From positions 434,001 through 498,000 of the forward strand of contig NZ_SMNA01000004.1 in the NCBI RefSeq assembly GCF_004353825.1: 64,000 nt of DNA. Direction: 5' to 3'. This DNA is from Occultella glacieicola (GTDB lineage: Bacteria > Actinomycetota > Actinomycetes > Actinomycetales > Beutenbergiaceae). The notes under the pieces were generated by a model. That model saw only the letters and a list, made by a program, of their open reading frames with translations, was not told the DNA's origin and made no database searches. Made by a program: the position numbers and the translations under genes. Positions 1 to 64,000 of the stretch are shown one piece after another. How positions within the stretch are numbered: position 1 is the first letter of the stretch; each line of letters starts with the position of its first letter.

Positions 1-430
1 CCGGCTCGTGGCACGAGCCGCACTCGACCAGCACGCTCCAGACGGTCTTGGACAGTCGCGCTTCACGGCCGCAGTTGTCACACGGCACTGAGTAGAGCGA
101 GCCGACCTCAGCCTCGGCGCCCTTGAGTGCCTTGGTCCCTGCCGCTTGCAACTCCGTGCCGTCAACGAGGTTCACATAGTTCGACCCGATGTGCCGCCCG
201 AGCACGGAGATGTCAGAGAGGCGCGAGCTGCGCCCGGTGGCGATCGCCGCCACGCCCGTCATGCCGGAGCCAGCAAACGGGTCGACGACGAGGCCACCGG
301 GCGGGCAGTAGGCCTCAATGAACGGCGTAATCCCAGGGACGGGCACCTTGGTCAGATAGGCGTGCGCCATGTAGACGGGGTCGCCCCGCCCTACCACGAT
401 CTCTTCGGCCATCTGGCTGATGCTACTCAT
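1..430 (-). CDS. DNA methyltransferase, N-terminal part (cut by window edge)
   Basis: About 143 codons read from an ATG at 428-430 down to base 1 with no stop, so the gene continues beyond the window. Residues 49-58 read VDPFAGSGMT, the S-adenosylmethionine-binding motif I of DNA N4-cytosine/N6-adenine methyltransferases. The preceding stretch (Y-M-A-H-A-Y then a K-P-pair) is usual in this group. Near the edge CDNC (about 117-120) and CGSC (about 137-140) look like a zinc ribbon. The catalytic (D/N/S)PP(Y/F) motif would lie outside the window. The gene is divergent from a small HTH gene only 44 bp away, the usual layout for a restriction-modification methylase and its controller. Target and base specificity cannot be told. 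Confidence 0.8.
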   Translation of the reverse strand, partial: MSSISQMAEEIVVGRGDPVYMAHAYLTKVPVPGITPFIEAYCPPGGLVVDPFAGSGMTGVAAIATGRSSRLSDISVLGRHIGSNYVNLVDGTELQAAGTKALKGAEAEVGSLYSVPCDNCGREARLSKTVWSVLVECGSCHEP

Positions 431-474
431 AGTCTGTAGACCCATCGTCTGCGTAGTCCTAGCTTCGGTTCATC

Positions 475-714
475 ATGATGCACGAAGCCGACAAGGCGAT
501 GGATCTTGTCCACAGGGCTGCGTTCGGTGACCGTATCCGTGAGCTGCGCCACGCCGCCGGCTTGTCCCAGGAGGAGCTCGCCGAGGCTTCGGGACTCCAC
601 CGCACCTACATCTCTTCGCTCGAACGCGGCCAGCGCAACGTCGGGCTGGACAACATCCACGTACTCGCGGGTGCGCTGGGCGTCACTGCTTCCACGCTAC
701 TCGAGGACGCCTGA
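475..714 (+). CDS. XRE-family HTH protein, likely restriction-modification controller (C) protein
   Basis: 79 residues, almost all one helix-turn-helix domain: the Q-E-E-L-A ... S-G-L-H-R-T-Y-I-S-S-L-E-R-G-Q-R pattern is classic XRE. Size and position match C proteins, which time expression of restriction enzyme after methylase. It sits between a divergent methyltransferase and a downstream nuclease-like gene that begins 3 bp after its stop. Start is uncertain: ATGs occur at 475, 478 and 499. The 44-bp divergent gap must hold both promoters and any C-box; no clear C-box could be read. A stand-alone repressor unrelated to restriction is the alternative. Confidence 0.75.
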   Translation: MMHEADKAMDLVHRAAFGDRIRELRHAAGLSQEELAEASGLHRTYISSLERGQRNVGLDNIHVLAGALGVTASTLLEDA

Positions 715-717
715 CGT

Positions 718-2178
718 ATGGCGTTCAAAGAGGAAGAGGACTTTGCGCGCTTCCTGACCATGGGCGCCTACGCGACCGCCGCAGTCAGTGACGACTTGGA
801 GCGACGCGGGCACGAGATCATCGAGCTGGAACGCTACGCCAAGGCGAACAAGATCTGGATGACTAAGGTCAAGCGTCTGCGCCTAGCCGACTTGCTGTGC
901 ATCCGCTGCGGGCGGCGCTTCGAGTCCAAGGGCAAGACAAAGCTTGAGTTCAAGTTGTCGCACTCGGGTAGGACGCCCGGCCGCGAGTGGTGGGCTGGAA
1001 TGCGCCAGGAAGACGTATTCGCGTTCGTGCGCGTACGCGTCACCGAGCATGGTCCAGATGTCGGCCAAGTCGCCTACGTGACACGGCAGGCGTTGCACGA
1101 TGCCGAGCCGTCGCTCAGGGAGGGTATGCGCAAGGCCATCGCGGACGGCGCAGAGTCGGATGTGTCGTGGCCTACCACAGTGCCGACGCAGGGTGGCGAG
1201 GTGCTCGACGTCGATGCCTCGAACAAGACCGTGGTGGTGCTCAAGGACAGCGGTCGGCGACAAACCTACAAAGGCACACACTGGGCTGCGTTCTATCCGC
1301 TGCGGGGCGTGGGCGAGCACTTCGAGGCGGGTGACGTCCTGGCAACCTGCGTTGAGCCTGCTGAAGTGACGTGCGCGGGTGACGTATGGGACTGGCGTGC
1401 CGATCTCGTAGCCAGCGACCAGGACCTGAGCTTCCCGTCGGTCAAGGCAGCGCGCTTCCTCGGGCCCGAACAGGTTGCTGACGAGCTCCGCGCGATCCAG
1501 GCCCACACAGCCAACGACTGGCGCCTGCGACTGGAGGCCGCCGCCAGTCTCGCGCCGGTGGACGAAAGGGCGACGGTCTACCTGCTCGACCGCGCAATGG
1601 ACAGCAGCGCCAAGGAAGGCGAGCAGATGGAGGCGGTCTTCACGCTCTCCGAGCTTGACACTGTGGCGGCGGTCAGAGCACTCGAAGCCATAGTGAGCGC
1701 GACCGGCAAGGTGCAGAGCGAAGTTCGCGCCGCTGCTGCATGGGGTCTCGGGCTGGGTGCGCGACCGTCGCTTGACCCGCTCCTGCCGTTGGTCTCCGAC
1801 GACGACAATGTCGTGGCACTACACGCCGCTGCGGCGATGCCGGACGTACTGCCGAGTTCGATAGTGGACGCACTGCTTGCAGCCGTTACCGACGGCTCAG
1901 TGCGTGAGGCAACATCTGCCGCTCATCTACTGGCGAGGCACGGGCACGCCCGCACGTTATTAGGCGTCCTTAACCAAATGTCCGTCGAGGTGTATCTGAT
2001 TTCGCTGCTCGCGATTGGGGACACCGACCCCGCGGAGGTGAACCGCATGCTGCACTTGGTGGACTCGACGACAGGGGCCACGCTTCGTGCTCTGTCAGCA
2101 CGACACCGTGACTGGATGCGGCAACCCGACACAGACGGTGGGCTCGATGTTCTGACGCGGCAGCGCGTGCGCCTCTAG
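718..2178 (+). CDS. Putative PD-(D/E)XK-like nuclease with C-terminal HEAT-like repeats
   Basis: 486 residues. Around residues 55-80 the chain reads L-A-D58-L-L-C-I-R-C-G-R-R-F-E69-S-K71, which fits the D ... E-x-K pattern of PD-(D/E)XK nucleases; C61/C64 may bind metal or be structural. From about residue 250 to the end it is alanine-rich helical sequence with repeated units typical of HEAT/armadillo repeats. The middle (about 150-250) is not recognised. It starts 3 bp after the controller-like gene and opposite a methyltransferase, so the restriction-enzyme role is the natural guess. Fusion of a nuclease to a HEAT superhelix is unusual for a type II enzyme. Nuclease assignment rests on one motif and is inference. 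Confidence 0.55.
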   Translation: MAFKEEEDFARFLTMGAYATAAVSDDLERRGHEIIELERYAKANKIWMTKVKRLRLADLLCIRCGRRFESKGKTKLEFKLSHSGRTPGREWWAGMRQEDVFAFVRVRVTEHGPDVGQVAYVTRQALHDAEPSLREGMRKAIADGAESDVSWPTTVPTQGGEVLDVDASNKTVVVLKDSGRRQTYKGTHWAAFYPLRGVGEHFEAGDVLATCVEPAEVTCAGDVWDWRADLVASDQDLSFPSVKAARFLGPEQVADELRAIQAHTANDWRLRLEAAASLAPVDERATVYLLDRAMDSSAKEGEQMEAVFTLSELDTVAAVRALEAIVSATGKVQSEVRAAAAWGLGLGARPSLDPLLPLVSDDDNVVALHAAAAMPDVLPSSIVDALLAAVTDGSVREATSAAHLLARHGHARTLLGVLNQMSVEVYLISLLAIGDTDPAEVNRMLHLVDSTTGATLRALSARHRDWMRQPDTDGGLDVLTRQRVRL

Positions 2179-2182
2179 CAGA

Positions 2183-3382
2183 TTGGACCTGGCTCGTTTG
2201 AGCAAGCTCTCCGTTGCACACAAGACCTTCTCGGAGACTCTACTCGGCATGGGCAGCGGCTACGTCCTGAACTTTACGAAGACGTCATTCGCGCAGTTCT
2301 TCGATCCCCTCGGCGTCGACATCTATGACGCGCCGTACGGCGAGTACGGCACCTCCAAAGCGAAGAGGCCGCAAACGCTCTGGCAGATCGCCTCGGACGT
2401 AGAGGTATCGGCGACGGTTGTCGCTCTCGCCGGCTACATCGAGGCTCGGCATGCAGCGAGTGTTTCCGTAGCCGGTCAAAGCGCCACGCACGATCGGAAC
2501 ACCAAGATCCGCGAGCTGGCAAGAAAGCTTGCACGTCGTAGTCCGCCAGTACCTGGCGCAGGTACGCCAGTGCCCATCACGACTGCAGCCTTGGTCACCG
2601 CCAATCGGATCCCGATCGAGATCCATGTGGACATCTACAGCCACGTCGAGCAGTTCCTCGGAGCGGAAGACTACTTCCGCGCCGTCGATGAGTCATACAA
2701 GATCGTACTTGAGAAGCTCCGTGAGCTGACCGGCAACGAGAAGGCAACTGATGTCTTCAATCAGGCCGCAACGGGTAAGCTGCTCTACATGCTGCTTTTT
2801 GGCAAGGCCGAGGCATCTGATGACGCCGAGGCGGACTTCTCCCGAGGCGTCGGCTGCCCGCACCTCGGAGTTCAGGTCCTCCGCAATAAGGAGGCGCACA
2901 CGCTCGTGACGCCTCTTGAACCGAATCTCGCCATCCACTACATCGCGCTCGCGAGGCTGGCTTACGACCTCATTGCGAGGTACTTCAGCGAGGAGACGGT
3001 TCAGGAGCACGAAGAGCTGCTCCCGGCCACGCGCGGTTGCTGTGGCGGCATTGGGTTCTACGACGTCTTTGTCTGTGGCGAGTGGATGGAGGAACTGGAT
3101 TTGCCAGCCAGTCTCCAGTCTGCATCCGTCGGCAGGATGCTCAAGGACAAGTGGCTAGCGGAGGCTGACTACACGCGCAGCTACGACCACAGCGACCTCG
3201 TGCTTTTGCAACTTGAGTTGGTGGTCGACGGCCTCACGTCAAAAAATGTCGACGAGCTACTCGAGTTCCCTACAGCAGGCGTCTTCGGCAACAGCCAGAT
3301 GGCCGGCCTTCTGCCGTTCCTCGAGGAGGCCAAGCTGTCGCCGAAGGCCAAGGCGCGATTCGCTGAGCCGACAAGTGGCTAG
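2183..3382 (+). CDS. AbiJ-like N-terminal domain plus TIGR02391-type HEPN protein
   Basis: 399 residues from a TTG start 4 bp after the preceding stop; a later start cannot be excluded. Residues about 30-90 (F-A-Q-F-F ... V-D-I-Y ... G-T-S-K-A-K-R) resemble the AbiJ N-terminal domain 3 found in abortive-infection proteins. Residues about 145-270 resemble the Ymh/TIGR02391 family, with R234-N-K-E-A-H239 matching the R-X4-6-H signature of HEPN ribonucleases. Same strand and near-zero spacing as the nuclease gene upstream and an overlap with the gene downstream point to one operon. Likely role is an RNase effector in phage defence. Both domain calls are from pattern memory, so moderate confidence. 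Confidence 0.55.
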   Translation: MDLARLSKLSVAHKTFSETLLGMGSGYVLNFTKTSFAQFFDPLGVDIYDAPYGEYGTSKAKRPQTLWQIASDVEVSATVVALAGYIEARHAASVSVAGQSATHDRNTKIRELARKLARRSPPVPGAGTPVPITTAALVTANRIPIEIHVDIYSHVEQFLGAEDYFRAVDESYKIVLEKLRELTGNEKATDVFNQAATGKLLYMLLFGKAEASDDAEADFSRGVGCPHLGVQVLRNKEAHTLVTPLEPNLAIHYIALARLAYDLIARYFSEETVQEHEELLPATRGCCGGIGFYDVFVCGEWMEELDLPASLQSASVGRMLKDKWLAEADYTRSYDHSDLVLLQLELVVDGLTSKNVDELLEFPTAGVFGNSQMAGLLPFLEEAKLSPKAKARFAEPTSG

Positions 3383-3872
3383 TAACGGCCACCTGCTCGC
3401 GGTGCTCCTGAACCCACCGAGCGCATCGTCCGGAGCGCGGTCACGCGGGGCCGTGCGCCGCGCGGCGGGCGTGCTCGGATTCGACGGCTACGAGGTCGCA
3501 AACCTCTTCGCAGACCCGACGCCGACCGTCGTCGAACTCAACCTCCTGTCCGCCCACGAGATGTCATGGCCGGAATTGCAGCAGCGGCTAAGTGAGCAAC
3601 TTCGGGCCGCCCACGGCGTCTTGGCTGCTTGGGGCGTGGCCGGCGCATCGGGGAACTTCAGGCGTGCGCGGGGCGAGCGGGCAGCCTGGCTAATTGAGGA
3701 GGCCGAGCGCAGGGGGCACCGGCACTTCTGGACGGTGGGCGGCGAGCCCAGACACCCATCGAGGTGGCACCAGTACGTCGCCGACAAGCACGGGCGAGCC
3801 ACTGGCGGGACGTTCGAGGAGCGGCTTGTGCAGGTGCTCACTCTGCAGCCGCTCGGGAGCGTCGAAGCGTAG
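3375..3872 (+). CDS. DUF1643-type protein
   Basis: 165 residues from a GTG at 3375 that overlaps the previous stop by 8 bp; the reading frame is open further upstream but antisense-like there. The N-terminus L-L-A-V-L-L-N-P-P-S-A followed by a charged block and the L-A-A-W-G central motif match DUF1643, a small family of unknown function often found near restriction and defence genes. Its last codons and stop lie inside a 56-bp sequence that is repeated 420 bp downstream. No catalytic residues can be named. Confidence 0.6.
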   Translation: MASNGHLLAVLLNPPSASSGARSRGAVRRAAGVLGFDGYEVANLFADPTPTVVELNLLSAHEMSWPELQQRLSEQLRAAHGVLAAWGVAGASGNFRRARGERAAWLIEEAERRGHRHFWTVGGEPRHPSRWHQYVADKHGRATGGTFEERLVQVLTLQPLGSVEA

Positions 3873-3910
3873 ATGGCGGCTCGTAGGGTTGGCGATTTGA
3901 GCGAGTTTGA
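3855..3910. repeat. 56-bp direct repeat, copy 1
   Basis: Identical to 4275-4330 except one base (G at 3888, A at 4308). It spans the last codons and stop of the DUF1643 gene and the first codons of a following frame (M-A-A-R-R-V-G-D-L-S-E-F). Confidence 0.95.
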
Positions 3911-4274
3911 CCTGACTTGGGTCACGATGGCGGCGTTCGGGGAGCCACAGTCCGCTGACCTGCAGTTTTGCTGTCCGTACCCACATGATCTGCGCACTAA
4001 TCGGACGATCCAGGGGACGAAGATCGGCCACAGGCGTAAGCCAGCGGCGGGCCGCGCTCACGCTGCGGCCCTGGCCAGGCTGGTCAGGGCGGGCCTCGGA
4101 AGCGTGTCGAACGGCCGATCAACGGGTCCCACGACGCCATGCCGGTCATCCGTCAAGTCGACTCGCTGTCTGGTGGCGCCGTCACGAGCCCACGGCCAGC
4201 AGGTCGGGCCCGCAACCGGCGGAACTGGCCGACACGGTGCGGTCCGACGTGCGCACTAATCTGATCCAACTCGG
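3911..4274. other. 364-bp segment bounded by direct repeats; no supported gene
   Basis: An open frame runs through it from 3873, but past the repeat the translation has no family look and compositional bias like non-coding DNA. The segment contains the 12-mer TGCGCACTAATC twice (about 3991 and 4251). It may be a small insertion, a recombination scar or the remains of a non-autonomous element. Beyond the repeat nothing else is seen. Confidence 0.5.
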
Positions 4275-4330
4275 GGGAGCGTCGAAGCGTAGATGGCGGC
4301 TCGTAGGATTGGCGATTTGAGCGAGTTTGA
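4275..4330. repeat. 56-bp direct repeat, copy 2
   Basis: Second copy of the sequence at 3855-3910 with one mismatch. In this copy the following frame continues as a plausible protein start (next entry), so this may be the original right-hand junction. Confidence 0.95.
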
Positions 4331-4412
4331 GGGCAAGTCGCGGTGGATGGATCAGCACAAGCAGCTAGAGCACATTGATCGGCCCTGCGTTTTCCGGACA
4401 GTTCCCAACTAA
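4293..4412 (+). pseudogene. Truncated ORF next to IS3 element
   Basis: 39 codons starting ATG-GCG-GCT inside the second repeat copy and running M-A-A-R-R-I-G-D-L-S-E-F-E-G-K-S-R-W-M-D to a TAA 16 bp before the insertion sequence. The charged start looks like a real protein N-terminus and would follow the DUF1643 gene in the operon if the 420-bp repeat unit were absent. Too short to place in a family; probably the stump of a gene cut by rearrangement or insertion. Confidence 0.4.
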
Positions 4413-4461
4413 CGGTTTAGGCGGCTGTGGGGTCTGCTGCACGGATCGGTGACAGTTGGTC

Positions 4462-5321
4462 TCAGGCGGCGAGTGCGACCTGAGTGGTCATGATGGTCTC
4501 GTATTCGATGGGTGTCAGGCGGCCGAGTCGGGCTTGGCGTCGGCGGCGGTGGTAGGTGCGTTCGATCCAGGTGACGATAGCGATCCGCAGGTCTTCGCGG
4601 GTGGCCCAGCGGCGCCGGTTCAGGACGTTCTTCTGCAACAGCGAGTAGAAGGACTCCATGGCGGCGTTCTCTCCTGCGGAGGCGACCTGGCCCATCGACC
4701 CGGCGAGGTCATGGCGGTGCAGTTCTCGCAGCACCTTCCTTGATCGGAATTGAGATCCTCGGTCGGAATGGACCACGCAGCCGGCGACGTCTGTGCGACG
4801 CGCGAGGGCGTCGGCCAGGGCTTTGACTGCGATCCGGGACTTCATCCGGTCGCTGATGGAGTAGCCCACGATCCGGTTGGAGAACACGTCCTTGATAGCG
4901 CAGAGGTAGATCTTGCCTTCAGCGGTGGCGTGCTCGGTGATGTCCCAGAGCCACAGTTCGTTGGGTCGGTCGGCGCGGAAGCACCGGTGGACCAGGTCCT
5001 CGTGCGCGGGCGGGCCGGGCTTCTTGCCGCTCTTCGCCCGCTTCTTGCCGAACACCGACCACCACTGGTTGTCCCGGCAGATCCGCCAGACCCACCGGTC
5101 ACAAGCGCGCAGGCCGGCCCTGGCGGCCTCGTCGGCCAACAGGCGATACCCGAACTCGGGGTCGTCGTGGTGGGCGTCGAACAGCGCGTTGGCCAGGCAT
5201 GCCTCCTCGATCTCGCGAGCGGTGATCCACATGGCCAGCCACCATAGTAGGGCTGTCTTGCGAGCTTGAGGACCCGGCACGTCACCGCGACGGGGATCCC
5301 GTCACCGGCGAGCTCACTCAC
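4462..5321 (-). pseudogene. IS3-family transposase OrfB, broken by a one-base deletion
   Basis: Frame 1 begins GTG at 5321, overlapping the orfA stop as GTGA, and reads V-S-E-L-A-G-D ... A-R-Q-P-Y-Y, the normal OrfB start. Near 5243-5244 one base appears missing (TAT-GGTGG where TAT-CGG-TGG would fit), and the rest of the protein continues in the neighbouring frame from 5280 to 4462. That part holds the rve/DDE core: W-L-W-D-I-T, H-S-D-R-G-S-Q-F and the final E in A-A-M-E-S-F. So all three catalytic acids are present but split from the N-terminus. Programmed frameshifting in IS3 elements occurs between orfA and orfB, not inside orfB, so this reads as a lesion or a sequencing error. Confidence 0.75.
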
Positions 5322-5620
5322 GAGCGGGTAGAGCCTTTTCCCGGCAGGTTCGCCTGGGACAGATAGGCCGCCGCGCGGCGCAGGACCTCGTTCTCCTGCT
5401 CGAGCAGCCGGTTACGACGCCGCAACTCGCGCAGCTCGGCCGACTCGCCTGCGCTCACTGCGGGACGGCGTCCGTCCTCGACATCGGCGGTCCGCATCCA
5501 ATTGCACAGACACGAATCGGAGATGCCGAAGTCCTTCGCGATCTGGGACAACGGAGCCTCGCCGCGGCAGGCGATCGCCACCACGTCGTCTCGGAACTCC
5601 CGAGGGTGGGGTCTGGGCAC
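5318..5620 (-). CDS. IS3-family transposase OrfA
   Basis: About 100 residues from a GTG at 5620 (V-P-R-P-H-P-R-E-F-R-D-D); the frame stays open 16 codons upstream. A helix-turn-helix (I-A-K-D-F-G-I-S ... C-N-W) is followed by a leucine-zipper-like coiled coil (L-R-E-L-R-R-R-N-R-L-L-E-Q-E-N), the normal OrfA plan for binding the inverted repeats and multimerising. It overlaps the orfB start by GTGA. Intact. Confidence 0.85.
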   Translation of the reverse strand: MPRPHPREFRDDVVAIACRGEAPLSQIAKDFGISDSCLCNWMRTADVEDGRRPAVSAGESAELRELRRRNRLLEQENEVLRRAAAYLSQANLPGKGSTRS

Positions 5621-5688
5621 AGGGACATCCTTCCAGCGGGGACCAAGTCCCCACAGGTCAGTTGTCACCTATCCGTGCAGCAGACCCC

Positions 5689-5942
5689 GACCACTTCACC
5701 ACGAACCGTGGAGAGCCTCAGGGGTGCCATCTCGTCAACATCCTGAGCGGACGACCGTTGGAGCCGGGGAGCAAGAGTTCAGTGTCGAGACTGCCGTCCC
5801 ACAGAGGTTTGCGAGATCCTCGACCGGGGTCCACCCATGGGCACCACCGCGCATCAGCAACACATGAACTGGTTCCACCAAGGTCGGTCTGGGCGACGAA
5901 ACTGCGTCCCGGGGCACGAAGCCTGCCCTAGGCTTGCGTCGC
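5689..5942. other. Gap between IS3 element and DUF262 gene
   Basis: No convincing gene. It probably holds the promoter of the DUF262-HEPN pair and perhaps the far side of whatever gene the IS3 element entered. Short frames on both strands lack family features. Confidence 0.4.
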
Positions 5943-7184
5943 ATGACAGCCGAGGAGGCCCCAGTGCTCGAACTACCCGACGAGACAATTGATGGGGAGT
6001 CGCCACCTGACGATGTACTAACACCAGCTGATCTAGACCAGATTGTCTTGTACACCGTGGACTGGAGTGTCCAGTCAATTCTTGAGCGTATCGGCGAGAG
6101 TTTTGATATCAATCCAACCTTTCAGCGCCGCGATGCCTGGACGGCCTCGAAGAAGAGCGCGTTCATCGAAAGTCTGATTCTCGGACTGCCGATCCCCCAG
6201 ATAGTTCTCGCGGAGGATAAGCGTCGGGGTCGGTTCATCGTCTTGGACGGTAAACAGAGGCTCGTCACTCTGAAGCAATTTGCATCGCCGAGTTTGCATT
6301 TTCCCGAATTCCGACTGCGAGGGATGCGATTCGCAAACGACCTTGAGGGCCTCACGTTCGGCGATATGCAGGCTTCGCTCCTAGGTGGAGAGTATGCGGA
6401 CAATTTCTTAACTCAACCCATCCGAACCGTCGTGGTAAGAAACTGGGGCCACCCGGCCGTATTGTATGAAGTCTTCATCCGTCTCAATCAGAACAGCCTT
6501 CCACTTTCCCCGCAAGAATTACGGCAGGCCCTATTTCCCAACGAGTTTACCCGATGGATAAATTCGCGTTCCGCGAAGAGCGCGCAACTTCATCGCGCGC
6601 GGCGAATCAAGGCGGAGGATTTCCGGATGCGAGACGCGGAGATGCTCCTTCGATACGTCGCATGGGTCACTCGTTTCAAAGACTACCGCGGGAATCTACG
6701 TCTGTTCCTCGATGAGACGTGCGAGTTGGGCGGAAGGAAATGGGCCGAGCGGGGTTTCGAATATTTTGAGGAACTAGCGGCGCGGTGCGAGCGGGGGATC
6801 GACCGGACTTTCGAGGTCTTTAGAGACGACGCATTCCTTCGTTTTGATGGCGGGAAATACAATCGGCGGTTCAACATAGCGGTCTTTGATCTAATGGCTG
6901 TGGTTCTCGGTGATGAGAGCCTCGCGGACGAGAAGATCCGCGACGTCCGGGTGAAGATCCGAACGGAGTTTGAGCGGCTCTGCACCGAGGATGAGACTTT
7001 TCGAACTAGCATCACCGCGACAACGAAGTCGGTCACGGCCGTTTCGGAAAGGTTCGAGACTTGGGCAAGTGCGGTCGAGGAGATCGCCGACATAGACCTC
7101 CGGATCAAGCCCGCGATGGAACTCCTCACAAGGGTCAGGGTGCCGGCCACGCCCGCGAGCAATTTATTGCCTCTGGAGGAATGA
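5943..7184 (+). CDS. DUF262 (ParB-like nuclease-fold) protein, putative defence component
   Basis: 413 residues from ATG 5943; an in-frame TTG at 5934 is possible. Residues about 55-120 carry the DUF262 signature: N-P-T-F-Q-R-R-D-A-W, then L-G-L-P-I-P-Q-I, then I-V-L-D-G-K-Q-R-L. This ParB-like NTPase/nuclease core is shared with GmrSD-type modification-dependent restriction systems. The C-terminal half is helical and lacks the DUF1524 HNH domain that GmrD-like fusions carry. A HEPN gene follows directly, so the pair may be one system in which DUF262 senses and HEPN acts. Base composition is visibly less GC-rich than the metabolic part of the window, a sign of transfer. Confidence 0.75.
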   Translation: MTAEEAPVLELPDETIDGESPPDDVLTPADLDQIVLYTVDWSVQSILERIGESFDINPTFQRRDAWTASKKSAFIESLILGLPIPQIVLAEDKRRGRFIVLDGKQRLVTLKQFASPSLHFPEFRLRGMRFANDLEGLTFGDMQASLLGGEYADNFLTQPIRTVVVRNWGHPAVLYEVFIRLNQNSLPLSPQELRQALFPNEFTRWINSRSAKSAQLHRARRIKAEDFRMRDAEMLLRYVAWVTRFKDYRGNLRLFLDETCELGGRKWAERGFEYFEELAARCERGIDRTFEVFRDDAFLRFDGGKYNRRFNIAVFDLMAVVLGDESLADEKIRDVRVKIRTEFERLCTEDETFRTSITATTKSVTAVSERFETWASAVEEIADIDLRIKPAMELLTRVRVPATPASNLLPLEE

Positions 7185-7817
7185 ATGGCGTCGACGACCT
7201 GGGTATCCCTCGAAAGCAAGGTCGGAGAGCTTGCTTTTGCCTTAATTTCGGACAATGGTGACCTGGCGTCACCGGAGGACTCGATTCGAGCGGCCGCATT
7301 CTTAATCCTCGCAAGCGGAGCGATCGAACAATACGTCGAGGATCGGTGCCGGGCTGCTGCCCGTTCCGGCATCGATCGATTGAAGAAGTCCAAGCCGTCC
7401 GCAACGGGTTCATCCCTGGTGGTGTGGGCTGCAACGAAGAATAGCAATCGACAGACCCCGATTCACATCGAAGACGTCGCAGAGTATTACGATATGTACG
7501 ATGCTTTTCTCAAGTCCTACATTGCATCGGTGGACAGCAGTCATGGTATTGGGGCCAAGGATTTCCACCGACTCGTCTATCCGGTCGGAGTTCGAACCGA
7601 CGATGTTCCACCGGGACTGCCAGATCTACTCCAATCGCTAAGCAGTGACAGAGATCCTGCTGTTCACACTGCCCCGCGTGCGAAGAGTTTCCAGCATCCT
7701 CCCGACGTCAAGAAGCGTGTTTCTGATATTGTGAACCAGTTGAAGGTGCTCGACGAGGCGATAGGCCGTATGGAGGTAACATTTCCGGTGCGCGTCACGG
7801 CAGCAGGGGTGCCGTGA
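7185..7817 (+). CDS. HEPN-domain protein (MAE_28990/RiboL-PSP-like), partner of DUF262
   Basis: 210 residues, ATG directly after the DUF262 stop (TGA-ATG), so the two are co-translated. Residues 30-60 form an A-rich helix ending E-Q-Y-V-E-D-R-C, and R156-D-P-A-V-H161 fits the R-X4-6-H HEPN active-site pattern. HEPN proteins of this group are paired with DUF262 proteins in other genomes and are thought to be RNases. Nothing else is encoded in the operon. Function in defence is inference from the pairing and the island. Confidence 0.65.
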   Translation: MASTTWVSLESKVGELAFALISDNGDLASPEDSIRAAAFLILASGAIEQYVEDRCRAAARSGIDRLKKSKPSATGSSLVVWAATKNSNRQTPIHIEDVAEYYDMYDAFLKSYIASVDSSHGIGAKDFHRLVYPVGVRTDDVPPGLPDLLQSLSSDRDPAVHTAPRAKSFQHPPDVKKRVSDIVNQLKVLDEAIGRMEVTFPVRVTAAGVP

Positions 7818-8166
7818 TGACAATCCTGCAAGCTTGCGGACGTAGGGTTGGCGGGGCTGCAACGTGGTGCTAGCGGACGTCGGGATTCTGCTTAATCGCG
7901 GCTGTGTTGCCGGTCGGAGTCTAGGCTGCGCACATCCTGATCGCCGACGCGGCCGGTCACGGTTCCGCCGCCCGCCATCAGGCAACTCTAAGCGTTCCGG
8001 AATTACAACAAGTCCTTTGATCTCGCGCCGAATTGAACTCAGGTCGATGAATTTATCGGGCCTGACCGCGACGATGGCATTGCCAGATTTGAGGTCGAGA
8101 CGTAGGCTGCGAACTCTGGACCGCTTGCTCATTCGTCGCCGTGCTGAGGAATTCGGCCTGTGTGAC
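7818..8166. other. 349-bp gap; possible gene remnant on minus strand
   Basis: A minus-strand frame starting ATG at 8132 (M-S-K-R-S-R-V-R-S-L-R-L-D-L) is plausible for about 50 codons, then turns into arginine-rich antisense-like sequence and runs into the HEPN gene. It may be a stump. No RNA gene or repeat is visible. Confidence 0.3.
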
Positions 8167-8392
8167 TCAGGAGAACTGCACCCCGCCATTGAGATCCAGC
8201 ACCCTTCCGGTTACAAGGGCGCTGTCGTCTCGCGCGAAGTACTCGGCCGCCGCCGCGACGTCAGGCCTGCCCGACCGGTGTCGACGCGATCGTCTTCTCC
8301 TGGTCGGCCGGCGGCGTGAACGTCTCGTGGAACGGGGTTTCCAGGATCAGTCCGGGGGCGATCGCGTTGACGGTGATTCCTTGAGGGGCGAC
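8167..8392 (-). pseudogene. SDR-family dehydrogenase pseudogene, 3' part
   Basis: The sequence translates as V-A-P-Q-G-I-T-V-N-A-I-A-P-G ... then, after an indel near 8260, A-E-Y-F-A-R ... V-L-D-L-N-G-G, ending TGA at 8167-8169. It is clearly the C-terminal third of an SDR very close to the intact gene at 20945-21721. The upstream end is fused in frame to a transposase fragment, giving a chimeric open frame (8261-8728) that should not be taken as a gene. Confidence 0.85.
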
Positions 8393-9647
8393 CTCGGACT
8401 TCGTCATCCGGAACGAGGCCTCGACCTGCCACAGATGGTGGTAGGCGGCGATCACCGCGGCTGCGGGCAAGGTCTCGGGGTCCAGGTTCGTCACGTAGCC
8501 CTTGAGGCCGGCGAGTTGCCGGGCCCGGTCGATAGTGGCCTGGTCGAGTTCCTTGGCCGCGCCGGTGACCTTCAAGAACCGGGCCTTGCGCATCGGAACC
8601 TCACCCGCGGCGCTCCTCTCGGCCTTGGCGATCATCAGGTTGATGTTGCGGTCATCACGCTTCTGCCGTTTGAACGACCACTGGTAGGCGATCCGCCGTT
8701 CCCGCGCCGCCTGCCCGGTGCCCATCACCCGGGTCGACTCCAGGACCTGCCCGTCGGTGAAGTAGTTCCCGTGACGCTCGAAATGGTCGGCCAGGTCGTA
8801 GGGGGCTTCGTCAGCCTCGAGCCGACGATGAAGGAGAACCCGGCTTCCTCTAACGCGTTCAGGTTCCCGGCCGAGAGCATCCCGGCATCGGCCACGACGA
8901 CCATGTCGGTCACCCCGTGCCGTTCCTGGAACGCGGTCAACACCGGGACCAGGGTGGTCGTCTCGGCCTTGTTGCCCTCGAACAGGTGCACCTCCAACGG
9001 GAACCCGCCTGGGTCGACCATCAACCCGACCTGGACCTGCGGGTCGACCCGATGCTCTTTACTCATCCCGAGCCGGCGCAACTCGTCCTCGTCGGCGTTC
9101 TCGAAGTGCAACGTCGTCACGTCATACATGATCAACGCCGCTGTGCCGGTGGTCCTGGCCGAGTGCGCCAGACACGCGGTCGCGAGCATGTCGCGGTAAT
9201 CACGCTCCCGGCTACGTTTGAGCGAGTTGTAGAGGGTGTTCAGGTGCGGGGCCGGCGCCGATCTCCTCCAAGTCCCGGATGGTGTCCGCTTTCGAGGTGG
9301 GCTCGATGATCCGGGCCAGCACCAACGACCGGAACGCCTCGTCACCGAGTTTCTCAAACCCGAGGAGCCGGTAGGCGTCGATCAGCACCTCCCACAAGAT
9401 CCGGCTCGACGAGGACCGCACCAACGCCTCGAGGTCGCCGGCTCCTGCTCGTGGTCCAAGCCAAGATCGAGTTCATCCTGACCCGCGTTCAGGGCCTCCC
9501 GCGCGGCCTGCAGCAACACGGCCAACTCCAGCTCGTCGTGGGCTGACCCGACGTGCTCGACGATCCGCCGCACCCACCGCGCTTCTCCACGATCTGCACC
9601 GCGGTGGCACCCGAGGACGTCTTCACTCGACGGATGTAAGGAGCCAC
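8393..9647 (-). pseudogene. IS1634-family transposase, degraded and 3'-truncated
   Basis: Pieces in several frames read in order as one IS1634-type transposase. The N-terminus from about 9647 reads A-P-Y-I-R-R-V-K-T-S-S-G-A, then E-H-V-G-S-A-H-D-E, then M-Y-D-V-T-T-L-H-F-E, then V-V-V-A-D-A-G-M-L-S, and last L-W-Q-V-E-A-S-F-R-M-T-K-S. Frame breaks lie near 9580, 9440, 9255 and 8800. The extreme C-terminus is missing because the sequence passes straight into SDR codons at about 8392. The element therefore entered the SDR gene and later lost its end together with roughly 20 SDR codons. Not functional. Confidence 0.85.
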
Positions 9648-9734
9648 ATCCTGAGATTGCCCGCCCGGCTAGTGCCCCGAGACAACTCAAGCCAACCCCC
9701 TGACCAGCACAAACACCCCGAGCGTCACCAGCAC

Positions 9735-10213
9735 CTGTGGAACTCAGGTCGGAGCCGGCCAGGGAGGAGATGTTGATGATGCGCCCGCCCTGGCCGAGGT
9801 GCTTCAGGGTGGCGCGGCTGACGTAGAACGTCGAGGAGACGTTCACCCGCCAGACGCCGTCTCAGTGCGCGTCGGAGGTCTCCGCGATTGGGTGGCGGCC
9901 GACGAGTCCGCCGGAGTTGTTGACGACCACGTCCAGACCGCCGAGGCGCTCGGCGAGGAGGTCGACGGCGGCGGTCACCTGCTCGCTGTGGGTGGCGTCG
10001 AACCGCAGGCCGAGCACGTCGAAACCCCTCGTCGGCTAATTGGGCGACGGCGTCGTCGGCGGACCGGGAGTAAGTGGTGAGGGCGACGCGGGCTCCTGCG
10101 GCGGCGAAGCGGCGGACGATGCCGAGCCCGATGCCGACGCCACCGCCGGTGACGATGGCGCGTCGCCCCTCGAGCGTGCGGGGCAGGGGCGGGTTGCTGG
10201 TGTCGGCGGTCAG
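9735..10213 (-). pseudogene. SDR-family dehydrogenase pseudogene, 5' part
   Basis: It reads R-T-L-E-G-R-R-A-I-V-T-G-G-G-V-G-I-G, the NAD(P)-binding N-terminus of an SDR and a close copy of the gene at 20945-21721. Lesions: a frameshift near 10022 (an A/C run), an in-frame TGA near 9865 where the paralogue has TGG (Trp), and loss of a clear start codon (CTG at the expected place, about 10211-10213). It ends at N-I-S-S-L-A-G, where transposon sequence begins. Several independent lesions show long disuse, not one recent insertion. Confidence 0.85.
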
Positions 10214-10241
10214 GGATCGAAGGAACCGATGTCGCGACCTG

Positions 10242-10253
10242 TCAGATATCTGA
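10242..10253. promoter_or_regulatory. Candidate FadR/GntR operator palindrome
   Basis: TCAGATATCTGA is a perfect 12-bp palindrome, 13 bp before the GTG of the GntR-family gene and just upstream of the dead SDR gene. Its position fits autoregulation and control of the former divergent SDR. Confidence 0.55.
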
Positions 10254-10266
10254 TAGGTTCCCGAAC

Positions 10267-10944
10267 GTGGCAAAGGCGAACCTGTTCGAGACCGTGCAGG
10301 CCCAGCTCCTGGAGTACATCACCGAGCAGGGCCTGGGCCCTGATGACCCCATGCCCTCCGAGGGGGAGCTCGCCGTCCAGCTGGACGTCAGCCGCGGGTC
10401 CCTGCGCGAGGCCACCCGCAGCCTGCAGTCGATGGGGGTGCTCTACGCGAAGGCCGGCAAGGGCTTGTTCCTGCAGGACTTCTCCCTCGGCCCGGTCATC
10501 CGGCTGCTGCCGTACCGGATGATCGCGAACGGGGCGAAGCTGAACGAGCTGCTGGAACTGCGGGCGGCGCTCGAGCGTGGCCTGATCCCGAAGGTCGCCG
10601 CGCGGATCTCCGAGGAGACGCTGGCCCGCCTGGACGCGATCGTGGACGAGATGGTCGGGCTCGAGGAGCAGGGCCTGGCATTCCCGGAGCAGGACCGGCT
10701 GTTCCACCGCACCATGTACGAGGCCATCGGCAACGACCTGATCCTCGACGTCCTGGACATGTTCTGGACGCTCATGTCCCGCATGCAGGCCGAACTCCCG
10801 CCGCTGCAGTACCACGATCTCGCCGACCGGCACCGCGCCATCGTGGACGCCCTGCGCTCCGGCGGCGACGCCGTCTCCGCGCTCGACCAGCACTTCGTCG
10901 ACATCGACTACCGGCTCGATCGGCTCATGCGGCCCACCGACTGA
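10267..10944 (+). CDS. GntR-family transcriptional regulator, FadR/FCD type
   Basis: 225 residues from a GTG start. The winged helix is at about residues 5-70 (P-S-E-G-E-L-A-V-Q-L-D-V-S-R-G-S-L-R-E-A-T-R-S-L). A helical FCD ligand domain follows (about 75-220) with L-E-L-R-A-A-L-E-R-G and the metal/ligand histidines in D-R-L-F-H-R and D-R-H-R-A-I. It lies immediately before a gene run of aldolase, ABC importer and second aldolase on the same strand, and likely senses a sugar acid or sialic-acid-like intermediate. The palindrome at 10242-10253 is its probable binding site. Confidence 0.85.
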   Translation: MAKANLFETVQAQLLEYITEQGLGPDDPMPSEGELAVQLDVSRGSLREATRSLQSMGVLYAKAGKGLFLQDFSLGPVIRLLPYRMIANGAKLNELLELRAALERGLIPKVAARISEETLARLDAIVDEMVGLEEQGLAFPEQDRLFHRTMYEAIGNDLILDVLDMFWTLMSRMQAELPPLQYHDLADRHRAIVDALRSGGDAVSALDQHFVDIDYRLDRLMRPTD

Positions 10945-11014
10945 GCGGTCGGCATCACCACCCGCCGGCCGCATTCGGGGCCGGGCAGAAATCCCAGGAG
11001 GGATCGCACCACCC

Positions 11015-11923
11015 ATGACCCAACCACTCGAGCGCGCGCACGGCATCGTGCCCGCGCTGCTCACGCCGTATCTGGACGACGGCGCACCGAACCTTCCCGA
11101 ACTGGGTCGCCTCACCGCGGCGCTGCTCGAGCGCGGCGTGGCGGGCTTCTACGTCGGCGGCAGCACCGGCGACGGCGTGATGCAGTCACCCGAGGAACGG
11201 CTCGCGTGCATCGAGGTGGTGGTCGCCGAGGCCGGCGGGCAGGTGCCGGTGATCGCCCACATCGGCACGAACGCCACCCGGCTCTCCCTGGACCTGGCCA
11301 ACCGCGCCGCGGCGGCCGGGGTCGACGCCGTCTCGGCGATCCTGCCGAGCGTGCCGCTCACCCCTGCCGAGCAGTTGGACTACTTCCGCACCCTGGCCCG
11401 CGGCTGCGAGGTGCCGTTCGTCGCCTACAACTTCCCCGGCCGCACCGGGGTGAACCTGAGCGTGGAGTTCTTCGCCGAGCTCGCCCAGGAGCCGAACGTG
11501 GCCGGGGTGAAGTTCACGTCCCTGGACATGTTCGGGCTGCAGCAGCTCGCCCGGATCGGCGACGGCCGGCTGGCCGTCTGGAACGGGCACGACGAGGTGG
11601 CCCTCGCCGGCTTCGTCTCCGGCGCCCGCGGCGCCATCGGCTCCACGTTCAACGCCGCCCCCGAGCTGTTCGTGCGCCTGCTCGAGCAGTTCCGCCGCGG
11701 CGACTACGACTCCGCCCGGGCCACCCAGGCCCTCGTCTCGAATTACGTCCGCGACCTCGTCGCCACCGGGGTGCTGCCCACCCTGCGCGAACTGCTGCGC
11801 CTCCAGGGGTTCGCCATGGGGCCCTCGCGCCACCCCCTGCACGACCTCGACGCCGACGGCGCCGCACGGGTGCGCGCCCTGTTCGACGCGCACCCCGAAC
11901 TCTTCACCCCATCCGGACACTGA
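11015..11923 (+). CDS. DapA-family aldolase, N-acetylneuraminate-lyase-like
   Basis: 302 residues, a full-length (beta/alpha)8 class I aldolase. Y138 (A-Y-N-F-P-G) and the Schiff-base lysine K166 (A-G-V-K-F-T-S) are at the positions expected for N-acetylneuraminate lyase. The W-N-G-H-D-E motif near residue 190 also favours that subfamily over dihydrodipicolinate synthase. The GSTG motif continues with D where the family usually has E. It probably cleaves a 2-keto sugar acid to pyruvate and an aldose; sialic acid is possible, but no ManNAc kinase or epimerase is seen. First gene after the regulator; the binding-protein gene follows 43 bp on. Confidence 0.8.
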   Translation: MTQPLERAHGIVPALLTPYLDDGAPNLPELGRLTAALLERGVAGFYVGGSTGDGVMQSPEERLACIEVVVAEAGGQVPVIAHIGTNATRLSLDLANRAAAAGVDAVSAILPSVPLTPAEQLDYFRTLARGCEVPFVAYNFPGRTGVNLSVEFFAELAQEPNVAGVKFTSLDMFGLQQLARIGDGRLAVWNGHDEVALAGFVSGARGAIGSTFNAAPELFVRLLEQFRRGDYDSARATQALVSNYVRDLVATGVLPTLRELLRLQGFAMGPSRHPLHDLDADGAARVRALFDAHPELFTPSGH

Positions 11924-11966
11924 CTCACCGGCGCAGTTCGCTGCCCACCGGAGCAAAGGAGCTGTT

Positions 11967-13232
11967 GTGAACATCGTCGATCACCTCAACCTCACCCGCC
12001 GGCGCCTGCTCATCGGTGGGCTCGGCGCGGCCGGCCTCGGCGCCGTCGCCGCGTGCACCCCCGGCGGCGGCAACGCCGGCGAGGAGGCCGAACAGACCGG
12101 GGACGGCTCCAGCCTGACCTTCTGGCACTACTACGGCGGCGGCGCCACCGCACCGATCGAGGCGCTGCTGGCCCGGTACACCGAGGAGACCGGCGTCGAG
12201 GTCACGCCGCGGCTGATCCCGTTCGGGGACTTCAACCGGACCCTGCTGCAGTCGGCCACCTCCGGCGACCTGCCGGACATCGCGCTCGTGAACGCCTTCG
12301 ACACGGCGCTGTTCGCCGACTCCGGCATGATCGTCGACCTCTCCGACCGGGTGGCGGACTGGGGCGAGAGCGATCAGTACTTCTCCGGGCCGATGGCCAC
12401 GACGATGTTCGACGGCGGAACGTACGCGGTCCCGCACGTCGCCGACACCTACTCGCTCTGGGTCAACAACGCCACGCTCGCGGCGGCCGGGCAGCAGGCA
12501 CCCACCACCTGGACCGAGGTCGAGGCCGTGGCCGCCGCCGTCACCGAGGGCCAGAGCTTCGGGCTCGTGTTCTGCGGCATCGAGGGCGTCGAGGGGTCCA
12601 CGGCGTGGATCCTGCGGTTCCTGGCCGCCGGCGGCGACATTCGCGAGCTCGACTCCGACGCCGGGCTCGCCGCGATGGAGTCCTTCGTCCGGTTGAAGGA
12701 TGCCGGCGCGATCTCCGAGGGCGTGCTCACCTGGAACGAGGACGACGTGACCCTCCAGTTCCAGAACGGCACCGCCGCGATGATGATCAACAGCGCGTCC
12801 TACCTGTCCTCGCTCGCCGAGGCCGGCGACCTCGACTTCAGCGTGGTGCCGATGCCCTCCGACGTCGACCAGTTCTCGTTCCTGTCCGCGGAGAACCTCA
12901 CGATCACGAAGGACTCCGCGAACGCGGACGCCGCCTGGGAGCTGATCACCTGGATGCAGCAGCCGGACGTGATGAACGAGTACCTGCCGGAGCGCAACAA
13001 GCTCCCGGTCCGCTCCGACACCGCCGAGGCGGACATCTGGGCGGACGAGACCCGGCAGGTGTTCATCTCCCAGCTGGACGTCGCCTGGGCCCCGGACGAG
13101 GAGGTCGCCCCGGTCTCCGCGGAGATCTTCACCGGGATCCAGAACGCCCTGCAGGTCAGCCTGTCCGGGTCCGGCGCACCCGCCGACGCGCTCGCGGCCG
13201 CGCAGGCCACGGCGGACGAGGCGCTGGCCTGA
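11967..13232 (+). CDS. ABC sugar importer, solute-binding lipoprotein
   Basis: 421 residues. The N-terminus has R-R-R-L-L (11-15), a hydrophobic run and a lipobox ending A-A-C30, so it is probably a Tat-exported lipoprotein. The mature part is a family-1 extracellular binding protein (S-L-T-F-W-H-Y-Y start; N-G-T-A-A-M-M-I-N typical of CUT1 sugar binders). The two permease genes follow at 4-bp spacing. The ligand is likely the substrate of the flanking aldolases or its oligomer. Confidence 0.88.
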   Translation: MNIVDHLNLTRRRLLIGGLGAAGLGAVAACTPGGGNAGEEAEQTGDGSSLTFWHYYGGGATAPIEALLARYTEETGVEVTPRLIPFGDFNRTLLQSATSGDLPDIALVNAFDTALFADSGMIVDLSDRVADWGESDQYFSGPMATTMFDGGTYAVPHVADTYSLWVNNATLAAAGQQAPTTWTEVEAVAAAVTEGQSFGLVFCGIEGVEGSTAWILRFLAAGGDIRELDSDAGLAAMESFVRLKDAGAISEGVLTWNEDDVTLQFQNGTAAMMINSASYLSSLAEAGDLDFSVVPMPSDVDQFSFLSAENLTITKDSANADAAWELITWMQQPDVMNEYLPERNKLPVRSDTAEADIWADETRQVFISQLDVAWAPDEEVAPVSAEIFTGIQNALQVSLSGSGAPADALAAAQATADEALA

Positions 13233-13236
13233 GGCC

Positions 13237-14178
13237 ATGACGAGCACCGTGCAGACGGCGAGGGCCACTACGCAGGCGAGCCCCCGCCGTCGACCCCGAC
13301 CCAAGCGGCACTGGAGCCGGTACGCCTACATCGCCCCCGCCGTCGTCTTCGTGGCCGCGACCACGCTCTACCCGCTGTACTACAACATCTCGCTGAGCCT
13401 GTACGACGCCCCGATCCAGAAGTTCCTGGCCGGCACCATTGAGTTCGTCGGGCTCGCGAACTACGCCGAGGAACTGCGCAACCCGGAGCTGTGGGCAGGG
13501 CTGCGGGTGTCGCTGATCTACACGGTCGCCACGATCGCGCTGATGTACGTGATCGGGCTCGCGCTCGCGGTCTTCTTCAACCGGAAGTTCGTGGGCCGCA
13601 ACGCCGTGCGGGCGGCGATCTTCCTGCCCTACATCCTGCCGTCGGTGGTGGCCGCGAACGTGTGGCGGTGGATCCTGGACGGGTCCTACGGGCTGGCCAA
13701 CCACGCCCTGATGTCGCTCGGGATCATCGACGCCCCGGTGTTCTGGCTCGGCCAGGGCACCTCGGCGCTGGTCGCGGTGGTGCTCGCGACCGGGTGGACG
13801 ATGGCGCCGTTCGCGATGCTGCTCCTGCTCGCCGGGCTGCAGAACATCCCGAAGGGCCTGTACGAGGCGGCGAGCCTGGACGGCGCCGGGCCGCTCACCC
13901 GGTTCCGGGCGATCACGCTGCCGCTGCTGCGACCGGTGTCCCTGGTGGTCGCGCTGCTCGGGTTCATCTACACGTTCCGCACCTTCGACACGATCTTCAT
14001 CATGACCAAGGGCGGCCCCGGGGATGCCACCACGGTGCTGCCGATCCTCGCCTACAACGAGGCGTTCGTGAACTTCGAGCTCGGCAGCGGCGCGACCATC
14101 AACACGCTGATGCTCGTCATCCCGACCGTGCTCGCCCTGTTCTACTTCCGCGCGACCCGGTCCGAGGACGCGCAGTGA
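13237..14178 (+). CDS. ABC sugar importer permease 1 (MalF/UgpA type)
   Basis: 313 residues with six predicted membrane helices after a basic cytoplasmic tail. The EAA loop Y-E-A-A-S-L-D-G-A-G near residue 208 is the docking site for the ATPase. Starts 4 bp after the binding-protein stop; its own stop overlaps the next start. No ATPase gene follows. Confidence 0.9.
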   Translation: MTSTVQTARATTQASPRRRPRPKRHWSRYAYIAPAVVFVAATTLYPLYYNISLSLYDAPIQKFLAGTIEFVGLANYAEELRNPELWAGLRVSLIYTVATIALMYVIGLALAVFFNRKFVGRNAVRAAIFLPYILPSVVAANVWRWILDGSYGLANHALMSLGIIDAPVFWLGQGTSALVAVVLATGWTMAPFAMLLLLAGLQNIPKGLYEAASLDGAGPLTRFRAITLPLLRPVSLVVALLGFIYTFRTFDTIFIMTKGGPGDATTVLPILAYNEAFVNFELGSGATINTLMLVIPTVLALFYFRATRSEDAQ

Positions 14179-14999
14179 GGACCCGAAACCTCGGCCTCTC
14201 CGCGGCCGGCCTGGTGATCGCCGTCATCTACCTGATCCCGGTGTACTGGATGGTGGCGACGTCGCTGAAGGAGACCGGCGACGTGTTCAACTCGCCGCCG
14301 GACCTGGTGCCGTCGCCACCCACCCTCGCCGCGTACTCCGACGCCGTGTTCGGTGACTCCGCGGTGCTCCAGGGCATCTGGTCCTCGACGATCATCACGA
14401 TCCCGACGCTGCTGCTCACCCTCGCGCTCGCGGTGCCGGCCGCGTACGGGCTGGCCCGGTTCAGCCTACGCATCAACGGCATCGTGATGCTGCTCATGCT
14501 CGCCGCGCAGATGCTGCCCACGATCAGCCTCGCACTGCCCATGTTCGCGATCTTCAGCGACTACGGTCTCGTGGACACCTACGCCGGGCTGATCATCGCG
14601 AACACCTCGCTCGCGCTGCCGTTCGCCGTGGTGATGCTGCGCCCGTACATGCTCGCGATCCCGCAGGACCTGATGGACGCCGGCCTGCTCGACGGGTGCA
14701 CCGGGTTCCGGGCGTTCGTCAAGATCGGGCTGCCACTGGTCCAGCCCGGCCTGGTCATGGTCGCCACCCTCACGTTCGTGATGACCTGGGGCGAGTTCGT
14801 GTTCGGCCTGACCCTGGCCACCAGCGACGCGATCCAGCCGATCACCGTGGTGCTGAACCGGTTCGTCGCGCAGTTCGGCACCCAGTGGACGAACCTGATG
14901 GCCGTCTCGACCATCATCGCGATCCCGATCGTCGTCATCTTCGTGCTGCTGCAGCGGTACGTGGTGGCCGGGATCTCCGAGGGTGGGATCAAGGACTGA
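14175..14999 (+). CDS. ABC sugar importer permease 2 (MalG/UgpE type)
   Basis: 274 residues from GTG 14175, which overlaps the preceding stop as GTGA; the frame is open much further upstream but that part is antisense-like. Six hydrophobic segments and an EAA-type loop (M-D-A-G-L-L-D-G-C). The C-terminus G-I-S-E-G-G-I-K-D is typical of MalG-like subunits. Pairs with the permease upstream. Confidence 0.9.
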   Translation: MRTRNLGLSAAGLVIAVIYLIPVYWMVATSLKETGDVFNSPPDLVPSPPTLAAYSDAVFGDSAVLQGIWSSTIITIPTLLLTLALAVPAAYGLARFSLRINGIVMLLMLAAQMLPTISLALPMFAIFSDYGLVDTYAGLIIANTSLALPFAVVMLRPYMLAIPQDLMDAGLLDGCTGFRAFVKIGLPLVQPGLVMVATLTFVMTWGEFVFGLTLATSDAIQPITVVLNRFVAQFGTQWTNLMAVSTIIAIPIVVIFVLLQRYVVAGISEGGIKD

Positions 15000-15919
15000 T
15001 GGCGCTGACCGCCGGGGAGCTGCGCGGGGTGTGGGGCACCCTGCTACTGCCTCTGGAGCCCGACGACGCGATCGACCCCGGCCGCCTCCGCACCGAGGTC
15101 GACTATCTGGCCGGCAGCGACCTGCACGGCGTCTACGCGCACGGCACCGCGGGGGAGTTCCACACGTTGACCGACGACGAGTACGACCAGGTCAACGACA
15201 TCCTCGCCGAGGCGTGCACCGCCGTCGGCAAGCCGTTCCAGCTCGGAGCCAGCCACCCGCTGGCGCACGCGTCTCTCGAGCGGGTGCGCCGCGCCCGCGA
15301 CCTCGGGCCGGCCGCGATCCAGGTGATCCTGCCGGACTGGATCCCGCTCAGCGGGGCCGAGGTGCTGCGCTTCCTCGACCGGGTGGCGAAGGTGGCCGCA
15401 CCCGTCCCACTCGTGCTCTACAGCCCACAGCACGCGAAGACCCAGGTCAGCCCGGACCTGCTCGCGCGCATCGTCGCCGAGGTACCCGCCGTCATCGGCA
15501 TCAAGACGCTGGACCGCGACGACGCCTGGTTCGCGCGGATGCGGGCCCTGGACTGCGCGCTGTTCGTGCCCGGGCACCGGCTCGCCTCCGGCGTCGCCCG
15601 CGGCGCGAGCGGCAGTTACTCCAACATCGCCGCGCTCTCGCCGTATGGTGCGGCCGCGTGGTGGCGGCAGATCGAGACAGACCCCGACGGCGCAACTGAC
15701 GTCGAGCGTCGTATCGCCGAGTTCTTCGCGGCGCACGTTGCGCCCCTGGCCGCCCGCGGGCTCGGCGACCCGGCGCTCGACAAGTTCCTGGCGGCCGTGG
15801 GCGGGTGGGCGGACGTCGGCACCCAGGTGAGGTGGCCGTGGGCGGGTGCCGAGGAGGCGGCGGTGGCGCGGGCTCGGGTGGACGCGCGGGCGCTACTGCC
15901 GGAAGTCCTGATCGGCTGA
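14999..15919 (+). CDS. DapA-family aldolase/dehydratase (second in the run)
   Basis: 306 residues from an ATG overlapping the permease stop by one base (TGATG). It has the G-T-A-G-E-F loop, Y141 (V-L-Y-S-P-Q-H) and Schiff-base lysine K169 (I-G-I-K-T-L-D). The substrate loop differs clearly from the aldolase at 11015, so it probably acts on another 2-keto acid or carries out a dehydration (KDG/5-dehydro-4-deoxyglucarate type). Last gene of the run; the next gene is convergent with no obvious terminator. Confidence 0.8.
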   Translation: MALTAGELRGVWGTLLLPLEPDDAIDPGRLRTEVDYLAGSDLHGVYAHGTAGEFHTLTDDEYDQVNDILAEACTAVGKPFQLGASHPLAHASLERVRRARDLGPAAIQVILPDWIPLSGAEVLRFLDRVAKVAAPVPLVLYSPQHAKTQVSPDLLARIVAEVPAVIGIKTLDRDDAWFARMRALDCALFVPGHRLASGVARGASGSYSNIAALSPYGAAAWWRQIETDPDGATDVERRIAEFFAAHVAPLAARGLGDPALDKFLAAVGGWADVGTQVRWPWAGAEEAAVARARVDARALLPEVLIG

Positions 15920-15940
15920 GCGCGGTATTGGCAGACGCAC

Positions 15941-18061
15941 CTACCCACCGCTGCCACCGACCCAGCCGTCGAGCAGCTCGGACAACTCGGTGCGCTGAGC
16001 ACCCGCCGGTAGCCGCTCCAGCCCCGACCGCAGGATCTGCGCGACCTCCGGGGCCTGTGGCAGGAACCGCCACCGCGTCAGACGCAGCTGGCTTTCGATC
16101 GACTTCCACCGGATCCGACCGTCCGCTGCCGGGACCCACTTGGCCGTGGCGAGCTCGGCATTCATGCGCAGCGCCTCGGCGACCTCGGACGTGAACTGCA
16201 CGGGCCGTCCGGAATCGATCTCCTTGATGACCTCGATCATGCGGTCCTTCGTCATCGGGACCCCTTCCCCGGTCCCCTCCTTCTCCGTGTAGTGGTCGTC
16301 GACGTCGCGTCGCCGGGTCCGCTGGACGATCTTGTACGTGCCGGGCGAGCCCGTCCGGATCGCCTGGTAGCCCTTCACGCCGGAGAACTTCGTTGCGATC
16401 GTGGCGTCGAGCAGCGGGATGAGGGTGGCCACCGGGGTGTCGCGGCGGTCGTGCTCCTCGGTCACCAGTGCCGCCATCGCCCGAGCCTGCTCCCAGGAGC
16501 GGTCCGCGGGGCTCAGGTCCTCGTCGTCGCCGTCCCGGCGCTCGTCGCCGTCGCGTCCCCGGTCGCGCCGGCCGGGCAGCTTCTTCGCGACGTCCAGCAA
16601 CGCGTCCAGGACACGCATGAGCTTGGGGAGGTACTTGCCGATCTTCGCCAGCACCTTGGCCGCCAGTGAGGCACCGCCGGTGAAGATCGCGAGGATGACC
16701 TCCAAGGCGATCGCGCCGACGAGGTAGCCCTTGAAGAACCACTGTTGGTAGGCGTCCGGGTGGTTCCATTTCCGCTTGAAGTCGGCGAACGCACCCTGAC
16801 CCATCGTGACGAGTTCGGCGACGATCCGCTGGGCGTCCTCCAGGGTCAGGCCGACGATCGTGTCGTAGATGTCCGAGATCGCCGCGAACAGGGAACCGTC
16901 GAGGGCACCGCGGATCGTGTCCACGATCCCCGCGGCCAGGTCCCACAGGCCCGTGAGCGTGTCCCAGATGGAGCCGAACAGCCCGGCGACCTGACCGGCG
17001 GTGAAGCCCGCCAGGGTCTTGCCGACGTCGACCGCCGCGTTGATCCAGCCCGGCCGCGAGCCGATGACACCCGAAGCCTGGAGCGCGCGGACGTACGCGG
17101 TCGAGGGGAGCCAGATGTTGTGTCCGGTGAGCACGATCGAGCCGTGGTAGATCGCGAAGTTGTCGATCATCCACGGGTCCAGCCAGGCCTTGAGCGGGTT
17201 CTCCTCCTTGTACTTCTCCGCCGCGTCCCAGTCCACGAACACGCCCTTGCGGCCGCTGTTGGCCACCACCACGGCGGCGGCGAGCGTGGTGTAGTCGTTG
17301 CCGGTCTCGAGCTTCCACAGCCCCCTGTCGACGTACTCGTTCTTCAGGATGGTGGTCAGGTTGTCCTCGGTGATGTGGTGGATCCGCGCCTGGCTGTCCG
17401 GCGGGTCGAGCGCGAGGAAGTCCTTGTTGATCCACCCGACCGGCCCCGAACGAGCGACGACGAAGGAGAAGGCGCCGGTGGTGTCGAGGGCCTGCACCTG
17501 CACGTCGGCGCCGTACCGCACCTTGGCGATGGACGGGAGCGCGCCGTCGGGACGAGCGCGCAGGTTGACACCGGAGTCCCGCGCGATCTCGTACTGGTCC
17601 CCGGGCGCGGAGACCTGCCCGGGCTTGTTGACGCTCTGACCGCGGAACGGGTCGAGCTCGGGCGCATCCGCCCGTTGGACCGGCTGCCCGACCGTCTGGA
17701 TCGTGGCGACGTCGGACCTGCGCTCGGCCACGTGACCGCCCCGGACCGGGAGCGGCCGACCCGGGGGTGGACGACCACCCGGGGCGAGCGCCAGAGCGAC
17801 CGCGCGGTTGCCGGCCGCGCGTTGCAGGGCGGCGATCGAGGCACCGCTGGGTGCCATCGCCGCGGCGGAGGTCGCCGCCGGAGCCGCGCGCCGAGCAGAG
17901 TCGGCGGGGTGCGCACGGTCTGCTCCACCCCGCGCCGACTCGGGCTGTGATGTGCGGGAGGTCCCCATTGCCTCACCCGTTCCCGCCGACAACGGCGGCC
18001 GGACACCTTCGCCCGGCGAAGGACTCAAGTGTCGTCCGGCCGGTGCCGTCCCGTTCTGCAC
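15941..18061 (-). CDS. Large LQR-motif, SH3-domain protein; possible secreted toxin/effector
   Basis: 706 residues. Residues 1-75 are disordered (A, P, S, R rich). L79-Q-R-A-A-G-N-R-A-V88 is the motif seen near the N-terminus of many proteins from extracellular contractile injection and polymorphic toxin loci. An SH3b-like domain covers about 157-218 (G-V-N-L-R-A-R-P ... G-W-I). Residues 225-430 are a region with G-H-N-I-W-L-P-S and helical W-D-T-L-T-G-L-W repeats. Residues 446-475 are strongly hydrophobic, followed by a charged linker (500-520) and an unrecognised 180-residue C-terminal domain. No signal peptide is seen. The layered plan, with an unknown C-terminal tip, is that of an effector, but no toxin fold is recognised. 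Confidence 0.5.
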   Translation of the reverse strand: MQNGTAPAGRHLSPSPGEGVRPPLSAGTGEAMGTSRTSQPESARGGADRAHPADSARRAAPAATSAAAMAPSGASIAALQRAAGNRAVALALAPGGRPPPGRPLPVRGGHVAERRSDVATIQTVGQPVQRADAPELDPFRGQSVNKPGQVSAPGDQYEIARDSGVNLRARPDGALPSIAKVRYGADVQVQALDTTGAFSFVVARSGPVGWINKDFLALDPPDSQARIHHITEDNLTTILKNEYVDRGLWKLETGNDYTTLAAAVVVANSGRKGVFVDWDAAEKYKEENPLKAWLDPWMIDNFAIYHGSIVLTGHNIWLPSTAYVRALQASGVIGSRPGWINAAVDVGKTLAGFTAGQVAGLFGSIWDTLTGLWDLAAGIVDTIRGALDGSLFAAISDIYDTIVGLTLEDAQRIVAELVTMGQGAFADFKRKWNHPDAYQQWFFKGYLVGAIALEVILAIFTGGASLAAKVLAKIGKYLPKLMRVLDALLDVAKKLPGRRDRGRDGDERRDGDDEDLSPADRSWEQARAMAALVTEEHDRRDTPVATLIPLLDATIATKFSGVKGYQAIRTGSPGTYKIVQRTRRRDVDDHYTEKEGTGEGVPMTKDRMIEVIKEIDSGRPVQFTSEVAEALRMNAELATAKWVPAADGRIRWKSIESQLRLTRWRFLPQAPEVAQILRSGLERLPAGAQRTELSELLDGWVGGSGG

Positions 18062-18240
18062 GATCGGGCAGAGCGCGAGGCACGATCACCTACACGGCCG
18101 GTCTTCGCGCTGTCGGGGCTCTGTTCGCCTCGCGTCAGCGGGCCGCCTGGGCTGACGTCTGCCGGCGGGGTGTGCAGCTGCTTCTCGGCTGATGGTCACG
18201 TGGTTGTCGTGCTCGGCACCGACCTTGGAGACTGGACCGC

Positions 18241-19059
18241 ATGACTGAGGACCGGGCGTTCCCCGAGCACATCTTCGACTCGTTGGGCGTCGACCCGACC
18301 ATGCTTGACGACCGGATCGGCGGCATGATCGGCGTGGCCGTGAAGCGGCCGGCCGACGGGCCGGTCACGGTGATGACGTTGGGAGCCTCGCGGCTGCCCA
18401 CCGACTCCGGTGAGAGCGTCGAACTGGCGGTCGAGGTGGTCGAGGGCCAGGAGGGCGCGGCCCGGATCGCGCTCGGGATCGTCTGCGACGACATGGCCTC
18501 GAACCGGCGGGTGCCCCCGGTGGGTTCGCCGTGGCGCAACGACGCCCCGTTCCTGAAGGGCACCGGGATCTCGGCGATCATGGTCACCCCGTCCCGCTGG
18601 GGTGCCTCCTTCGACGAGGTCCGGTCCGCCGACGGGACCGTGATCGGGCACGTGCGCACCCTGCGCCTGCTCACCGATGTGGAGGCGACGTTCGCCTCGG
18701 CGAAGGGCTGGGAGGCGCTGGTGGCGGCGGCCGGGTCCGTCGATGCGCTGTTGGACGTGACCAGGGCCGACGCCGTCGCCGACCCGGTTGGTGTGGCGGG
18801 CAACGCGCCGGTCTTCCTCTCGAAGCTGCACGCCGAGCACCCGCCCCGCTGGGTCACCTACACCGGCAGGGACCTGCAATCGGTCACCGGTCTGGAGTCC
18901 GATGAGTACATGAACGACTCCGCGAACCACGAGGTGTGGTCGGTCGACTCGTTCGTCGCCCGGTTCCCGTGGGTCGCGGGCTTCGTGCGGGAGGCCAGGC
19001 CGGGGCAGACGGCGTTGTTCACCGACGGGTCCGGGGCGTACGTGCTGGAGGACGACTAG
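18241..19059 (+). CDS. SUFU-like protein with DUF2185-like C-terminus; possible immunity protein
   Basis: 272 residues. The first 170 residues, with V-M-T-L-G-A-S-R-L and the L-A-V-E-V strand pattern, resemble bacterial suppressor-of-fused (SUFU) domains, which serve as immunity proteins in polymorphic toxin loci. The last 70 residues (T-G-L-E-S-D-E-Y-M-N-D ... T-A-L-F-T-D-G) resemble DUF2185/Imm33. It is divergent from the large effector-like protein across a 179-bp gap, whereas immunity genes usually follow the toxin on the same strand. Either a toxin-antidote pair or coincidence; moderate confidence in the fold. Confidence 0.5.
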   Translation: MTEDRAFPEHIFDSLGVDPTMLDDRIGGMIGVAVKRPADGPVTVMTLGASRLPTDSGESVELAVEVVEGQEGAARIALGIVCDDMASNRRVPPVGSPWRNDAPFLKGTGISAIMVTPSRWGASFDEVRSADGTVIGHVRTLRLLTDVEATFASAKGWEALVAAAGSVDALLDVTRADAVADPVGVAGNAPVFLSKLHAEHPPRWVTYTGRDLQSVTGLESDEYMNDSANHEVWSVDSFVARFPWVAGFVREARPGQTALFTDGSGAYVLEDD

Positions 19060-19062
19060 GAG

Positions 19063-19098
19063 GCCGCAGCACACGGGGATGCCGGCACGGTGTGCGGC
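19063..19098. terminator. Imperfect hairpin between convergent genes
   Basis: GCCGCAGCACAC at 19063-19074 pairs imperfectly with GTGTGCGGC at 19090-19098, just after the SUFU-like stop and before the HNH gene end. No T tract. Plausible bidirectional terminator. Confidence 0.4.
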
Positions 19099-19122
19099 TC
19101 ATCCGCGTGGGTGTACCGGACC

Positions 19123-19491
19123 TCATGGGGTCGGCAGAGGGCGGTCGGCCTGCGCTGACCTCAAGCCGGCGCGGGTCTGCGCGTGGCGCAGGAGGAAAGC
19201 CCGCTCGTCGAGCTTCTTGCGTCGCAGCCAGGAGACGACCTCGGAGTTGCACTTGCTGGCGTTGCAGGGCCCGCACGCCGGCACCACGTTGTCGGCGGTG
19301 TACCGGCCGCCGCGCGAGATCGGGAGGATGCAGTCCCGCTGGAGCGGGCGGTCGGTCGCACCGCAGTAGGCGCAGCCGCCCCACGCGGCCCGCAGGGCAT
19401 CCCATTGCAGCTCGGTGAGGTCGTTGTCGACCCGAGCGAGGCGGCGCCGTCGGCGGCGGGCGTACCGCAGCCGGCGGGTTGTGCTGGCCAT
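19123..19491 (-). CDS. HNH endonuclease-domain protein
   Basis: 122 residues. A basic N-terminus (R-R-R-R-R) is followed by C40-A-Y-C43, the beta-beta-alpha core D-C54-I-L-P-I-S-R-G-G, D-N-V-V-P-A, and C73-G-P-C76-N. The first catalytic position, normally His (D-H), is Cys here, a change that I recall in a subset of actinobacterial HNH proteins. Zinc is likely held by the two CxxC pairs. Single gene with no R-M or phage partner nearby; a DNA-nicking role is inference. Confidence 0.75.
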   Translation of the reverse strand: MASTTRRLRYARRRRRRLARVDNDLTELQWDALRAAWGGCAYCGATDRPLQRDCILPISRGGRYTADNVVPACGPCNASKCNSEVVSWLRRKKLDERAFLLRHAQTRAGLRSAQADRPLPTP

Positions 19492-19627
19492 CCCAGGAGC
19501 CTATGAGTCACGACTCCTTCGAGGCTGACGCCACGCGTGGGCCACCCTGAGGAACTCGGCGGCGACGACCCGGGCGAACCCGACCCCGGGTCGCGCCGGG
19601 GGCCACCGTCATGGCCCATGACGCCAA

Positions 19628-19668
19628 CGGCGGTGGGCGACCGGATGCACCCGGGCCGCCCACCGCCG
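19628..19668 (-). terminator. Perfect 12-bp hairpin downstream of msrA
   Basis: CGGCGGTGGGCG (19628-19639) and CGCCCACCGCCG (19657-19668) are exact inverted repeats with a 17-base loop, 45 bp past the msrA stop. The T run is weak, as usual in GC-rich genomes. Confidence 0.6.
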
Positions 19669-19712
19669 TCGTTCACTCCTCAGAAGACGAGGTCAGCACA
19701 CGCGCCACGCGG

Positions 19713-20267
19713 TCAGGCCGGGTTCTCCGCGCGCTTGGGCAGCACCCAGCCGGCCCGCGGGAAGTGGCAGGTGTAGCCGTTCGGGATCTTGACCAGGTAG
19801 TCCTGGTGCTCCGGTTCGGCCTCCCAGAACGGGCCCGCCGGCTCGATCGTGGTGACCGCCTTGCCGGGCCAGAGCCCGGAGGCGTCGACGTCGGCGATCG
19901 TGTCCCGGGCGACCTGCTCCTGCTCCGGGGTGACCGGGAAGATCGCCGACCGGTAGCTGGTGCCGATGTCGTTGCCCTGCCGGTTCAGCGTCGACGGGTC
20001 GTGCACCTGGAAGAAGAACGCCAGGATGTCCCGGTAGGTGGTGCTGGCCGGGTCGAAGACGACCTCGAGGGCCTCGGCGTGGCCGGGGTGATGGCGGTAG
20101 GTGGCGTGGTCGTTCGCACCGCCGGTGTAGCCGACCCGCGTCGCCAGCACGCCCGGCTGGCGGCGGATCAGGTCCTCCATGCCCCAGAAACACCCGCCGG
20201 CCAGCACGGCCGTCTCGGTGCCCGGGGTGCGGGTGATCTGTCCGGTGTCCTGGATTCCGCTGGTCAT
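19713..20267 (-). CDS. msrA: Peptide-methionine (S)-S-oxide reductase MsrA
   Basis: 184 residues, full length. G-G-C26-F-W-G holds the catalytic cysteine; T-R-V-G-Y-T-G-G and [12 protein letters not shown] are family hallmarks. It repairs the S epimer of oxidised methionine in free form or in proteins. The start overlaps the msrB stop (ATGA), so the two are coupled and together repair both epimers. Recycling would be by thioredoxin. Confidence 0.95.
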
Positions 20268-20740
20268 GATGCGTGCTCCTCTGGGGTGGTGTCGGATGTC
20301 TCGAACAGTGACCGGTACTCGCCGTAGCCCTGCGCCTCGAGCTCGGCGGCCGGGACGAACCGTAGCGCGGCCGAGTTCATGCAGTAGCGCTGCCCGCCCG
20401 CGTCCCGGGGTCCATCATCGAACAGGTGACCCAGGTGGCTGTCCGCTCCGGCGGAGCGCACCTCGGTGCGGGTCATCCACAGGGACCGGTCGGTCTCGGT
20501 GTGCACGGCGTCGGCTGCGATCGGCCGGGTGAAGCTCGGCCATCCGGTGCCGCTGTCGTACTTGTCGGTGGACGAGAACAAGGGCTGGCCGGAGACCACG
20601 TCCACGTAGATGCCGGGCTCGTGGTTGTCCCAGTACTCGTTGTGGAACGCCGGCTCGGTCCCGTCCTTCTGGGTGACGCGGAACTGGCTGCGGGTGAGGC
20701 GGCTGAGGGCCTCGGGGGTCTTGCGGTACTCGTGTGACAC
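20264..20740 (-). CDS. msrB: Peptide-methionine (R)-S-oxide reductase MsrB
   Basis: 158 residues. R-Y-C120-M-N-S-A-A-L-R-F carries the catalytic cysteine, with H-L-G-H-L-F-D-D upstream. The two CxxC pairs that bind zinc in many MsrB proteins are missing: the N-terminal stretch has T-E-P-A-F-H-N where C-x-x-C would be. It is therefore the metal-free form. First gene of a two-gene operon with msrA; both may be secondary-oxidant responses. Confidence 0.95.
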
Positions 20741-20944
20741 GATCTCTCCTCATCTGACGTCGCTGGCTGCGGCGTCACAGGGGTCAACACAGCGGGGTCC
20801 CGTTTTGGTCCCGGGGGCGGCCACGCGCTTCCGCGGAAGCGCCCGTGAACTAGCACCCGGGGCGTTGACCTCGCACCCGGCGGAGGTTCGAGGTCAGTGC
20901 GTCTGGTGCTATCTCGCCGGGGAGGAGGGTGGTCAGGAGAGGGC

Positions 20945-21721
20945 CTACGAGAAGTGGATCCCGCCGTTCAGGTCGAGCACCGTCCCGGTCACGAACGAGG
21001 AGTCGACCCGGGCGAAGTACTCGGCGGCCGCGGCGACATCGTCGGGATACCCGGCCCGCCCGACCGGGATCGACGCGATCGTCTGCTGCTGCGCGGCCGG
21101 CGGCGTGAACGTCTCGTGGAACGGGGTGTCCAGGATCAGGCCGGGCGCGATCGCGTTCACGGTGATCCCCTGCGGGGCAACCTCCTTGGCCAGGGCGCGG
21201 GTGAAGCCGTCGACGGCGGCCTTGGCCGTGGCGTACGGGGCGGAACCGTTGCCGCCGCCGTTGGCGCCGGCGAGGGAGGAGATGTTGATGATCCGCCCGC
21301 CCTCGCCCAGGTGGCGCAGCGCGGCCCGGCTCACGTAGAACGCCGAGGAGACGTTCACCCGCCAGACGGTGTCCCAGTGCACGTCGGAGGTCTCCGCGAT
21401 CGGGTGCCGCCCGACGAGCCCGCCGGAGTTGTTCACGAGCACGTCCAGTCCGCCGAGGCGTTCGGCCAGGGCCCCGACGGCGGAGGTCACCTGGGTGCTG
21501 TCCGTCGCGTCGAAGCGCAGGCCGGTCACGTCCAGGCCCTCGCCGGCGAGGGTGGCGACGACCTCGTCCGCCGAACGGGAGTGGGTGGTGAGTGCGACGT
21601 TCGCGCCGGCCGCCGCGAACCGGCGGACGATGCCGAGCCCGATGCCGACGCCACCCCCGGTGACGATCACGCGCCGGCCCTCGAGCGTACGGGGCGGATC
21701 TGCGGTCGTGGCGTTGGTCAT
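20945..21721 (-). CDS. SDR-family oxidoreductase (intact paralogue of the pseudogene at 8-10 kb)
   Basis: 258 residues from ATG 21721; longer upstream frames are antisense-like. T-G-G-G-V-G-I-G binds NAD(P), the V-N-N-S-G-G strand follows, and S-S-L-A-G ... Y-A-T-A-K gives the catalytic Ser, Tyr and Lys. The C-terminus V-L-D-L-N-G-G-I-H-F is typical of FabG-like SDRs. The substrate is unknown; the family includes sugar, polyol and ketoacyl reductases. It is transcribed alone, toward msrBA. High similarity to the disrupted copy shows a duplication of which only this member survives. Confidence 0.85.
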   Translation of the reverse strand: MTNATTADPPRTLEGRRVIVTGGGVGIGLGIVRRFAAAGANVALTTHSRSADEVVATLAGEGLDVTGLRFDATDSTQVTSAVGALAERLGGLDVLVNNSGGLVGRHPIAETSDVHWDTVWRVNVSSAFYVSRAALRHLGEGGRIINISSLAGANGGGNGSAPYATAKAAVDGFTRALAKEVAPQGITVNAIAPGLILDTPFHETFTPPAAQQQTIASIPVGRAGYPDDVAAAAEYFARVDSSFVTGTVLDLNGGIHFS

Positions 21722-21994
21722 CGGTGCGGCCTCTCCTGGGTGCGCGGGTGGGAACCGGGCCGTGCCGGCCATGCCGGCCGCACCCGCAGGCCGGGGTGCG
21801 CAACTCGACCCGCCACGAACACTACGGGCAGGACCGATGCCTCCCCGCGGCCGCCCCCTGGACGACCACCTGCCGGACCCGCCCCGCCATGGTGCGCGGC
21901 GCCGTCGGGCAGTTCTCCCCGGACCCGAGGTGGTCCGGCCCCGGGCCCCGCGGTTACCGTGGACCGATCGGACCACGCGAGGGAGTGAGCACGG

Positions 21995-22306
21995 ATGGGT
22001 GAGTTCTACGTCGAGCACCAGGCGGTGCGGACCTTCGGCACCACCATCGGCAAGGACGGCCTCGGCGGCGACGCCGGCGAGGCGAAGACCTACCACAGCA
22101 CCTGGGCCGAGATCCCGGCGGACGCCGGCACCGGGATCTTCGCGAACTTCCGTGGGATCGCCACCGACGCGTTCAGCAGCGCGGACTCCGCGATCGGGCA
22201 CCTGAAGCGGATCCTGAACGCCTCGGGCACGGAACTGGAATCGGCGGCCGACATGTACCAGACCACCGACGAGCAGTCCGCGGCCGACCTGGACGCGCAG
22301 TACTGA
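21995..22306 (+). CDS. Small ESX/WXG100-like helical protein
   Basis: 103 residues, predicted as two long helices joined by a short turn (A-D-A-G-T-G-I-F-A-N-F), the size and shape of WXG100 (EsxA-like) proteins. The canonical W-x-G is not exact. Followed 15 bp later by a protein with a W-E-G motif and then a small acidic gene. Likely a type VII secretion substrate or partner; no ESX ATPase is in the window, so export would rely on a machine encoded elsewhere. Confidence 0.55.
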   Translation: MGEFYVEHQAVRTFGTTIGKDGLGGDAGEAKTYHSTWAEIPADAGTGIFANFRGIATDAFSSADSAIGHLKRILNASGTELESAADMYQTTDEQSAADLDAQY

Positions 22307-22321
22307 GACCCGGAGCACCCC

Positions 22322-23041
22322 ATGGCTGACACGACCCACGTCCTGACGATCCCCTCCGACAAGGCGGTGATCCCACCGCTGGCCGACTTCGTGATCTCCT
22401 CGATGGGCACGATCCTGAGCCCGACCACCTGGGTGCGCACGGTGATCAGCTGGGTGTTCAACTGGGACCCGCTCACCGAGGTGATGAAGGTGTTCGCCGG
22501 CGACTGGAACGCCGTGGCCCAGGCCGGCCGTGCCTACGAGATGCTCGGGGAGTGGGCGGACCTCGTCGAGGAGGAGGTCGGCGTCGCGACCACGAAGGTC
22601 CAGGCGGACTGGGAGGGCAACGCCGCCGACGCCGCGAGCACCTACATGACCGGCACGCTCGCCCCGAACGTCACCGCGATGGCCGCGGCGTTCAAGGACA
22701 TCGGCGGCGAGTACTCCGCGGTCGCCGTCGGCATGCACCGCACCGCACAGCTCGGCAACACGGCGTTCAACACCGTGTGCGACTGGCTGATCTACACCGC
22801 GGCCATCGCGGCCGCGACCGCGGCGTCGTCCTGGACGATCGTCGGCGGGATCGCCGGTGGCGCGGCCACCGCCGCGGCCGTCGCCAAGACGCTGACCGCC
22901 GTCAGCGCCGCGAGCAACGCCCTCACCGCCGGCCAGACGCTCGTCGACAGCGCCGCCGGGATCATCCCCGGCTACCTCGGCGCCCTCGACGGGTTCTCCA
23001 CGATCGACGCACCCGGCGCCTACGACCACCAGGGAGTCTGA
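22322..23041 (+). CDS. WXG-like protein with hydrophobic C-terminal half
   Basis: 239 residues. Residues about 60-135 form a helical hairpin with W-E-G-N-A-A-D-A at the turn, the WXG signature of ESX substrates. Residues about 155-190 are a long Ala/Gly hydrophobic run that may insert in a membrane. An N-terminal 55-residue segment contains an amphipathic stretch with two W residues. Between two small genes on the same strand, 15 bp and 4 bp spacing. Likely an exported partner of the first gene. Confidence 0.55.
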   Translation: MADTTHVLTIPSDKAVIPPLADFVISSMGTILSPTTWVRTVISWVFNWDPLTEVMKVFAGDWNAVAQAGRAYEMLGEWADLVEEEVGVATTKVQADWEGNAADAASTYMTGTLAPNVTAMAAAFKDIGGEYSAVAVGMHRTAQLGNTAFNTVCDWLIYTAAIAAATAASSWTIVGGIAGGAATAAAVAKTLTAVSAASNALTAGQTLVDSAAGIIPGYLGALDGFSTIDAPGAYDHQGV

Positions 23042-23045
23042 GCAG

Positions 23046-23408
23046 ATGAGCATCTTCGGACAAGCGCCCGACGGCGACGCGGACGAGACCAAGCCCATGC
23101 TGGACTCGATCGTCCCCGGCTCGGAGGCGGACAAGCAGCTGCGCGAGGCCATGGAGACCCTGCGCGAACAGGCCACGGACGATGAGACCCGGCGGCTGTT
23201 CACCGACATCATCGAGGGCCGCCGGTCCGCGCGGGACCTGGTGGAATCGCCCGGGTTCGCGGCCATGGCCGAGGAAGGTGTGCGCCAGTACCAGGAGCAG
23301 GTCGCCGCGATGACCGACGAGGAGCGGGCCGAGCTCGAGCGGCAGGCCGCAGCCACGGACCTGGACGCGCCGGCGGGGGAGTCCGGGTCCCGCGACCACC
23401 TGCCGTAG
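23046..23408 (+). CDS. Acidic hypothetical protein, third gene of ESX-like triad
   Basis: 120 residues, rich in E, D, A and R and predicted helical throughout, without signal peptide or membrane segment. Starts 4 bp after the WXG-like gene, ends before a strong hairpin. Family not recognised. The position suggests a chaperone or substrate of the same export pathway. Confidence 0.55.
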   Translation: MSIFGQAPDGDADETKPMLDSIVPGSEADKQLREAMETLREQATDDETRRLFTDIIEGRRSARDLVESPGFAAMAEEGVRQYQEQVAAMTDEERAELERQAAATDLDAPAGESGSRDHLP

Positions 23409-23423
23409 GGCCCGAGTACCGCC

Positions 23424-23459
23424 GGCGGGGGCGGCCGGACCTACCCGGCCGCCCCCGCC
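23424..23459. terminator. Perfect 15-bp hairpin, bidirectional terminator
   Basis: 23424-23438 and 23445-23459 are exact 15-bp inverted repeats with a 6-base loop, between the convergent ESX-like triad and the phosphodiesterase gene. Very GC-rich stem. Confidence 0.7.
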
Positions 23460-23474
23460 GTCGGGCCCTGCTGG

Positions 23475-24263
23475 TCAGACCACGGCGGGCGGCACCCGAA
23501 CCTCACGGCTGGCGCTCAGCCACCCGAGCAGCCGGTCCGGGCGGTCGGTGATGATGCCGTCCACGCCCCAGTCCAGCGCCCGCGCCCACTCCGGCCCGTC
23601 GTTCAGGGTCCAGGCGAACACGCTCATCCCGGCGTCGTGGAGGCGCCCGACCAGGCCCGGGTCGGCGAACAGCACCTCGTGGCTCGGGTTGCACCCGGCC
23701 ACCCCCAGCTCGGCGCAGAACGGCAGCAGGTCGGGGTTGCTCGCCGCCTCCCTGCCCACCAGGAGCTCACGCCGCAGGCTCGGCGCGACCTGCGCCAGGG
23801 ACCGCAGCGTCTGCGGCCAGAACGTCTGCGCGATCGTGCGGCCGGCGATCCCGGCCTCCTCGAGCACGGCGACGATTCCGGCCGCCTGCGCCGGGGTGTA
23901 GTCGCCCTTGAGCTCCATGAGCAGGTCGGTGCCCGGATGCTCGGCGACGAACGTGGCCACGTCGGCGAGCAACGGGACCCGCTGGGAGGCGAACGTCGGC
24001 GAGAACCAGGATCCGCCGTCGAGCAGGGCGGCCTGCTCGGCGAGCAGCGCGGCGACCGGGCCGGCCGCGTCCGTGGTGGCGTCCACGGTCTCGTCGTGGA
24101 TGACCACGCCGACATCGTCGCGGCTGAGCCGCACGTCGATCTCGACGAGGTCGGCCCCGGACCGCCACGCACCCTCGACCGCCGCCATGGTGTTCGGCGG
24201 GGCCATCGCGGTGTTCCCGCGGTGGGCGATGACGAGCGGCCCGGAGCCGCGGGAACTGCTCAC
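23475..24263 (-). CDS. Glycerophosphodiester phosphodiesterase
   Basis: 262 residues from GTG 24263, overlapping the stop of the binding-protein gene (GTGA). I-A-H-R-G (H and R catalytic) starts the GDPD barrel, then A-D-L-V-E-I-D-V (metal-binding E and D), V-V-I-H-D-E, L-M-E-L-K and G-I-I-T-D-R-P at the end. It hydrolyses glycerophosphodiesters to sn-glycerol 3-phosphate and an alcohol. No signal peptide, so cytosolic like UgpQ. Last gene of the ugp-like operon. Confidence 0.92.
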   Translation of the reverse strand: MSSSRGSGPLVIAHRGNTAMAPPNTMAAVEGAWRSGADLVEIDVRLSRDDVGVVIHDETVDATTDAAGPVAALLAEQAALLDGGSWFSPTFASQRVPLLADVATFVAEHPGTDLLMELKGDYTPAQAAGIVAVLEEAGIAGRTIAQTFWPQTLRSLAQVAPSLRRELLVGREAASNPDLLPFCAELGVAGCNPSHEVLFADPGLVGRLHDAGMSVFAWTLNDGPEWARALDWGVDGIITDRPDRLLGWLSASREVRVPPAVV

Positions 24264-25639
24264 AGGTAGGGCTCCACGTTGTCCTCGAACGCGACGTCCA
24301 GCTTCGAGGTGACGTCCGGGAACACGTCCTCGGGGTTGGCGCCGGCCAGCACCAGTTCCTCGATGCCGTCGGTGATGATCTGGTCGCCGCCGGGGGTGAA
24401 CACCCGGACCCAGTCCTGGACCCGGGTCTTCTGCTGCAGCTGGTCCACCGAGGTGCGGAACTGCGGGGTCTCGGAGTACACGGCGGCCATGATGTCGCCC
24501 TCGACCGCGGAGGTGCGCACCGGCATGTACCCGGTGGACTGGGAGAACAGGGCGGTGTTGTCCGTCTCGGTGAGGAACTTCAGGAACATCGCGGCGGCGA
24601 GCTGCTGCTCCGGGGTCCGGGTGGACGGGATGGCCAGCCCGGTGCCACCGGTGGGCACGTTCGGGACGTCGACCGGGCCGTTCGGCAGGAACGCGGTGCC
24701 GAGCTCGAACGGGGCCGCGTCCAGGTGGCCCTTCAGGGAGCCGGTCGACCCGATCAGGCAGGCGAAGATGCCGGCCTGGAAGTCCGCGTTCGTGTCCGAG
24801 CCGAGGCCCGCGAACGCGGTCTCCCCGTTGTACATGTCCCGGACGAACGCGCCGGCGGTCAGCGCCTCCTCGGTGTCGAGGGTGACCGTCCACTCCTCGC
24901 TCATGTTGCCGCCGAGGCCCCAGATCACGTTGGAGAACCACCAGCCGGCCCAGGACGGACCGATGCCGAGGCCGAGCGCCTGCCCGTCCGCGGGCACCTG
25001 GGCCTGCAGTGCGGGCGCCCACTCCTGCAACTCGGCCCAGGTCTCGGGGCCGCGGTCCGGCAGTCCGGCCGCCGTCCAGATGTCCTTGTTGTAGTAGAAG
25101 AGCGGCGTGGAGCGGGCATACGGGGCCGCGTAGTGCTTGCCCTCGTACTCGTAGTCGCTGTAGAGCGTCTCGACGTAGTCGTCGGTGTCCACCTCGAGGT
25201 GGGCGAAGACGTCGTCGATGGCCATGATCTGGCCGTTGACGAAGTACCGGAACCACCACACGTCCGAGGCGATGACCAGGTCCGGGAGGTCGTCGGTGCC
25301 GGAGGCAGCCTGGAACCGCTGCGCGATCTCGTCGTAGTTCGCGCCCGCGGTGACGTGGTTGATCTTGATGTCCGGGTATTCCTCGTTGAAGGCCGCGATG
25401 TAGGACTCCTCGAGCTCCTTCGTGTTCCCCGGGTGGTTGGACCACCAGGTGATCTCCGTGGCCGGCTCGATGGAGGCCCAGTCGATGGCGTCGCCCTCCT
25501 CCTCACCGGCGCCGCCACCGCCGCCGACGGACGGGCCGCTGCAGGCGGCGGCGAGCCCACCGGCGGCGCCGATGCCGCCGAGCTGCAGGAGCGTGCGACG
25601 GGAGGGGGTCCACAGCGGTGTGGTGCGACGTGACGTCAT
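24260..25639 (-). CDS. ABC importer solute-binding lipoprotein, UgpB-like
   Basis: 459 residues. S-R-R-T-L-L at 13-18 then a lipobox at A-A-C33, so a probable Tat lipoprotein. The mature start I-T-W-W-S-N-H-P-G, Y-Y-N-K-D-I-W near residue 180 and G-G-T-G-L-A-I-P are UgpB/CUT1 features. The phosphodiesterase downstream suggests glycerophosphodiesters or glycerol 3-phosphate as ligand. 57 bp downstream of the second permease gene. Confidence 0.88.
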   Translation of the reverse strand: MTSRRTTPLWTPSRRTLLQLGGIGAAGGLAAACSGPSVGGGGGAGEEEGDAIDWASIEPATEITWWSNHPGNTKELEESYIAAFNEEYPDIKINHVTAGANYDEIAQRFQAASGTDDLPDLVIASDVWWFRYFVNGQIMAIDDVFAHLEVDTDDYVETLYSDYEYEGKHYAAPYARSTPLFYYNKDIWTAAGLPDRGPETWAELQEWAPALQAQVPADGQALGLGIGPSWAGWWFSNVIWGLGGNMSEEWTVTLDTEEALTAGAFVRDMYNGETAFAGLGSDTNADFQAGIFACLIGSTGSLKGHLDAAPFELGTAFLPNGPVDVPNVPTGGTGLAIPSTRTPEQQLAAAMFLKFLTETDNTALFSQSTGYMPVRTSAVEGDIMAAVYSETPQFRTSVDQLQQKTRVQDWVRVFTPGGDQIITDGIEELVLAGANPEDVFPDVTSKLDVAFEDNVEPYL

Positions 25640-25696
25640 GGTGTGTTCCTTCGTTGATTCGTGTGTTGGTTCGGGGGACGTGCGAGTTGGCCGGCG

Positions 25697-26596
25697 TCAG
25701 CCGGTGACGGCGCCGGCGGTGAGGCCGGAGACCAAGCGGCGCTGCAGGACCAGGAAGATGAGCAGCATCGGGGTGGTGACGACCACCGTCGCGGCCATGA
25801 GCACGCCCCAGTTCTGCAGCCCGTCCAGGCTCTGCAGCAGGGTCAGCCCGACCGGCAGGGTCATCGTGTCCGTGTTGTCGGTGACGAGCATCGGCCACAG
25901 GTAGTCGTTCCACTCCGCGACCAGCGAGATCAGCCCGACCGCCGCGATCGTGGGCACCGACATCGGGACCACGAACCGCCAGAGCCGGCGCCAGTGCCCG
26001 GCCCCGTCCATCTGGGCCGCCTCGAGCACCGAGATCGGCAGGGACAGGAAGTGCTGACGGAACAGGAACGTGCCGAACGCGCTCGCCAGGCCCGGGACCA
26101 GGATCCCCTGGTAGGTGTTCAGCCAGCCGAGCGAGGCGATCAGGGTGTAGTTCGGGATGATCGTGATCTGCGACGGGATCAGCAGCGCGAAGATCACCAC
26201 GATGAACGCGACCTTCCGGAACGGCACGTCGATGAACACCAGTGCGTAGGCGCAGGTGAGGCCGAGGAAGACCTTCAGCCCGGCCCCGGCGATGGTCAGG
26301 AAGACGCTGTTGAGGAACATCCGCCCGATCGGGATCGACGTGGCGACCTGCTCGTAGTTGGCCCAGTCGAACGCCTCCGGCAGCCACTGCAGCGGCACGG
26401 AGTAGATCTCGCCCGACTCCTTGAAACTGGCCAGGAACATCCAGATCAGCGGCACGGACATGACCAGGATCGCGGCGATCAGGGTCAGGTACAGCCCGGC
26501 GTCCAGATGGGCACGGAACGGTCGACGGCGGCCCTTGGGCTGGTCGTTGCGGCCGGCGGTCTGCGCCTCCACGCGTTCGTCCACTGTGGTGCTCAT
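25697..26596 (-). CDS. ABC importer permease, UgpE-like
   Basis: 299 residues from ATG 26596, which overlaps the stop of the first permease (ATGA). Six hydrophobic helices; the EAA loop L-E-A-A-Q-M-D-G-A-G near residue 205 contacts the ATPase. Forms the heterodimer with the UgpA-like subunit. Confidence 0.9.
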   Translation of the reverse strand: MSTTVDERVEAQTAGRNDQPKGRRRPFRAHLDAGLYLTLIAAILVMSVPLIWMFLASFKESGEIYSVPLQWLPEAFDWANYEQVATSIPIGRMFLNSVFLTIAGAGLKVFLGLTCAYALVFIDVPFRKVAFIVVIFALLIPSQITIIPNYTLIASLGWLNTYQGILVPGLASAFGTFLFRQHFLSLPISVLEAAQMDGAGHWRRLWRFVVPMSVPTIAAVGLISLVAEWNDYLWPMLVTDNTDTMTLPVGLTLLQSLDGLQNWGVLMAATVVVTTPMLLIFLVLQRRLVSGLTAGAVTG

Positions 26597-27546
26597 GCGT
26601 AGTGGACCTTTCGTTCCATGAACTTCAGTTGGATGGCCGTGATCACCAGCAGGATCACGAACAGGATGGTCGCGGCCGCCGAGGCGAATCCGGCGCGGCC
26701 GGTCTGGAAGCCCTCGACGTAGATCTGGTACATCAGCGTGGTCGTGGAGCCGAGCGGTCCGCCGTCGGTCATGGCCTTGATCAGGTCGAACGACTGCAGC
26801 GAGCTGAGGATCGTGGTGATCAACAGGAAGAAGGTCACCGGGCCGAGCAGCGGCAGCACGATCGAGGCGAACGTGCGGGTCTTGCCGGCGCCGTCCAGCG
26901 CGGCGGCGTCGTGCAGGTCCTGTGGCACGCCCTGCAGCCCGGCCAGGTAGATCAGGGCGACGTACCCGACGTGCTTCCACAGGTAGACGATGATGATCAT
27001 GATCAGCGCCCACGGCGACGTGGTGTACCACTGGGGCGAGCTGAGGCCGACGGCCTCGAGCAGCGTGGACAGCAGGCCGTAGCGCGGGTCGAAGATGTAC
27101 AGCCAGAGCATGCCGACCGCGATCCCGGAGAGCACGTACGGGGCGAAGGCCACGGTGCGGGCGATGCCCCGGCCGAACAGCTTCTTGTTCAGCAGCAGTG
27201 CCAGGCCGAGACCGAGTACCAGGGAGCCACCCACGGTGGTCACCGCGAAGATCGCGGTGGTCCCCATCACCTGCGGGGTGTCCGGGTCGGTGAACCAGCG
27301 GACGTAGTTCTCGAAGCCGATGAACCGGGCCACGCTCGAGCCCATGTTCCACTGCAGCATCGAGTAGTAGAAGCTCAGCAGCAGGGGCCGGTACACGAAG
27401 ATCAGCAGCAGCGCGATGTTCGGCCCGGCGAGCAGGGCGAAGAAGCCGAGGTTGCGCAGCCGCTTGCGGCGCCGGGCGGCGCGGCGCTGCGCCTCGTGCG
27501 GGTGGGTCGGCGCGAGCGTGGCCGGCGTGGCGGTCGACGCCGTCAT
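26593..27546 (-). CDS. ABC importer permease, UgpA-like
   Basis: 317 residues with a basic tail (R-R-K-R-L-R) then six membrane helices; EAA loop H-D-A-A-A-L-D-G-A-G near residue 215. First gene of the four-gene operon, divergent from a DeoR-family regulator across 297 bp. No ATP-binding subunit is present; a shared UgpC/MsmK-type ATPase is expected elsewhere. Confidence 0.9.
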   Translation of the reverse strand: MTASTATPATLAPTHPHEAQRRAARRRKRLRNLGFFALLAGPNIALLLIFVYRPLLLSFYYSMLQWNMGSSVARFIGFENYVRWFTDPDTPQVMGTTAIFAVTTVGGSLVLGLGLALLLNKKLFGRGIARTVAFAPYVLSGIAVGMLWLYIFDPRYGLLSTLLEAVGLSSPQWYTTSPWALIMIIIVYLWKHVGYVALIYLAGLQGVPQDLHDAAALDGAGKTRTFASIVLPLLGPVTFFLLITTILSSLQSFDLIKAMTDGGPLGSTTTLMYQIYVEGFQTGRAGFASAAATILFVILLVITAIQLKFMERKVHYA

Positions 27547-27843
27547 CGCCGGTCCGCCGGTCGGGTGCGGCCACGGGGGGTCGTGGGGTCGGTCATGTCA
27601 CTGTCGCTCCTTCGGGACACACAACGAAAGACCGCCCCCCTGGCGGCCTGACAAGCCTTCGCACGATAGCGCCGGGACCGGAGCCGTGTCGAACGAACAT
27701 GAGCGACATGCCGAGAAAAGTGCCATTCTCAATCATTCGGTGCGCGTTCGGTCATTGTTCACTCGCCGGGCGACTCCGGTACCTAGGCTTGACGGACCGG
27801 CACGCCGCCCCGGGTGTGCCGGAGGGATCGATGTGGGATTGAT
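27547..27843. promoter_or_regulatory. Divergent control region between ugp-like operon and DeoR gene
   Basis: 297 bp without a gene. CGAACAT at 27694-27700 matches the half-site of glycerol-repressor (GlpR) operators, and TCATTGTTCACT at 27752-27763 is a related half-site in the opposite orientation. TTGACG at about 27789 may be a promoter hexamer. Assignment is by resemblance only. Confidence 0.45.
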
Positions 27844-28644
27844 GTGAGACAGCAGGCACGCCTGGACCAGATCCTCGCGACGATCAGCAGCCAGGATCGG
27901 ATCAGTGTCGAGCAGATCGCGGATCTCTCCGGCACCTCGCTGGCGACCGCCCGCCGGGACCTCTCCGTGCTCACCGCCCGTGGCCTGGTCACTCGCACGC
28001 ACGGCGGCGCCGTCGCCGTCGCGAGCGGGTACGAGCTGCCGATGGCCTACCGGCTCGCGCGCAACGCCCCCGCCAAGCGGGCCATCGGTGCCGCGGCCGC
28101 AGCCCTGGTCGCCGCGGGCGACGTGGTCGGCCTGACCGGCGGCACCACGACCTCAGAACTGGGCCGCGCCCTGGCCGCCCGGCCGGACCTGGTGCCGCGG
28201 GTGGGCACCGGCGTCACCGTGATGACGAACGCCCTGAACATCGCCTACGAACTGGCGATCCGGCCGCACGTGAAACTGGTGATGACCGGTGGCGTGGCCC
28301 GGCCCCAGACGTTCGAGCTGGTCGGGCCGATCGCCGCCGACACCCTCTCCGACGTCGTCATCGACATCGCGTTCATCGGCGTGGACGGGCTCGACGCCTC
28401 CCGCGGCGCGACCACCACGGACGAGGCCGAGGCGGACGTGAACCACCGGATGCTCGGCGCCGCGCGCCGCGTGGTGGTGGTGGCCGACGCCACCAAGTTC
28501 GACCACGCGGCGTTCGCGCGGACCTGCACGCTCACGGAGATCCACACGCTCGTCACCGACGCCGCGCCACCGGAGCGCCTCGCCGAGGCGCTGGCGAATG
28601 CCGACGTCGAGGTGATCGTCAGCCCGCCGCAGAGCCGCGGCTGA
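27844..28644 (+). CDS. DeoR/GlpR-family transcriptional regulator
   Basis: 266 residues from GTG 27844; the frame extends 10 codons further up to 27814, but the helix-turn-helix starts right after V-R-Q-Q-A-R-L. The wing V-T-R-T-H-G-G-A ends the DNA-binding domain at about residue 55. The sensor domain follows with G-L-T-G-G-T-T-T-S and V-M-T-G-G-V-A-R, the phosphosugar-binding loops. Divergent from the glycerophosphodiester importer, so a GlpR-like response to glycerol 3-phosphate is likely. Confidence 0.88.
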   Translation: MRQQARLDQILATISSQDRISVEQIADLSGTSLATARRDLSVLTARGLVTRTHGGAVAVASGYELPMAYRLARNAPAKRAIGAAAAALVAAGDVVGLTGGTTTSELGRALAARPDLVPRVGTGVTVMTNALNIAYELAIRPHVKLVMTGGVARPQTFELVGPIAADTLSDVVIDIAFIGVDGLDASRGATTTDEAEADVNHRMLGAARRVVVVADATKFDHAAFARTCTLTEIHTLVTDAAPPERLAEALANADVEVIVSPPQSRG

Positions 28645-28662
28645 CCGCCCCGAGAGGGCGGT
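28644..28662 (+). terminator. Hairpin after DeoR gene
   Basis: ACCGCCC and GGGCGGT (7 bp exact) around a CGAGA loop, immediately at the stop of the regulator gene, followed by TCT. Confidence 0.55.
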
Positions 28663-28738
28663 TCTGCGGCGCACGCGCCGGATCGGCCGCACGATGACAC
28701 CGTCGTGATCGCACGCCGCATCAAGGGAGAGCAACGAG

Positions 28739-29308
28739 ATGAGACCACTTCGATACTCGATCAACGTCACGCTCGACGGCTGCTGCCATCATGAGGCAGG
28801 CCTCCCCCCGGACGAGGACTCGATGCGCTACTGGACCGCGGAGATGGAGCGAGCCGATGCCCTGCTGTTCGGCCGGGTGACGTATCAGATGATGGAGGCG
28901 GCGTGGCGGAAACCGGCCACGGGCACGTGGCCGGACTGGATGGATGAGTGGCAGACCCCGTTCGCCGAGACCATCGACCGGGCCAAGAAGTACGTCGTGT
29001 CGAGCACGCTGAACGGGGTCGACTGGAACGCCGAGCAGGTGCGAGGCGACCTGGGGCACGCGGTCCAGCGGCTCAAGCAGGAGCCGGGCGAGGGCCTGTG
29101 GGTCGGTGGCGTGACGCTGCCCCTGGCGTTGGCAGATCTGGGACTGATCGACGAGTATGAGTTCCTTGTGCAGCCGGTCCTGGCCGGCCACGGGCCGACG
29201 TTGCTCGCCGGCCTACGAGAGCGCATCCAGCTCGAGCTCGTGGACCGCCACGAGTTCCGGTCGGGTGTCCTCGCCCTGCGATACCGACCCATGCGAGGGG
29301 ATTCGTGA
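28739..29308 (+). CDS. RibD C-terminal/dihydrofolate-reductase-fold protein
   Basis: 189 residues. I-N-V-T-L-D-G-C opens the fold, A-D-A-L-L-F-G-R-V-T-Y marks the NADPH site, and L-W-V-G-G-V-T-L-P-L and E-Y-E-F-L-V-Q-P-V follow. This COG0262-type family is common in actinobacteria with unknown substrates. The stop overlaps the next start (GTGA), coupling it to the amidohydrolase. A pterin or flavin-precursor-like substrate is possible but not shown. Confidence 0.8.
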   Translation: MRPLRYSINVTLDGCCHHEAGLPPDEDSMRYWTAEMERADALLFGRVTYQMMEAAWRKPATGTWPDWMDEWQTPFAETIDRAKKYVVSSTLNGVDWNAEQVRGDLGHAVQRLKQEPGEGLWVGGVTLPLALADLGLIDEYEFLVQPVLAGHGPTLLAGLRERIQLELVDRHEFRSGVLALRYRPMRGDS

Positions 29309-30501
29309 CCATCATCCGCAACGTCCGCCCGTGGGGCGGACCGGCCAGCGACCTCCACCTCACCGACACCCAGATCACGGCGGTCACCCCGCACGACCCG
29401 GCCACCGCCGTCGGGCCGGATGCCGGTACGGCCGTCGACGGCGACGTGATCGACGGCGGCGGCCGGCTCGCGCTGCCGAGCATCGTGAACACCCACGCCC
29501 ACGTGGACAAGTCGTGGCAGGGGCTGCCGTGGCAGTCCTACGGGGGTGAGGCCGGCACCGACGGCCGGATCCGGCACGAACGGGCCCGCCGCGACGAGCT
29601 CGGCATCCCCGGCGTGGAGATCACCACCGCCGTGCTGCGCGAGTTCGTCCGGCACGGCACCACCGCGCTGCGCACGCACGTGGACGTGGACCTCGGCGTC
29701 GCCCAGCGAGGCATCGACGTGGTCCGGGAGGCGGTCGCCTCCTTCGACGGGGCGCTCGAGGCGCAGATCGTCGCGTTCCCGCAGGACGGCGTGCTCCGGC
29801 GCGAGGGGGTGCTGGACCTGCTCGCCGAGGCTGCCCGGGCCGGGGCGGAGTACATCGGCGGGCTCGACCCGGCCGGCATCGACCGGGACCCGGTCGGCCA
29901 GCTCGATGCCATCTTCGCGATCGCGGCCGAGCACGGTTGCGGCCTCGACATCCACCTGCACGACCCCGCCGAGCTGGGGGCGTTCCAGTTCGACCTGATC
30001 CTGGAGCGGACGGCCCGGTACCAACTGGCCGGAAAGGTGAACGTGGCGCACGGGTTCGCGATCGCGCAGGTGACGCCGAGCCGGCGGGCGGACCTGCTCG
30101 CCGCGATGGCCGAGCTCGATGTCACGATGACCACGGTGGCTCCGCTGCGCGGACCGCAACTGCCGCTGGCCGAGTTCGACGACGCGGGCGTCGCGTTCGG
30201 CTTCGGCACCGACGGGATCCGGGACCTGTGGTCGCCCTACGGGACCGGCGACACCCTCGGCATCGCGTGGCAGTACGGGCGCGCCGCCGGGATCGTCCGG
30301 GACGAGGACCTGACCCGGGTGGTGCGGATCGCGACCTCCGACGCCGCGCGGTTCGTGGGACGCGACGTCCACGACCTGGTTCCGGGCGCACGTGCCGACC
30401 TGATCCTGCTGGATGCCGAGAACCCGATGGACGCGCTCGTGCGCACGCCGCCGCGGGACCTCGTCATCGGTGGGGGACGGGTGTTGCACAGCACCCTCTG
30501 A
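29305..30501 (+). CDS. Amidohydrolase, cytosine-deaminase (CodA)-like
   Basis: 398 residues from GTG overlapping the previous stop. N-T-H-A-H-V-D-K-S-W near residue 60 gives the HxH metal motif with the D-K that marks the CodA subgroup. A-F-P-Q-D-G, L-D-I-H-L-H-D, N-V-A-H-G-F-A and F-G-T-D-G-I supply the remaining metal and base residues. It probably deaminates or hydrolyses a cyclic amide or N-heterocycle; cytosine itself is not certain. Coupled to the RibD-fold gene. Confidence 0.82.
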   Translation: MTIIRNVRPWGGPASDLHLTDTQITAVTPHDPATAVGPDAGTAVDGDVIDGGGRLALPSIVNTHAHVDKSWQGLPWQSYGGEAGTDGRIRHERARRDELGIPGVEITTAVLREFVRHGTTALRTHVDVDLGVAQRGIDVVREAVASFDGALEAQIVAFPQDGVLRREGVLDLLAEAARAGAEYIGGLDPAGIDRDPVGQLDAIFAIAAEHGCGLDIHLHDPAELGAFQFDLILERTARYQLAGKVNVAHGFAIAQVTPSRRADLLAAMAELDVTMTTVAPLRGPQLPLAEFDDAGVAFGFGTDGIRDLWSPYGTGDTLGIAWQYGRAAGIVRDEDLTRVVRIATSDAARFVGRDVHDLVPGARADLILLDAENPMDALVRTPPRDLVIGGGRVLHSTL

Positions 30502-30553
30502 GCCCTTGGAGCGAGCCACGGCGCCGCTTTGATTGCATTGATATCGTTGTGGC

Positions 30554-30802
30554 ATGAGCGCCATCACGATCAGGAAACTGCCCGACGGTGCGAAGCAGCG
30601 GCTTCGCATGCGCGCGGCAGCGCACGGCCGCTCGATGGAGGCCGAGGCGCGCACGATCCTGCTCGACGCACTCAACACCGGCCACCGGGTCGACCTCGAC
30701 TGGATCGAGCAACTTATCGCCGTGGGTGGTGAGGTCGGCGGCGTCGAGCTGCCGGAACTGAAGGATGAGCCGGCCACGGCGGCCGACCTTGGCCCGGCGT
30801 GA
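30554..30802 (+). CDS. FitA-like ribbon-helix-helix antitoxin
   Basis: 82 residues. I-T-I-R-K-L-P is the beta strand of a ribbon-helix-helix DNA-binding domain, followed by A-A-A-H-G-R-S-M-E-A-E-A-R, the FitA pattern. The C-terminal tail would wrap the toxin. Its stop overlaps the PIN gene start (ATGA shift by 4 bp). The AT-rich stretch just upstream (30530-30552, with GATATC) is the probable autoregulated promoter. Confidence 0.88.
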   Translation: MSAITIRKLPDGAKQRLRMRAAAHGRSMEAEARTILLDALNTGHRVDLDWIEQLIAVGGEVGGVELPELKDEPATAADLGPA

Positions 30803-31212
30803 TCATTCTCGACACCAACGTGATCTCCGAGGCGATGCGGGGACCACGGGCGTCCTCGGTCGTGATCGCCTGGATCCGTGCGCTCTCCGAGCAGCCGGTC
30901 ACCACGGTGGTCAATCGGGCCGAGATCCTGGCCGGCGTCGCGCTCCTGCCCGACGGAGCGCGCAAGGACTTGCTCGCCGGCGCCGCCCGCGCTGCATTCG
31001 ACACGCTCGGCGTGTGCCTTCCCCTCCTGCCCGAGTGTGCCCAGGAGTACGCCGACATCGTCGCCTCCCGACGGGCCGCGGGCCGACCCATCGGTGGCAT
31101 GGACGCGCTGATCGCGTCGATCGCTCGCGTGAGCGGCGCGGACCTGGCGACCCGGGACGTGCGTGACTTCGAGGGGGTCGGTGTCGATCTGATCGACCCA
31201 TGGCAGACCTGA
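30799..31212 (+). CDS. PIN-domain toxin, VapC/FitB-like
   Basis: 137 residues. I-L-D4-T-N-V-I-S-E, an internal R-A-E-I-L-A-G, G-G-M-D-A-L-I-A and A-T-R-D-V-R-D-F supply the four acidic metal-binding residues of PIN ribonucleases. Paired with the upstream RHH antitoxin; acts on RNA in the cytosol when freed. Full-length and apparently intact. Confidence 0.92.
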   Translation: MIILDTNVISEAMRGPRASSVVIAWIRALSEQPVTTVVNRAEILAGVALLPDGARKDLLAGAARAAFDTLGVCLPLLPECAQEYADIVASRRAAGRPIGGMDALIASIARVSGADLATRDVRDFEGVGVDLIDPWQT

Positions 31213-31228
31213 GCCGGGCGCGGACCCG

Positions 31229-31822
31229 TCAGCCTCGTTCGCCGGCGAGTTCCTCCAGGCCTCGCACCAGCATTGTGACGAGCGCGGCGAAGCTGGTGTC
31301 GAGATCGCGGGCGAGGCCGAATCCGCCCTCCAGTTCGAGCAGGACGAAGCCGTGGATGGCCGACCGGAACACCCGGACGGCGTCGATCGCGACGTCCGCC
31401 GGAAAGTCGTAGCCGCGCAGTGCGTTCATGGTGACCGCCAGGGCCGCGCCGCTCGCCTCGACGAGTGCGGCGTCGGCGGGGTCGTCCGGGTCGCCGGCCT
31501 GCTGGGCGGCCAGATAGCGGGCCGGGCTCGCCTCGGCGTAGGCACGCAGACCCTCGGCGAGGGCGACGACGGCGTCCGCTCCGGCGCGCCCGACGGTCGC
31601 CTCGCTGAGGGCGCGCGTGAAGTGACGGACCGACTCCACGGCGACCTCGCGCCGCAGGTCGGCGAGGGAGTCGACGTGCTTGTACAGACTCGGCGTCGAG
31701 ACGCCGTGCCTGGCCGCCACCGCGGCCAGCGTGAGATCCTCGAAGGCCCGCGGGCCGCCGTCGTCCATGATGGTGAGCACCGTGCCGACGAGCGTCGACC
31801 TGCTGAGCCCGGCCCTAGGCAT
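31229..31822 (-). CDS. TetR-family regulator (WHG-type C-terminus)
   Basis: 197 residues. HTH A-A-V-A-A-R-H-G-V-S-T-P-S-L-Y-K-H-V near residues 33-50. The rest is an all-helical ligand domain of the TetR_C_33 kind (F-R-S-A-I-H-G-F-V-L-L-E). Start overlaps the hydrolase stop by 8 bp, so it is co-transcribed with the hydrolase and likely represses this pair. Confidence 0.85.
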   Translation of the reverse strand: MPRAGLSRSTLVGTVLTIMDDGGPRAFEDLTLAAVAARHGVSTPSLYKHVDSLADLRREVAVESVRHFTRALSEATVGRAGADAVVALAEGLRAYAEASPARYLAAQQAGDPDDPADAALVEASGAALAVTMNALRGYDFPADVAIDAVRVFRSAIHGFVLLELEGGFGLARDLDTSFAALVTMLVRGLEELAGERG

Positions 31823-32684
31823 TCGCGCCGCCCGCCGGCTGCGGGTTCGCTTCGGTCGGCTGGGCCTCCGCGAGGAAGGTCAGCACGGCCTGCACGACCA
31901 GGTCCGGGCGTTGGGCGTGGGGGTAGTGCCCGGCGTCGGCGATCAGCGCACCATCGGCGCCGATCGCGCCCGTGGCCCAGGCGAGCTCGTCGGCAGGGGA
32001 GCGGAAGTCGGGGTCGTGGTCGCCGATCAGGATGAGCGACGGCGTCGCGACCTCGGGCAGACGCACCTCCACCTCGCTGTGGTTCAGCTGCACGGCCAGG
32101 TCGCGCAGGGAGCGCAGCCGGCCCGGCTCCCGGAGGCTGCGGCGGAGGTCCCGCACGTGCTCGGCGAGCCACGGCGCCTTGGTGACCTTGTTCAGGCTCG
32201 CGTAGTAGGAGCCCCAGAATGCCGCGCCCCAGGGGCGCGCGAACAGCACCCGGTAGGCGAGGCGCATCGCGAGCTGGGCGGACCGGCTTGGCATGGGTTC
32301 GCGCAGGAACGGGCTGAGCAGGACGAGCCCGGCCACCGCTTCGGGGCGCTCCGCCGCCGCCCAGGCGGCCGCGGAGGCGCTCATCGAGTTGCCGATCACG
32401 ACCGCGGGCCCGCCGAGCCGGTCGATCAGGGCGAGGATGTCGCGGCCGGTCACGGCATCGCCGTGGCTGGTGAACGTGGTGTCGCTGTCGCCGTGACCGC
32501 GCAGGTCCATGACGGCCAGGCGGTACCCGGCCCCGGTGATCGGGCCGGCGAGGTCGCGGTAGACCGAGCGCAGGTCACCCATCCCGGGGACCGCGATGAC
32601 GAGCGGACCGGTGCCGGTGACCGTGTACGCGAGCCGGCCGTCGGGCCGGGCGAGGTGGCGGATCTCTGTCGGGTTAGTGGACAT
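31815..32684 (-). CDS. Alpha/beta hydrolase
   Basis: 289 residues from ATG 32684; a longer frame reaches 32720 but lacks a better start. The nucleophile elbow is G-N-S-M-S (Ser near residue 110), with L-R-G-H-G-D-S upstream (oxyanion region), D near G-D-H-D-P and the final H in A-G-H-Y. Epoxide-hydrolase/esterase-like; substrate unknown. First gene of a pair with the TetR gene. An AT-rich stretch of about 30 bp right before the start is the likely operator. Confidence 0.85.
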   Translation of the reverse strand: MSTNPTEIRHLARPDGRLAYTVTGTGPLVIAVPGMGDLRSVYRDLAGPITGAGYRLAVMDLRGHGDSDTTFTSHGDAVTGRDILALIDRLGGPAVVIGNSMSASAAAWAAAERPEAVAGLVLLSPFLREPMPSRSAQLAMRLAYRVLFARPWGAAFWGSYYASLNKVTKAPWLAEHVRDLRRSLREPGRLRSLRDLAVQLNHSEVEVRLPEVATPSLILIGDHDPDFRSPADELAWATGAIGADGALIADAGHYPHAQRPDLVVQAVLTFLAEAQPTEANPQPAGGANA

Positions 32685-32754
32685 AGCTGATAGGTTAATG
32701 GCAATAGCCAAAGTGCGCAAGGGTGCGATCGGAGCAGGTGGGATCGGGGGGCAT

Positions 32755-32787
32755 GCGTCACTGACCCGCCGAACGGGTCAGTGACGC
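32755..32787. terminator. Perfect 14-bp hairpin in a divergent intergenic region
   Basis: 32755-32768 and 32774-32787 are exact inverted repeats with a 5-base CCGAA loop. It lies upstream of both neighbouring genes, so it is not at a gene end. It may block read-through or bind a protein. No T tract. Confidence 0.5.
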
Positions 32788-32871
32788 AGCGCCGCCGGCG
32801 GCCCCGGCCAGGCGACCGTGATCGCCTCACGGATAGCCACCTCTGGGCCGGCGGGTTGGCGGGTCGGCGCG

Positions 32872-32936
32872 TTGACAGGCGCACCTCCGGCATGGAACGC
32901 TGGTGCAAGTAGAAGCATCAGTGAATGAATATGCGT
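32872..32936 (+). promoter_or_regulatory. Promoter plus shared operator-like element, copy 1
   Basis: TTGACA at 32872-32877 inside CGTTGACAG, then 23 bp, then TGGTGCAAGTAGAAGCA (32901-32917) and TGAATGAATATG (32922-32933). The same order and spacing occur upstream of the FGGY kinase at 48402-48465. The element sits before the nucleoside-hydrolase-like gene and split transketolase. Confidence 0.7.
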
Positions 32937-32974
32937 GCGGCTTGTCGGGCCGCCGGACTCGGTCAAGGAGTGCC

Positions 32975-33886
32975 ATGGCACAGCAGGGACAGCGACGCCG
33001 CGCGATCATCAATACCGACGCCAAGAACGAGGCCGACGATCAATACGCGATCGTGCACGCACTGCTGTCACCCACCATCGACGTCCGTGGACTCGTCGCG
33101 GCCCACTTCGGCACCGTGCGGTCCCAGCGCAGCATGGAGGACTCCCGGGCCGAGATCGACCTGATCCTCGACCTGCTCGCCCTGGACCGCGAGGTGCCGG
33201 TCGCCAACGGCGCCGCCCACGCGCTCCCGGACCCGACCACGCCGGTCGACTCCCCGGGTGCCCGGCTGATCATCGACGAGGCCCACGCCGAGACCGAGAG
33301 CACTCTGTATGTCGCGTTCCTCGGGCCGCTGACCGACATGGCCAGCGCGCTGCTGCTCGACCCGAGCATCCAGGACACCGACACCGTGGTGATCTGGATC
33401 GGCGGCCACCACTACTACGACCCGATCTATCCCCTGCAGCCGAAGGTCGAGTTCAACCTCTCCAACGACATCACGGCAGCGAACGTGGTGATGGCGTCGC
33501 GGCTGCCGGTGTGGCAGGTGCCGAGCTCGGTCTACCGGCAGGTGGCCGTCGGCTACGCCGAGCTGGACGCGCGGGTCGCTCCGCAGGGGCGGATCGGCCG
33601 CTATCTCGTGGACCAGCTGCACGAGTGGAACGCGACCCACCACACCGGCCCGATCGAGCACCGCTCGCTCGGCGACTCGCCCGCCGTCGGCCTCATCCTG
33701 AACCCCGGCAGCGCACACTTCTCGTCCCGTCCCGCGCCGGTCTTCGCCGAGGACGGGTCCACGGACCTCAGCCAGGACGGCGCCCGCGAGGTGCTGGTCG
33801 CCGAGTCCTACGACACGCGCTGGCTGCTCGAGGACATGTTCCACAAGATCGCCCGCCACGCCGGCGCCGAGGGCGGCCCACGATGA
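32975..33886 (+). CDS. Nucleoside-hydrolase-like protein
   Basis: 303 residues from ATG 32975, which has AAGGAG 5-10 bp before it; the open frame starts earlier at 32903 without a site. I-I-N-T-D-A-K-N-E-A-D-D-Q-Y-A is the metal/ribose-binding start of the nucleoside hydrolase fold in a variant form (classical is D-T-D-P-G-x-D-D). F-L-G-P-L-T-D-M-A and a late histidine region fit too. It would hydrolyse an N- or O-ribosyl-type bond. As first gene of an operon with a transketolase it may act on an apiosyl or pentosyl conjugate, which is speculation. Confidence 0.72.
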   Translation: MAQQGQRRRAIINTDAKNEADDQYAIVHALLSPTIDVRGLVAAHFGTVRSQRSMEDSRAEIDLILDLLALDREVPVANGAAHALPDPTTPVDSPGARLIIDEAHAETESTLYVAFLGPLTDMASALLLDPSIQDTDTVVIWIGGHHYYDPIYPLQPKVEFNLSNDITAANVVMASRLPVWQVPSSVYRQVAVGYAELDARVAPQGRIGRYLVDQLHEWNATHHTGPIEHRSLGDSPAVGLILNPGSAHFSSRPAPVFAEDGSTDLSQDGAREVLVAESYDTRWLLEDMFHKIARHAGAEGGPR

Positions 33887-34761
33887 TGACCGCACACCTG
33901 CCCCAGGTGAGCATCTGGCGTGAGGTGCGCACCGCCGTCGAGACGGGTTCGCCCGACGAGAGCGCCGCGATCCTGGCCGAGCAGTCCCGGCTGATCCGCC
34001 GGTCCGTGCTCGCCATGATCGGCCGAGCGAGGGCCGGGCATATCGGCGGCGACTTCTCCGTGACCGACATCCTGGCCACCCTCTACTTCGGGGTGCTGCG
34101 CATCGACCCCGCCGATCCGGGCGCGCCGGTCCGGGACCGCTTCATCCTGTCCAAGGGGCACTGCGCCGCGTCCCTGTACTCCACCCTCGCGTTCTCCGGA
34201 TACTTCGACCCCGCCGAGCTGGACACGTTCATGGGACCGCACTCGGCCCTGAACGGACACCCGAACCGCACCAAGGTGCCCGGCGTGGAGACGAACACCG
34301 GGCCACTGGGGCACGGGCTCCCGGTCGCCGTCGGGGAGGCCCTCGGCGCCCGGCTGCTCGGCCACGACACCCGGGTGTTCGTGGTCTGCGGCGACGGGGA
34401 GATGCAGGAGGGCAGCAACTGGGAGGCGCTGATGTCCGCGGCGCACTACCGCCTCGCGAACCTCACGCTGGTGATCGACCGGAACCGCCTGCAGCAGGGG
34501 GCCCGCACCGAGGACACGAACGCCCTGGCCCCGCTGGCGGACAAGCTCGCCGCGTTCGGGTGGCAGGTGCGCGAGGTGGACGGCCACGACCACGCCGCGC
34601 TCCTGCAGGCGTTCGCGCCGGCGGACGGCGCCCGACCGGTGGCCGTGATCGCCAACACCGTCAAGGGCAAGGGCGTCTCCTTCATCGAGGACCGGGTGGA
34701 GTGGCACCACAAGGTGCCCACCCCGGACCAGATCGACCTCGCCCGGAAGGAGTTGGCATGA
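33883..34761 (+). CDS. Transketolase N-terminal (TPP) subunit, apulose-4-phosphate transketolase A candidate
   Basis: 292 residues; ATG overlaps the previous stop (ATGATGA). H-I-G-G-D-F-S, S-K-G-H and L-G-H-G-L contact thiamine diphosphate, and G170-D-G-E-M-Q-E-G ... V-I-D-R-N is the TPP-binding motif. This is the pyrophosphate-binding half of transketolase as a separate chain; the other half is the next gene. Split transketolases of this size are known in D-apiose catabolism (AptA/AptB), where apulose 4-phosphate donates a two-carbon unit to glyceraldehyde 3-phosphate. That role is supported here by gene content (FGGY kinase, isomerase, apiosidase), not by sequence alone. Confidence 0.85.
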   Translation: MMTAHLPQVSIWREVRTAVETGSPDESAAILAEQSRLIRRSVLAMIGRARAGHIGGDFSVTDILATLYFGVLRIDPADPGAPVRDRFILSKGHCAASLYSTLAFSGYFDPAELDTFMGPHSALNGHPNRTKVPGVETNTGPLGHGLPVAVGEALGARLLGHDTRVFVVCGDGEMQEGSNWEALMSAAHYRLANLTLVIDRNRLQQGARTEDTNALAPLADKLAAFGWQVREVDGHDHAALLQAFAPADGARPVAVIANTVKGKGVSFIEDRVEWHHKVPTPDQIDLARKELA

Positions 34762-35711
34762 CCGTCCTCGACACGGCCGCCCCGACCTACGACAACCGCA
34801 CCGCGTTCGCCGAGGAGCTGCTCGAGCTGGCCCGCGCGGACGAGCGGGTGGTCGCCGTCTGCAACGACTCGGTCGGCTCGTCCAATCTCGTGGGCTTCCG
34901 TGAGGAGTTTCCGGACCGGCTCATCAACGTCGGCATCGCCGAGCAGAACCTGGTCGGGGTGGGCGCCGGCCTGGCCGCAGCCGGGTTGATCCCGTTCGTG
35001 TGCGCCGCCGGACCGTTCCTGACCGGACGCTCGCTGGAACAGGTGAAGGCGGACGTCGCCTACAGCGCCCACAACGTGATCCTGTGCGGGATGAGCCCCG
35101 GCATGGCCTACGGCGAGCTCGGCCCCACCCACCACTCCGTCGAGGACCTGTCCTGGCTGCGCGCGCTGCCGGGCCTGGACATCGTGGTCCCCGCGGACCG
35201 GCACCAGACCCGCCAGGCCGTGCGTCAGGCCGTGGCGGACCCGCGCCCCACCTACATCCGGGTCGGTCGGCACAAGGTCCCGGACGTCACCGCGCCCACC
35301 GACCCGCTCGAGCGCGGCCGGTTCCTGCTCGCCCGCGCCGGCAGCGACGTCACCCTGATCGGCACCGGCACCCTGGTCTCCCGGGCGCTCGCGGCCGCGG
35401 ACCTGCTCGCCGCCGACGGCATCGACGCCCGCGTCCTCAACGCCGCCTACATCGCGCCGCTGGACGTCGAGGCGATCCGCGACGCCGCCACGCAGACGCG
35501 GGCGATCGTCACCGCCGAGGAGGCGAACATCTCCGGGGGCCTGGGCGCCGCCGTCGCCCTCACGGTCGCCGCCCAGGGCCGCGGCCCGGTGGTCCGGGCC
35601 CTGGGGCTGTCCGAGTTCGCGCCGACGGGCAGCACCGACCTGCTGCTGGAGCACTTCGGCCTCACCGGGCCCGCGATCGCCGCCGCCGCGCGGGAGGCGC
35701 TCGCCGGGTGA
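34758..35711 (+). CDS. Transketolase C-terminal (pyrimidine-binding) subunit, AptB candidate
   Basis: 317 residues, start overlapping the partner stop (ATGA). V-G-I-A-E-Q-N-L contains the catalytic glutamate that activates the TPP pyrimidine; P-T-H-H-S-V-E-D and P-T-Y-I-R-V-G are substrate and domain features. The C-terminal domain (G-S-D-V-T-L-I-G-T-G-T-L-V) is present. Together with the upstream chain it makes a complete heteromeric transketolase. An alternative is a 1-deoxyxylulose-5-phosphate- or sulfosugar-type relative. Confidence 0.85.
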   Translation: MTVLDTAAPTYDNRTAFAEELLELARADERVVAVCNDSVGSSNLVGFREEFPDRLINVGIAEQNLVGVGAGLAAAGLIPFVCAAGPFLTGRSLEQVKADVAYSAHNVILCGMSPGMAYGELGPTHHSVEDLSWLRALPGLDIVVPADRHQTRQAVRQAVADPRPTYIRVGRHKVPDVTAPTDPLERGRFLLARAGSDVTLIGTGTLVSRALAAADLLAADGIDARVLNAAYIAPLDVEAIRDAATQTRAIVTAEEANISGGLGAAVALTVAAQGRGPVVRALGLSEFAPTGSTDLLLEHFGLTGPAIAAAAREALAG

Positions 35712-35725
35712 TCCGGTGCGCGGGC

Positions 35726-35750
35726 GGACCGGGCCGGGCCCGACCGGTCC
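35726..35750. terminator. Hairpin between convergent operons
   Basis: GGACCGG (35726-35732) pairs with CCGGTCC (35744-35750), between the transketolase operon and the end of the nine-gene minus-strand operon. Likely bidirectional terminator. Confidence 0.5.
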
Positions 35751-35753
35751 CGG

Positions 35754-36767
35754 TCAGGCCCGCAGCAGTGCCTGCGACTGGGTGACCTCGTGCCGCAGCG
35801 GCTGCCCGGCGACCCACCGTTCCAGCTCGTCGACGACGAGCCGGCCCAGGCGGCGGCGCTCCAGGCCGACGCTGCCGGCGATGTGCCCGGTGAGGGTGAC
35901 GTTCCCGAGCCCGTAGAGCGGTGAGTCGGCGCCCGGCGGGTCCGGCCAGGTGACGTCGAGCACCGCCTGCAGGTCGGGGCGGGAGCCGAGCACCCGCACC
36001 AGGGCGTCCTCGTCCACGAGGGCGCCACGGGCCGTATTGATCAGCGTGGCCCCGGCCGGGAGCCGGCGCAGTTCGTCGTGGCCGATCATCCGGTCGTTGC
36101 GGCCCGGCAGCCAGGGGGCGTGGATGCTCAGGACCTGGCTGGTCTCGAAGAGTTCGGCGAGGGAGTCCAGCCGGTGCACGCCGTGCTCGGCCGCGACGCC
36201 GCCGTCGAGGTAGGGGTCCCAGACGTCGATCCGGTGACCGAAGCGGTGCAGTCCGGTGGCCACCTTGCGCGCGATCGAGCCGAAGCCGACGAGCCCGATC
36301 CTCCGCTCGTAGATGCCGAGGTCGTCCTGGGCGGGCAGGAACGCGTGTGCGGCCCGCAGGTGCGCCGCGCTGCGGTGCGCGCCCTTGAGGGCGAGCACGG
36401 TGGCGGCGACGACGAACTCGGCCACCGGGTCGTTGTTGGCCTCGGCCGCGGAGACCACGGTGATGCCACGGTCCCAGAAGTCGTCGGGGGTGAGGTGCCG
36501 GATCGACCCGGCGCTGTAGAGGACCAGGCGCAGTGACGGCATCGCCGCGAGCAGGTCGGCATCCAGGCTCCGGGTGCCCCACCCGGTGAGCAGCACCTCG
36601 ACGTCGGCGAGGTGGTCGGCGCCGCGCAACTCCTCCGCCCTGGTGTGCACGCCCGCGACGGTCACCAGCGTGTGCAGGCGGGCCAGGTCCTCGGGACCCA
36701 GAACCGCGGCGAGCGCGTCCGCGTTCAGCAGCGCGGCGGCGACCGGCTTCGTTGCGGGGGTCGTCAT
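35754..36767 (-). CDS. D-2-hydroxyacid dehydrogenase family protein
   Basis: 337 residues from ATG 36767. The NAD-binding loop I-G-L-V-G-F-G-S-I-A is near residue 157, then N-T-A-R-G-A-L-V-D (catalytic Arg) and T-G-H-I-A-G-S-V (catalytic His). Family members interconvert 2-keto and 2-hydroxy acids. Last gene of a nine-gene operon, start overlapping the aldolase stop by 4 bp. It may reduce a 2-keto acid from the sugar-acid pathway, or oxidise a hydroxyacid. Confidence 0.85.
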   Translation of the reverse strand: MTTPATKPVAAALLNADALAAVLGPEDLARLHTLVTVAGVHTRAEELRGADHLADVEVLLTGWGTRSLDADLLAAMPSLRLVLYSAGSIRHLTPDDFWDRGITVVSAAEANNDPVAEFVVAATVLALKGAHRSAAHLRAAHAFLPAQDDLGIYERRIGLVGFGSIARKVATGLHRFGHRIDVWDPYLDGGVAAEHGVHRLDSLAELFETSQVLSIHAPWLPGRNDRMIGHDELRRLPAGATLINTARGALVDEDALVRVLGSRPDLQAVLDVTWPDPPGADSPLYGLGNVTLTGHIAGSVGLERRRLGRLVVDELERWVAGQPLRHEVTQSQALLRA

Positions 36768-37729
36768 GGGCGGTCTCCACGCTCGTGCGGGGTCCGGGGA
36801 CCGGCGTTCGTGGCCGCGCCGTCCGCGGGCGGCGCGGCCGCTCCGGCGACGGCGGCGAGCCGGGACAGCGCGGCCGCGCTGAGCTCGGAGTGCGGCGCCC
36901 GGACGCCGCCGGGCTCGATCCCCTGCCAGCGCAGCAGCGCCTTGATGGTCGCGACGTTGTACCGGCCGCCGTGCTCGGCGCGCAGTGCCTCGACCGGGCC
37001 GACGAAGTCGCGGACCAGACCGCGCAGCGCGGTGAGGTCGCCCCCGGTGACGGCCCGGTGCACCGCCAGCGCGATGTCCGGGCGGGCATTGGCGATGCCG
37101 GACGTGAACGACGTGACCCCGAGCGCACCGAAGGAGGCGACGGCGGACTCCGCGAGCCCGTTGATCCAGGCGCACTGCGTGCCTGCCGGCCCGTCGAGCA
37201 GCCGTGCGAGAGTGTGCAGGTCGGTGCGGGCGTACTTGACGCCCACCACGGCGGGCAGCGCGGTGAGGTCGGTGAGGTGGGCAGCCGAGAGCCGTGACGA
37301 GCGCACGTAGAGGACGAGGGGGAGGGCACTGGCCTGCGCGACCTGCCGGTAGAGGTCGGCCAGCCCGTCGCCGTCGCCGAACGGGTCCGCGGGTTCGTGC
37401 ACCATGGCGGCGTGATAGCCCAGTCCCGCGGCAGCCTCGATCTCGCCCACGAGGGTGCCGAGCGAGCCGCAGACCCCGGCGATCAGGGTCGTGGCCGGGG
37501 TCTCGGCGTTCGCCACGGCCCGCAGGACGGCGTGACGCTCGGCCGGTTCGAGTTGTTGCACCTCGGCGGTGTTGCCCAGGGCGGTCAGCACCGGGATCCC
37601 GGCCGTGGCGACGCGGGCCGCGATCTGCGCGACGGTCTCCTCGTCGATGCCTGCTGTGCCGGCCGTGCCGGTGGGGCCGGACCGGTAGGCGGCGACGAGA
37701 ACCGCGGTGACGCCGTCGAGCGCGATCAT
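36764..37729 (-). CDS. DapA-family aldolase/dehydratase
   Basis: 321 residues from ATG 37729. Y141 (L-V-L-Y-V-R) and K165 (V-G-V-K-Y-A) are the catalytic Tyr and Schiff-base Lys. The loop that reads G-S-T-G-E in the family is A-L-G-N-T-A-E here, so it belongs to a divergent subgroup. Adjacent dehydratase-like and dehydrogenase genes suggest cleavage of a 2-keto-3-deoxy sugar acid to pyruvate and a short aldehyde. The tail after residue 290 is Ala/Pro-rich and probably disordered. Coupled by 4-bp overlaps on both sides. Confidence 0.8.
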   Translation of the reverse strand: MIALDGVTAVLVAAYRSGPTGTAGTAGIDEETVAQIAARVATAGIPVLTALGNTAEVQQLEPAERHAVLRAVANAETPATTLIAGVCGSLGTLVGEIEAAAGLGYHAAMVHEPADPFGDGDGLADLYRQVAQASALPLVLYVRSSRLSAAHLTDLTALPAVVGVKYARTDLHTLARLLDGPAGTQCAWINGLAESAVASFGALGVTSFTSGIANARPDIALAVHRAVTGGDLTALRGLVRDFVGPVEALRAEHGGRYNVATIKALLRWQGIEPGGVRAPHSELSAAALSRLAAVAGAAAPPADGAATNAGPRTPHERGDRP

Positions 37730-38535
37730 GCGGCACCGCCGACGCTCGGGTCGATCTCGATCTCGGCGGAGGCCTGGCGGGCCTGGACGCCGAGCCCGCC
37801 GTCGACGGTGATCACCTGACCGGTGAGGTAGGCGGCGTCGGCCGAGGCGAGGAACGCCGCGACGCCCGCGACGTCGGCGCCGGTGCCCGCGTGCCCCAGC
37901 GGGATCGGGGCCACCTCGCGGGCCTGGACGCTCGGATCCAGGGCCTGGAACCGGGTGTTCGAGATGGCGCCGGGGGCGATCGCGTTGACCCGGATGCCGT
38001 GCGGTGCCAGGTCGAGCGCGGCGGCCCGGGTGAACGCCTCGATGGCGCCCTTGCTCGCGTCGTAGGCCGCAGCCGACCGGTGCGCCTTGGTGGCACCGAT
38101 CGAGGAGAGGTTGATCACCGCGGCACCGGGACCCATCCGGCGCGCCGCGGCGTGCGTGGACAGGTAGGTGCCGCGGGCGGCCACGTCGAACTGGCGGTCC
38201 CACTGCTCGAGGGTGAGTTCGAGGAACGGGACCCGGCCGAGCAGCGGCACGGCGGCGTTGTTCACGAGCACGTCGATGCCGCCGAGTTCGGCGTCGACCC
38301 GGGCCAGCATCCGCTCGACCTGGTCGGGATCGGACACGTCCGCCGGGACCGCGGTCGCCGCGTGCCCGGCCTCGACGAGCCGAGCCGCCAGGTCCTCGGC
38401 CTCGCCGGGGACCACCCCGTTGACGGCGACGTGCGCGCCCTCGGCGGCGAACCGCTCCACGATCGCGCGTCCGATGTTTCGCGATCCGCCCGTGACGAGC
38501 ACCCGGGTGCCGTGGAAACGTTGGGCATGGTTCAT
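37726..38535 (-). CDS. SDR-family oxidoreductase
   Basis: 269 residues. The coenzyme loop T-G-G-S-R-N-I-G, the V-N-N-A-A strand, catalytic S-S-I-G and Y-D-A-S-K, and I-T-V-D-G-G near the end. Likely a sugar-1-dehydrogenase or aldonate-type dehydrogenase in the same pathway as the dehydratase and aldolase beside it. 4-bp overlap with both neighbours. Confidence 0.88.
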   Translation of the reverse strand: MNHAQRFHGTRVLVTGGSRNIGRAIVERFAAEGAHVAVNGVVPGEAEDLAARLVEAGHAATAVPADVSDPDQVERMLARVDAELGGIDVLVNNAAVPLLGRVPFLELTLEQWDRQFDVAARGTYLSTHAAARRMGPGAAVINLSSIGATKAHRSAAAYDASKGAIEAFTRAAALDLAPHGIRVNAIAPGAISNTRFQALDPSVQAREVAPIPLGHAGTGADVAGVAAFLASADAAYLTGQVITVDGGLGVQARQASAEIEIDPSVGGAA

Positions 38536-39692
38536 GGCGTGCTCCCGACCCGGTCGATGATGGTGGTGGTGGCGCCCCGGTCCCAGCGCAGCGGCCCGGA
38601 CAGCTCGCGCAGCCGGTCGGGGTCGAGGTGGACGCCGAGGCCGGGGCCGGGCGGAGCCTGGAGGGCGCCGCCGGTGTAGGCCACCGGGTCGACCACGACG
38701 TCGGAGCGGTACAGCAGCGGCCCGACCGGGTCGCTGGCGACCGTGACCGCTGCGGTGGCCACGCCGAAGTGGGCCGCGGCGGCGGTGCCGATCGAGAGTT
38801 CCTGGGTGGTGCCGACGAGGCAGTCCAGGCCCGCGGCCTCGGCGATCGCGGCGACCCGCAGCGCCGGCGTGATGCCGCCGAGCGCGAACAGGCCGACGTT
38901 GAGGACGTCGACGGCGCGCTCGGTCGCCAGCCGGAGCGCGCTCGCCGCGTCGTACACGTGCTCGCTGACCGGTACGAGGGCCCGACGGCGGACCTCGCCG
39001 AGTCCGGCGACGTCACCGGCGAGGGCGGGGGCCTCGACGAGGGCGTACCCGAGGTCGCGGGTGCGTTCGATGAACCGGAGCGCGCCGGTGGCCGGGAGCA
39101 GGTTGGAGAAGTCGAGCGACTTGATCTCGATGCGGTCGCCGAACCGGGTCCGCAGTGCGCGCAGGAACATCTCGTCCAGTTCGAGGTCCCCGCCGACGTA
39201 GACGCGGAACATGGTGAAGCCCTGCGCGAGCCGGTCCGCGACCAGGTCGAGGTTGGCCTCGACATCGTCCCGGCTGCGGGCGCGGAACACCGGGTAGGCC
39301 ACCGGGAGGGCGGCGTGGACGGCGCCGCCGAGCAGGTCGCTGACGCTGCGCCCGCTCAGCTTCCCGCGCAGGTCCCACAGTGCCGTATCGATGCCGCACC
39401 TGATCACGGCGCCCTTGTCGTACAGGGACCCGGCCGAGGGGAAGGCCTCCTCGAGGAGCCGGGCGATCCGGTTCGCGGCCAGGGGGTCGGTCCCGGCGAG
39501 CATCGACTGCAGGCTGCTTGTGAGGTCGCCGAGGTCGGGGTGGAACCTCGGCAGGTGCTGGAAGTCCGACATCTCCCCGAGGCCGACGTGCCCGGCGTCC
39601 GTCTCCAGTTCCACGATGACGTGGCCGCAGACCAGGCCGGTGCTGCGGGCGACGTTCACCGGGGTGAGGCGCACCGCGGTGATCGCGGTCAC
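38532..39692 (-). CDS. Enolase-superfamily enzyme (mandelate racemase/sugar-acid dehydratase type)
   Basis: 386 residues from GTG 39692, overlapping the preceding stop. The metal ligands fit D194 (K-S-L-D-F-S-N), E220 (L-V-E-A-P) and E244 (V-S-E-H-V). The usual K-x-K on the second strand reads R163-V-Y in M-F-R-V-Y-V-G, so the common catalytic lysine is missing. The N-terminal capping domain (residues 1-125) is complete. By context a sugar-acid dehydratase; the altered active site could mean a different reaction or specificity. Confidence 0.82.
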   Translation of the reverse strand: MTAITAVRLTPVNVARSTGLVCGHVIVELETDAGHVGLGEMSDFQHLPRFHPDLGDLTSSLQSMLAGTDPLAANRIARLLEEAFPSAGSLYDKGAVIRCGIDTALWDLRGKLSGRSVSDLLGGAVHAALPVAYPVFRARSRDDVEANLDLVADRLAQGFTMFRVYVGGDLELDEMFLRALRTRFGDRIEIKSLDFSNLLPATGALRFIERTRDLGYALVEAPALAGDVAGLGEVRRRALVPVSEHVYDAASALRLATERAVDVLNVGLFALGGITPALRVAAIAEAAGLDCLVGTTQELSIGTAAAAHFGVATAAVTVASDPVGPLLYRSDVVVDPVAYTGGALQAPPGPGLGVHLDPDRLRELSGPLRWDRGATTTIIDRVGSTP

Positions 39693-41398
39693 CGGCCGAG
39701 CCCCGCGACGGACGTCGCGGCCTCCGGGCGGTGCACCCCGCGGGGGCGGTAGCCGAGCGCCCCGGACAGGCCGAGGAGGTCGGCGAGGAGCCAGATGATG
39801 CTCAGCCACATCTCGGTTCCCTGCAAACCGGGCTCCGCGTCGGAGCGGGCACCGGCGGCCCCGCCCGCGCTGAAGCCGAAGCCCGCGTCGTCGTGCCAGC
39901 GACCAAGGCAGTCGCGCAGCAGCCGCTCGGCGAGCTGGCTCTGCTCGGCGGTCCGGTAGTCGTGGGCGCGGACGAGCCACAGCGGGTGGGCGACGTCCAG
40001 GACGTTGCAGGCGTTCTGCCGTTCGGGGGTGAAGTAACGCGCGTCGCGGGCGTGCCGAAGCACGGTATCGACGACCCGCTCCGCGTGCGGCACCGCGATC
40101 CCGAACTGTGCGAGGGTCCCGCGGGAGGCCCGGTAGAACCCGTTCACCGGTTGCAGCAGGCCCCCCTTGCCGCCCTGCCCCCACATCCCGGTCTGTGGGT
40201 CCGCCCGGAGGATGAGCCATCCGATCAGTGCCTCGAGCTGGCCGGGCGGGGCGGCGGCGTCCTGACGGCGGTTCCAGAGCAGTGCGGTCCCGAGCGCGTC
40301 GACCCAGTGGCCGGCGCGCCATGCCTGCTCCGGCCACGGCAGGCCGTCGAGGAAGGTGACGATGTCGTCGGCGGACAGCCCGGCCACGGCGTGGATCGGC
40401 GTCGGGAACGAGCTGCCGAGGAGGTCGAGCGCGTAGCCGACGCTCAGCACGTGGTAGGCGGCGTCGGGGTCGGTGAGGTCCGGGGGCGCCTGGGGGTCGG
40501 GGCGCCCGAGCTCGCCGACCAGCCCGGTGCGCGGGTCCTGCCAGCCGCGGAGCATCGCGACCGTCTCCTCGCGCGAGCGTTGCGGCGGCGCGTGGCCGGT
40601 GAGCAGGTCGGCGATCTCGACGGCGTCGCACTGGGCCCGCACGGTGGCCGGGCCGCCCGGCTTGTCGGCGAACAGCCCGGTCCTGGCGTCCCAGGCCCGG
40701 GCCAGGATCTGGGCGCCCTGGCTGCGGGCACGGTCGCCGAAGGCACGCAGCACCTGCTCGAGGTCCGGGTCCGGGCGGCCGGCGGGCGCCGGGCCCGGTG
40801 TCATGCCCGGCGCTGCGGTGGCGTCGCTCGGCGCCAGGGCCGGGACCCGCCAGCGCAGCACCCGGGCGGGGTTGCCGGCGACCACAGCGCCGGCGGGTAC
40901 GTCCTTGGTGACGACCGCACCGGCGGCGATCACCGACCGCTCACCGATCCGGACGCCGTCGAGGATCACGCAGTGCGAACCGATCCAGACGTCGTCGCCG
41001 ACCTCGATCCCGCGTTCGCTGATCGGCTGTCGGAACACGTCGGTGTCCGGGTCGGTCATCGTGTGGTTGAAGCCGATGATCGAGGTGTGCGCACCGACCC
41101 GCACCGCGCGGCCGAACCGCACCGGACCGCGGACGATCGAGTAGGCGTTGATCGTGCAGTGGGTGCCCATCTCGATGCTGCCGGTGACCAGGGCACCGGC
41201 GGCGATGTAGCTGCTGCGGCCCATGTCTAGCCGGTCGCACTGGACGGAGGCGAGCTCGGAGACGAAGCACTTCTCAGCGAAGGAGTGCTCGGGGCGGCTC
41301 CCGGCCATCGCGCGTTGCACGTCGAGCTGGTCGGCCTGCTCCGCCTCGTCGGCCTCGGCCCAGAAGCGCCAGGGAGCGAACTCGAGGTCGCGGTTCAT
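39689..41398 (-). CDS. Fusion: hexapeptide acetyltransferase + alpha/alpha-toroid domain
   Basis: 569 residues from ATG 41398. Residues about 50-165 are a left-handed beta-helix O-acetyltransferase (repeats G-S-I-E-M-G-T-H, I-G-F-N-H active-site His, G-D-D-V-W-I-G-S-H-C-V-I-L, then G-A-V-V-T-K-D-V-P-A-G-A and G-N-P-A). A Pro/Ala linker follows at about 170-195. The rest (200-569) is helical with repeated W-x-G/D patterns (Y-H-V-L-S-V-G-Y-A-L, M-W-G-Q-G-G-K-G-G, W-H-D-D-A-G-F-G-F-S), like (alpha/alpha) toroid glycosidases or lyases. The combination suggests editing of acetylated oligosaccharides. Both overlaps are 4 bp. Confidence 0.65.
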   Translation of the reverse strand: MNRDLEFAPWRFWAEADEAEQADQLDVQRAMAGSRPEHSFAEKCFVSELASVQCDRLDMGRSSYIAAGALVTGSIEMGTHCTINAYSIVRGPVRFGRAVRVGAHTSIIGFNHTMTDPDTDVFRQPISERGIEVGDDVWIGSHCVILDGVRIGERSVIAAGAVVTKDVPAGAVVAGNPARVLRWRVPALAPSDATAAPGMTPGPAPAGRPDPDLEQVLRAFGDRARSQGAQILARAWDARTGLFADKPGGPATVRAQCDAVEIADLLTGHAPPQRSREETVAMLRGWQDPRTGLVGELGRPDPQAPPDLTDPDAAYHVLSVGYALDLLGSSFPTPIHAVAGLSADDIVTFLDGLPWPEQAWRAGHWVDALGTALLWNRRQDAAAPPGQLEALIGWLILRADPQTGMWGQGGKGGLLQPVNGFYRASRGTLAQFGIAVPHAERVVDTVLRHARDARYFTPERQNACNVLDVAHPLWLVRAHDYRTAEQSQLAERLLRDCLGRWHDDAGFGFSAGGAAGARSDAEPGLQGTEMWLSIIWLLADLLGLSGALGYRPRGVHRPEAATSVAGLGR

Positions 41399-44145
41399 GC
41401 CGTGACCTCCTCGGCCGACCGTGCGGCCAGCAGGTGCTGGAGCAGGTCCGGTGGCCCGCCGGACGCGTCCGCGGCGTCGCGGCGGGTGAACTCCTGATCG
41501 GCCACGACCGCGCCGAGCACCAGGTATGCGCCCGGACCGGGGGCGAACGTGTGCCGACCGGCGGTGAAGGCGAACGCGTGCACGTCGACCGGGAGCTGCT
41601 GGGCCTCGTCGGACCGCGCGGCGGGGATGGACACCTCGATCGCGGACCGCAGCACCGGGTCGAGCCCCCCCTGGTCGTCCGCGTGCGTGTTGACCTCGAG
41701 GTCCGGGACCTGCAGCCACTGCGGGTCCGGGCTCTTCACATAGCCGACGAGCAGGTGGGCGTCGGCGGGCAGGTCGAGCTCCACGTCGGCCGGACCGCTC
41801 GCCGTCCGCTCGGCCGACATCCGCCAGCCCCGGATACCGGCGAGCTCCGGGGCGACCCGCTCGATCAGCACGCTCCGGTCGCTGAACACGGACTGTCCCA
41901 CGTCGAGGTCGAACGCCGTGCCGGCACGGACCTCGACCGGTGCGGCGCGGAACGGGACCACCTGCGCACCGGGACCCGAGCCCGGCAGCGGCCAGCCCTG
42001 CTCGGCGACCGAGCGGACGGCCGCGGTGAAGGCCGCGCTCTCCTCCTCGAACTCGGGCAGGCACTCACGCCAGTGGCCGTAGGCCTTGCCGTCGCGGAAC
42101 GGCACCCGCCGCTGCGGCGTGCGCATGCTGTTCGCGTAGAGATACGTGGTGTCGGTGAGCTCGGCCAGGGCGCGGTAATGGGCCACGCTGGTCTCGATCA
42201 GCTCGGCGGCCCGCTCCAGTTGGGCGACGTCGGTCCGCTCGCCGCGGAACGCCATCGAGCGCGCTCGCAGGATCAGGGCGCCGGCCTCGATCCGCAGCGC
42301 GTAGAACTCGGCGAGCAGGGCGAGGGCGTGCGCGTCCTGGCGCAGCCGGCTGAACTCCTCCGCCGCGAGCCGCACGTGCGGGCGGCCCGAGTCCGCGGCC
42401 CGGGTGGCGAGCGCGGCGAAGTGGCGGACGTCGGCGGCCACGTCGATCGGGGTCTCGCCGAGATGCGCCTCGCCCCGCAGGTCGCGCTCGACGTACTCCT
42501 GCAGCCGCTCGCCGCCCGGTGCGTGGGACTGCCACAGGTCGGGCCAGGTCCGGTGGGCCTCCGGCTCGAGGAGCTGGCTGAGGGTCATCCCCAGGCTCAG
42601 TGTCTGCCGGTTGCCCTCGGTGATGCCGACCCGGCGGACCAGCAACGGCGCGATCTGACCCATCGCCTCGTACGTGGCGAGCGCGGCGGCGCCGGCCTCC
42701 TCGCTGCCGTACTGCTCGGCCAGGACGGCGCTCCAGTGGGCCGCTTCGGCGCCCGGATCACGGTCCGCACGCCAGGCGTAGCGGAGCCAGGCGTGGAACC
42801 AGACCGCGTCCCGCTCGATCTGCCGCAGCCGCGGTTCGGCGCGGTCGGGCGAGTACGGCCAGTCCCAGTAGAACAGCGGGTACAGGTGCAGCCCCTGCGC
42901 GTTCAGGCGGTGCTTCATCGCCTGCGCGCTGCGCTGGATGAAGCCCACGGCACCGAACCGGAACGGTTCGAGGTTGGCCAGGATGTGCACGTTCGCGATG
43001 TGCGTGCTGCCGAGCGAGGCGAGGAACCGGTGCTGCTCCTGCCACTCCCCGCGGGGGTTCCAGGTGGTCAGCGACTCCCCGTTGTACTTGGCCTCGGTGT
43101 ACAGGCGTGGGTAGACCTCACGGGCGGCGGTCACCACCGGCAGCGGGTCGATGGCGTGCCCGCGCAGGATCAGCGGGGGCAGCTCGGTCAGGCCGGCGGA
43201 CTTCACCCCGTCGAGCACGCCGGGGATGATCGTCTCGAGCATCCACTCCTTGCCGTAGCGGTCGCCCTGCAGCACCTCACCGAGGCACGTGTACAGGCCG
43301 ACGTTCGGGTACTGGGCGACGAAGGCCCCGATCGCCGCCCGGGTGTACCGGCTCGTCAGCGGCGTCGGCCGGGGCTGACGCAGCGGGATGCCGTGGTGCT
43401 CGGCGAACGGCAGCGGGATGTGGATGTTGTAGAACTTGACGACGATCCAGATGCCGCGCCGGTCCGCCTCCTCGGTCAGCCAGCCCAGGGTCGCGGCGTT
43501 CAGGGCGAGTTCGTCGTCGGTGACCTCCTGGGCCTCCGGGAAGTCGGGAAGGGCGACGAACGAGGAGAACGGGTGGCCGCTCCACAGGTAGATCACGTTC
43601 GCCCGGTGCTCGAACAGGTCGTCGAGGACCGTGAGCCAGTGCTCCCGGTCGTAGAACCACGCGAACCGGTCCGGCGTGACCGGGTACTCGTAGACCTGCC
43701 GGGGGGCCTCGACCTCGGTCTTCTGCAGCCCGATCGCAGGCCCGCGCAGGGTCATGTCCGGGGTCTCGCCGCGGTCGAGGTCTCGGGGGATGCCGCCGGT
43801 GCGGGCGATGATTCGCGCGAGCTCCTGGCAGCCGTACAGGACGCCGGCGTCGTCGGCGCCGGTCACGACCACCAGGGCGCCGGGCAGGTGCGCCAGGTAG
43901 AACCCGCCCTCGCCGGGAGCGCCGGTGTTGTAGAGCAGGACGTCCTGCTCCTCGAGGTCGCCGATCGGTGAGTCGGCGCCGCGCACGCCCACCAGGATCC
44001 GCAGGGTGTCGCTCGAGCGGGGCGCCAGCTCGGGGTCGCGACGCACCGTGGTCCCGGTGGCCGTGAGCGCGCCCGTCACCAGCTCGAGCCCGTGGGCGAT
44101 CCGGGCGCTCTCGTTCGACGCGAGCGTGATTGCTGCGAGGTTCAT
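41395..44145 (-). CDS. Large glycosidase-like protein (GH67N/GH20b-like N-terminus)
   Basis: 916 residues from ATG 44145; the frame continues upstream into antisense-like sequence. Residues about 30-115 look like the alpha/beta N-terminal domain of alpha-glucuronidases and hexosaminidases (V-V-V-T-G-A-D-D-A-G-V-L-Y-G-C-Q-E-L). Residues 130-450 look like a TIM barrel (F-A-W-F-Y-D-R-E-H-W, K-F-Y-N-I-H-I-P-L-P, L-Y-T-C-L-G-E near residue 290, T-E-A-K-Y-N). The rest is helical plus a C-terminal beta domain from about 780. No signal peptide, so cytosolic action on imported oligosaccharide. Exact GH family is not recognised; an alpha-glucuronidase-like role would feed the sugar-acid genes downstream. 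Confidence 0.6.
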   Translation of the reverse strand: MNLAAITLASNESARIAHGLELVTGALTATGTTVRRDPELAPRSSDTLRILVGVRGADSPIGDLEEQDVLLYNTGAPGEGGFYLAHLPGALVVVTGADDAGVLYGCQELARIIARTGGIPRDLDRGETPDMTLRGPAIGLQKTEVEAPRQVYEYPVTPDRFAWFYDREHWLTVLDDLFEHRANVIYLWSGHPFSSFVALPDFPEAQEVTDDELALNAATLGWLTEEADRRGIWIVVKFYNIHIPLPFAEHHGIPLRQPRPTPLTSRYTRAAIGAFVAQYPNVGLYTCLGEVLQGDRYGKEWMLETIIPGVLDGVKSAGLTELPPLILRGHAIDPLPVVTAAREVYPRLYTEAKYNGESLTTWNPRGEWQEQHRFLASLGSTHIANVHILANLEPFRFGAVGFIQRSAQAMKHRLNAQGLHLYPLFYWDWPYSPDRAEPRLRQIERDAVWFHAWLRYAWRADRDPGAEAAHWSAVLAEQYGSEEAGAAALATYEAMGQIAPLLVRRVGITEGNRQTLSLGMTLSQLLEPEAHRTWPDLWQSHAPGGERLQEYVERDLRGEAHLGETPIDVAADVRHFAALATRAADSGRPHVRLAAEEFSRLRQDAHALALLAEFYALRIEAGALILRARSMAFRGERTDVAQLERAAELIETSVAHYRALAELTDTTYLYANSMRTPQRRVPFRDGKAYGHWRECLPEFEEESAAFTAAVRSVAEQGWPLPGSGPGAQVVPFRAAPVEVRAGTAFDLDVGQSVFSDRSVLIERVAPELAGIRGWRMSAERTASGPADVELDLPADAHLLVGYVKSPDPQWLQVPDLEVNTHADDQGGLDPVLRSAIEVSIPAARSDEAQQLPVDVHAFAFTAGRHTFAPGPGAYLVLGAVVADQEFTRRDAADASGGPPDLLQHLLAARSAEEVTA

Positions 44146-44162
44146 CCTCAACTCCTGATCGA

Positions 44163-45029
44163 TCATTTGATTCCGGTGGTGGCGATTCCGTCCACCAAGT
44201 ACTTCTGGCCCGCGATGAAGAAGCCGACGACCGGGGCCAGGGACAGGGTCGACATCGCGAAGATCTGTCCCCACGAGCTCAGGCCCTCCGCGTTCATGAA
44301 CTGCCGTAGCGCGAGCGGCACCGTGTACAGCTCGGGGTCGGTGAGGTAGAGCAGCGGCGAGAAGAACTCGTTCCACGTCCAGATGAACGTGAAGATCGCC
44401 GTCGTGGCGAACGCGGGGACGCACAGCGGCGAGATCACGTAAAGGAAGGTGCGGTAGCTCCCGCAGCCGTCGATCCGCGCCGCGTCGTCCAGTTCCTTGG
44501 GCAGGGCGCGCATGAACTGCACCATGAGGAAGATGAAGAAGGCGTTGCTGGCCAGGAAGGCGGGCACCACCAGGGGCAGGTAGGTGTTCAGCCAGCCCAG
44601 GTTCGAGAAGATGACGTACTGGGGCACCAGGAGCACGTGCGCGGGCAGCATCAGCGTGCCGAGCATGACGGCGAAGAAGGTCCGCCGTCCGGGGAACCGG
44701 AGCCGGGCGAACGCGAACGCCGCCATGCCGCACGAGAGGACGTTCCCGATGATGCTCAGCACCACGATGATCAGCGAGTTCACCATGTAGAGGCCGAACG
44801 GGAAGTCCAGCGCCACCCAGCCGTCGACGTAGTGGCTGAAGTCGAACTCGCTCGGCCACAGGCCGGTGTCGGAGAAGATCAGCCGGTCGGGCTTGACCGA
44901 GCTGGAGAGCATCCACAGCAGCGGGTAGAGCAGCACGATGCCGAGGACGCACGCGAGGACGTGGCGCAGGAACACGCGCCTGGAGGTCGAGCCGGTCCGC
45001 GCCGGTGCCGTGCGTTCGTCAGTTCTCAT
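44163..45029 (-). CDS. ABC sugar importer permease 2 (MalG type)
   Basis: 288 residues, six helices; EAA loop D-D-A-A-R-I-D-G-C-G near residue 195. The C-terminus ends V-D-G-I-A-T-T-G-I-K, typical of MalG-like subunits. Overlaps the other permease by 11 bp and lies 17 bp before the glycosidase-like gene. Confidence 0.9.
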   Translation of the reverse strand: MRTDERTAPARTGSTSRRVFLRHVLACVLGIVLLYPLLWMLSSSVKPDRLIFSDTGLWPSEFDFSHYVDGWVALDFPFGLYMVNSLIIVVLSIIGNVLSCGMAAFAFARLRFPGRRTFFAVMLGTLMLPAHVLLVPQYVIFSNLGWLNTYLPLVVPAFLASNAFFIFLMVQFMRALPKELDDAARIDGCGSYRTFLYVISPLCVPAFATTAIFTFIWTWNEFFSPLLYLTDPELYTVPLALRQFMNAEGLSSWGQIFAMSTLSLAPVVGFFIAGQKYLVDGIATTGIK

Positions 45030-45963
45030 AGTGCACCCAGTACTTCTGCGCGAGGAAGTTGATGGCGGTGAACGCGGCGATGATCACCAGCAGCAGCCAG
45101 GCCATCGCGGAGGCGTAGCCCATGTCGAAGTTCCCGAACCCCTGCTGGTACAGGTAGAGGTTGTAGAACAGGGTGGAGTCCGAGGGCCCGCCGGTGCCGT
45201 TGCTGACCACGTAGCCCTGGGTGAACGTCTGCATCGACCCGATGATCGCGAGCACCAGGTTGAAGAAGACCACCGGGCTGATCAGCGGCATCGTCACGGA
45301 GCGGAACTGGCGCCAGCGGGAGGCGCCGTCCAGGGCAGCCGCCTCGTAGTACGCGGCGGGCACCTGCCGCAGCGCGGCCAGGAAGATGACCATCGGGGCG
45401 CCGAAGGTCCACACGTTCAGGGAGATGAGGACCCCGAGGGCAGTGTCGGGGCTGCCGATCCAGGACTGGGTCGCGATGCCGAAGCGTTCCAGGACGTCGT
45501 TGACGATGCCGTTGGCACCGAAGATCGCGCGCCACAGCATCACGACCGCCACCGAGCTACCGATCAGCGAGGGCAGGTAGAACACGGACCGGTAGATCCG
45601 CAGCCCGCCCATGCCCTTGTTCAGCAGGACCGCGACGGCCAGCGCAGCGGCCAGGGACAGCGGCACCGAGACGAACGTGTAGGTGAAGGTCACCACGAGC
45701 GAGTGGTGCAGGGTGGTGTCCGCGACCATCCGCCGGATGTTGTCCAGCCCGGAGAACTCCGGAGGGTTCAGCAGGTTGTAGTCGGTGAACGACAGGTACA
45801 GCGACCACAGGAACGGGACGACGGTGAACAGCATCCCGCCGAACCAGGGCAGCAGGAAGACGTAGCCGGACCAGTCCTGACGCGTCCGGCGCCGCCTGCC
45901 CGCCGCCGGTCCCTGCGGGTCCTGCGGCCGGCGGCTCGTCCGCTCGAGCGTGGACGTGGTCAC
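45019..45963 (-). CDS. ABC sugar importer permease 1 (MalF type)
   Basis: 314 residues from GTG 45963, overlapping the binding-protein stop; a start 4 codons earlier (45975) is possible. Basic tail, then six helices; EAA loop Y-E-A-A-A-L-D-G-A-S near residue 215. Part of the importer serving the nine-gene operon. Confidence 0.9.
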   Translation of the reverse strand: MTTSTLERTSRRPQDPQGPAAGRRRRTRQDWSGYVFLLPWFGGMLFTVVPFLWSLYLSFTDYNLLNPPEFSGLDNIRRMVADTTLHHSLVVTFTYTFVSVPLSLAAALAVAVLLNKGMGGLRIYRSVFYLPSLIGSSVAVVMLWRAIFGANGIVNDVLERFGIATQSWIGSPDTALGVLISLNVWTFGAPMVIFLAALRQVPAAYYEAAALDGASRWRQFRSVTMPLISPVVFFNLVLAIIGSMQTFTQGYVVSNGTGGPSDSTLFYNLYLYQQGFGNFDMGYASAMAWLLLVIIAAFTAINFLAQKYWVHYEN

Positions 45964-47159
45964 ACGTCGCCCCACGACTCCTGCGCCGCGGCGACCACGG
46001 CGCTCGCCGCCTCCGCGGGCGTCATCCGGGCGAACCTGACCTCGTCGGCGCTGAGGTCCTGGGCCAGTTCGGTCACCACATCCTGGTTCGGCGGGATCCC
46101 GTTGGTGCCCGCCATCGCCTCGTTGGCGGCGACGTCGTTGGTCAGGAAGTCGACCAGGGCCACGGCGTCCCCGGGGACCTCACTGGCGGCGCTGATCGAC
46201 CAGAACAGCGCAGGGATCAGTTGCATGCCGCGCGCCGCGGCGGTGCTCTCGCCGGGGAAGTAGCCCATCTCCAGGTCGCCGCCGGCAGCCGTGTTGAAGG
46301 AGGCGAACGAGTTCGAGGGGATCATGGCGGAGGCGGTCAGCCCCTGCGCGATCGCGGACTGGTCGGCCGCCGCACCGAGGCTGTCGATCGCCCCACCGGC
46401 CGGGATCGCCCCCATGGCCTCGAACTCGACCCAGAGCTCGTACCAGGGCAGCACGTCCTGCTCGGTGAAGCCGACCTGGCCGTCCTCGGTCCACAGGTCC
46501 AGGCCCTGCTGTCGCAGCCAGGTCCCGAATGTCTGGAGCGCCCCGATCGGCAGGTCACCGCCGTACACCGCGCCCCCGCTGGCCTCGCTCACCTGGGCGC
46601 AGACCCGGCCGTAGTCCTCCCAGCTCCAGGCGGTCAGGTCCGGCGGCTCCACGCCGAACTGGGTGAACACGGCCCGGTCGATCACGATCGACGTCGACGT
46701 GACACCGCCGGCCACCCCGTAGAGCTTGCCGCCCACCAGGCCCGAGTTCAGCAGGGACTCCGGGAGCGCGTCGGTGTTCAGCAGGTCGGCGTGGGTGTTG
46801 ACGTCGAGCAGCACGCCGCGGTCGGCGTACTCGCGCAGCGACTCCCGCTCCATGCGCATGACGTCCGGCGGGCTGCTCGAGGCGAACCGGACCGCGAGCT
46901 TCTGCAGGTACTCCGAGCCCGACTGGTACTCGGTGGAGATGTCCAGGTCGGGGTGCTGCTTGGCGAACAGCGCCACCGCGGCCCGCATCTGCTCGGCGCG
47001 GGTCGCGTCGCCCTTCCAGACGAAGTTGAGGGCTCCGCCGGCCGAGCTCGCCCCGCCGGCGCTGTTCCCACCGAAGCGGCTGCAGCCGGCCAGGCCCACG
47101 CCACCGATGGAGACCGCGCCCAACCCGAGCAGGGCGCGTCGACTCAGGTGCGTTGTCAT
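45960..47159 (-). CDS. ABC sugar importer solute-binding lipoprotein
   Basis: 399 residues from ATG 47159; the frame extends 29 codons upstream, but the leader S-R-R-A-L-L-G-L and lipobox L-A-G-C26 place the start here. Probable Tat lipoprotein with a CUT1 binding-protein fold (L-N-F-V-W-K-G-D start). First gene of the nine-gene operon; the ligand is likely a uronic-acid-containing or acetylated oligosaccharide judged by the genes behind it. Confidence 0.87.
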   Translation of the reverse strand: MTTHLSRRALLGLGAVSIGGVGLAGCSRFGGNSAGGASSAGGALNFVWKGDATRAEQMRAAVALFAKQHPDLDISTEYQSGSEYLQKLAVRFASSSPPDVMRMERESLREYADRGVLLDVNTHADLLNTDALPESLLNSGLVGGKLYGVAGGVTSTSIVIDRAVFTQFGVEPPDLTAWSWEDYGRVCAQVSEASGGAVYGGDLPIGALQTFGTWLRQQGLDLWTEDGQVGFTEQDVLPWYELWVEFEAMGAIPAGGAIDSLGAAADQSAIAQGLTASAMIPSNSFASFNTAAGGDLEMGYFPGESTAAARGMQLIPALFWSISAASEVPGDAVALVDFLTNDVAANEAMAGTNGIPPNQDVVTELAQDLSADEVRFARMTPAEAASAVVAAAQESWGDV

Positions 47160-47178
47160 CGTTGACTCCGTTCGTTTC

Positions 47179-47236
47179 GTGTTCGAGTAGCATGACCAAA
47201 CCGCACACTCGCCCGAAGTGCAAACAACTCGAACAC
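47179..47236. promoter_or_regulatory. Inverted-repeat operator pair between operon and hybrid regulator
   Basis: GTGTTCGAGT (47179-47188) and ACTCGAACAC (47227-47236) are exact 10-bp inverted repeats with a 38-bp spacer, in the 118-bp divergent gap between the nine-gene operon and the DeoR-LacI regulator. TTCG-rich half-sites are typical of DeoR-type DNA-binding domains. Confidence 0.65.
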
Positions 47237-47277
47237 ACTCAAACATCGAAGAGTGTCGTGAGCCCGAAGGGGTGCCG

Positions 47278-48372
47278 ATGTCAGCCGACGGTCACGGTCA
47301 GCTCGCCCGCGAGCGTCAGGAACGATTCCTGCGCCTCCTCCGAGCCAAGGGGTCGGTCACCGTCGGCGCCCTGGCGGCGGAGTTCGACGTCTCCGAGATG
47401 ACCGTGCGCCGAGACCTCAATGCCCTGGCGGCCCGCGGCCTCGCGGTCCGGGTGCACGGCGGGGCGACCGTGCCGGACGCGCCGGGTCCGGACGCGACGG
47501 CAAGCCCGTCCGATCCTCGGGAACCCCACCACCTGACGATCGGGCTCGTGCTCCCCGGCGCCGAGTACTACTGGTCGCCGGTGATCGCCGGCGCCCGGGC
47601 GGCCGCGGCGCGGGCCAACGTGCGGCTGATCCTGCGGATCACCTCCTACGAGGCGCGCGAGGACCGTCACCAGGTGCAGGCACTGCTCGCCTCCGCGCGG
47701 GTGGACGGCCTGATCATCGCCCCGAACCTCGACCGCGAGGGCGGTGGTGACCTGGTCACCTGGCTCGATGCGCTACCGATCCCGGTGGTGCTCGTCGAGC
47801 GCCGCCCACCGGGGGTGCCGGTGCGCAGTCTGGAGTGGGTGGCGACCGACCATGCCGCCGGCGGGGTGCTGGCGGTCCAGCACCTGCTCGCTCACGGGCA
47901 CCGGAGGATCGCCGTGTGCACCGGGCCGACCGCCACCACCGAGGACCTGATCCTGGGCTGGCAGAGCGAGCTTCGCACGCGCGGGCTCGATCCGGCGGAA
48001 CAGTTCTCGATGCGCGTCGACCTCACCGAACGCGGTCGGCAGGAGGCCGCCGCCGAACTCGTGGACCGCTGCGCCGAGACGGGGACGACGGCGGTCATCG
48101 TGCACCCGGACATCCTCACGATCAGCGTGGTGCAGCGGTGCCTGGACGTCGGCATCTCGATCCCGGAGGACCTGGCGATCGTGGGCTACGACGACGAGGT
48201 CGCCGCGCTGATCGATCCGCCGGTGAGTTCCGTGATGCCGCTCAAGCAGGACGTCGGCCGGATGGCCGTGGAACTCATCCACGCCCGCCTGCTGGAGGGC
48301 GATCGCCGGCCGCCGCACCGGCTCACCGTGATGCCGGTCCTGAACGTGCGCAGGTCGAGTACCGGACGCTGA
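47278..48372 (+). CDS. Hybrid regulator: DeoR-type HTH + LacI-type sugar-binding domain
   Basis: 364 residues from ATG 47278; upstream extension to 47218 is unlikely because it runs through the operator. Residues 10-65 are a DeoR HTH (V-G-A-L-A-A-E-F-D-V-S-E-M-T-V-R-R-D, then V-R-V-H-G-G-A). From about residue 90 the effector domain is periplasmic-binding-like (I-G-L-V-L-P-G-A ... V-V-L-V-E-R-R ... A-T-D-H-A-A-G-G ... A-I-V-G-Y-D-D), as in LacI proteins. So a DeoR DNA-binding head drives a LacI-type sensor. It probably controls the divergent nine-gene operon in response to its transported sugar. Confidence 0.88.
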   Translation: MSADGHGQLARERQERFLRLLRAKGSVTVGALAAEFDVSEMTVRRDLNALAARGLAVRVHGGATVPDAPGPDATASPSDPREPHHLTIGLVLPGAEYYWSPVIAGARAAAARANVRLILRITSYEAREDRHQVQALLASARVDGLIIAPNLDREGGGDLVTWLDALPIPVVLVERRPPGVPVRSLEWVATDHAAGGVLAVQHLLAHGHRRIAVCTGPTATTEDLILGWQSELRTRGLDPAEQFSMRVDLTERGRQEAAAELVDRCAETGTTAVIVHPDILTISVVQRCLDVGISIPEDLAIVGYDDEVAALIDPPVSSVMPLKQDVGRMAVELIHARLLEGDRRPPHRLTVMPVLNVRRSSTGR

Positions 48373-48401
48373 ACTGCCACCGTGGCGCGGGTGCCGGCTC
48401 G

Positions 48402-48465
48402 TTGACAGCACGAGGGGCGTGCGGCACAGTGGTGCAAGCACAAGCACGTATGAATATTTATGATC
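48402..48465 (+). promoter_or_regulatory. Promoter plus shared operator-like element, copy 2
   Basis: TTGACA at 48402-48407 in the same CGTTGACAG context as copy 1, then 22 bp, then TGGTGCAAGCACAAGCA (48430-48446) and TGAATATTTATG (48451-48462). Lies upstream of the FGGY kinase gene. Confidence 0.7.
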
Positions 48466-48493
48466 GGGCGATGGTGCTGGGAGACGAGGTGAG

Positions 48494-50050
48494 ATGGTCG
48501 GGCAGGGCGTGATCGTGGCCGTCGACCAGGGCACGTCCGCGACGAAGGCGATCGCGCTCGACGGCGCCGGCCGGGTGGTCGCGTCCGTCACCCGGGCACT
48601 GGGCCAGTCGCACCCGCGGCCGGGCTGGGTGGAACAGGACGCCACCGCGATCCTGGACGGGGTGCGGGCGGCGGTCGCCGACGTGCTCGCCCGGGTCGAC
48701 GCGCCGGTCCTCGGCCTCGGCCTGAGCAGCCAGCGCGAATCGGCGCTGCTGTGGGACACCCGCAGCGGTGAGCCGCTGGGCCCGGTGCTGGGCTGGCAGG
48801 ACCGGCGCACCTCCGCCGCGGCCGCACGCCTGGCAGCCCACGATGCCGAGGTGCGCGAGCGCAGCGGGCTGCCCATCGACCCGATGTTCTCCGCGCTCAA
48901 GCTCGGCTGGCTGCTCGACGAGGTGGATCCGGACCGCTCCCGCAGCGCGCGCGGCGAGATCGCCGCCGGCACCGTGGACTCCTGGCTCGTCCACGCCCTG
49001 ACCGGCGAGCACCGGATCGAGATCGGCAACGCCAGCCGCACCCAGCTGCTGAACCTGGCCACCGGAACCTGGGACGAGCGGCTCCTGGACCTCTTCGGCG
49101 TGCCGGCGAACGTGCTGCCCCGGGTGGTCGCCTCCACCGGGGCGTCCCTGCCGATCGCGGAGTTCGGGGGGTTGCGGATCCACGCCGTGCTCGGCGACTC
49201 CCACGCGGCCCTGTACGCCCACGGGGTGCGCGAGCCCGGCGCGGTGAAGGTCACCTACGGCACCGGGTCCTCGGTGATGGGCCTGCTCACCGGCGAGCGC
49301 AGGGGGATCGCCGGCGGTGCGGCCGCGGGGGCGGGCAGTGCCGCGGACCCTGCCGACGCGGTGCGCGCAGACTCCGAGGGGCCGATCCCGGCCGGTCTCG
49401 TCGGCACGATCGCCTGGCAGCTCGGCGACGCGCCGCACCAGCTCGCGTTCGAGGGCAACATCCTGGCCACCGGTGCCACGATCGCCTGGCTGTCCCGCCT
49501 CCTCGGCCGCGCCGTGCCCGAGCTCGCGGCCCTGGCCCGGACCGCCGGCGCCGATCACGGCGTCCACCTGGTACCCGCGTTCGCCGGGCTCGGCGCGCCC
49601 TGGTGGGACCCGGGTGCGCGGGCGGTGCTCTCCGGATTCGACCTCGGTACCGACGCCGCCGTGCTCGCCCGCGCGGGGGCCGAGTCGATCGCGCACCAGG
49701 TGGAGGACGTGCTCGCCGCCGCGGACGCCGCCGGCCCGGTCACCGACGTGCTCGCCGACGGTGGGCCGTCCGCGGACGACTGGCTGATGCAGCTCCAGGC
49801 CGACCTGAGCGGCCGGCGGGTGCACCGGGGCTCCCGCGAGTCCCTGTCCGCCTGCGGCGCCGGCCTGCTCGCCGGCGACGCCCTCGGCCTGAGCCTCCCC
49901 GCTGACTCGGACTCGCACCCGGCCATGACCACCTTCACACCGGCGCTCCCGGCCGGCCGTGCCGGCGAGCGCCGCGAGGCGTGGCGGCGAGCCGTCCACC
50001 TGACCCGGGCGGCGCCGTCGGGCATCGACACAGACCCCATCACCACCTGA
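48494..50050 (+). CDS. FGGY-family carbohydrate kinase, apulose kinase candidate
   Basis: 518 residues. D-Q-G-T-S-A-T-K is the phosphate-1 motif; G-W-V-E-Q-D and the L-G-W-Q-D-R-R-T segment resemble glycerol kinase. V-T-Y-G-T-G-S-S is phosphate-2, and [14 protein letters not shown] and C-G-A-G-L-L-A-G close the ATP site. The sequence is closer to glycerol/apulose-type kinases than to xylulokinase. First gene of a run with a TIM-barrel isomerase and a SorC regulator. With the shared promoter element and the apiosidase nearby it fits D-apulose kinase; glycerol or another ketose is the alternative. Confidence 0.85.
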
Positions 50051-50058
50051 GGAGACGC

Positions 50059-51039
50059 ATGAGTGACCAACGCTACGGCGCGGGAATCTGGCACTTCGCC
50101 ACCTACGTGGACCGCTATGCCACCGACGGCTACGGCGAGCCGCGCACCATCCTCGACGCGATCGAGCTCGCCGGGCGGGTCCGGGACCTGTCCGTGGTGG
50201 ACCTGAACTACCCGTTCTTCGGCGGCGAGTTCAGCAACGACGAGGTCGGCGCCGCGCTGCGCACGGCCGGGCTCGAGGTCATCGGGATCACGCCCGAGAT
50301 CTACACCCGGGTGTTCGCCAAGGGGTCGTTCACGAACCCCGACCCGGGCGTGCGGCGGCTCACCCACGAGCTCGTCACCGAGGCCGCGGGCGTGGTGCGC
50401 CACTTCGGCGCCGACTACGTGAAGCTCTGGCCGGGGCAGGACGGCTGGGACTACCCGTTCCAGGTGGACCACGGGGCGCTCTGGAAGGCCTCGCTCGACG
50501 GCGTCGGTGCGCTCGCGAGCGAGAACCCGGATCTGAAGTTCGTGATCGAGTACAAGCCGCGTGAGCCGCGGGTGCACATGAGCTTCGACTCGGTATCGCG
50601 GACCCTGCTCGGCATCGAGCGGATCGGGCTGCCGAACGTGGGCATCCTGCTCGACTTCGGGCACGCGCTGTTCGGCGGCGAGTCCCCGGCCGACTCCGCG
50701 CAGCTGGCGATCGACTACGGGCGCCTGTTCGGCATGGACGTCAACGACAACCTGCGCGGCTGGGACGACGACATGATCGCCGGCAGCGTGCACCCGATCG
50801 AGCTGTTCGAGTTCTTCTACACGCTGCGCCGCAACAACTGGGAGGGCGTGTGGCAGCTCGACCAGTTCCCGTTCCGGGAGGACTCTGTGGAGGCCGCGAA
50901 CCTGGCGATCGACTTCCTCAAGGCGGTCGAGCGCGGACTGGACAAGCTGGACGTCGCCGGCGTGGTCGAGGCGCAGTCGCGGCATGACTCGGTGACGGCG
51001 CTGCGGCTCGTGCAGCAGGCCCTGTTCACGTCCTACTGA
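50059..51039 (+). CDS. TIM-barrel sugar isomerase/epimerase, apiose isomerase candidate
   Basis: 326 residues from ATG 50059 with GGAG 7 bp before. Xylose-isomerase-like barrel: [23 protein letters not shown] (metal Glu), L-L-D-F-G-H (metal Asp/His), D-V-N-D-N and Q-L-D-Q-F-P-F supply the conserved metal site. It starts 8 bp after the kinase stop, so substrate of one is likely product of the other: an aldose-ketose isomerisation before phosphorylation. D-apiose to D-apulose is the best fit with context. Confidence 0.82.
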
Positions 51040-51045
51040 GCACCG

Positions 51046-52050
51046 ATGGTCGCGGGCAGTAGTGTTCACGCCATGTCTTCCGGACCGGGCGGCGCGGGAC
51101 GCGTCTCGAGCGATCGGATGTCCCTGCTCGTCAAGATCGCGCGGATGTACCACGAGCAGGGGCTGCGCCAGCCGGAGATCGCCGAACGGCTGCACATCTC
51201 GCAGTCGCGGGTCTCCCGGTTCCTGAAGGAGGCCGTCTCGCTCGGGATCGTGCGCACCGTGGTGGTGCCACCGCCGGGGGTGTTCTCCGAGCTGGAGGAG
51301 GCCGTCCGGGAGCAGTACGGGCTCGCCGATGTGGTCGTGGCCGGGCCGTCCACCGACGATGACGCAGCGGTGCTCGCCGCGATCGGCGGGGCCGGCGCCG
51401 CGTACCTGGAGACCACCCTGATCGGGGCGGAACGGGTCGGCATCTCGTCCTGGTCCGCATCCCTGCTGGCCGTGGTCGAGGCGATGTCCCCGCGCGCCAC
51501 CCGTTCCGCCGAGGTGGTGGTGCAGGTGCTTGGCGGCGTCGGGGACCCGCGGGTGCAGGTCCAGGCCACCCGGCTCACCGACCGGCTCGCGCAGGTCACC
51601 GGTGGAACGGGCCTGTACTTCCCGGCACCCGGGGTGGTCTCCTCGCCGACCGTGCGGGACGCGCTCCTGGCCGACCCCTACATCTCCGACGTGGCCGCCG
51701 CCTGGTCCTCGCTCAGCGTGGTGCTGGTCGGCATCGGATCCGTGCAGCCGTCGCCGTTGCTGGTCTCCTCCGGCAACGCCCTGCCGGAGGCCGACCTGGA
51801 CCTGCTGCGCGCGGCCGGGGCGGTGGGCGACGTCTGCCTGCGGTTCTTCGACTCCGACGGCGCCCTGGTCCCGACCGACCTGCACGAACGGGTCCTGGGC
51901 ATCAGCGCCGAGGCCCTGCGGGCCATCCCCCGCAAGATCGGCGTGGCCGGCGGGCCGCGCAAGTTCGAGGCGATCCGAGCCGCGCTCCGGGGCGGCTGGA
52001 TCGACGTCCTGATCACCGACAGCTTCACCGCCCGCCGCCTCGTCGACTGA
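51046..52050 (+). CDS. SorC/DeoR-type transcriptional regulator
   Basis: 334 residues from ATG 51046; starts at 51073 or 51118 would still keep the HTH. The HTH I-A-R-M-Y-H-E-Q-G-L-R-Q-P-E-I-A-E-R-L-H and the following S-R-V-S-R-F-L-K-E-A are the SorC signature. The sensor domain has the G-I-S-S-W-S-A-S and G-G-V-G-D-P-R loops. Last gene of the kinase-isomerase run, 6 bp after the isomerase. Likely binds the shared element at 48430 and 32901 and responds to a phosphorylated sugar. Confidence 0.87.
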   Translation: MVAGSSVHAMSSGPGGAGRVSSDRMSLLVKIARMYHEQGLRQPEIAERLHISQSRVSRFLKEAVSLGIVRTVVVPPPGVFSELEEAVREQYGLADVVVAGPSTDDDAAVLAAIGGAGAAYLETTLIGAERVGISSWSASLLAVVEAMSPRATRSAEVVVQVLGGVGDPRVQVQATRLTDRLAQVTGGTGLYFPAPGVVSSPTVRDALLADPYISDVAAAWSSLSVVLVGIGSVQPSPLLVSSGNALPEADLDLLRAAGAVGDVCLRFFDSDGALVPTDLHERVLGISAEALRAIPRKIGVAGGPRKFEAIRAALRGGWIDVLITDSFTARRLVD

Positions 52051-52200
52051 GGCGCCGAGTCCTGCCGCAGCACCCGATCATCCCGTCCCCGGCGCGCCCG
52101 CAAGCCACTCACGACCGGCCTGCCGGACCGGCGTCGCCGACGCGCCGAGACAAGCCCTGCCCAGCCAAACCCCTGCCCAGCCAACCCTTAGGAGTTCCAC

Positions 52201-53547
52201 ATGCTGCTCGACAAGCCGTGGCAACACGGGCGGATCGAGACCTCCGCCGACGGTCACCACTTCCAGCACGAGGACGGCACGCCGTTCTTCTGGCAGGCCG
52301 ACACGGTCTGGCTGCTGCTGACCCGGCTGTCCCTGGCCGAGGCGGAGGAGTACTTCGCCGACCGGCACGCCAAGGGATTCAACGTCGCCCAGGTGATGGT
52401 GATCCACGGCCCGACCAGCGCCACGCTGGAGGGGCGCCTGCCGTTCCTCGACGAGGACCTGACCCGGCCGGACACCCGCCCGGCCGATCCGGGGGAAGGA
52501 CTCGACGGGCCCTCCTTCTGGGACCACCTCGAGAAGGTGCTCGAGCTGGCCGCCCGGTGGGGGATCTATCTGGGCCTCGTTCCGGTCTGGGGGAGCAACC
52601 TCCAGCACGGCGGCCACTCGGACGAGGCCGTTGCCGCCTACGGCACCTGGCTCGCGCGCCGCTACCGGCACCACCCGAACATCGTCTGGCTCAACGGTGG
52701 CGACCTGCGCGGGGACACCCGGATGCCGGCCTGGCAGGGCCTCGGGGCGGCACTGCGGAAGAACGACCCCACGCACCTGATCACGTTCCACCCGTTCGGG
52801 CGGTGCCAGTCCTCCACCTGGTTCCACACCGAGCCCTGGCTGGACTTCAACATGTTCCAGTCCGGTCACCGCGACTACGCGCAGGTCTGGGACGACAGCC
52901 CGGCCACCTGGAAGGGCCCCGACAACTGGCGCCACGTCGAACACGACTACCAGCGCTACCCGGCCCGGCCCACGGTGGACGGCGAGCCCGGCTACGAGGC
53001 GATCCCGCGCGGGCTGCACGACCCGGTGCACGGCTACTGGGGACACGACGACTCCCGGCGCTTCGCCTACTGGGCCGTGTTCGCGGGAGCGGCCGGCCAC
53101 ACCTACGGCCACAACGCCGTCATCCAGGTTCACAAGCCGGGGTATTCGCCCGCGTACGCCGTCACCATGGACTGGCGGGAGGGCCTGGTCGCGCCGGGCT
53201 CGAAGGACCTGCAGCACCTGAAGAACCTGCTGCTGTCCTACCCGTACTTCGAGCGCATCCCCGACCAGACGGTCGTCGTGGGCGAGCCGGGCATCCGGGA
53301 GGACCGGCTCGTCGTCACCCGAGGCGAGGGCTACCTGTTCGCCTACCGGTTCACGGGCCGACCGTTCCAGCTCCGGGGCGAGGTCCTGCCGGGGGAGGAG
53401 GTGCGGATGCGCTGGATGGATCCGCTGACCGGTGGCTTCGTCGGGGAGGCGCTGGTGCCGAACCGGGGGGTGCTCAGCTTCACGCCGCCGGTCGGAGCGA
53501 ACGGGAACACGGACATGGTGCTGGTGCTCGATGCCCCCGGCTCCTGA
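52201..53547 (+). CDS. Glycoside hydrolase, GH140 apiosidase type (DUF4038)
   Basis: 448 residues. F-F-W-Q-A-D-T-V-W-L-L near residue 30, V-M-V-I-H-G, V-W-L-N-G-G-D168-L-R-G-D and D-G-E262-P-G-Y-E are signature motifs of the DUF4038/GH140 family, whose characterised member removes D-apiose from rhamnogalacturonan II. D168 and E262 are the candidate catalytic pair. The C-terminal 100 residues form the usual beta-sandwich (collagen-binding-like). No signal peptide, so it would act on imported oligosaccharides. It follows the SorC gene by 150 bp. Confidence 0.85.
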   Translation: MLLDKPWQHGRIETSADGHHFQHEDGTPFFWQADTVWLLLTRLSLAEAEEYFADRHAKGFNVAQVMVIHGPTSATLEGRLPFLDEDLTRPDTRPADPGEGLDGPSFWDHLEKVLELAARWGIYLGLVPVWGSNLQHGGHSDEAVAAYGTWLARRYRHHPNIVWLNGGDLRGDTRMPAWQGLGAALRKNDPTHLITFHPFGRCQSSTWFHTEPWLDFNMFQSGHRDYAQVWDDSPATWKGPDNWRHVEHDYQRYPARPTVDGEPGYEAIPRGLHDPVHGYWGHDDSRRFAYWAVFAGAAGHTYGHNAVIQVHKPGYSPAYAVTMDWREGLVAPGSKDLQHLKNLLLSYPYFERIPDQTVVVGEPGIREDRLVVTRGEGYLFAYRFTGRPFQLRGEVLPGEEVRMRWMDPLTGGFVGEALVPNRGVLSFTPPVGANGNTDMVLVLDAPGS

Positions 53548-53586
53548 CCCGGTTGCGCCGCCCGAGACCACCCGTCTAGGGTTTGT

Positions 53587-53598
53587 TGAAACGTTTTA
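53587..53598. promoter_or_regulatory. LacI-type operator, upstream of GH42
   Basis: TGAAACGTTTTA contains the palindrome AAACGTTT; it lies 30 bp before the GH42 start and matches the site at 58860-58871. Confidence 0.7.
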
Positions 53599-53628
53599 CC
53601 ACGAACGACGGCGGGAGCTGACGCGGCG

Positions 53629-55686
53629 ATGACGGCACGGATCGGGTTCGGGGCCGCCTACTACCCGGAGTACCAGCCGACCCCACGCCTGGGCGAGGAC
53701 CTCCGGCTGATGCGGGAGGCGGGCTTCAGCGTGATCCGGGTCGGCGAGTCGACCTGGAGCACCTGGGAACCGGAGGACGGCCGGTTCGAGACCGCGTGGA
53801 TGCGGGAGGTCCTCGACGCCGCCGCCGAGCACGGCATCGACGTCATCCTCGGCACCCCCACCTACGCCGCCCCGCCGTGGCTGGCCCGCGCCCACCCCGA
53901 GATCGCCGCCGAGGCCGCCCGGGGCGTTCGCCTCGGGTGGGGTGCGCGGCAGGAGATCGACATCACGAACCCGACGTTCCGCCGGTACGCGGAGCGGGTG
54001 ATCCGGCGGATCGTGACCGACCTGGGCGACCACCCGGCCGTGGTCGGCTACCAGCTCGACAACGAGCCGGGCCTGCTGCTGCTGCACAACGACGCCGTCT
54101 TCGCGTCGTTCCGCACCTGGCTCGCCGAACGGTTCGACGGCGTCGCTGACCTGAACGACCGGTGGGGGCTCGCGTACTGGTCGCACCGGCTGTCCACCTG
54201 GGCCGACCTGTGGCGCCCGGACGGCAACGCGCAGCCGCAGTACGCCCTGGCCTGGCGGCTGTACCAGGCCGAGGTCGTCGCCGGTTTCATCGGCTGGCAG
54301 GCGGGCATCGTGCGCGAGCTGGCGCGGCCGGAGCAGTGGCTGACCACCTGCATCGCCTACGACCGGCCGGCCGCGGACGACCTGCGGATCGCCGCCGAGC
54401 TCGACATCGCCTCCGGGAACGCCTACTACCGGATGCAGGACGGGCTGCGGCACCCGGCGCCGGTGCGCCCGCAGGGCTGGATGACCGACGGCACCTGGAG
54501 CGTGTTCCTGTCCGCCGACCGGATGTTCGGCTCCCGGCGGGCACCGTTCCTGGTCACCGAGACCAACGCCGGGGCGATCAACGTCGCGAACGTCAGTGAG
54601 CCCGGCTGGGACGGGCAGTGGCGCCAGGCGGCGTGGGCGATGATCGGCCGTGGCGCCCGGCTGATCGAGTACTGGCACTGGCACACGGCGCACTTCGGCA
54701 CCGAGACGCACTGGGTCGGGGTGCTCCCACATGACCAGCGCCCCGGCCGGGTGTACCGCAACATCGCCGAGCTCGGGCAGGAGATCCGGCAGCTCGGGGA
54801 GCGGGTCGCGGCGACCACCCCGGACGCCGACGTCGGCCTCGTGTTCTCGACCCCGTCGAAGTACGCCCTCGCCTTCGAACCGGTCTTCGGCGACGAGCGT
54901 CCCGCGCCCGCCTCGCGCAGCTACCAACGCCTTGTCGAGGCGTTCTACCGGGGTGCCTTCGACGCCGGGCTGCAGGCTCACGTGCTGCACGACCGGGCGC
55001 TGCCGAGCGGCGCCGAGCTCGCCGAGCAGTACCGGGTGCTGATCGTGCCGGGCCTGTACGTGAGCCCCGACGGGGTGCTTGCGACCCTGCGCGACTACGT
55101 CGCCGCGGGCGGCCACCTCGTGCTCGGCCCACGCACCGGCTACGCGGACGAGTGGGCGGTGGCCCGCCGCACCCCGCAGCCGGCCGGCCTGGCCGACCTC
55201 GCCGGCGCGTCCTACCAGGAGTTCACCACGCTGACCGAACCGGTGCCGGTCACCGGTCCGGACGGCGGCCGCCTCGGCGCCGCCGAGGGCTGGGCCGAGC
55301 TGCTCGAGGCCGACGACGCCGAGGTCCTGGCTCGCTACGACCACCGCGAGCTGGGCGCGTTCGCGGCGGCGACCACCCTCGCGCGCGGAGCCGGCCGGGT
55401 GACCACGGTGGGCTTCGCACCCGACCCGGGCGCTGCCGTCGGGCTCCTGCGGCAGGCCGCCGACCGCAGCGGCCTGACGCCGTTCACGAGCCGGGCGGCG
55501 TCCGTCACGCACTCCTCCGCCACCGGCCCGCAGGAGCGGGTGCACTTCTACTTCAACTGGTCGGGTGAGGCCGTCACGATCGACTGGCCGGAGGGCCAGA
55601 GCGACCGCGACGGCGGCCGGCAGGGCGCGCTGGCGCTGTCCGGCTGGGACGTCCGGTTGCTCTGGGAACCGCTCGGCGGGCACTGA
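53629..55686 (+). CDS. Beta-galactosidase, GH42 family
   Basis: 685 residues, standard length. G-A-A-Y-Y-P-E opens the barrel; Y-Q-L-D-N-E146-P-G holds the acid/base and L-V-T-E311-T-N-A-G the nucleophile. The trimerisation domain (V-L-I-V-P-G-L-Y-V) and a C-terminal beta domain follow. No signal peptide: intracellular hydrolysis of galactosides or arabinosides. A LacI operator lies just upstream, so it belongs with the LacI gene at 58.9 kb. No ABC importer is adjacent. Confidence 0.93.
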   Translation: MTARIGFGAAYYPEYQPTPRLGEDLRLMREAGFSVIRVGESTWSTWEPEDGRFETAWMREVLDAAAEHGIDVILGTPTYAAPPWLARAHPEIAAEAARGVRLGWGARQEIDITNPTFRRYAERVIRRIVTDLGDHPAVVGYQLDNEPGLLLLHNDAVFASFRTWLAERFDGVADLNDRWGLAYWSHRLSTWADLWRPDGNAQPQYALAWRLYQAEVVAGFIGWQAGIVRELARPEQWLTTCIAYDRPAADDLRIAAELDIASGNAYYRMQDGLRHPAPVRPQGWMTDGTWSVFLSADRMFGSRRAPFLVTETNAGAINVANVSEPGWDGQWRQAAWAMIGRGARLIEYWHWHTAHFGTETHWVGVLPHDQRPGRVYRNIAELGQEIRQLGERVAATTPDADVGLVFSTPSKYALAFEPVFGDERPAPASRSYQRLVEAFYRGAFDAGLQAHVLHDRALPSGAELAEQYRVLIVPGLYVSPDGVLATLRDYVAAGGHLVLGPRTGYADEWAVARRTPQPAGLADLAGASYQEFTTLTEPVPVTGPDGGRLGAAEGWAELLEADDAEVLARYDHRELGAFAAATTLARGAGRVTTVGFAPDPGAAVGLLRQAADRSGLTPFTSRAASVTHSSATGPQERVHFYFNWSGEAVTIDWPEGQSDRDGGRQGALALSGWDVRLLWEPLGGH

Positions 55687-55720
55687 GCGGCACTGAGCGG
55701 CACTGAGCGGCCCTGAGCGG
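55681..55720. repeat. Four tandem copies of a 10-bp unit
   Basis: CACTGAGCGG repeated (last copy CCCTGAGCGG); the first copy includes the GH42 stop codon. A slippage tract that would put spare stop codons in the same place; no hairpin seen. Confidence 0.9.
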
Positions 55721-55725
55721 CGGGG

Positions 55726-56718
55726 TCAGGACCGGGCGAGCGCGATCCCGCGCCGCTCGCGCTGCAGGTAGGAGCCGATCCGGACCGGCTCGGTCAGCGG
55801 TGCGACCGCGCAGTAGTAGTGCTCGAGGCGGCCACGGTGGGTGATCACGGCGGGTTTGTGCGCGTAGGTGGCGTCGACGGAGCCGGGGCCGCCCATGTCG
55901 ATGAGGACCTGCTCGGACCGGTGCCAGGTGCGCAGGTCGCTCGAGTGGGCGAACGTCTCCCGGGCCCGGCCGTCGCTGCAGAGGCCGAAGTAGAACATCA
56001 CCCAGCGGTCGCCGTCCCACAGCACGCACGGGTCCGAGGCGAACCGGTCGTCGAGCGACCCGGGCGGCCCGTTCCGGACCAGCGGCCCGTCGCCGACCCG
56101 CTCCCAGCCGAGCAGGTCGGCCGACCGGGCCGCCCCGGTCTGCTCCTGCCAGCCGCGGGGCGAGGCGTCCTTGGCGTTGTAGAACAGCCAGAACTCGCCG
56201 TCGGTGTGCATCAGCCAGGACTTGTACAGGCCGCCCCGCTCCCAGGCGCCGCCGTCCTCCGGGCGAAGCTGCGCCCCGTACTCCTCCCAGGTGCGCAGGT
56301 CGCGGCTGCGGACGATGCCGACGATGCCGGGGCCCGCCTCGTAGCCCGCGGCCGGGTAGGCATGGAAGGTGCCGTAGTACCAGCCGTCGATCGCGAGCAG
56401 CTCGCCGTCGCCGCGCAGGTCCACGTCGCGCACGATCGAGGTGAGCGCCGCGTTGTAGCGGCGGTGCGGGGAGTCCGGGTCCCGCCCGAGGATCAGTTCC
56501 GGTGTGGACCAGGACGTCCCGTCGAACCAGGACAGGCCGGTCTGGTAGCCGAGGCCGTCCCAGCCGACGACCGTCATGCCGAGCCGCCCCCGGTGGTGGA
56601 ACACGAACGGGCAGTCGACGCCGTGGGAGTGGAAGTCGCCCTCGCGCAGAGTCGGCGCGAGGACCAGTTCTGGTTCCTTGTGCGGGGTCGCGAGCCGGGT
56701 CGCGAGGTCGGCGCTCAT
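55726..56718 (-). CDS. Five-bladed beta-propeller glycosidase (GH43/GH32-like)
   Basis: 330 residues. D-C-P-F-V-F-H-H-R-G-R, S-W-L-M-H-T-D-G-E-F-W-L-F-Y-N and A-S-D-P-C-V-L-W-D-G-D-R-W-V-M-F-Y are repeated blade motifs with acidic residues on inner strands, as in GH43/GH32/GH130 propellers. No signal peptide. Starts 28 bp after the end of the six-hairpin gene on the same strand, so one operon under the operator at 58860. Exact substrate unclear; arabino- or galactosides are likely companions of GH42. Confidence 0.78.
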   Translation of the reverse strand: MSADLATRLATPHKEPELVLAPTLREGDFHSHGVDCPFVFHHRGRLGMTVVGWDGLGYQTGLSWFDGTSWSTPELILGRDPDSPHRRYNAALTSIVRDVDLRGDGELLAIDGWYYGTFHAYPAAGYEAGPGIVGIVRSRDLRTWEEYGAQLRPEDGGAWERGGLYKSWLMHTDGEFWLFYNAKDASPRGWQEQTGAARSADLLGWERVGDGPLVRNGPPGSLDDRFASDPCVLWDGDRWVMFYFGLCSDGRARETFAHSSDLRTWHRSEQVLIDMGGPGSVDATYAHKPAVITHRGRLEHYYCAVAPLTEPVRIGSYLQRERRGIALARS

Positions 56719-56746
56719 GTGGTTCTCCTTCGGGCGGGTGCGTGGG

Positions 56747-58825
56747 TCAGGGTCGGGCCGGGAAGCCCTCGGCGACGGCGGCCCATCCCTCGGGCAGGTC
56801 GACTCGCCGGGGTAGGCCGTCGGGCTCGACCCAGCCGCCGAACAGCAGCGCGGCGGCCATCAGCAGCCCGCCGTTGCCGGGCAGGTACAGGGGCATCCGG
56901 TGCGGCACCTGCCGGTTGTGGCCGTTGGCCAGGAAGGTGTTCTTGTCCTCGCCGCGCACCAGCGCGTCGAGGGCGATGTCGGCGCGGCCGAGCCGGGTGG
57001 CGCACATCGCGATCATCGGGAAGTCCCAGCCCCAGGCGCTGCGCCACTCCCACCGTTCGCAGGCCCGCTGGAGGGTGCGCAGCATCGCCGGGTGGTCGAG
57101 GGCGCCGGTGTCCGGCACCACTCCGAGCGCGCCGAGCATCGAGGGATGGTCGGTGAACACGGTCCGGGCCGGGTTCGCCACCGCGTCGTAGCACCCGTCC
57201 GGGCTGAGCACCGGGCGCAGCCCGGCGGCCACGTCCGCCCACTCCTGCGGCTGCTCGCGACCATCGTCCCGACGCCAGCGCAGCGCCACCTGCAGCGCCC
57301 ACCGGACGTAGGCGACCTCGAACAGCGGGTCCCAGGTCTCGCGCGCCCCGTACACCTCCTGGGCGGGCATCAGCGGCGGCGGCAGGTGGTACGCGCCGTC
57401 CTCGCCGAGCAGGGCGAACGAGGCGAGGAACTCGGCAGTCTCGTCGACCAGGCCGCGGTAACGCTCGCGCACCCCGGCACCTCCGGCACCCGCCCCGGTC
57501 CGCAGCAGTTCCGCGTAGTGGATCACGTGGGGCTGTTGCCAGAGCAGCAACGGCCCGATCTCGTTCGGGCTCTCGACCCCCTCCGGGCCGACGTGTTTGG
57601 GCCACCGGGCACCCCGGAAGCCCTGGGACGCCGCGGTGCGGCGGGCGACCGGCAGGATCGTGGCGTACCAGGCCAGGCTGCGCTCGAGCAACTCCGGGCG
57701 GCCCCACGCCGGGAAGTGCGCGGCGTGCCACCAGTGCATCTCGAGGTGGAACGTGCCGCCCCAGCTGTTGCAGACGAGCCCGGTCTCCTGCGGCGGGGTG
57801 CTGCCCGAGCAGTGCACCTTCGTCTGGTACTGGGACAGCACGATTCGCCGTTCCAGCTCGCCGGCCCCGGCCGCGCTGCTGGCCCCGAGATCGACGGCGG
57901 CGCCCGACTCCCAGAAGTCCGCCCAGCCCTGGGCCGAGTGGTCCAGCACCGCGGCCGCGTCGTCGAGGACCTCGGTGCCCAGGGCGGGGGCGAACTCGAC
58001 CACGGCGGCGAGCCGCGGCCCGGTCGCCCGCAGCTCCCAGGCGTGCCCGTCCCCCGCGACGGCGACCCCACCCGCAGCGCGCACCTGGTACCGGGCCTCG
58101 TCCAGCCGGCGGTCCCAGACGACGGTGCCGCCGTCCCGGTGCGCCGTGGTGATGTGGGCGTCGGGTCGGTGCCAGACCGGGGGCGCCTCGAAGCTCTCCT
58201 CCACGGACGGGAAGGCGATCCCGACGGCGAGGCGTCCGCCGGCGAGCAGCGGCGAGTCGATCTCGAACGCGACCGCGTCACGCTCGGGGTCGACGGCGGT
58301 GCGCACCCGCACGTCGACACCGGCCAGGGTGAAGGTGCTGGTGACGACGCCGGTCCAGAGGTCCAGTTCCTGACTGCCGGCCCGCACCTGCTCCCAGGCG
58401 GGTGCCCGACCGTCGAGCAGCAGCCCGATCCGGGCCAGGTGCAGCCGCTGCGGGTTCGTCCAGTAGTAGTAGCCGGCGGCGCGTCCGGACGCCTCGGAGG
58501 CCTCGCGGTCCTCGCGGAAGTCGTACGCGGTCGGGTACTCGACCGGGCCCCGCGGGCTCTCGTAGACCTCCATGGTGTCCTCGAGCCGCCGGCCGCGGGG
58601 GTTCGGTGCCCAGTGGTAGCCCCACTGGGCCTGGGTGCCGAGCGGCATCGCGGCCTCGCCGCGCTCGCGGGCGGCGCCGCGTTCGTAGCGGTCGGCGAAC
58701 GTCTGCAGACCGGTGTGGTCCACGGTGAACGCGAACTCGCCGTTGCCGACGGACACCGGTTCCTCTGGCCGGGGCTCGGTGTAACGGATCGTGTGGCGGC
58801 GGACAAGGGCTTCGCGGTCGATCAC
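56747..58825 (-). CDS. (alpha/alpha)6 six-hairpin glycosidase-like protein
   Basis: 692 residues. Residues 1-310 form a beta-sandwich N-terminal domain (S-V-G-N-G-E-F-A-F). Residues 320-690 hold the helical barrel with P-P-Q-E-T-G-L, L-E-M-H-W-W-H-A-A-H-F and W-G-W-D-F-P-M typical of GH65/GH95/GH37-class six-hairpin enzymes; Glu of P-Q-E-T and a later Asp/Glu are the candidate acids. First gene after the divergent LacI regulator. Family not certain; not a phosphorylase for sure. Confidence 0.7.
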   Translation of the reverse strand: MIDREALVRRHTIRYTEPRPEEPVSVGNGEFAFTVDHTGLQTFADRYERGAARERGEAAMPLGTQAQWGYHWAPNPRGRRLEDTMEVYESPRGPVEYPTAYDFREDREASEASGRAAGYYYWTNPQRLHLARIGLLLDGRAPAWEQVRAGSQELDLWTGVVTSTFTLAGVDVRVRTAVDPERDAVAFEIDSPLLAGGRLAVGIAFPSVEESFEAPPVWHRPDAHITTAHRDGGTVVWDRRLDEARYQVRAAGGVAVAGDGHAWELRATGPRLAAVVEFAPALGTEVLDDAAAVLDHSAQGWADFWESGAAVDLGASSAAGAGELERRIVLSQYQTKVHCSGSTPPQETGLVCNSWGGTFHLEMHWWHAAHFPAWGRPELLERSLAWYATILPVARRTAASQGFRGARWPKHVGPEGVESPNEIGPLLLWQQPHVIHYAELLRTGAGAGGAGVRERYRGLVDETAEFLASFALLGEDGAYHLPPPLMPAQEVYGARETWDPLFEVAYVRWALQVALRWRRDDGREQPQEWADVAAGLRPVLSPDGCYDAVANPARTVFTDHPSMLGALGVVPDTGALDHPAMLRTLQRACERWEWRSAWGWDFPMIAMCATRLGRADIALDALVRGEDKNTFLANGHNRQVPHRMPLYLPGNGGLLMAAALLFGGWVEPDGLPRRVDLPEGWAAVAEGFPARP

Positions 58826-58859
58826 GAGGGGACTCCGGGGCTGAGGGCAGACGTGGTGG

Positions 58860-58871
58860 TGAAACGTTTGT
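58860..58871. promoter_or_regulatory. LacI-type operator between six-hairpin glycosidase and lacI-like gene
   Basis: TGAAACGTTTGT, with the same AAACGTTT palindrome as 53587-53598, 34 bp from both divergent starts. Supports autoregulation and control of both glycosidase groups. Confidence 0.72.
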
Positions 58872-58904
58872 GCAGATCCTTGCCAACGCCGTTACCATCC
58901 GAGG

Positions 58905-59936
58905 ATGGTGACGCTGCGGGATGTGGCCGGCCACGCCGGGGTATCGGTGTCGGTGGTCTCACGCGTGCTCAACTCCGACCCGTCGATCCGGATCCGCCCC
59001 GAGACCCGCAGCCGGGTGCTCGAGTCGGCGCGGCTGCTGCGCTACGCGCCGAACTCCGCGGGACGTTCGCTGCGCCGCTCGCGCACGCACCTGCTCGCGC
59101 TCGTGGTCCCCGACGTCACGAACGCCACCTTCACCGACCTGGTGAACGGGGTGGAGTCCCGGGCCCTCGACCATGACTATTCGGTCCTGCTCGCGTCCAG
59201 CCCGCGGATGCAGCCCGGCAGCGACGGGTTCAACCGGCTCCTGAACGAGCGGCTGGTGGACGGCGTGCTGCTGCAGAAGGGGGACGAGGCGCCGATCGAG
59301 CTGGTTGCCCGGGCGCTGTCCCACCCCGAGCGGACCGTCCTGATCAACTCCGGCCCGGTGTCCGGCGTCGCCACGATCGCGATCGACGACGTCGCCGCGG
59401 GCGTGCTCGCCACCCGCCACCTGCTGGACCTCGGGCACACCGGCATCGGCTACGTCGGCGGCGTCCCGGCCTCCGACACCAGCGACCGGCGGCAGGCCGG
59501 GGTGGTGCGCACGCTCGCCGACGCGGGCCTGACGCTGGCCCGGGAGCACACGACGGCGCTGGGCTACACCTACCGGTCCGCCCGGGACGCGGCCCGGTTG
59601 CTGCTCAGCCGCCAGCCGGCCCCGACCGCGCTCGTGGTCGGCAACGTCAACGCCGGGATCGGGGTGCTCACCGAGGCGGCCCAGATGGGCATCCGGGTGC
59701 CGGACGAACTCTCCGTGGTGGCGATCCACGACATCTGGCCGGCGATCACCTGCGCGCCGGCCCTGACCACGGTGCGGCTGCCGATGGCGAGCATGGGGGC
59801 AACCGCGGTGGACGTCCTGCTCGCCGGGCTCGAGACCTCCGACGGCGACGGCACCGACACGACCAGTCGGGTGGTCGACGACCCGGCCCCGGAGCTGGTG
59901 CTGCGCGCCTCGACCGCGCCGCCACCCGGCTCCTGA
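58905..59936 (+). CDS. LacI-family transcriptional regulator
   Basis: 343 residues. HTH D-V-A-G-H-A-G-V-S-V-S-V-V-S-R-V-L-N at residues 6-23 and hinge helix A-G-R-S-L-R-R; the periplasmic-binding-like effector domain ends with V-A-I-H-D-I-W. Divergent from the six-hairpin glycosidase operon, sharing operator 58860-58871; a second operator lies before GH42. Inducer likely the product of those glycosidases. Confidence 0.93.
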   Translation: MVTLRDVAGHAGVSVSVVSRVLNSDPSIRIRPETRSRVLESARLLRYAPNSAGRSLRRSRTHLLALVVPDVTNATFTDLVNGVESRALDHDYSVLLASSPRMQPGSDGFNRLLNERLVDGVLLQKGDEAPIELVARALSHPERTVLINSGPVSGVATIAIDDVAAGVLATRHLLDLGHTGIGYVGGVPASDTSDRRQAGVVRTLADAGLTLAREHTTALGYTYRSARDAARLLLSRQPAPTALVVGNVNAGIGVLTEAAQMGIRVPDELSVVAIHDIWPAITCAPALTTVRLPMASMGATAVDVLLAGLETSDGDGTDTTSRVVDDPAPELVLRASTAPPPGS

Positions 59937-59996
59937 CCGACCGTCCCACGCACTCCTCCGGCGCCGCGCGCTGCTCTCGGCCAAGGACGCGCAACT

Positions 59997-60090
59997 CGGT
60001 GTCCACGGCGCTGACCTAGTACCCGCCGCATCGAGATCGCACACCTGCGGGTCCGATCTCAGGGGCGCAGGTACTAGGTCGACGGCGGAG
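59997..60090. repeat. Palindromic intergenic element, copy 1
   Basis: Nested inverted repeats: outer ACCTAGTACC (60014-60023) with GGTACTAGGT (60070-60079), inner GAGATCG (60033-60039) with CGATCTC (60054-60060). About 85% identical to copy 2 at 60240-60333. Confidence 0.9.
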
Positions 60091-60465
60091 GATCGGGCGG
60101 GGTTGGCGGCTTGGGGTTGCGCGGGGTTGGCGGCTTGGGGTTGTGCAGGGTCGACGGCGGGGGGTCGGGCTGGGAGGGCAGGCGGCCGTCCGCGTCGTGA
60201 TAAACCGCGCAGCGCGCACCTCCCGCGCCGCGCACTGCTCGGTGTCCACGGCGCTGACCTAGCACATGCCGCATCGAGATCGCACGCCCGCAGGTCCGAT
60301 CTCAGGAGCGCAGGTGCTAGGTCGACGGCGGGGGGCCGGGTGGGGGTGACGGCGGGGGGTCGGGCGAGGTCGACGGCGGGGGGCCGGGTGGGGGTGACGG
60401 CGGGGGGTCGGGCGAGGGTGACGGCGGGGGGTGCCGCGGGAGCGACGGCGGGGGGTCGGCTCACG
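60080..60465. repeat. GC-rich 24-bp tandem repeats (minisatellite)
   Basis: Two families of 24-bp units: CGGGGTTGGCGGCTTGGGGT-type near 60098-60150, and GACGGCGGGGGGYCGGG-type alternating units at about 60323-60465. They flank the palindromic elements between convergent genes, with no coding potential beyond repeated V-T-A-G-G-R-like frames. Likely length-variable. Confidence 0.85.
60240..60333. repeat. Palindromic intergenic element, copy 2
   Basis: Same nested plan as copy 1: ACCTAGCAC (60257-60265) with GTGCTAGGT (60314-60322), GAGATCG (60276-60282) with CGATCTC (60297-60303). The outer stem differs from copy 1 by a paired change (T-A to C-G). Confidence 0.9.
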
Positions 60466-61546
60466 GCAGCGGGTGGCCGCCGGCCCGGCTCGCCTCGTGC
60501 GCGGCCTCCAGCACGGCCATCGTGCGCAGCACGTCAGAGGCTGCGGTCGGCAGCGTCCGGGACGCTCCGGTGACGTAGCGCTGGAGCGCACCCATGGTGG
60601 CGCCGAAGGCGTCCGGGAACCAGGACCCCTCGACCTCGACGGCCCGCCACCCGGTGCCGGTGTTGACCTCGAGCAGGTCCGGCCCGCCGCGGGGGTAGTC
60701 CAGCAGCAGGCCCAGCTGGGCGCGGATCGCCCCCGCGGTGCCGTGCCACAGCACGGCCGCCTCCTGGTGCTCGGGCCCGAACGTGTGGTCGTGGTTCGTG
60801 CTGATCGTGACCCGCAGCGGCCGGTCCGCGTAGTGCAGGAGGTACGCGCTGCGGGTGCTGGCCAGCGGCTTGTCCGGGTGCCGCACCGTGACCGCGCTGA
60901 CGCCGGACGGGTCGCCGACGAACGAGCGCACCAGGTCGACGTAGTGGACCGAGTGCATCGGCATCTCCATCCGGTCGAGCTCGAACACGCTGGGGAACAG
61001 CTCCCAACGGGTCTCGACCCGGACCAGGACCTCGAGGTCGATCAGCTCACCGATGGCGCCGTCCGCGATCAGCCGGCGGGCGGCGGCCACGTGCGGCGCG
61101 AACCGCAGCTGGGTGTTCACCGAGGCGGTGAGCCGCTTGCGCCCGATGAGGTCGACGAGCTCGCGCGCCTGCGCGTGGGTGTAGCCGAGCGGCTTCTGGA
61201 GCTGCACCGCCGCGCCGTCGGGCAGGGCCTCGAGGATCGAGGCGAACGCACCGGGCATGACCGCCACGTCGTAGACGACCCCGGTCCCGTGGGCGGCCAC
61301 CGCGGCCGCGATGTCCGGGTGAGTGGTCGGCACGCCGAACTCCGCGGCCAGCTCGCGGGCCCGGTCGACGTCGAGGTCGACGACGGCCGCGACCGCCAGG
61401 CCCGCCTTGCGGTAGGCGGGTAGGTGCGCGTCCCGAGCGATCCCGCCGGCGCCCACCAGGACGATCGGCAGCGCCCCGGCGGGCAGGCCCCCGCGACCGG
61501 TGGGGTCGACCAGGTAGGCGGGGTCCGGCTCGCGTTCGGGGAGCAT
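60461..61546 (-). CDS. Gfo/Idh/MocA-family oxidoreductase
   Basis: 361 residues from ATG 61546. V-G-A-G-G-I-A-R is the NAD(P) loop near residue 33; the E-K-P catalytic motif reads Q-K-P here (V-Q-L-Q-K-P-L-G). H-S-V-H-Y-V-D near residue 200 lies in the substrate site. Substrate unknown, likely a sugar or inositol derivative. Last gene of a coupled minus-strand operon; its start overlaps the amidohydrolase stop by one base. Confidence 0.87.
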   Translation of the reverse strand: MLPEREPDPAYLVDPTGRGGLPAGALPIVLVGAGGIARDAHLPAYRKAGLAVAAVVDLDVDRARELAAEFGVPTTHPDIAAAVAAHGTGVVYDVAVMPGAFASILEALPDGAAVQLQKPLGYTHAQARELVDLIGRKRLTASVNTQLRFAPHVAAARRLIADGAIGELIDLEVLVRVETRWELFPSVFELDRMEMPMHSVHYVDLVRSFVGDPSGVSAVTVRHPDKPLASTRSAYLLHYADRPLRVTISTNHDHTFGPEHQEAAVLWHGTAGAIRAQLGLLLDYPRGGPDLLEVNTGTGWRAVEVEGSWFPDAFGATMGALQRYVTGASRTLPTAASDVLRTMAVLEAAHEASRAGGHPLP

Positions 61547-62406
61547 CAGGCGCCGAGTCCGTACACGCGGGTGGCGGTGCCGCGGCGCAGGGCCAGGGCC
61601 TGTTCCCGGGGCAACCGGTCGACGGCCCCCACCAGCACGCTCATCGTGGCGTCGGCGCCGCCGGAGACCGTGCTCACCGGCCAGTCGCTGCCGAGCATCA
61701 GCCGGTCCGGCCCGAACGTCGCGAGCGCGATGGTCAGCACCGAGTCCAGCTGCTCGGGGGTGACCGCCCCGGCGGCAGGTTCGGCAGGTTCGGCAGGTTC
61801 GGCAGGGTAGATCCCCGAGACCTTCGCGACCACGTTCGCCAGCGCCGCCGCGTCGGCGAGTCGGTCGGTCCAGCGGCGGTAGTCGTCGTCGCGTCCGACC
61901 GGTGGCTTGCCGAGGTGGTCGAGGACCACGGTCAGCCCGGGGTGTTCTCCGGCGAGCGTGACGACGTTCTCCAGGTGCCGCGGCAGCACCGACACGTAAT
62001 CGAGCGGGACGCCGGCCTCCTCGAGGAGCCCGATGCTTCGGCGTTGCTCGGCGCCGAGGATCCAGTCCGGGTCCGGCCGGTCGTGGCTGAGGTTGCGGAC
62101 CCCGACGAATCCGGCGGTCGCCGCCAGGCGCGGCAGTTCCCGCGCCACGGTGTCCGGATCCTCCAGCGGCAGGTAGCACACGGCTCCGGCCAGGCGGGGC
62201 TCGGCCGCGACCAGCTCAAGCAGGTAGGTGGTCTCGTCGAGGGTCTCGTCCGCCTGCACCAGGATGGCACGCTCCACGCCGTAGGGCGCCAGCGCCGCGA
62301 GGCCCTGCTCGAGGGGGTGGTCCGACCGCAGCGGCTCGGGGGCGCCGTCGAGCCATCGATACCGGGACCGGGACCGGTCCCAGACGTGCAGATGGGTATC
62401 GATCAC
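61546..62406 (-). CDS. Amidohydrolase-2 family lactonase-like protein
   Basis: 286 residues. M-I-D-T-H-L-H-V-W-D gives the HxH pair, V-L-D-H-L-G-K-P a further His, and M-L-G-S-D-W-P the final Asp, as in L-fucono-/L-rhamnono-lactonases and 2-pyrone-4,6-dicarboxylate hydrolases. A 9-bp in-frame tandem repeat near 61774-61800 encodes three Pro-Ala-Glu units. Coupled by overlaps to the oxidoreductase and MaoC genes; lactone opening after a sugar-lactone-forming oxidation would fit. Confidence 0.83.
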   Translation of the reverse strand: MIDTHLHVWDRSRSRYRWLDGAPEPLRSDHPLEQGLAALAPYGVERAILVQADETLDETTYLLELVAAEPRLAGAVCYLPLEDPDTVARELPRLAATAGFVGVRNLSHDRPDPDWILGAEQRRSIGLLEEAGVPLDYVSVLPRHLENVVTLAGEHPGLTVVLDHLGKPPVGRDDDYRRWTDRLADAAALANVVAKVSGIYPAEPAEPAEPAAGAVTPEQLDSVLTIALATFGPDRLMLGSDWPVSTVSGGADATMSVLVGAVDRLPREQALALRRGTATRVYGLGA

Positions 62407-62873
62407 ACGTGTTCACCTCGCTTGTTGACGAGCTTGTTGACGACGTACAGGTGCACCAGGGACAGCACGGTATCGCCGTGCTGGTTGGTGACCGTGACCC
62501 GCTCGTCGACGCGGCCGAGCTCGGACCGGCGCGGGTGGTCGGTCACCTCCACGATCTCGGCCTCGACCGTGATCGTGTCGCCCAGGAACACCGGCTTGAC
62601 GAACCGGATCCGGTCGTACCCGTAACTCATCGCCTGCGGGTTCACGTCGCCCGCGGTCATGCCGACGGCGACCGAGACGATCAGGGTGCCGTGCGCGATC
62701 CGGCCGGCCAGCCCGGCCTCCTCCACGCACCAGCGCTCGTCCATGTGGTGCGGGAAGAAGTCGCCGGTCTGCCCGGCGTGCAGCACCACGTCCGCCTCGG
62801 TGATCGTGCGCCCCAGGGTGCGCCGCACCTCCCCGACCTCGTACTGCTCGAGGTACCGGTCAACCACCTGCAT
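62403..62873 (-). CDS. MaoC-like hot-dog hydratase
   Basis: 156 residues. T-G-D-F-F-P-H-H-M-D is the (R)-hydratase active-site loop (Asp and His), with I-A-H-G-T-L-I-V-S and F-V-K-P-V-F-L-G-D-T-I downstream. Such proteins hydrate 2-enoyl-CoA thioesters or mesaconyl-type acids. Overlaps the amidohydrolase start (ATGA) and the upstream gene by 14 bp. Hints that the operon handles CoA-bound acids. Confidence 0.88.
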   Translation of the reverse strand: MQVVDRYLEQYEVGEVRRTLGRTITEADVVLHAGQTGDFFPHHMDERWCVEEAGLAGRIAHGTLIVSVAVGMTAGDVNPQAMSYGYDRIRFVKPVFLGDTITVEAEIVEVTDHPRRSELGRVDERVTVTNQHGDTVLSLVHLYVVNKLVNKRGEHV

Positions 62874-63978
62874 GTGCCACTCCCAACGCTGTGAACATCC
62901 GGTCCAGGTCCTCCAGCACCGGGGCGGCCGGCTCGCGGCCGGTCAGACCGCGGTGCACGCGCTCGCAGGCCGCGTCCTGCACGGCCATGTAGCCGGGGTG
63001 CTGTGGCCGCAGACTCGCCAGCTCCAGGGTGCGGCGGGTGTCGGCGAAGAATCCGCCGGTCAGCTCGTGGAGGCCCGCATCGGACCAGGCGGCCACGTGC
63101 CCGGGCTGCCCGCCGCCGAGGGCGTACACGCCCCGTTGGGCCTCACCGGAGGCGACCCAGGTCGCGAACGCGATCGCCTCCGCGGGGTGCTGGGTGCGAG
63201 CGGACACGGCCAGCCCGGCGCCGCCGAGCATCGAGCCACGGGGCTCCCCGTCGATCTCGGGGATGTCCCTCCAGTGCACGGGGTGGTCGCGGAAGCCCGG
63301 CCGTGCGTAGTTGCTGTACCCGTAGAGCAGGGGGGCGTAGGCCCACCGGTCGGAGGTGGCCAGCCGGTCGGCGGTCTGGATCGGGTTCTCACCCAGGCAG
63401 GCCTCGGGCACGAGGTCGCGCAGCCGCCCGAGCAGGTCCCACGCCCGCGCGAAGGCGTCCGGGTCCGCGAAACCGGACCGTCCGGCGTCGGCGCCCTGCA
63501 GCCCGGAGGTGAGGGTGAACGTCGAGGCGAAGGCGTCGATCGGCTTCGCAGGCCAGAGCACCGCTCCGGCGCGGGCGAGGTCGAGGACCTCCGGCCACGT
63601 CCGCGGCGGCGCCGGCAACAGGTCGGGCCGGTACGCCGCGACCTGCGCGGCGGCGTCGATCGCCAGGCCGTACTGTGCGCCGTCCCACCGGTAGCTGGAG
63701 AAACTGCGACCGACGAACGCGGCCGGCCCCTCGCCGTCGGGCAGCGCCGCCAGCAGCCCGGCCCGGGCCGCCTGCGGGATGTGCGGGTGATCGATCACGA
63801 GCAGGTCGTAGGACTCGGCCAGCGACTCCAGGCCCTGGTCGGCGAACGCCTGCAGGGAGCGGACCTCCCAGGTGACCTCGACGTCGTGGCCGGCGGCGGT
63901 GTGGGCGGCGGCGGCCGCCACGACGCTGTCCCGGCCACGCTCGTGGTCCCACGTCATGCCGCGCAGCCGGACGGTCAC
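62860..63978 (-). CDS. Solute-binding-protein-fold protein without signal peptide
   Basis: 372 residues from GTG 63978. The fold signs (Y-R-P-D-L-L-P-A-P-P-R-T-W-P-E-V, G-G-A-G-L-A-V-S and a C-terminal helical tail) match family-1 extracellular sugar-binding proteins. However, the chain starts directly at the mature region (V-R-L-R-G-M-T-W-D-H) with no leader, lipobox or twin arginine, and the start is fixed by a GTGA overlap with the gene upstream. So it is either cytosolic or depends on another exported start. Its operon mates are MaoC and an amidohydrolase, and no permease follows. Confidence 0.72.
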   Translation of the reverse strand: MTVRLRGMTWDHERGRDSVVAAAAAHTAAGHDVEVTWEVRSLQAFADQGLESLAESYDLLVIDHPHIPQAARAGLLAALPDGEGPAAFVGRSFSSYRWDGAQYGLAIDAAAQVAAYRPDLLPAPPRTWPEVLDLARAGAVLWPAKPIDAFASTFTLTSGLQGADAGRSGFADPDAFARAWDLLGRLRDLVPEACLGENPIQTADRLATSDRWAYAPLLYGYSNYARPGFRDHPVHWRDIPEIDGEPRGSMLGGAGLAVSARTQHPAEAIAFATWVASGEAQRGVYALGGGQPGHVAAWSDAGLHELTGGFFADTRRTLELASLRPQHPGYMAVQDAACERVHRGLTGREPAAPVLEDLDRMFTALGVAHAGG

Positions 63979-64000
63979 GGCACGCTCCCGGCCACCGGCT
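63975..64000 (-). CDS. C-terminal edge of an upstream gene (partial)
   Basis: The minus strand from 64000 reads ...P-V-A-G-S-V-P then TGA (63975-63977), overlapping the GTG of the next gene as GTGA. Only 7 full codons are in the window. The overlap pattern matches the rest of the operon, so an upstream gene is likely. Confidence 0.45.

Follow-up and report, generated by a model that had tools for sequence, protein, structure and literature searches.

Two short operons of the actinobacterium Occultella glacieicola, separated by 12.8 kb, raise the question of whether they form a single regulon for D-apiose, and what a nucleoside-hydrolase-fold gene (NH) does within it. Apiose is carried by more than 1,200 plant metabolites (PMC10602602). 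We analyzed a 64-kb stretch of DNA, hereafter the window, together with related genomes. The two operons are very probably parts of one D-apiose regulon, and sequence comparisons make it likely that this regulon is run by a SorC-type protein with NH as its apiosidase. The new point here may be the role of the nucleoside-hydrolase gene as a new kind of apiose-freeing enzyme.

All gene identities named in the original prediction were found, namely the PF01156 protein, the transketolase N and C halves, the FGGY kinase, the AP_endonuc_2 isomerase, the PF04198 regulator and the PF13204 protein. The genes inside its range are present, but its end at 53547 omits a GH42 gene (Table 1). ATGA overlaps occur at both junctions of operon 1, NH/TK-N and TK-N/TK-C. 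No Pfam match was obtained for 41395-44952 and neighbouring frames of the intervening operon.

Table 1. Features of the locus, in window coordinates.
Feature	Position	Strand	Basis or remark
CGTTGACAG with -35-like TTGACA, operon 1	32870..32878	+	
O1 half-operator TGCAAGTAGAAGCA, operon 1	32904..32917	+	18 bp from O2
O2 half-operator TGAATGAATATGCG, operon 1	32922..32935	+	
NH, nucleoside-hydrolase fold, subfamily NH-A (NTDxKNEADDQ motif), predicted cytoplasmic beta-D-apiofuranosidase	32975..33886	+	PF01156, structure model, linkage
TK-N, AptA-like split transketolase N subunit	33883..34761	+	Pfam, SE15 aptA identity, 6yak match
TK-C, AptB-like split transketolase C subunit	34758..35711	+	Pfam, SE15 aptB identity
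Intervening operon: ABC transporter, hexapeptide protein, MR_MLE, SDR, 2-hydroxyacid dehydrogenase	35754..47246	-	
DeoR-HTH/LacI-type regulator gene	47218..48372		Adjoins operon 2, divergent to intervening operon
CGTTGACAG with -35-like TTGACA, operon 2	48400..48408	+	
O1 half-operator TGCAAGCACAAGCA, operon 2	48433..48446	+	
O2 half-operator TGAATATTTATGAT, operon 2	48451..48464	+	2 mismatches vs consensus
FGGY kinase, predicted D-apulose kinase	48494..50050	+	Pfam, SE15 aplK identity, tree
Predicted ApsI-type D-apiose isomerase, xylose-isomerase-like TIM barrel, AP_endonuc_2	50059..51039	+	3ktc match
SorC/DeoR-subfamily regulator, predicted repressor of regulon	51046..52050	+	PF04198
GH140-type apiosidase-like protein (PF13204 + PF12904)	52201..53547	+	Pfam, PDB matches
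GH42 family glycosidase	53629..55686	+	Near SorC gene also in G001, G002, G022

Both copies of the promoter/operator that the two operons were predicted to share were located. TGGTGCAAG starts at 32901 in operon 1 and at 48430 in operon 2, leaving gaps of 22 and 21 bases after CGTTGACAG; the one-base difference originally described is right, but the spacing of 22-23 was slightly off. The window contains two copies of the pattern CGTTGACAG-N18-26-TGGTGCAAG, and 100 shuffles gave none. Genome-wide, TGGTGCAAGNANAAGCAN3-6TGAAT has two copies in 5.34 Mb, both at these operons, and its reversed control has none, so that a chance match of two promoters is ruled out. The operator consists of two 14-bp half-operators, O1 (TGCAAG...) and O2 (TGAATRNWTATGCA), 18 bp apart. 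The strongest conservation lies in TGAATRNWTATGCA; TGGTGCAAG is part of the weaker upstream half and was rejected as the main operator. A third, inverted copy lies 7.7 kb to the right of the window, before an operon of a putative ABC importer and an aldo-keto reductase.

In O. gossypii the genes NH-TK-TK-kinase-isomerase-SorC are contiguous, the halves adjoin also in the relative G022, and contiguous apiose operons are found in loci L017/L032 and L018; L163 and L164 have orthologues of the transporter of the third operon (62-81%) next to their apiose operon. Because the halves are contiguous in O. gossypii and G022, we regard them as one D-apiose regulon, in agreement with the proposal of one gene set split in two, and the order in O. 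gossypii indicates that the split seen here is a rearrangement. The intervening operon occupies the same place in Occultella G001 and lies beside NH-TK in G002, and it does not separate the halves in O. gossypii or G022. The intervening operon probably lies outside the regulon.

NH scores 78 bits against PF01156 (gathering score 34.2), and its structure model (pLDDT 88.5) matches nucleoside hydrolases of the PDB at TM 0.70-0.79 in a fold search, with about 20% identity to solved members. The DxDPGxDD catalytic motif is absent and NTDAKNEADD stands instead, with two extra residues and the Asp pair kept. Five invariant residues (D15, D21, E159, N161 and D234) fit nucleoside hydrolases. NH is separate from RihA/RihB in the tree, and two related subfamilies can be distinguished, NH-A (NTDxKNEADDQ) and NH-B (DNDFxGDPDD/G). 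We know of no O-glycosidase with this fold. Literature searches, which left most subscription papers outside their reach, returned nothing linking nucleoside hydrolases to apiosidase or apiose, and nothing on apiose with apulose or on an apiose operon with transketolase and kinase; nothing on-topic was found for 3KTC or, judged from the listing alone, for apiose with SorC.

Linkage was analyzed in 396 genomes of the order, with NH-A/B found in 33, the isomerase in 25 and both in 16. Of the 25 isomerase genomes, 13 have NH-A/B no more than 20 kb from the isomerase, against an expectation of 0.03. The isomerase is missing from half of the NH-A genomes (10/20); this rejects a confinement of NH to the isomerase pathway and led to a second link. 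An ApnL-like (D-apionate-lactonase-like) protein is present in 12/23 NH-positive genomes and 0/57 others (Fisher p 2e-8), its gene lying at most 10.3 kb from NH in nine of the 12 and far apart or on separate contigs in G013, G667 and G685. Neither marker occurs in five of the 33 NH-positive genomes (G023, G532, G543, G661 and G684). NF049900 (ApnL) was the sole NCBIfam family at E 0.001 for four scanned proteins (L117, L154, L155 and L157). As the ApnL-like proteins score 123-227 bits against it, below the curated cut-off of 750, the second pathway is a candidate apiose pathway, unproven as such. ApnO, OiaC, LerI and DerI are names that we assume for PGDH_C, AP_endonuc_2, TIM and RpiB genes. 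Among 18 distinct NH genes, nine have an O2 with up to two mismatches in the 160 bp before them; three of these share it with a divergent TK operon, and a near operator is missing at the other nine. NH is accessory: of the 80 isomerase loci, which span 4-21 kb, 10 carry it, and no locus titled Rhizobium or Sphingomonas is among them.

Since the two NH-linked pathways share only D-apiose and the steps preceding it, NH most likely releases apiose. On these comparisons we consider it rather probable that NH is a beta-D-apiofuranosidase of nucleoside-hydrolase fold acting on imported apiosides, and we lean towards regarding NH-A and NH-B as a new cytoplasmic class of this activity that feeds both known types of D-apiose breakdown. 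The site for the cis-diol of ribose would be reused for that of apiofuranose, in keeping with the stereochemistry of the two sugars, and an N-ribohydrolase fold would have become an O-glycosidase. Alternatively, NH could be an ordinary ribonucleoside hydrolase caught in the apiose regulon and salvaging ribose, which the fold, the invariant residues and the five genomes with neither marker would suit. This is unlikely in view of the linkage to two unrelated apiose pathways, the operator preceding half of the NH genes in differing arrangements, the catalytic loop longer by two residues (NTDAKNEADD vs CDPGHDD) and the distance from RihA/RihB.

The remaining enzymes conform to the predicted D-apiose pathway. 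The isomerase matches 3ktc at 468 bits and the runner-up, a xylose isomerase, at 65 bits, which rejects a xylose-isomerase identity; 3ktc is labelled 'Xylose isomerase' in the PDB, and we take it to be Pectobacterium ApsI. In comparison with E. coli SE15, TK-N shares 44% identity with AptA, TK-C 38% with AptB and the kinase 37% with AplK; the best PDB match of TK-N is 6yak, a split-chain transketolase. In the tree the kinase falls outside a clade made up of E. coli GlpK and seven GlpK-like rows (support 100/98), and a glycerol-kinase identity is rejected; a single clade for all apiose kinases has weak support (38/14). Thus neither the kinase, by tree, nor the isomerase, by score, falls with glycerol- or xylose-type enzymes, the outcome named beforehand as contrary to the pathway. 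In 68 of the 80 loci, the isomerase has both transketolase subunits and the kinase close by. The apiosidase-type gene expected next to SorC matches PF13204 at 338 bits, 3kzs/5msy at 398 bits and 8t9w ('Apiosidase') at 234 bits; these entries presumably belong to GH140, and 5msy is presumably BT1012. The pathway of D-apiose isomerase, apulose kinase and AptAB transketolase was reportedly described by Carter et al. in 2018. PMC13001218, which gives the names aplK, aptA and aptB, reports that E. coli and E. fergusonii strains carrying this cluster grow on D-apiose; the cluster has two oxidoreductases and no apsI. That the set serves another branched or ketose sugar, such as hamamelose or tetrulose, is very unlikely: the nearest solved structures of the kinase are glycerol kinases, the identities to E. 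coli proteins are only 37-44% and an isomerase is missing from the E. coli cluster, but the isomerase score to 3ktc (ApsI by our assumption), the recurrent four-gene set, the GH140-type protein in the operon, and the SorC homologue and operator common to SE15 all argue for apiose.

The regulator matches PF04198 at 206.8 bits, with weak HTH models, and is 40% identical to the SE15 'sugar-binding transcriptional regulator' encoded between the apt/apl genes. The operator also precedes SorC-holding apiose operons of other actinobacteria, Rhizobiaceae and E. coli SE15, where TGAATAAAGAGTCA-ttgt-TGAATATATATTCA stands upstream of aptA. In 39 sites, close relatives included, O1 at exactly 18 bp has a mean of 5.05 of 7 fixed letters, and the other 19 offsets give 1.2-3.2. 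O2 (at most one mismatch) is found in 16/22 loci with SorC, missing in six, and in 2/58 without SorC (reversed control 0/22 and 1/58); many of these loci had also served to derive the O1 and O2 patterns. Two SorC proteins, DeoR and CggR, are tetramers when bound to their paired half-operators (PMC11229326). Also very unlikely is control by a regulator other than SorC: the DeoR-HTH/LacI-type gene adjoins operon 2 and the SorC-operator link is drawn from sequence, but the element tracks SorC in other phyla (16/22 vs 2/58) and has the paired form bound by SorC proteins (PMC11229326), and the LacI-type gene is divergent to the intervening operon, with a close homologue (94%) only in L033 among 80 loci and weak matches in six more.

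In the proposed regulon, SorC would run both operons as a repressor, its tetramer occupying O1 and O2 directly downstream of the -35. Binding of a metabolite of apiose would release it from the operator; the effector is probably a phosphosugar, for example apulose 4-phosphate. The importer of the third operon, under the same operator, would bring in apiosides, which NH, along with the GH140-type and GH42 enzymes, would cleave in the cytoplasm. The D-apiose set free would then be isomerized to apulose, phosphorylated by the kinase and cleaved by the two-subunit transketolase. Few apiosidase families are known to us; NH is a concrete, easily expressed candidate for freeing apiose from flavonoid and aroma glycosides. 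The shared operator may serve as a recognition mark for SorC-run apiose regulons from actinobacteria to E. coli.

NH resembles inosine-uridine nucleoside hydrolases (PF01156; RihA/RihB) in fold and core residues and differs from them in its longer N-terminal catalytic loop and its apiose genes as genomic partners. The GH140-type protein belongs by sequence with 3kzs/5msy and 8t9w, whereas NH is unrelated to GH140. Paired half-operators near the promoter are common to Occultella and to B. subtilis DeoR/CggR (PMC11229326), and the DeoR half-site TTGAACA..TTCAA resembles TGAATA..TATTCA, but the Occultella operator differs in its 18-bp spacing and sequence. Compared with the enzymes listed for the oxidative D-apiose pathway (PMC11747546), ApnL-like, SDR and PGDH_C/KARI-like genes lie beside NH in other genomes, and the genes of that pathway are absent from the window. 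The ApsI-type isomerase, FGGY kinase, split transketolase, SorC-type regulator and operator are shared with the known apiose pathway, but in Occultella the genes are spread over at least three operons. The SE15 cluster lacks an isomerase and contains two SDR genes, whereas Occultella has in addition an SBP_bac_1-type importer and the GH140-type, GH42 and NH-fold genes.

Both promoter regions match the original prediction, and the genes behind them are those named there: a nucleoside-hydrolase-fold gene (NH) with the split transketolase halves TK-N and TK-C in operon 1, and FGGY kinase, ApsI-type isomerase, SorC and GH140-type genes in operon 2, the last followed by a GH42 gene. The shared element is real, with CGTTGACAG-N18-26-TGGTGCAAG found twice in the window and in 0 of 100 shuffles, and TGGTGCAAGNANAAGCAN3-6TGAAT occurs at these two places only in the 5.34-Mb genome. 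Each half looks like an operon in its gene spacing, because ATGA overlaps join NH to TK-N and TK-N to TK-C, and gaps of 8 and 6 bases precede the isomerase and SorC genes.

The D-apiose pathway reading is borne out as far as sequence comparison reaches. Among solved structures 3ktc is the best match to the isomerase at 468 bits, and a xylose isomerase comes second at 65 bits. The GH140-type protein scores 398 bits against 3kzs/5msy and 234 bits against 8t9w, labelled Apiosidase. In a 37-row kinase phylogeny, a clade (100/98) unites E. coli GlpK (glycerol kinase) with seven GlpK-like rows and excludes the apiose-locus kinases, which are themselves poorly supported as one clade (38/14). An isomerase-alignment scan of genome contigs gave 364 relatives; 68 of the best 80 loci contain TK-N, TK-C and kinase together, and TK-N is absent from nine, some of which are short contigs.

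Several of these loci differ in composition. In four of the nine, L062, L064, L093 and L104, isomerase homologues (77-78%) stand alone, with no transketolase or kinase match within the 21-kb locus. Six alphaproteobacterial MAG or single-cell loci (L063, L069, L103, L107, L108, L111; L069 is titled Pelagibacteraceae) combine close isomerase homologues (74-76%) and split transketolase with a weak kinase match (24-27%). Seven sphingomonad-type loci (L066, L068, L082, L087, L092, L098, L110) carry the isomerase module and a GH140-type gene (42-47% to that of the window); SorC and NH matches were sought in them and none found.

Genomes G001 to G003 share the genus label of the window's genome. The order in O. 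gossypii (G003, locus L032) is GH140-like gene, ABC transporter, NH, TK-N, TK-C, kinase, isomerase and SorC, with sites of the half-operator O2 ahead of the first gene and of TK-N. Genome G022 has NH, TK-N, TK-C, kinase, isomerase, SorC and GH42, with a TetR-type gene between isomerase and SorC. The halves are separated by the same intervening operon in G001 as in the window, and lie on different contigs in O. aeris (G002), where the intervening operon adjoins NH-TK. Since the order is undivided in O. gossypii and G022, the two-operon split is a rearrangement of one unit.

The best conserved part of the promoters is the near palindrome TGAATRNWTATGCA (O2), which is a perfect palindrome, TGAATATATATTCA, in E. 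coli SE15. Exactly 18 bp upstream of O2 comes O1, which is weaker and palindrome-like. The mean match to a 7-letter half-site pattern, taken over 39 sites, is 5.05 at offset 18 and 1.2 to 3.2 at the 19 other offsets; this is a strong description and no independent test, because close relatives are among the sites and the pattern was picked after they were seen. With at most one mismatch, O2 is present in 16/22 loci with SorC and 2/58 without (best 80 of 364), against 0/22 and 1/58 for the reversed-sequence control. Three Rhizobiaceae SorC loci (L054, L065, L100) and E. coli SE15, all left out when the pattern was drawn up, depart from it by 0 or 1 mismatch at their best site. DeoR and CggR, both of the SorC family, occupy two half-operators as tetramers (PMC11229326). 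A SorC tetramer may likewise span O1 and O2 and repress, and its effector might be an apiose metabolite, such as the apulose 4-phosphate proposed earlier.

A third O2 in the own genome precedes a transporter operon, whose TTGACA is overlapped by the corresponding O1. The operon encodes a solute-binding protein, two permeases and an aldo-keto reductase, and in two Pseudactinotalea genomes (L163, L164) its orthologues (62-81%) lie between an NH gene and the apiose operon; L163 has the operator arranged in the same way at the same place. We take this operon as the probable importer of the apiose regulon.

Operator sites and other located features in the window, its genome and compared loci
Feature	Position	Remark
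Intervening operon	window 35754-47246	ABC importer, hexapeptide-repeat protein, enolase-superfamily protein, SDR, 2-hydroxyacid dehydrogenase
Part of intervening operon	window 41395-44952	no Pfam match
Hybrid DeoR-HTH/LacI-type regulator	window 47218-48372	with intervening operon
Third O2, TGAATGGATATGCG	C18:505732-505745	own genome, 7.7 kb right of window
Further O2 sites, one mismatch each	C12:23646; C22:205841	own genome
Perfect O2, O. gossypii	L032:770-783	ahead of second, distant GH140-like gene (26% to window's GH140-type protein) and ABC transporter
Tandem operator, E. coli SE15	L031:16038-16051	ahead of aptA
Single O2-like site, E. coli SE15	L031:14678-14691	between kinase and SorC genes
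Two kinase genes and second partial TK-C match, in tandem	L121:10081-13817	in apiose module (G100)

NH belongs to PF01156. Its AlphaFold model (pLDDT 88.5) has nucleoside hydrolases at TM 0.70-0.79 among the matches listed, its DD and EFN motifs align with RihA (hhalign), and D15, D21, E159, N161 and D234 are invariant in 12 relatives. The N-terminal loop has two extra residues, and no signal peptide was seen by eye at the protein start. In the tree, subfamilies NH-A and NH-B group together apart from RihA/RihB (100/100); NH-B is one clade (100/100), and NH-A is not resolved as one.

The position of the gene varies: first in the TK operon in some loci, directly 3' of the isomerase (L050, L055), first in an isomerase operon that has an O2 (G184), divergent from the TK operon (L034, L038, L040, L075) or flanking an ABC transporter (L021). 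Of 18 distinct NH genes, nine have an O2 with up to two mismatches in the 160 bp before them. Of 396 genomes searched in the order, 33 carry NH-A/B (E up to 1e-40), 25 the isomerase and 16 both; for those outside the window's family the numbers are 21, 12 and 6 (p 1e-5). NH lies within 20 kb in 13 of the 25 isomerase genomes, where 0.03 are expected. A class sample of 394 genomes has NH matches (E up to 1e-45) in four, two with the isomerase near: the window's own genome (17 kb apart) and G184 (adjacent). Elsewhere (L155, L158, L159), NH-A and NH-B stand as a tandem pair close to ABC permease genes, as if each might attack its own part or linkage of a single substrate.

NH-A genomes without isomerase were initially viewed as counter-evidence, a view changed by the genes that several loci share. 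Comparison of 12 loci revealed a GntR regulator and an SDR in five each, an RpiB-like gene and a 600-residue protein in four each, and TIM-like, AP_endonuc_2 and PGDH_C genes in three each, the last also in L115. In NCBIfam, the 600-residue protein (four scanned) matches the D-apionate lactonase ApnL and no other family, with a sub-threshold score. Among 80 genomes searched, the ApnL-like protein is present in 12/23 NH-positive ones and 0/57 others (p 2e-8), within 10.3 kb of NH in nine of the 12, and the isomerase is found in none of these 12. The NH, ApnL-like and SDR frames overlap by 4 bases in L154. Thus 28/33 NH-positive genomes hold one apiose marker or the other. On the NH-A tree, with rows labelled by the marker in the genome, near NH or not, the labels need four changes (bootstrap 4-5), of which well-supported branches force two.

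The isomerase and apionate routes share only D-apiose and the steps preceding it, so an NH tied to both would most simply be an apiose supplier. Nucleoside hydrolases are furanosidases for a cis-diol sugar, and apiofuranose also has a cis-diol. From this fold, the two-route linkage, the lack of a visible signal peptide and the binding-protein type of the transporter, we predict that NH is a cytoplasmic beta-D-apiofuranosidase. Weak points are the sub-threshold ApnL matches, the accessory nature of NH (10/80 isomerase loci, best 80 of 364), the half of NH genes without a near operator, and five NH genomes with neither marker. This prediction most deserves a test.

The D-apiose pathway itself is already known. 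Strains with the SE15-type cluster are reported to grow on D-apiose, SE15 itself not being among them (PMC13001218). For TK-N, TK-C, kinase and SorC, the D-apiose cluster of E. coli SE15 contains homologues at 37-44%; it lacks an isomerase. To the known pathway are added an actinobacterial form, an operator common from Occultella to E. coli, a predicted importer operon and the NH link.
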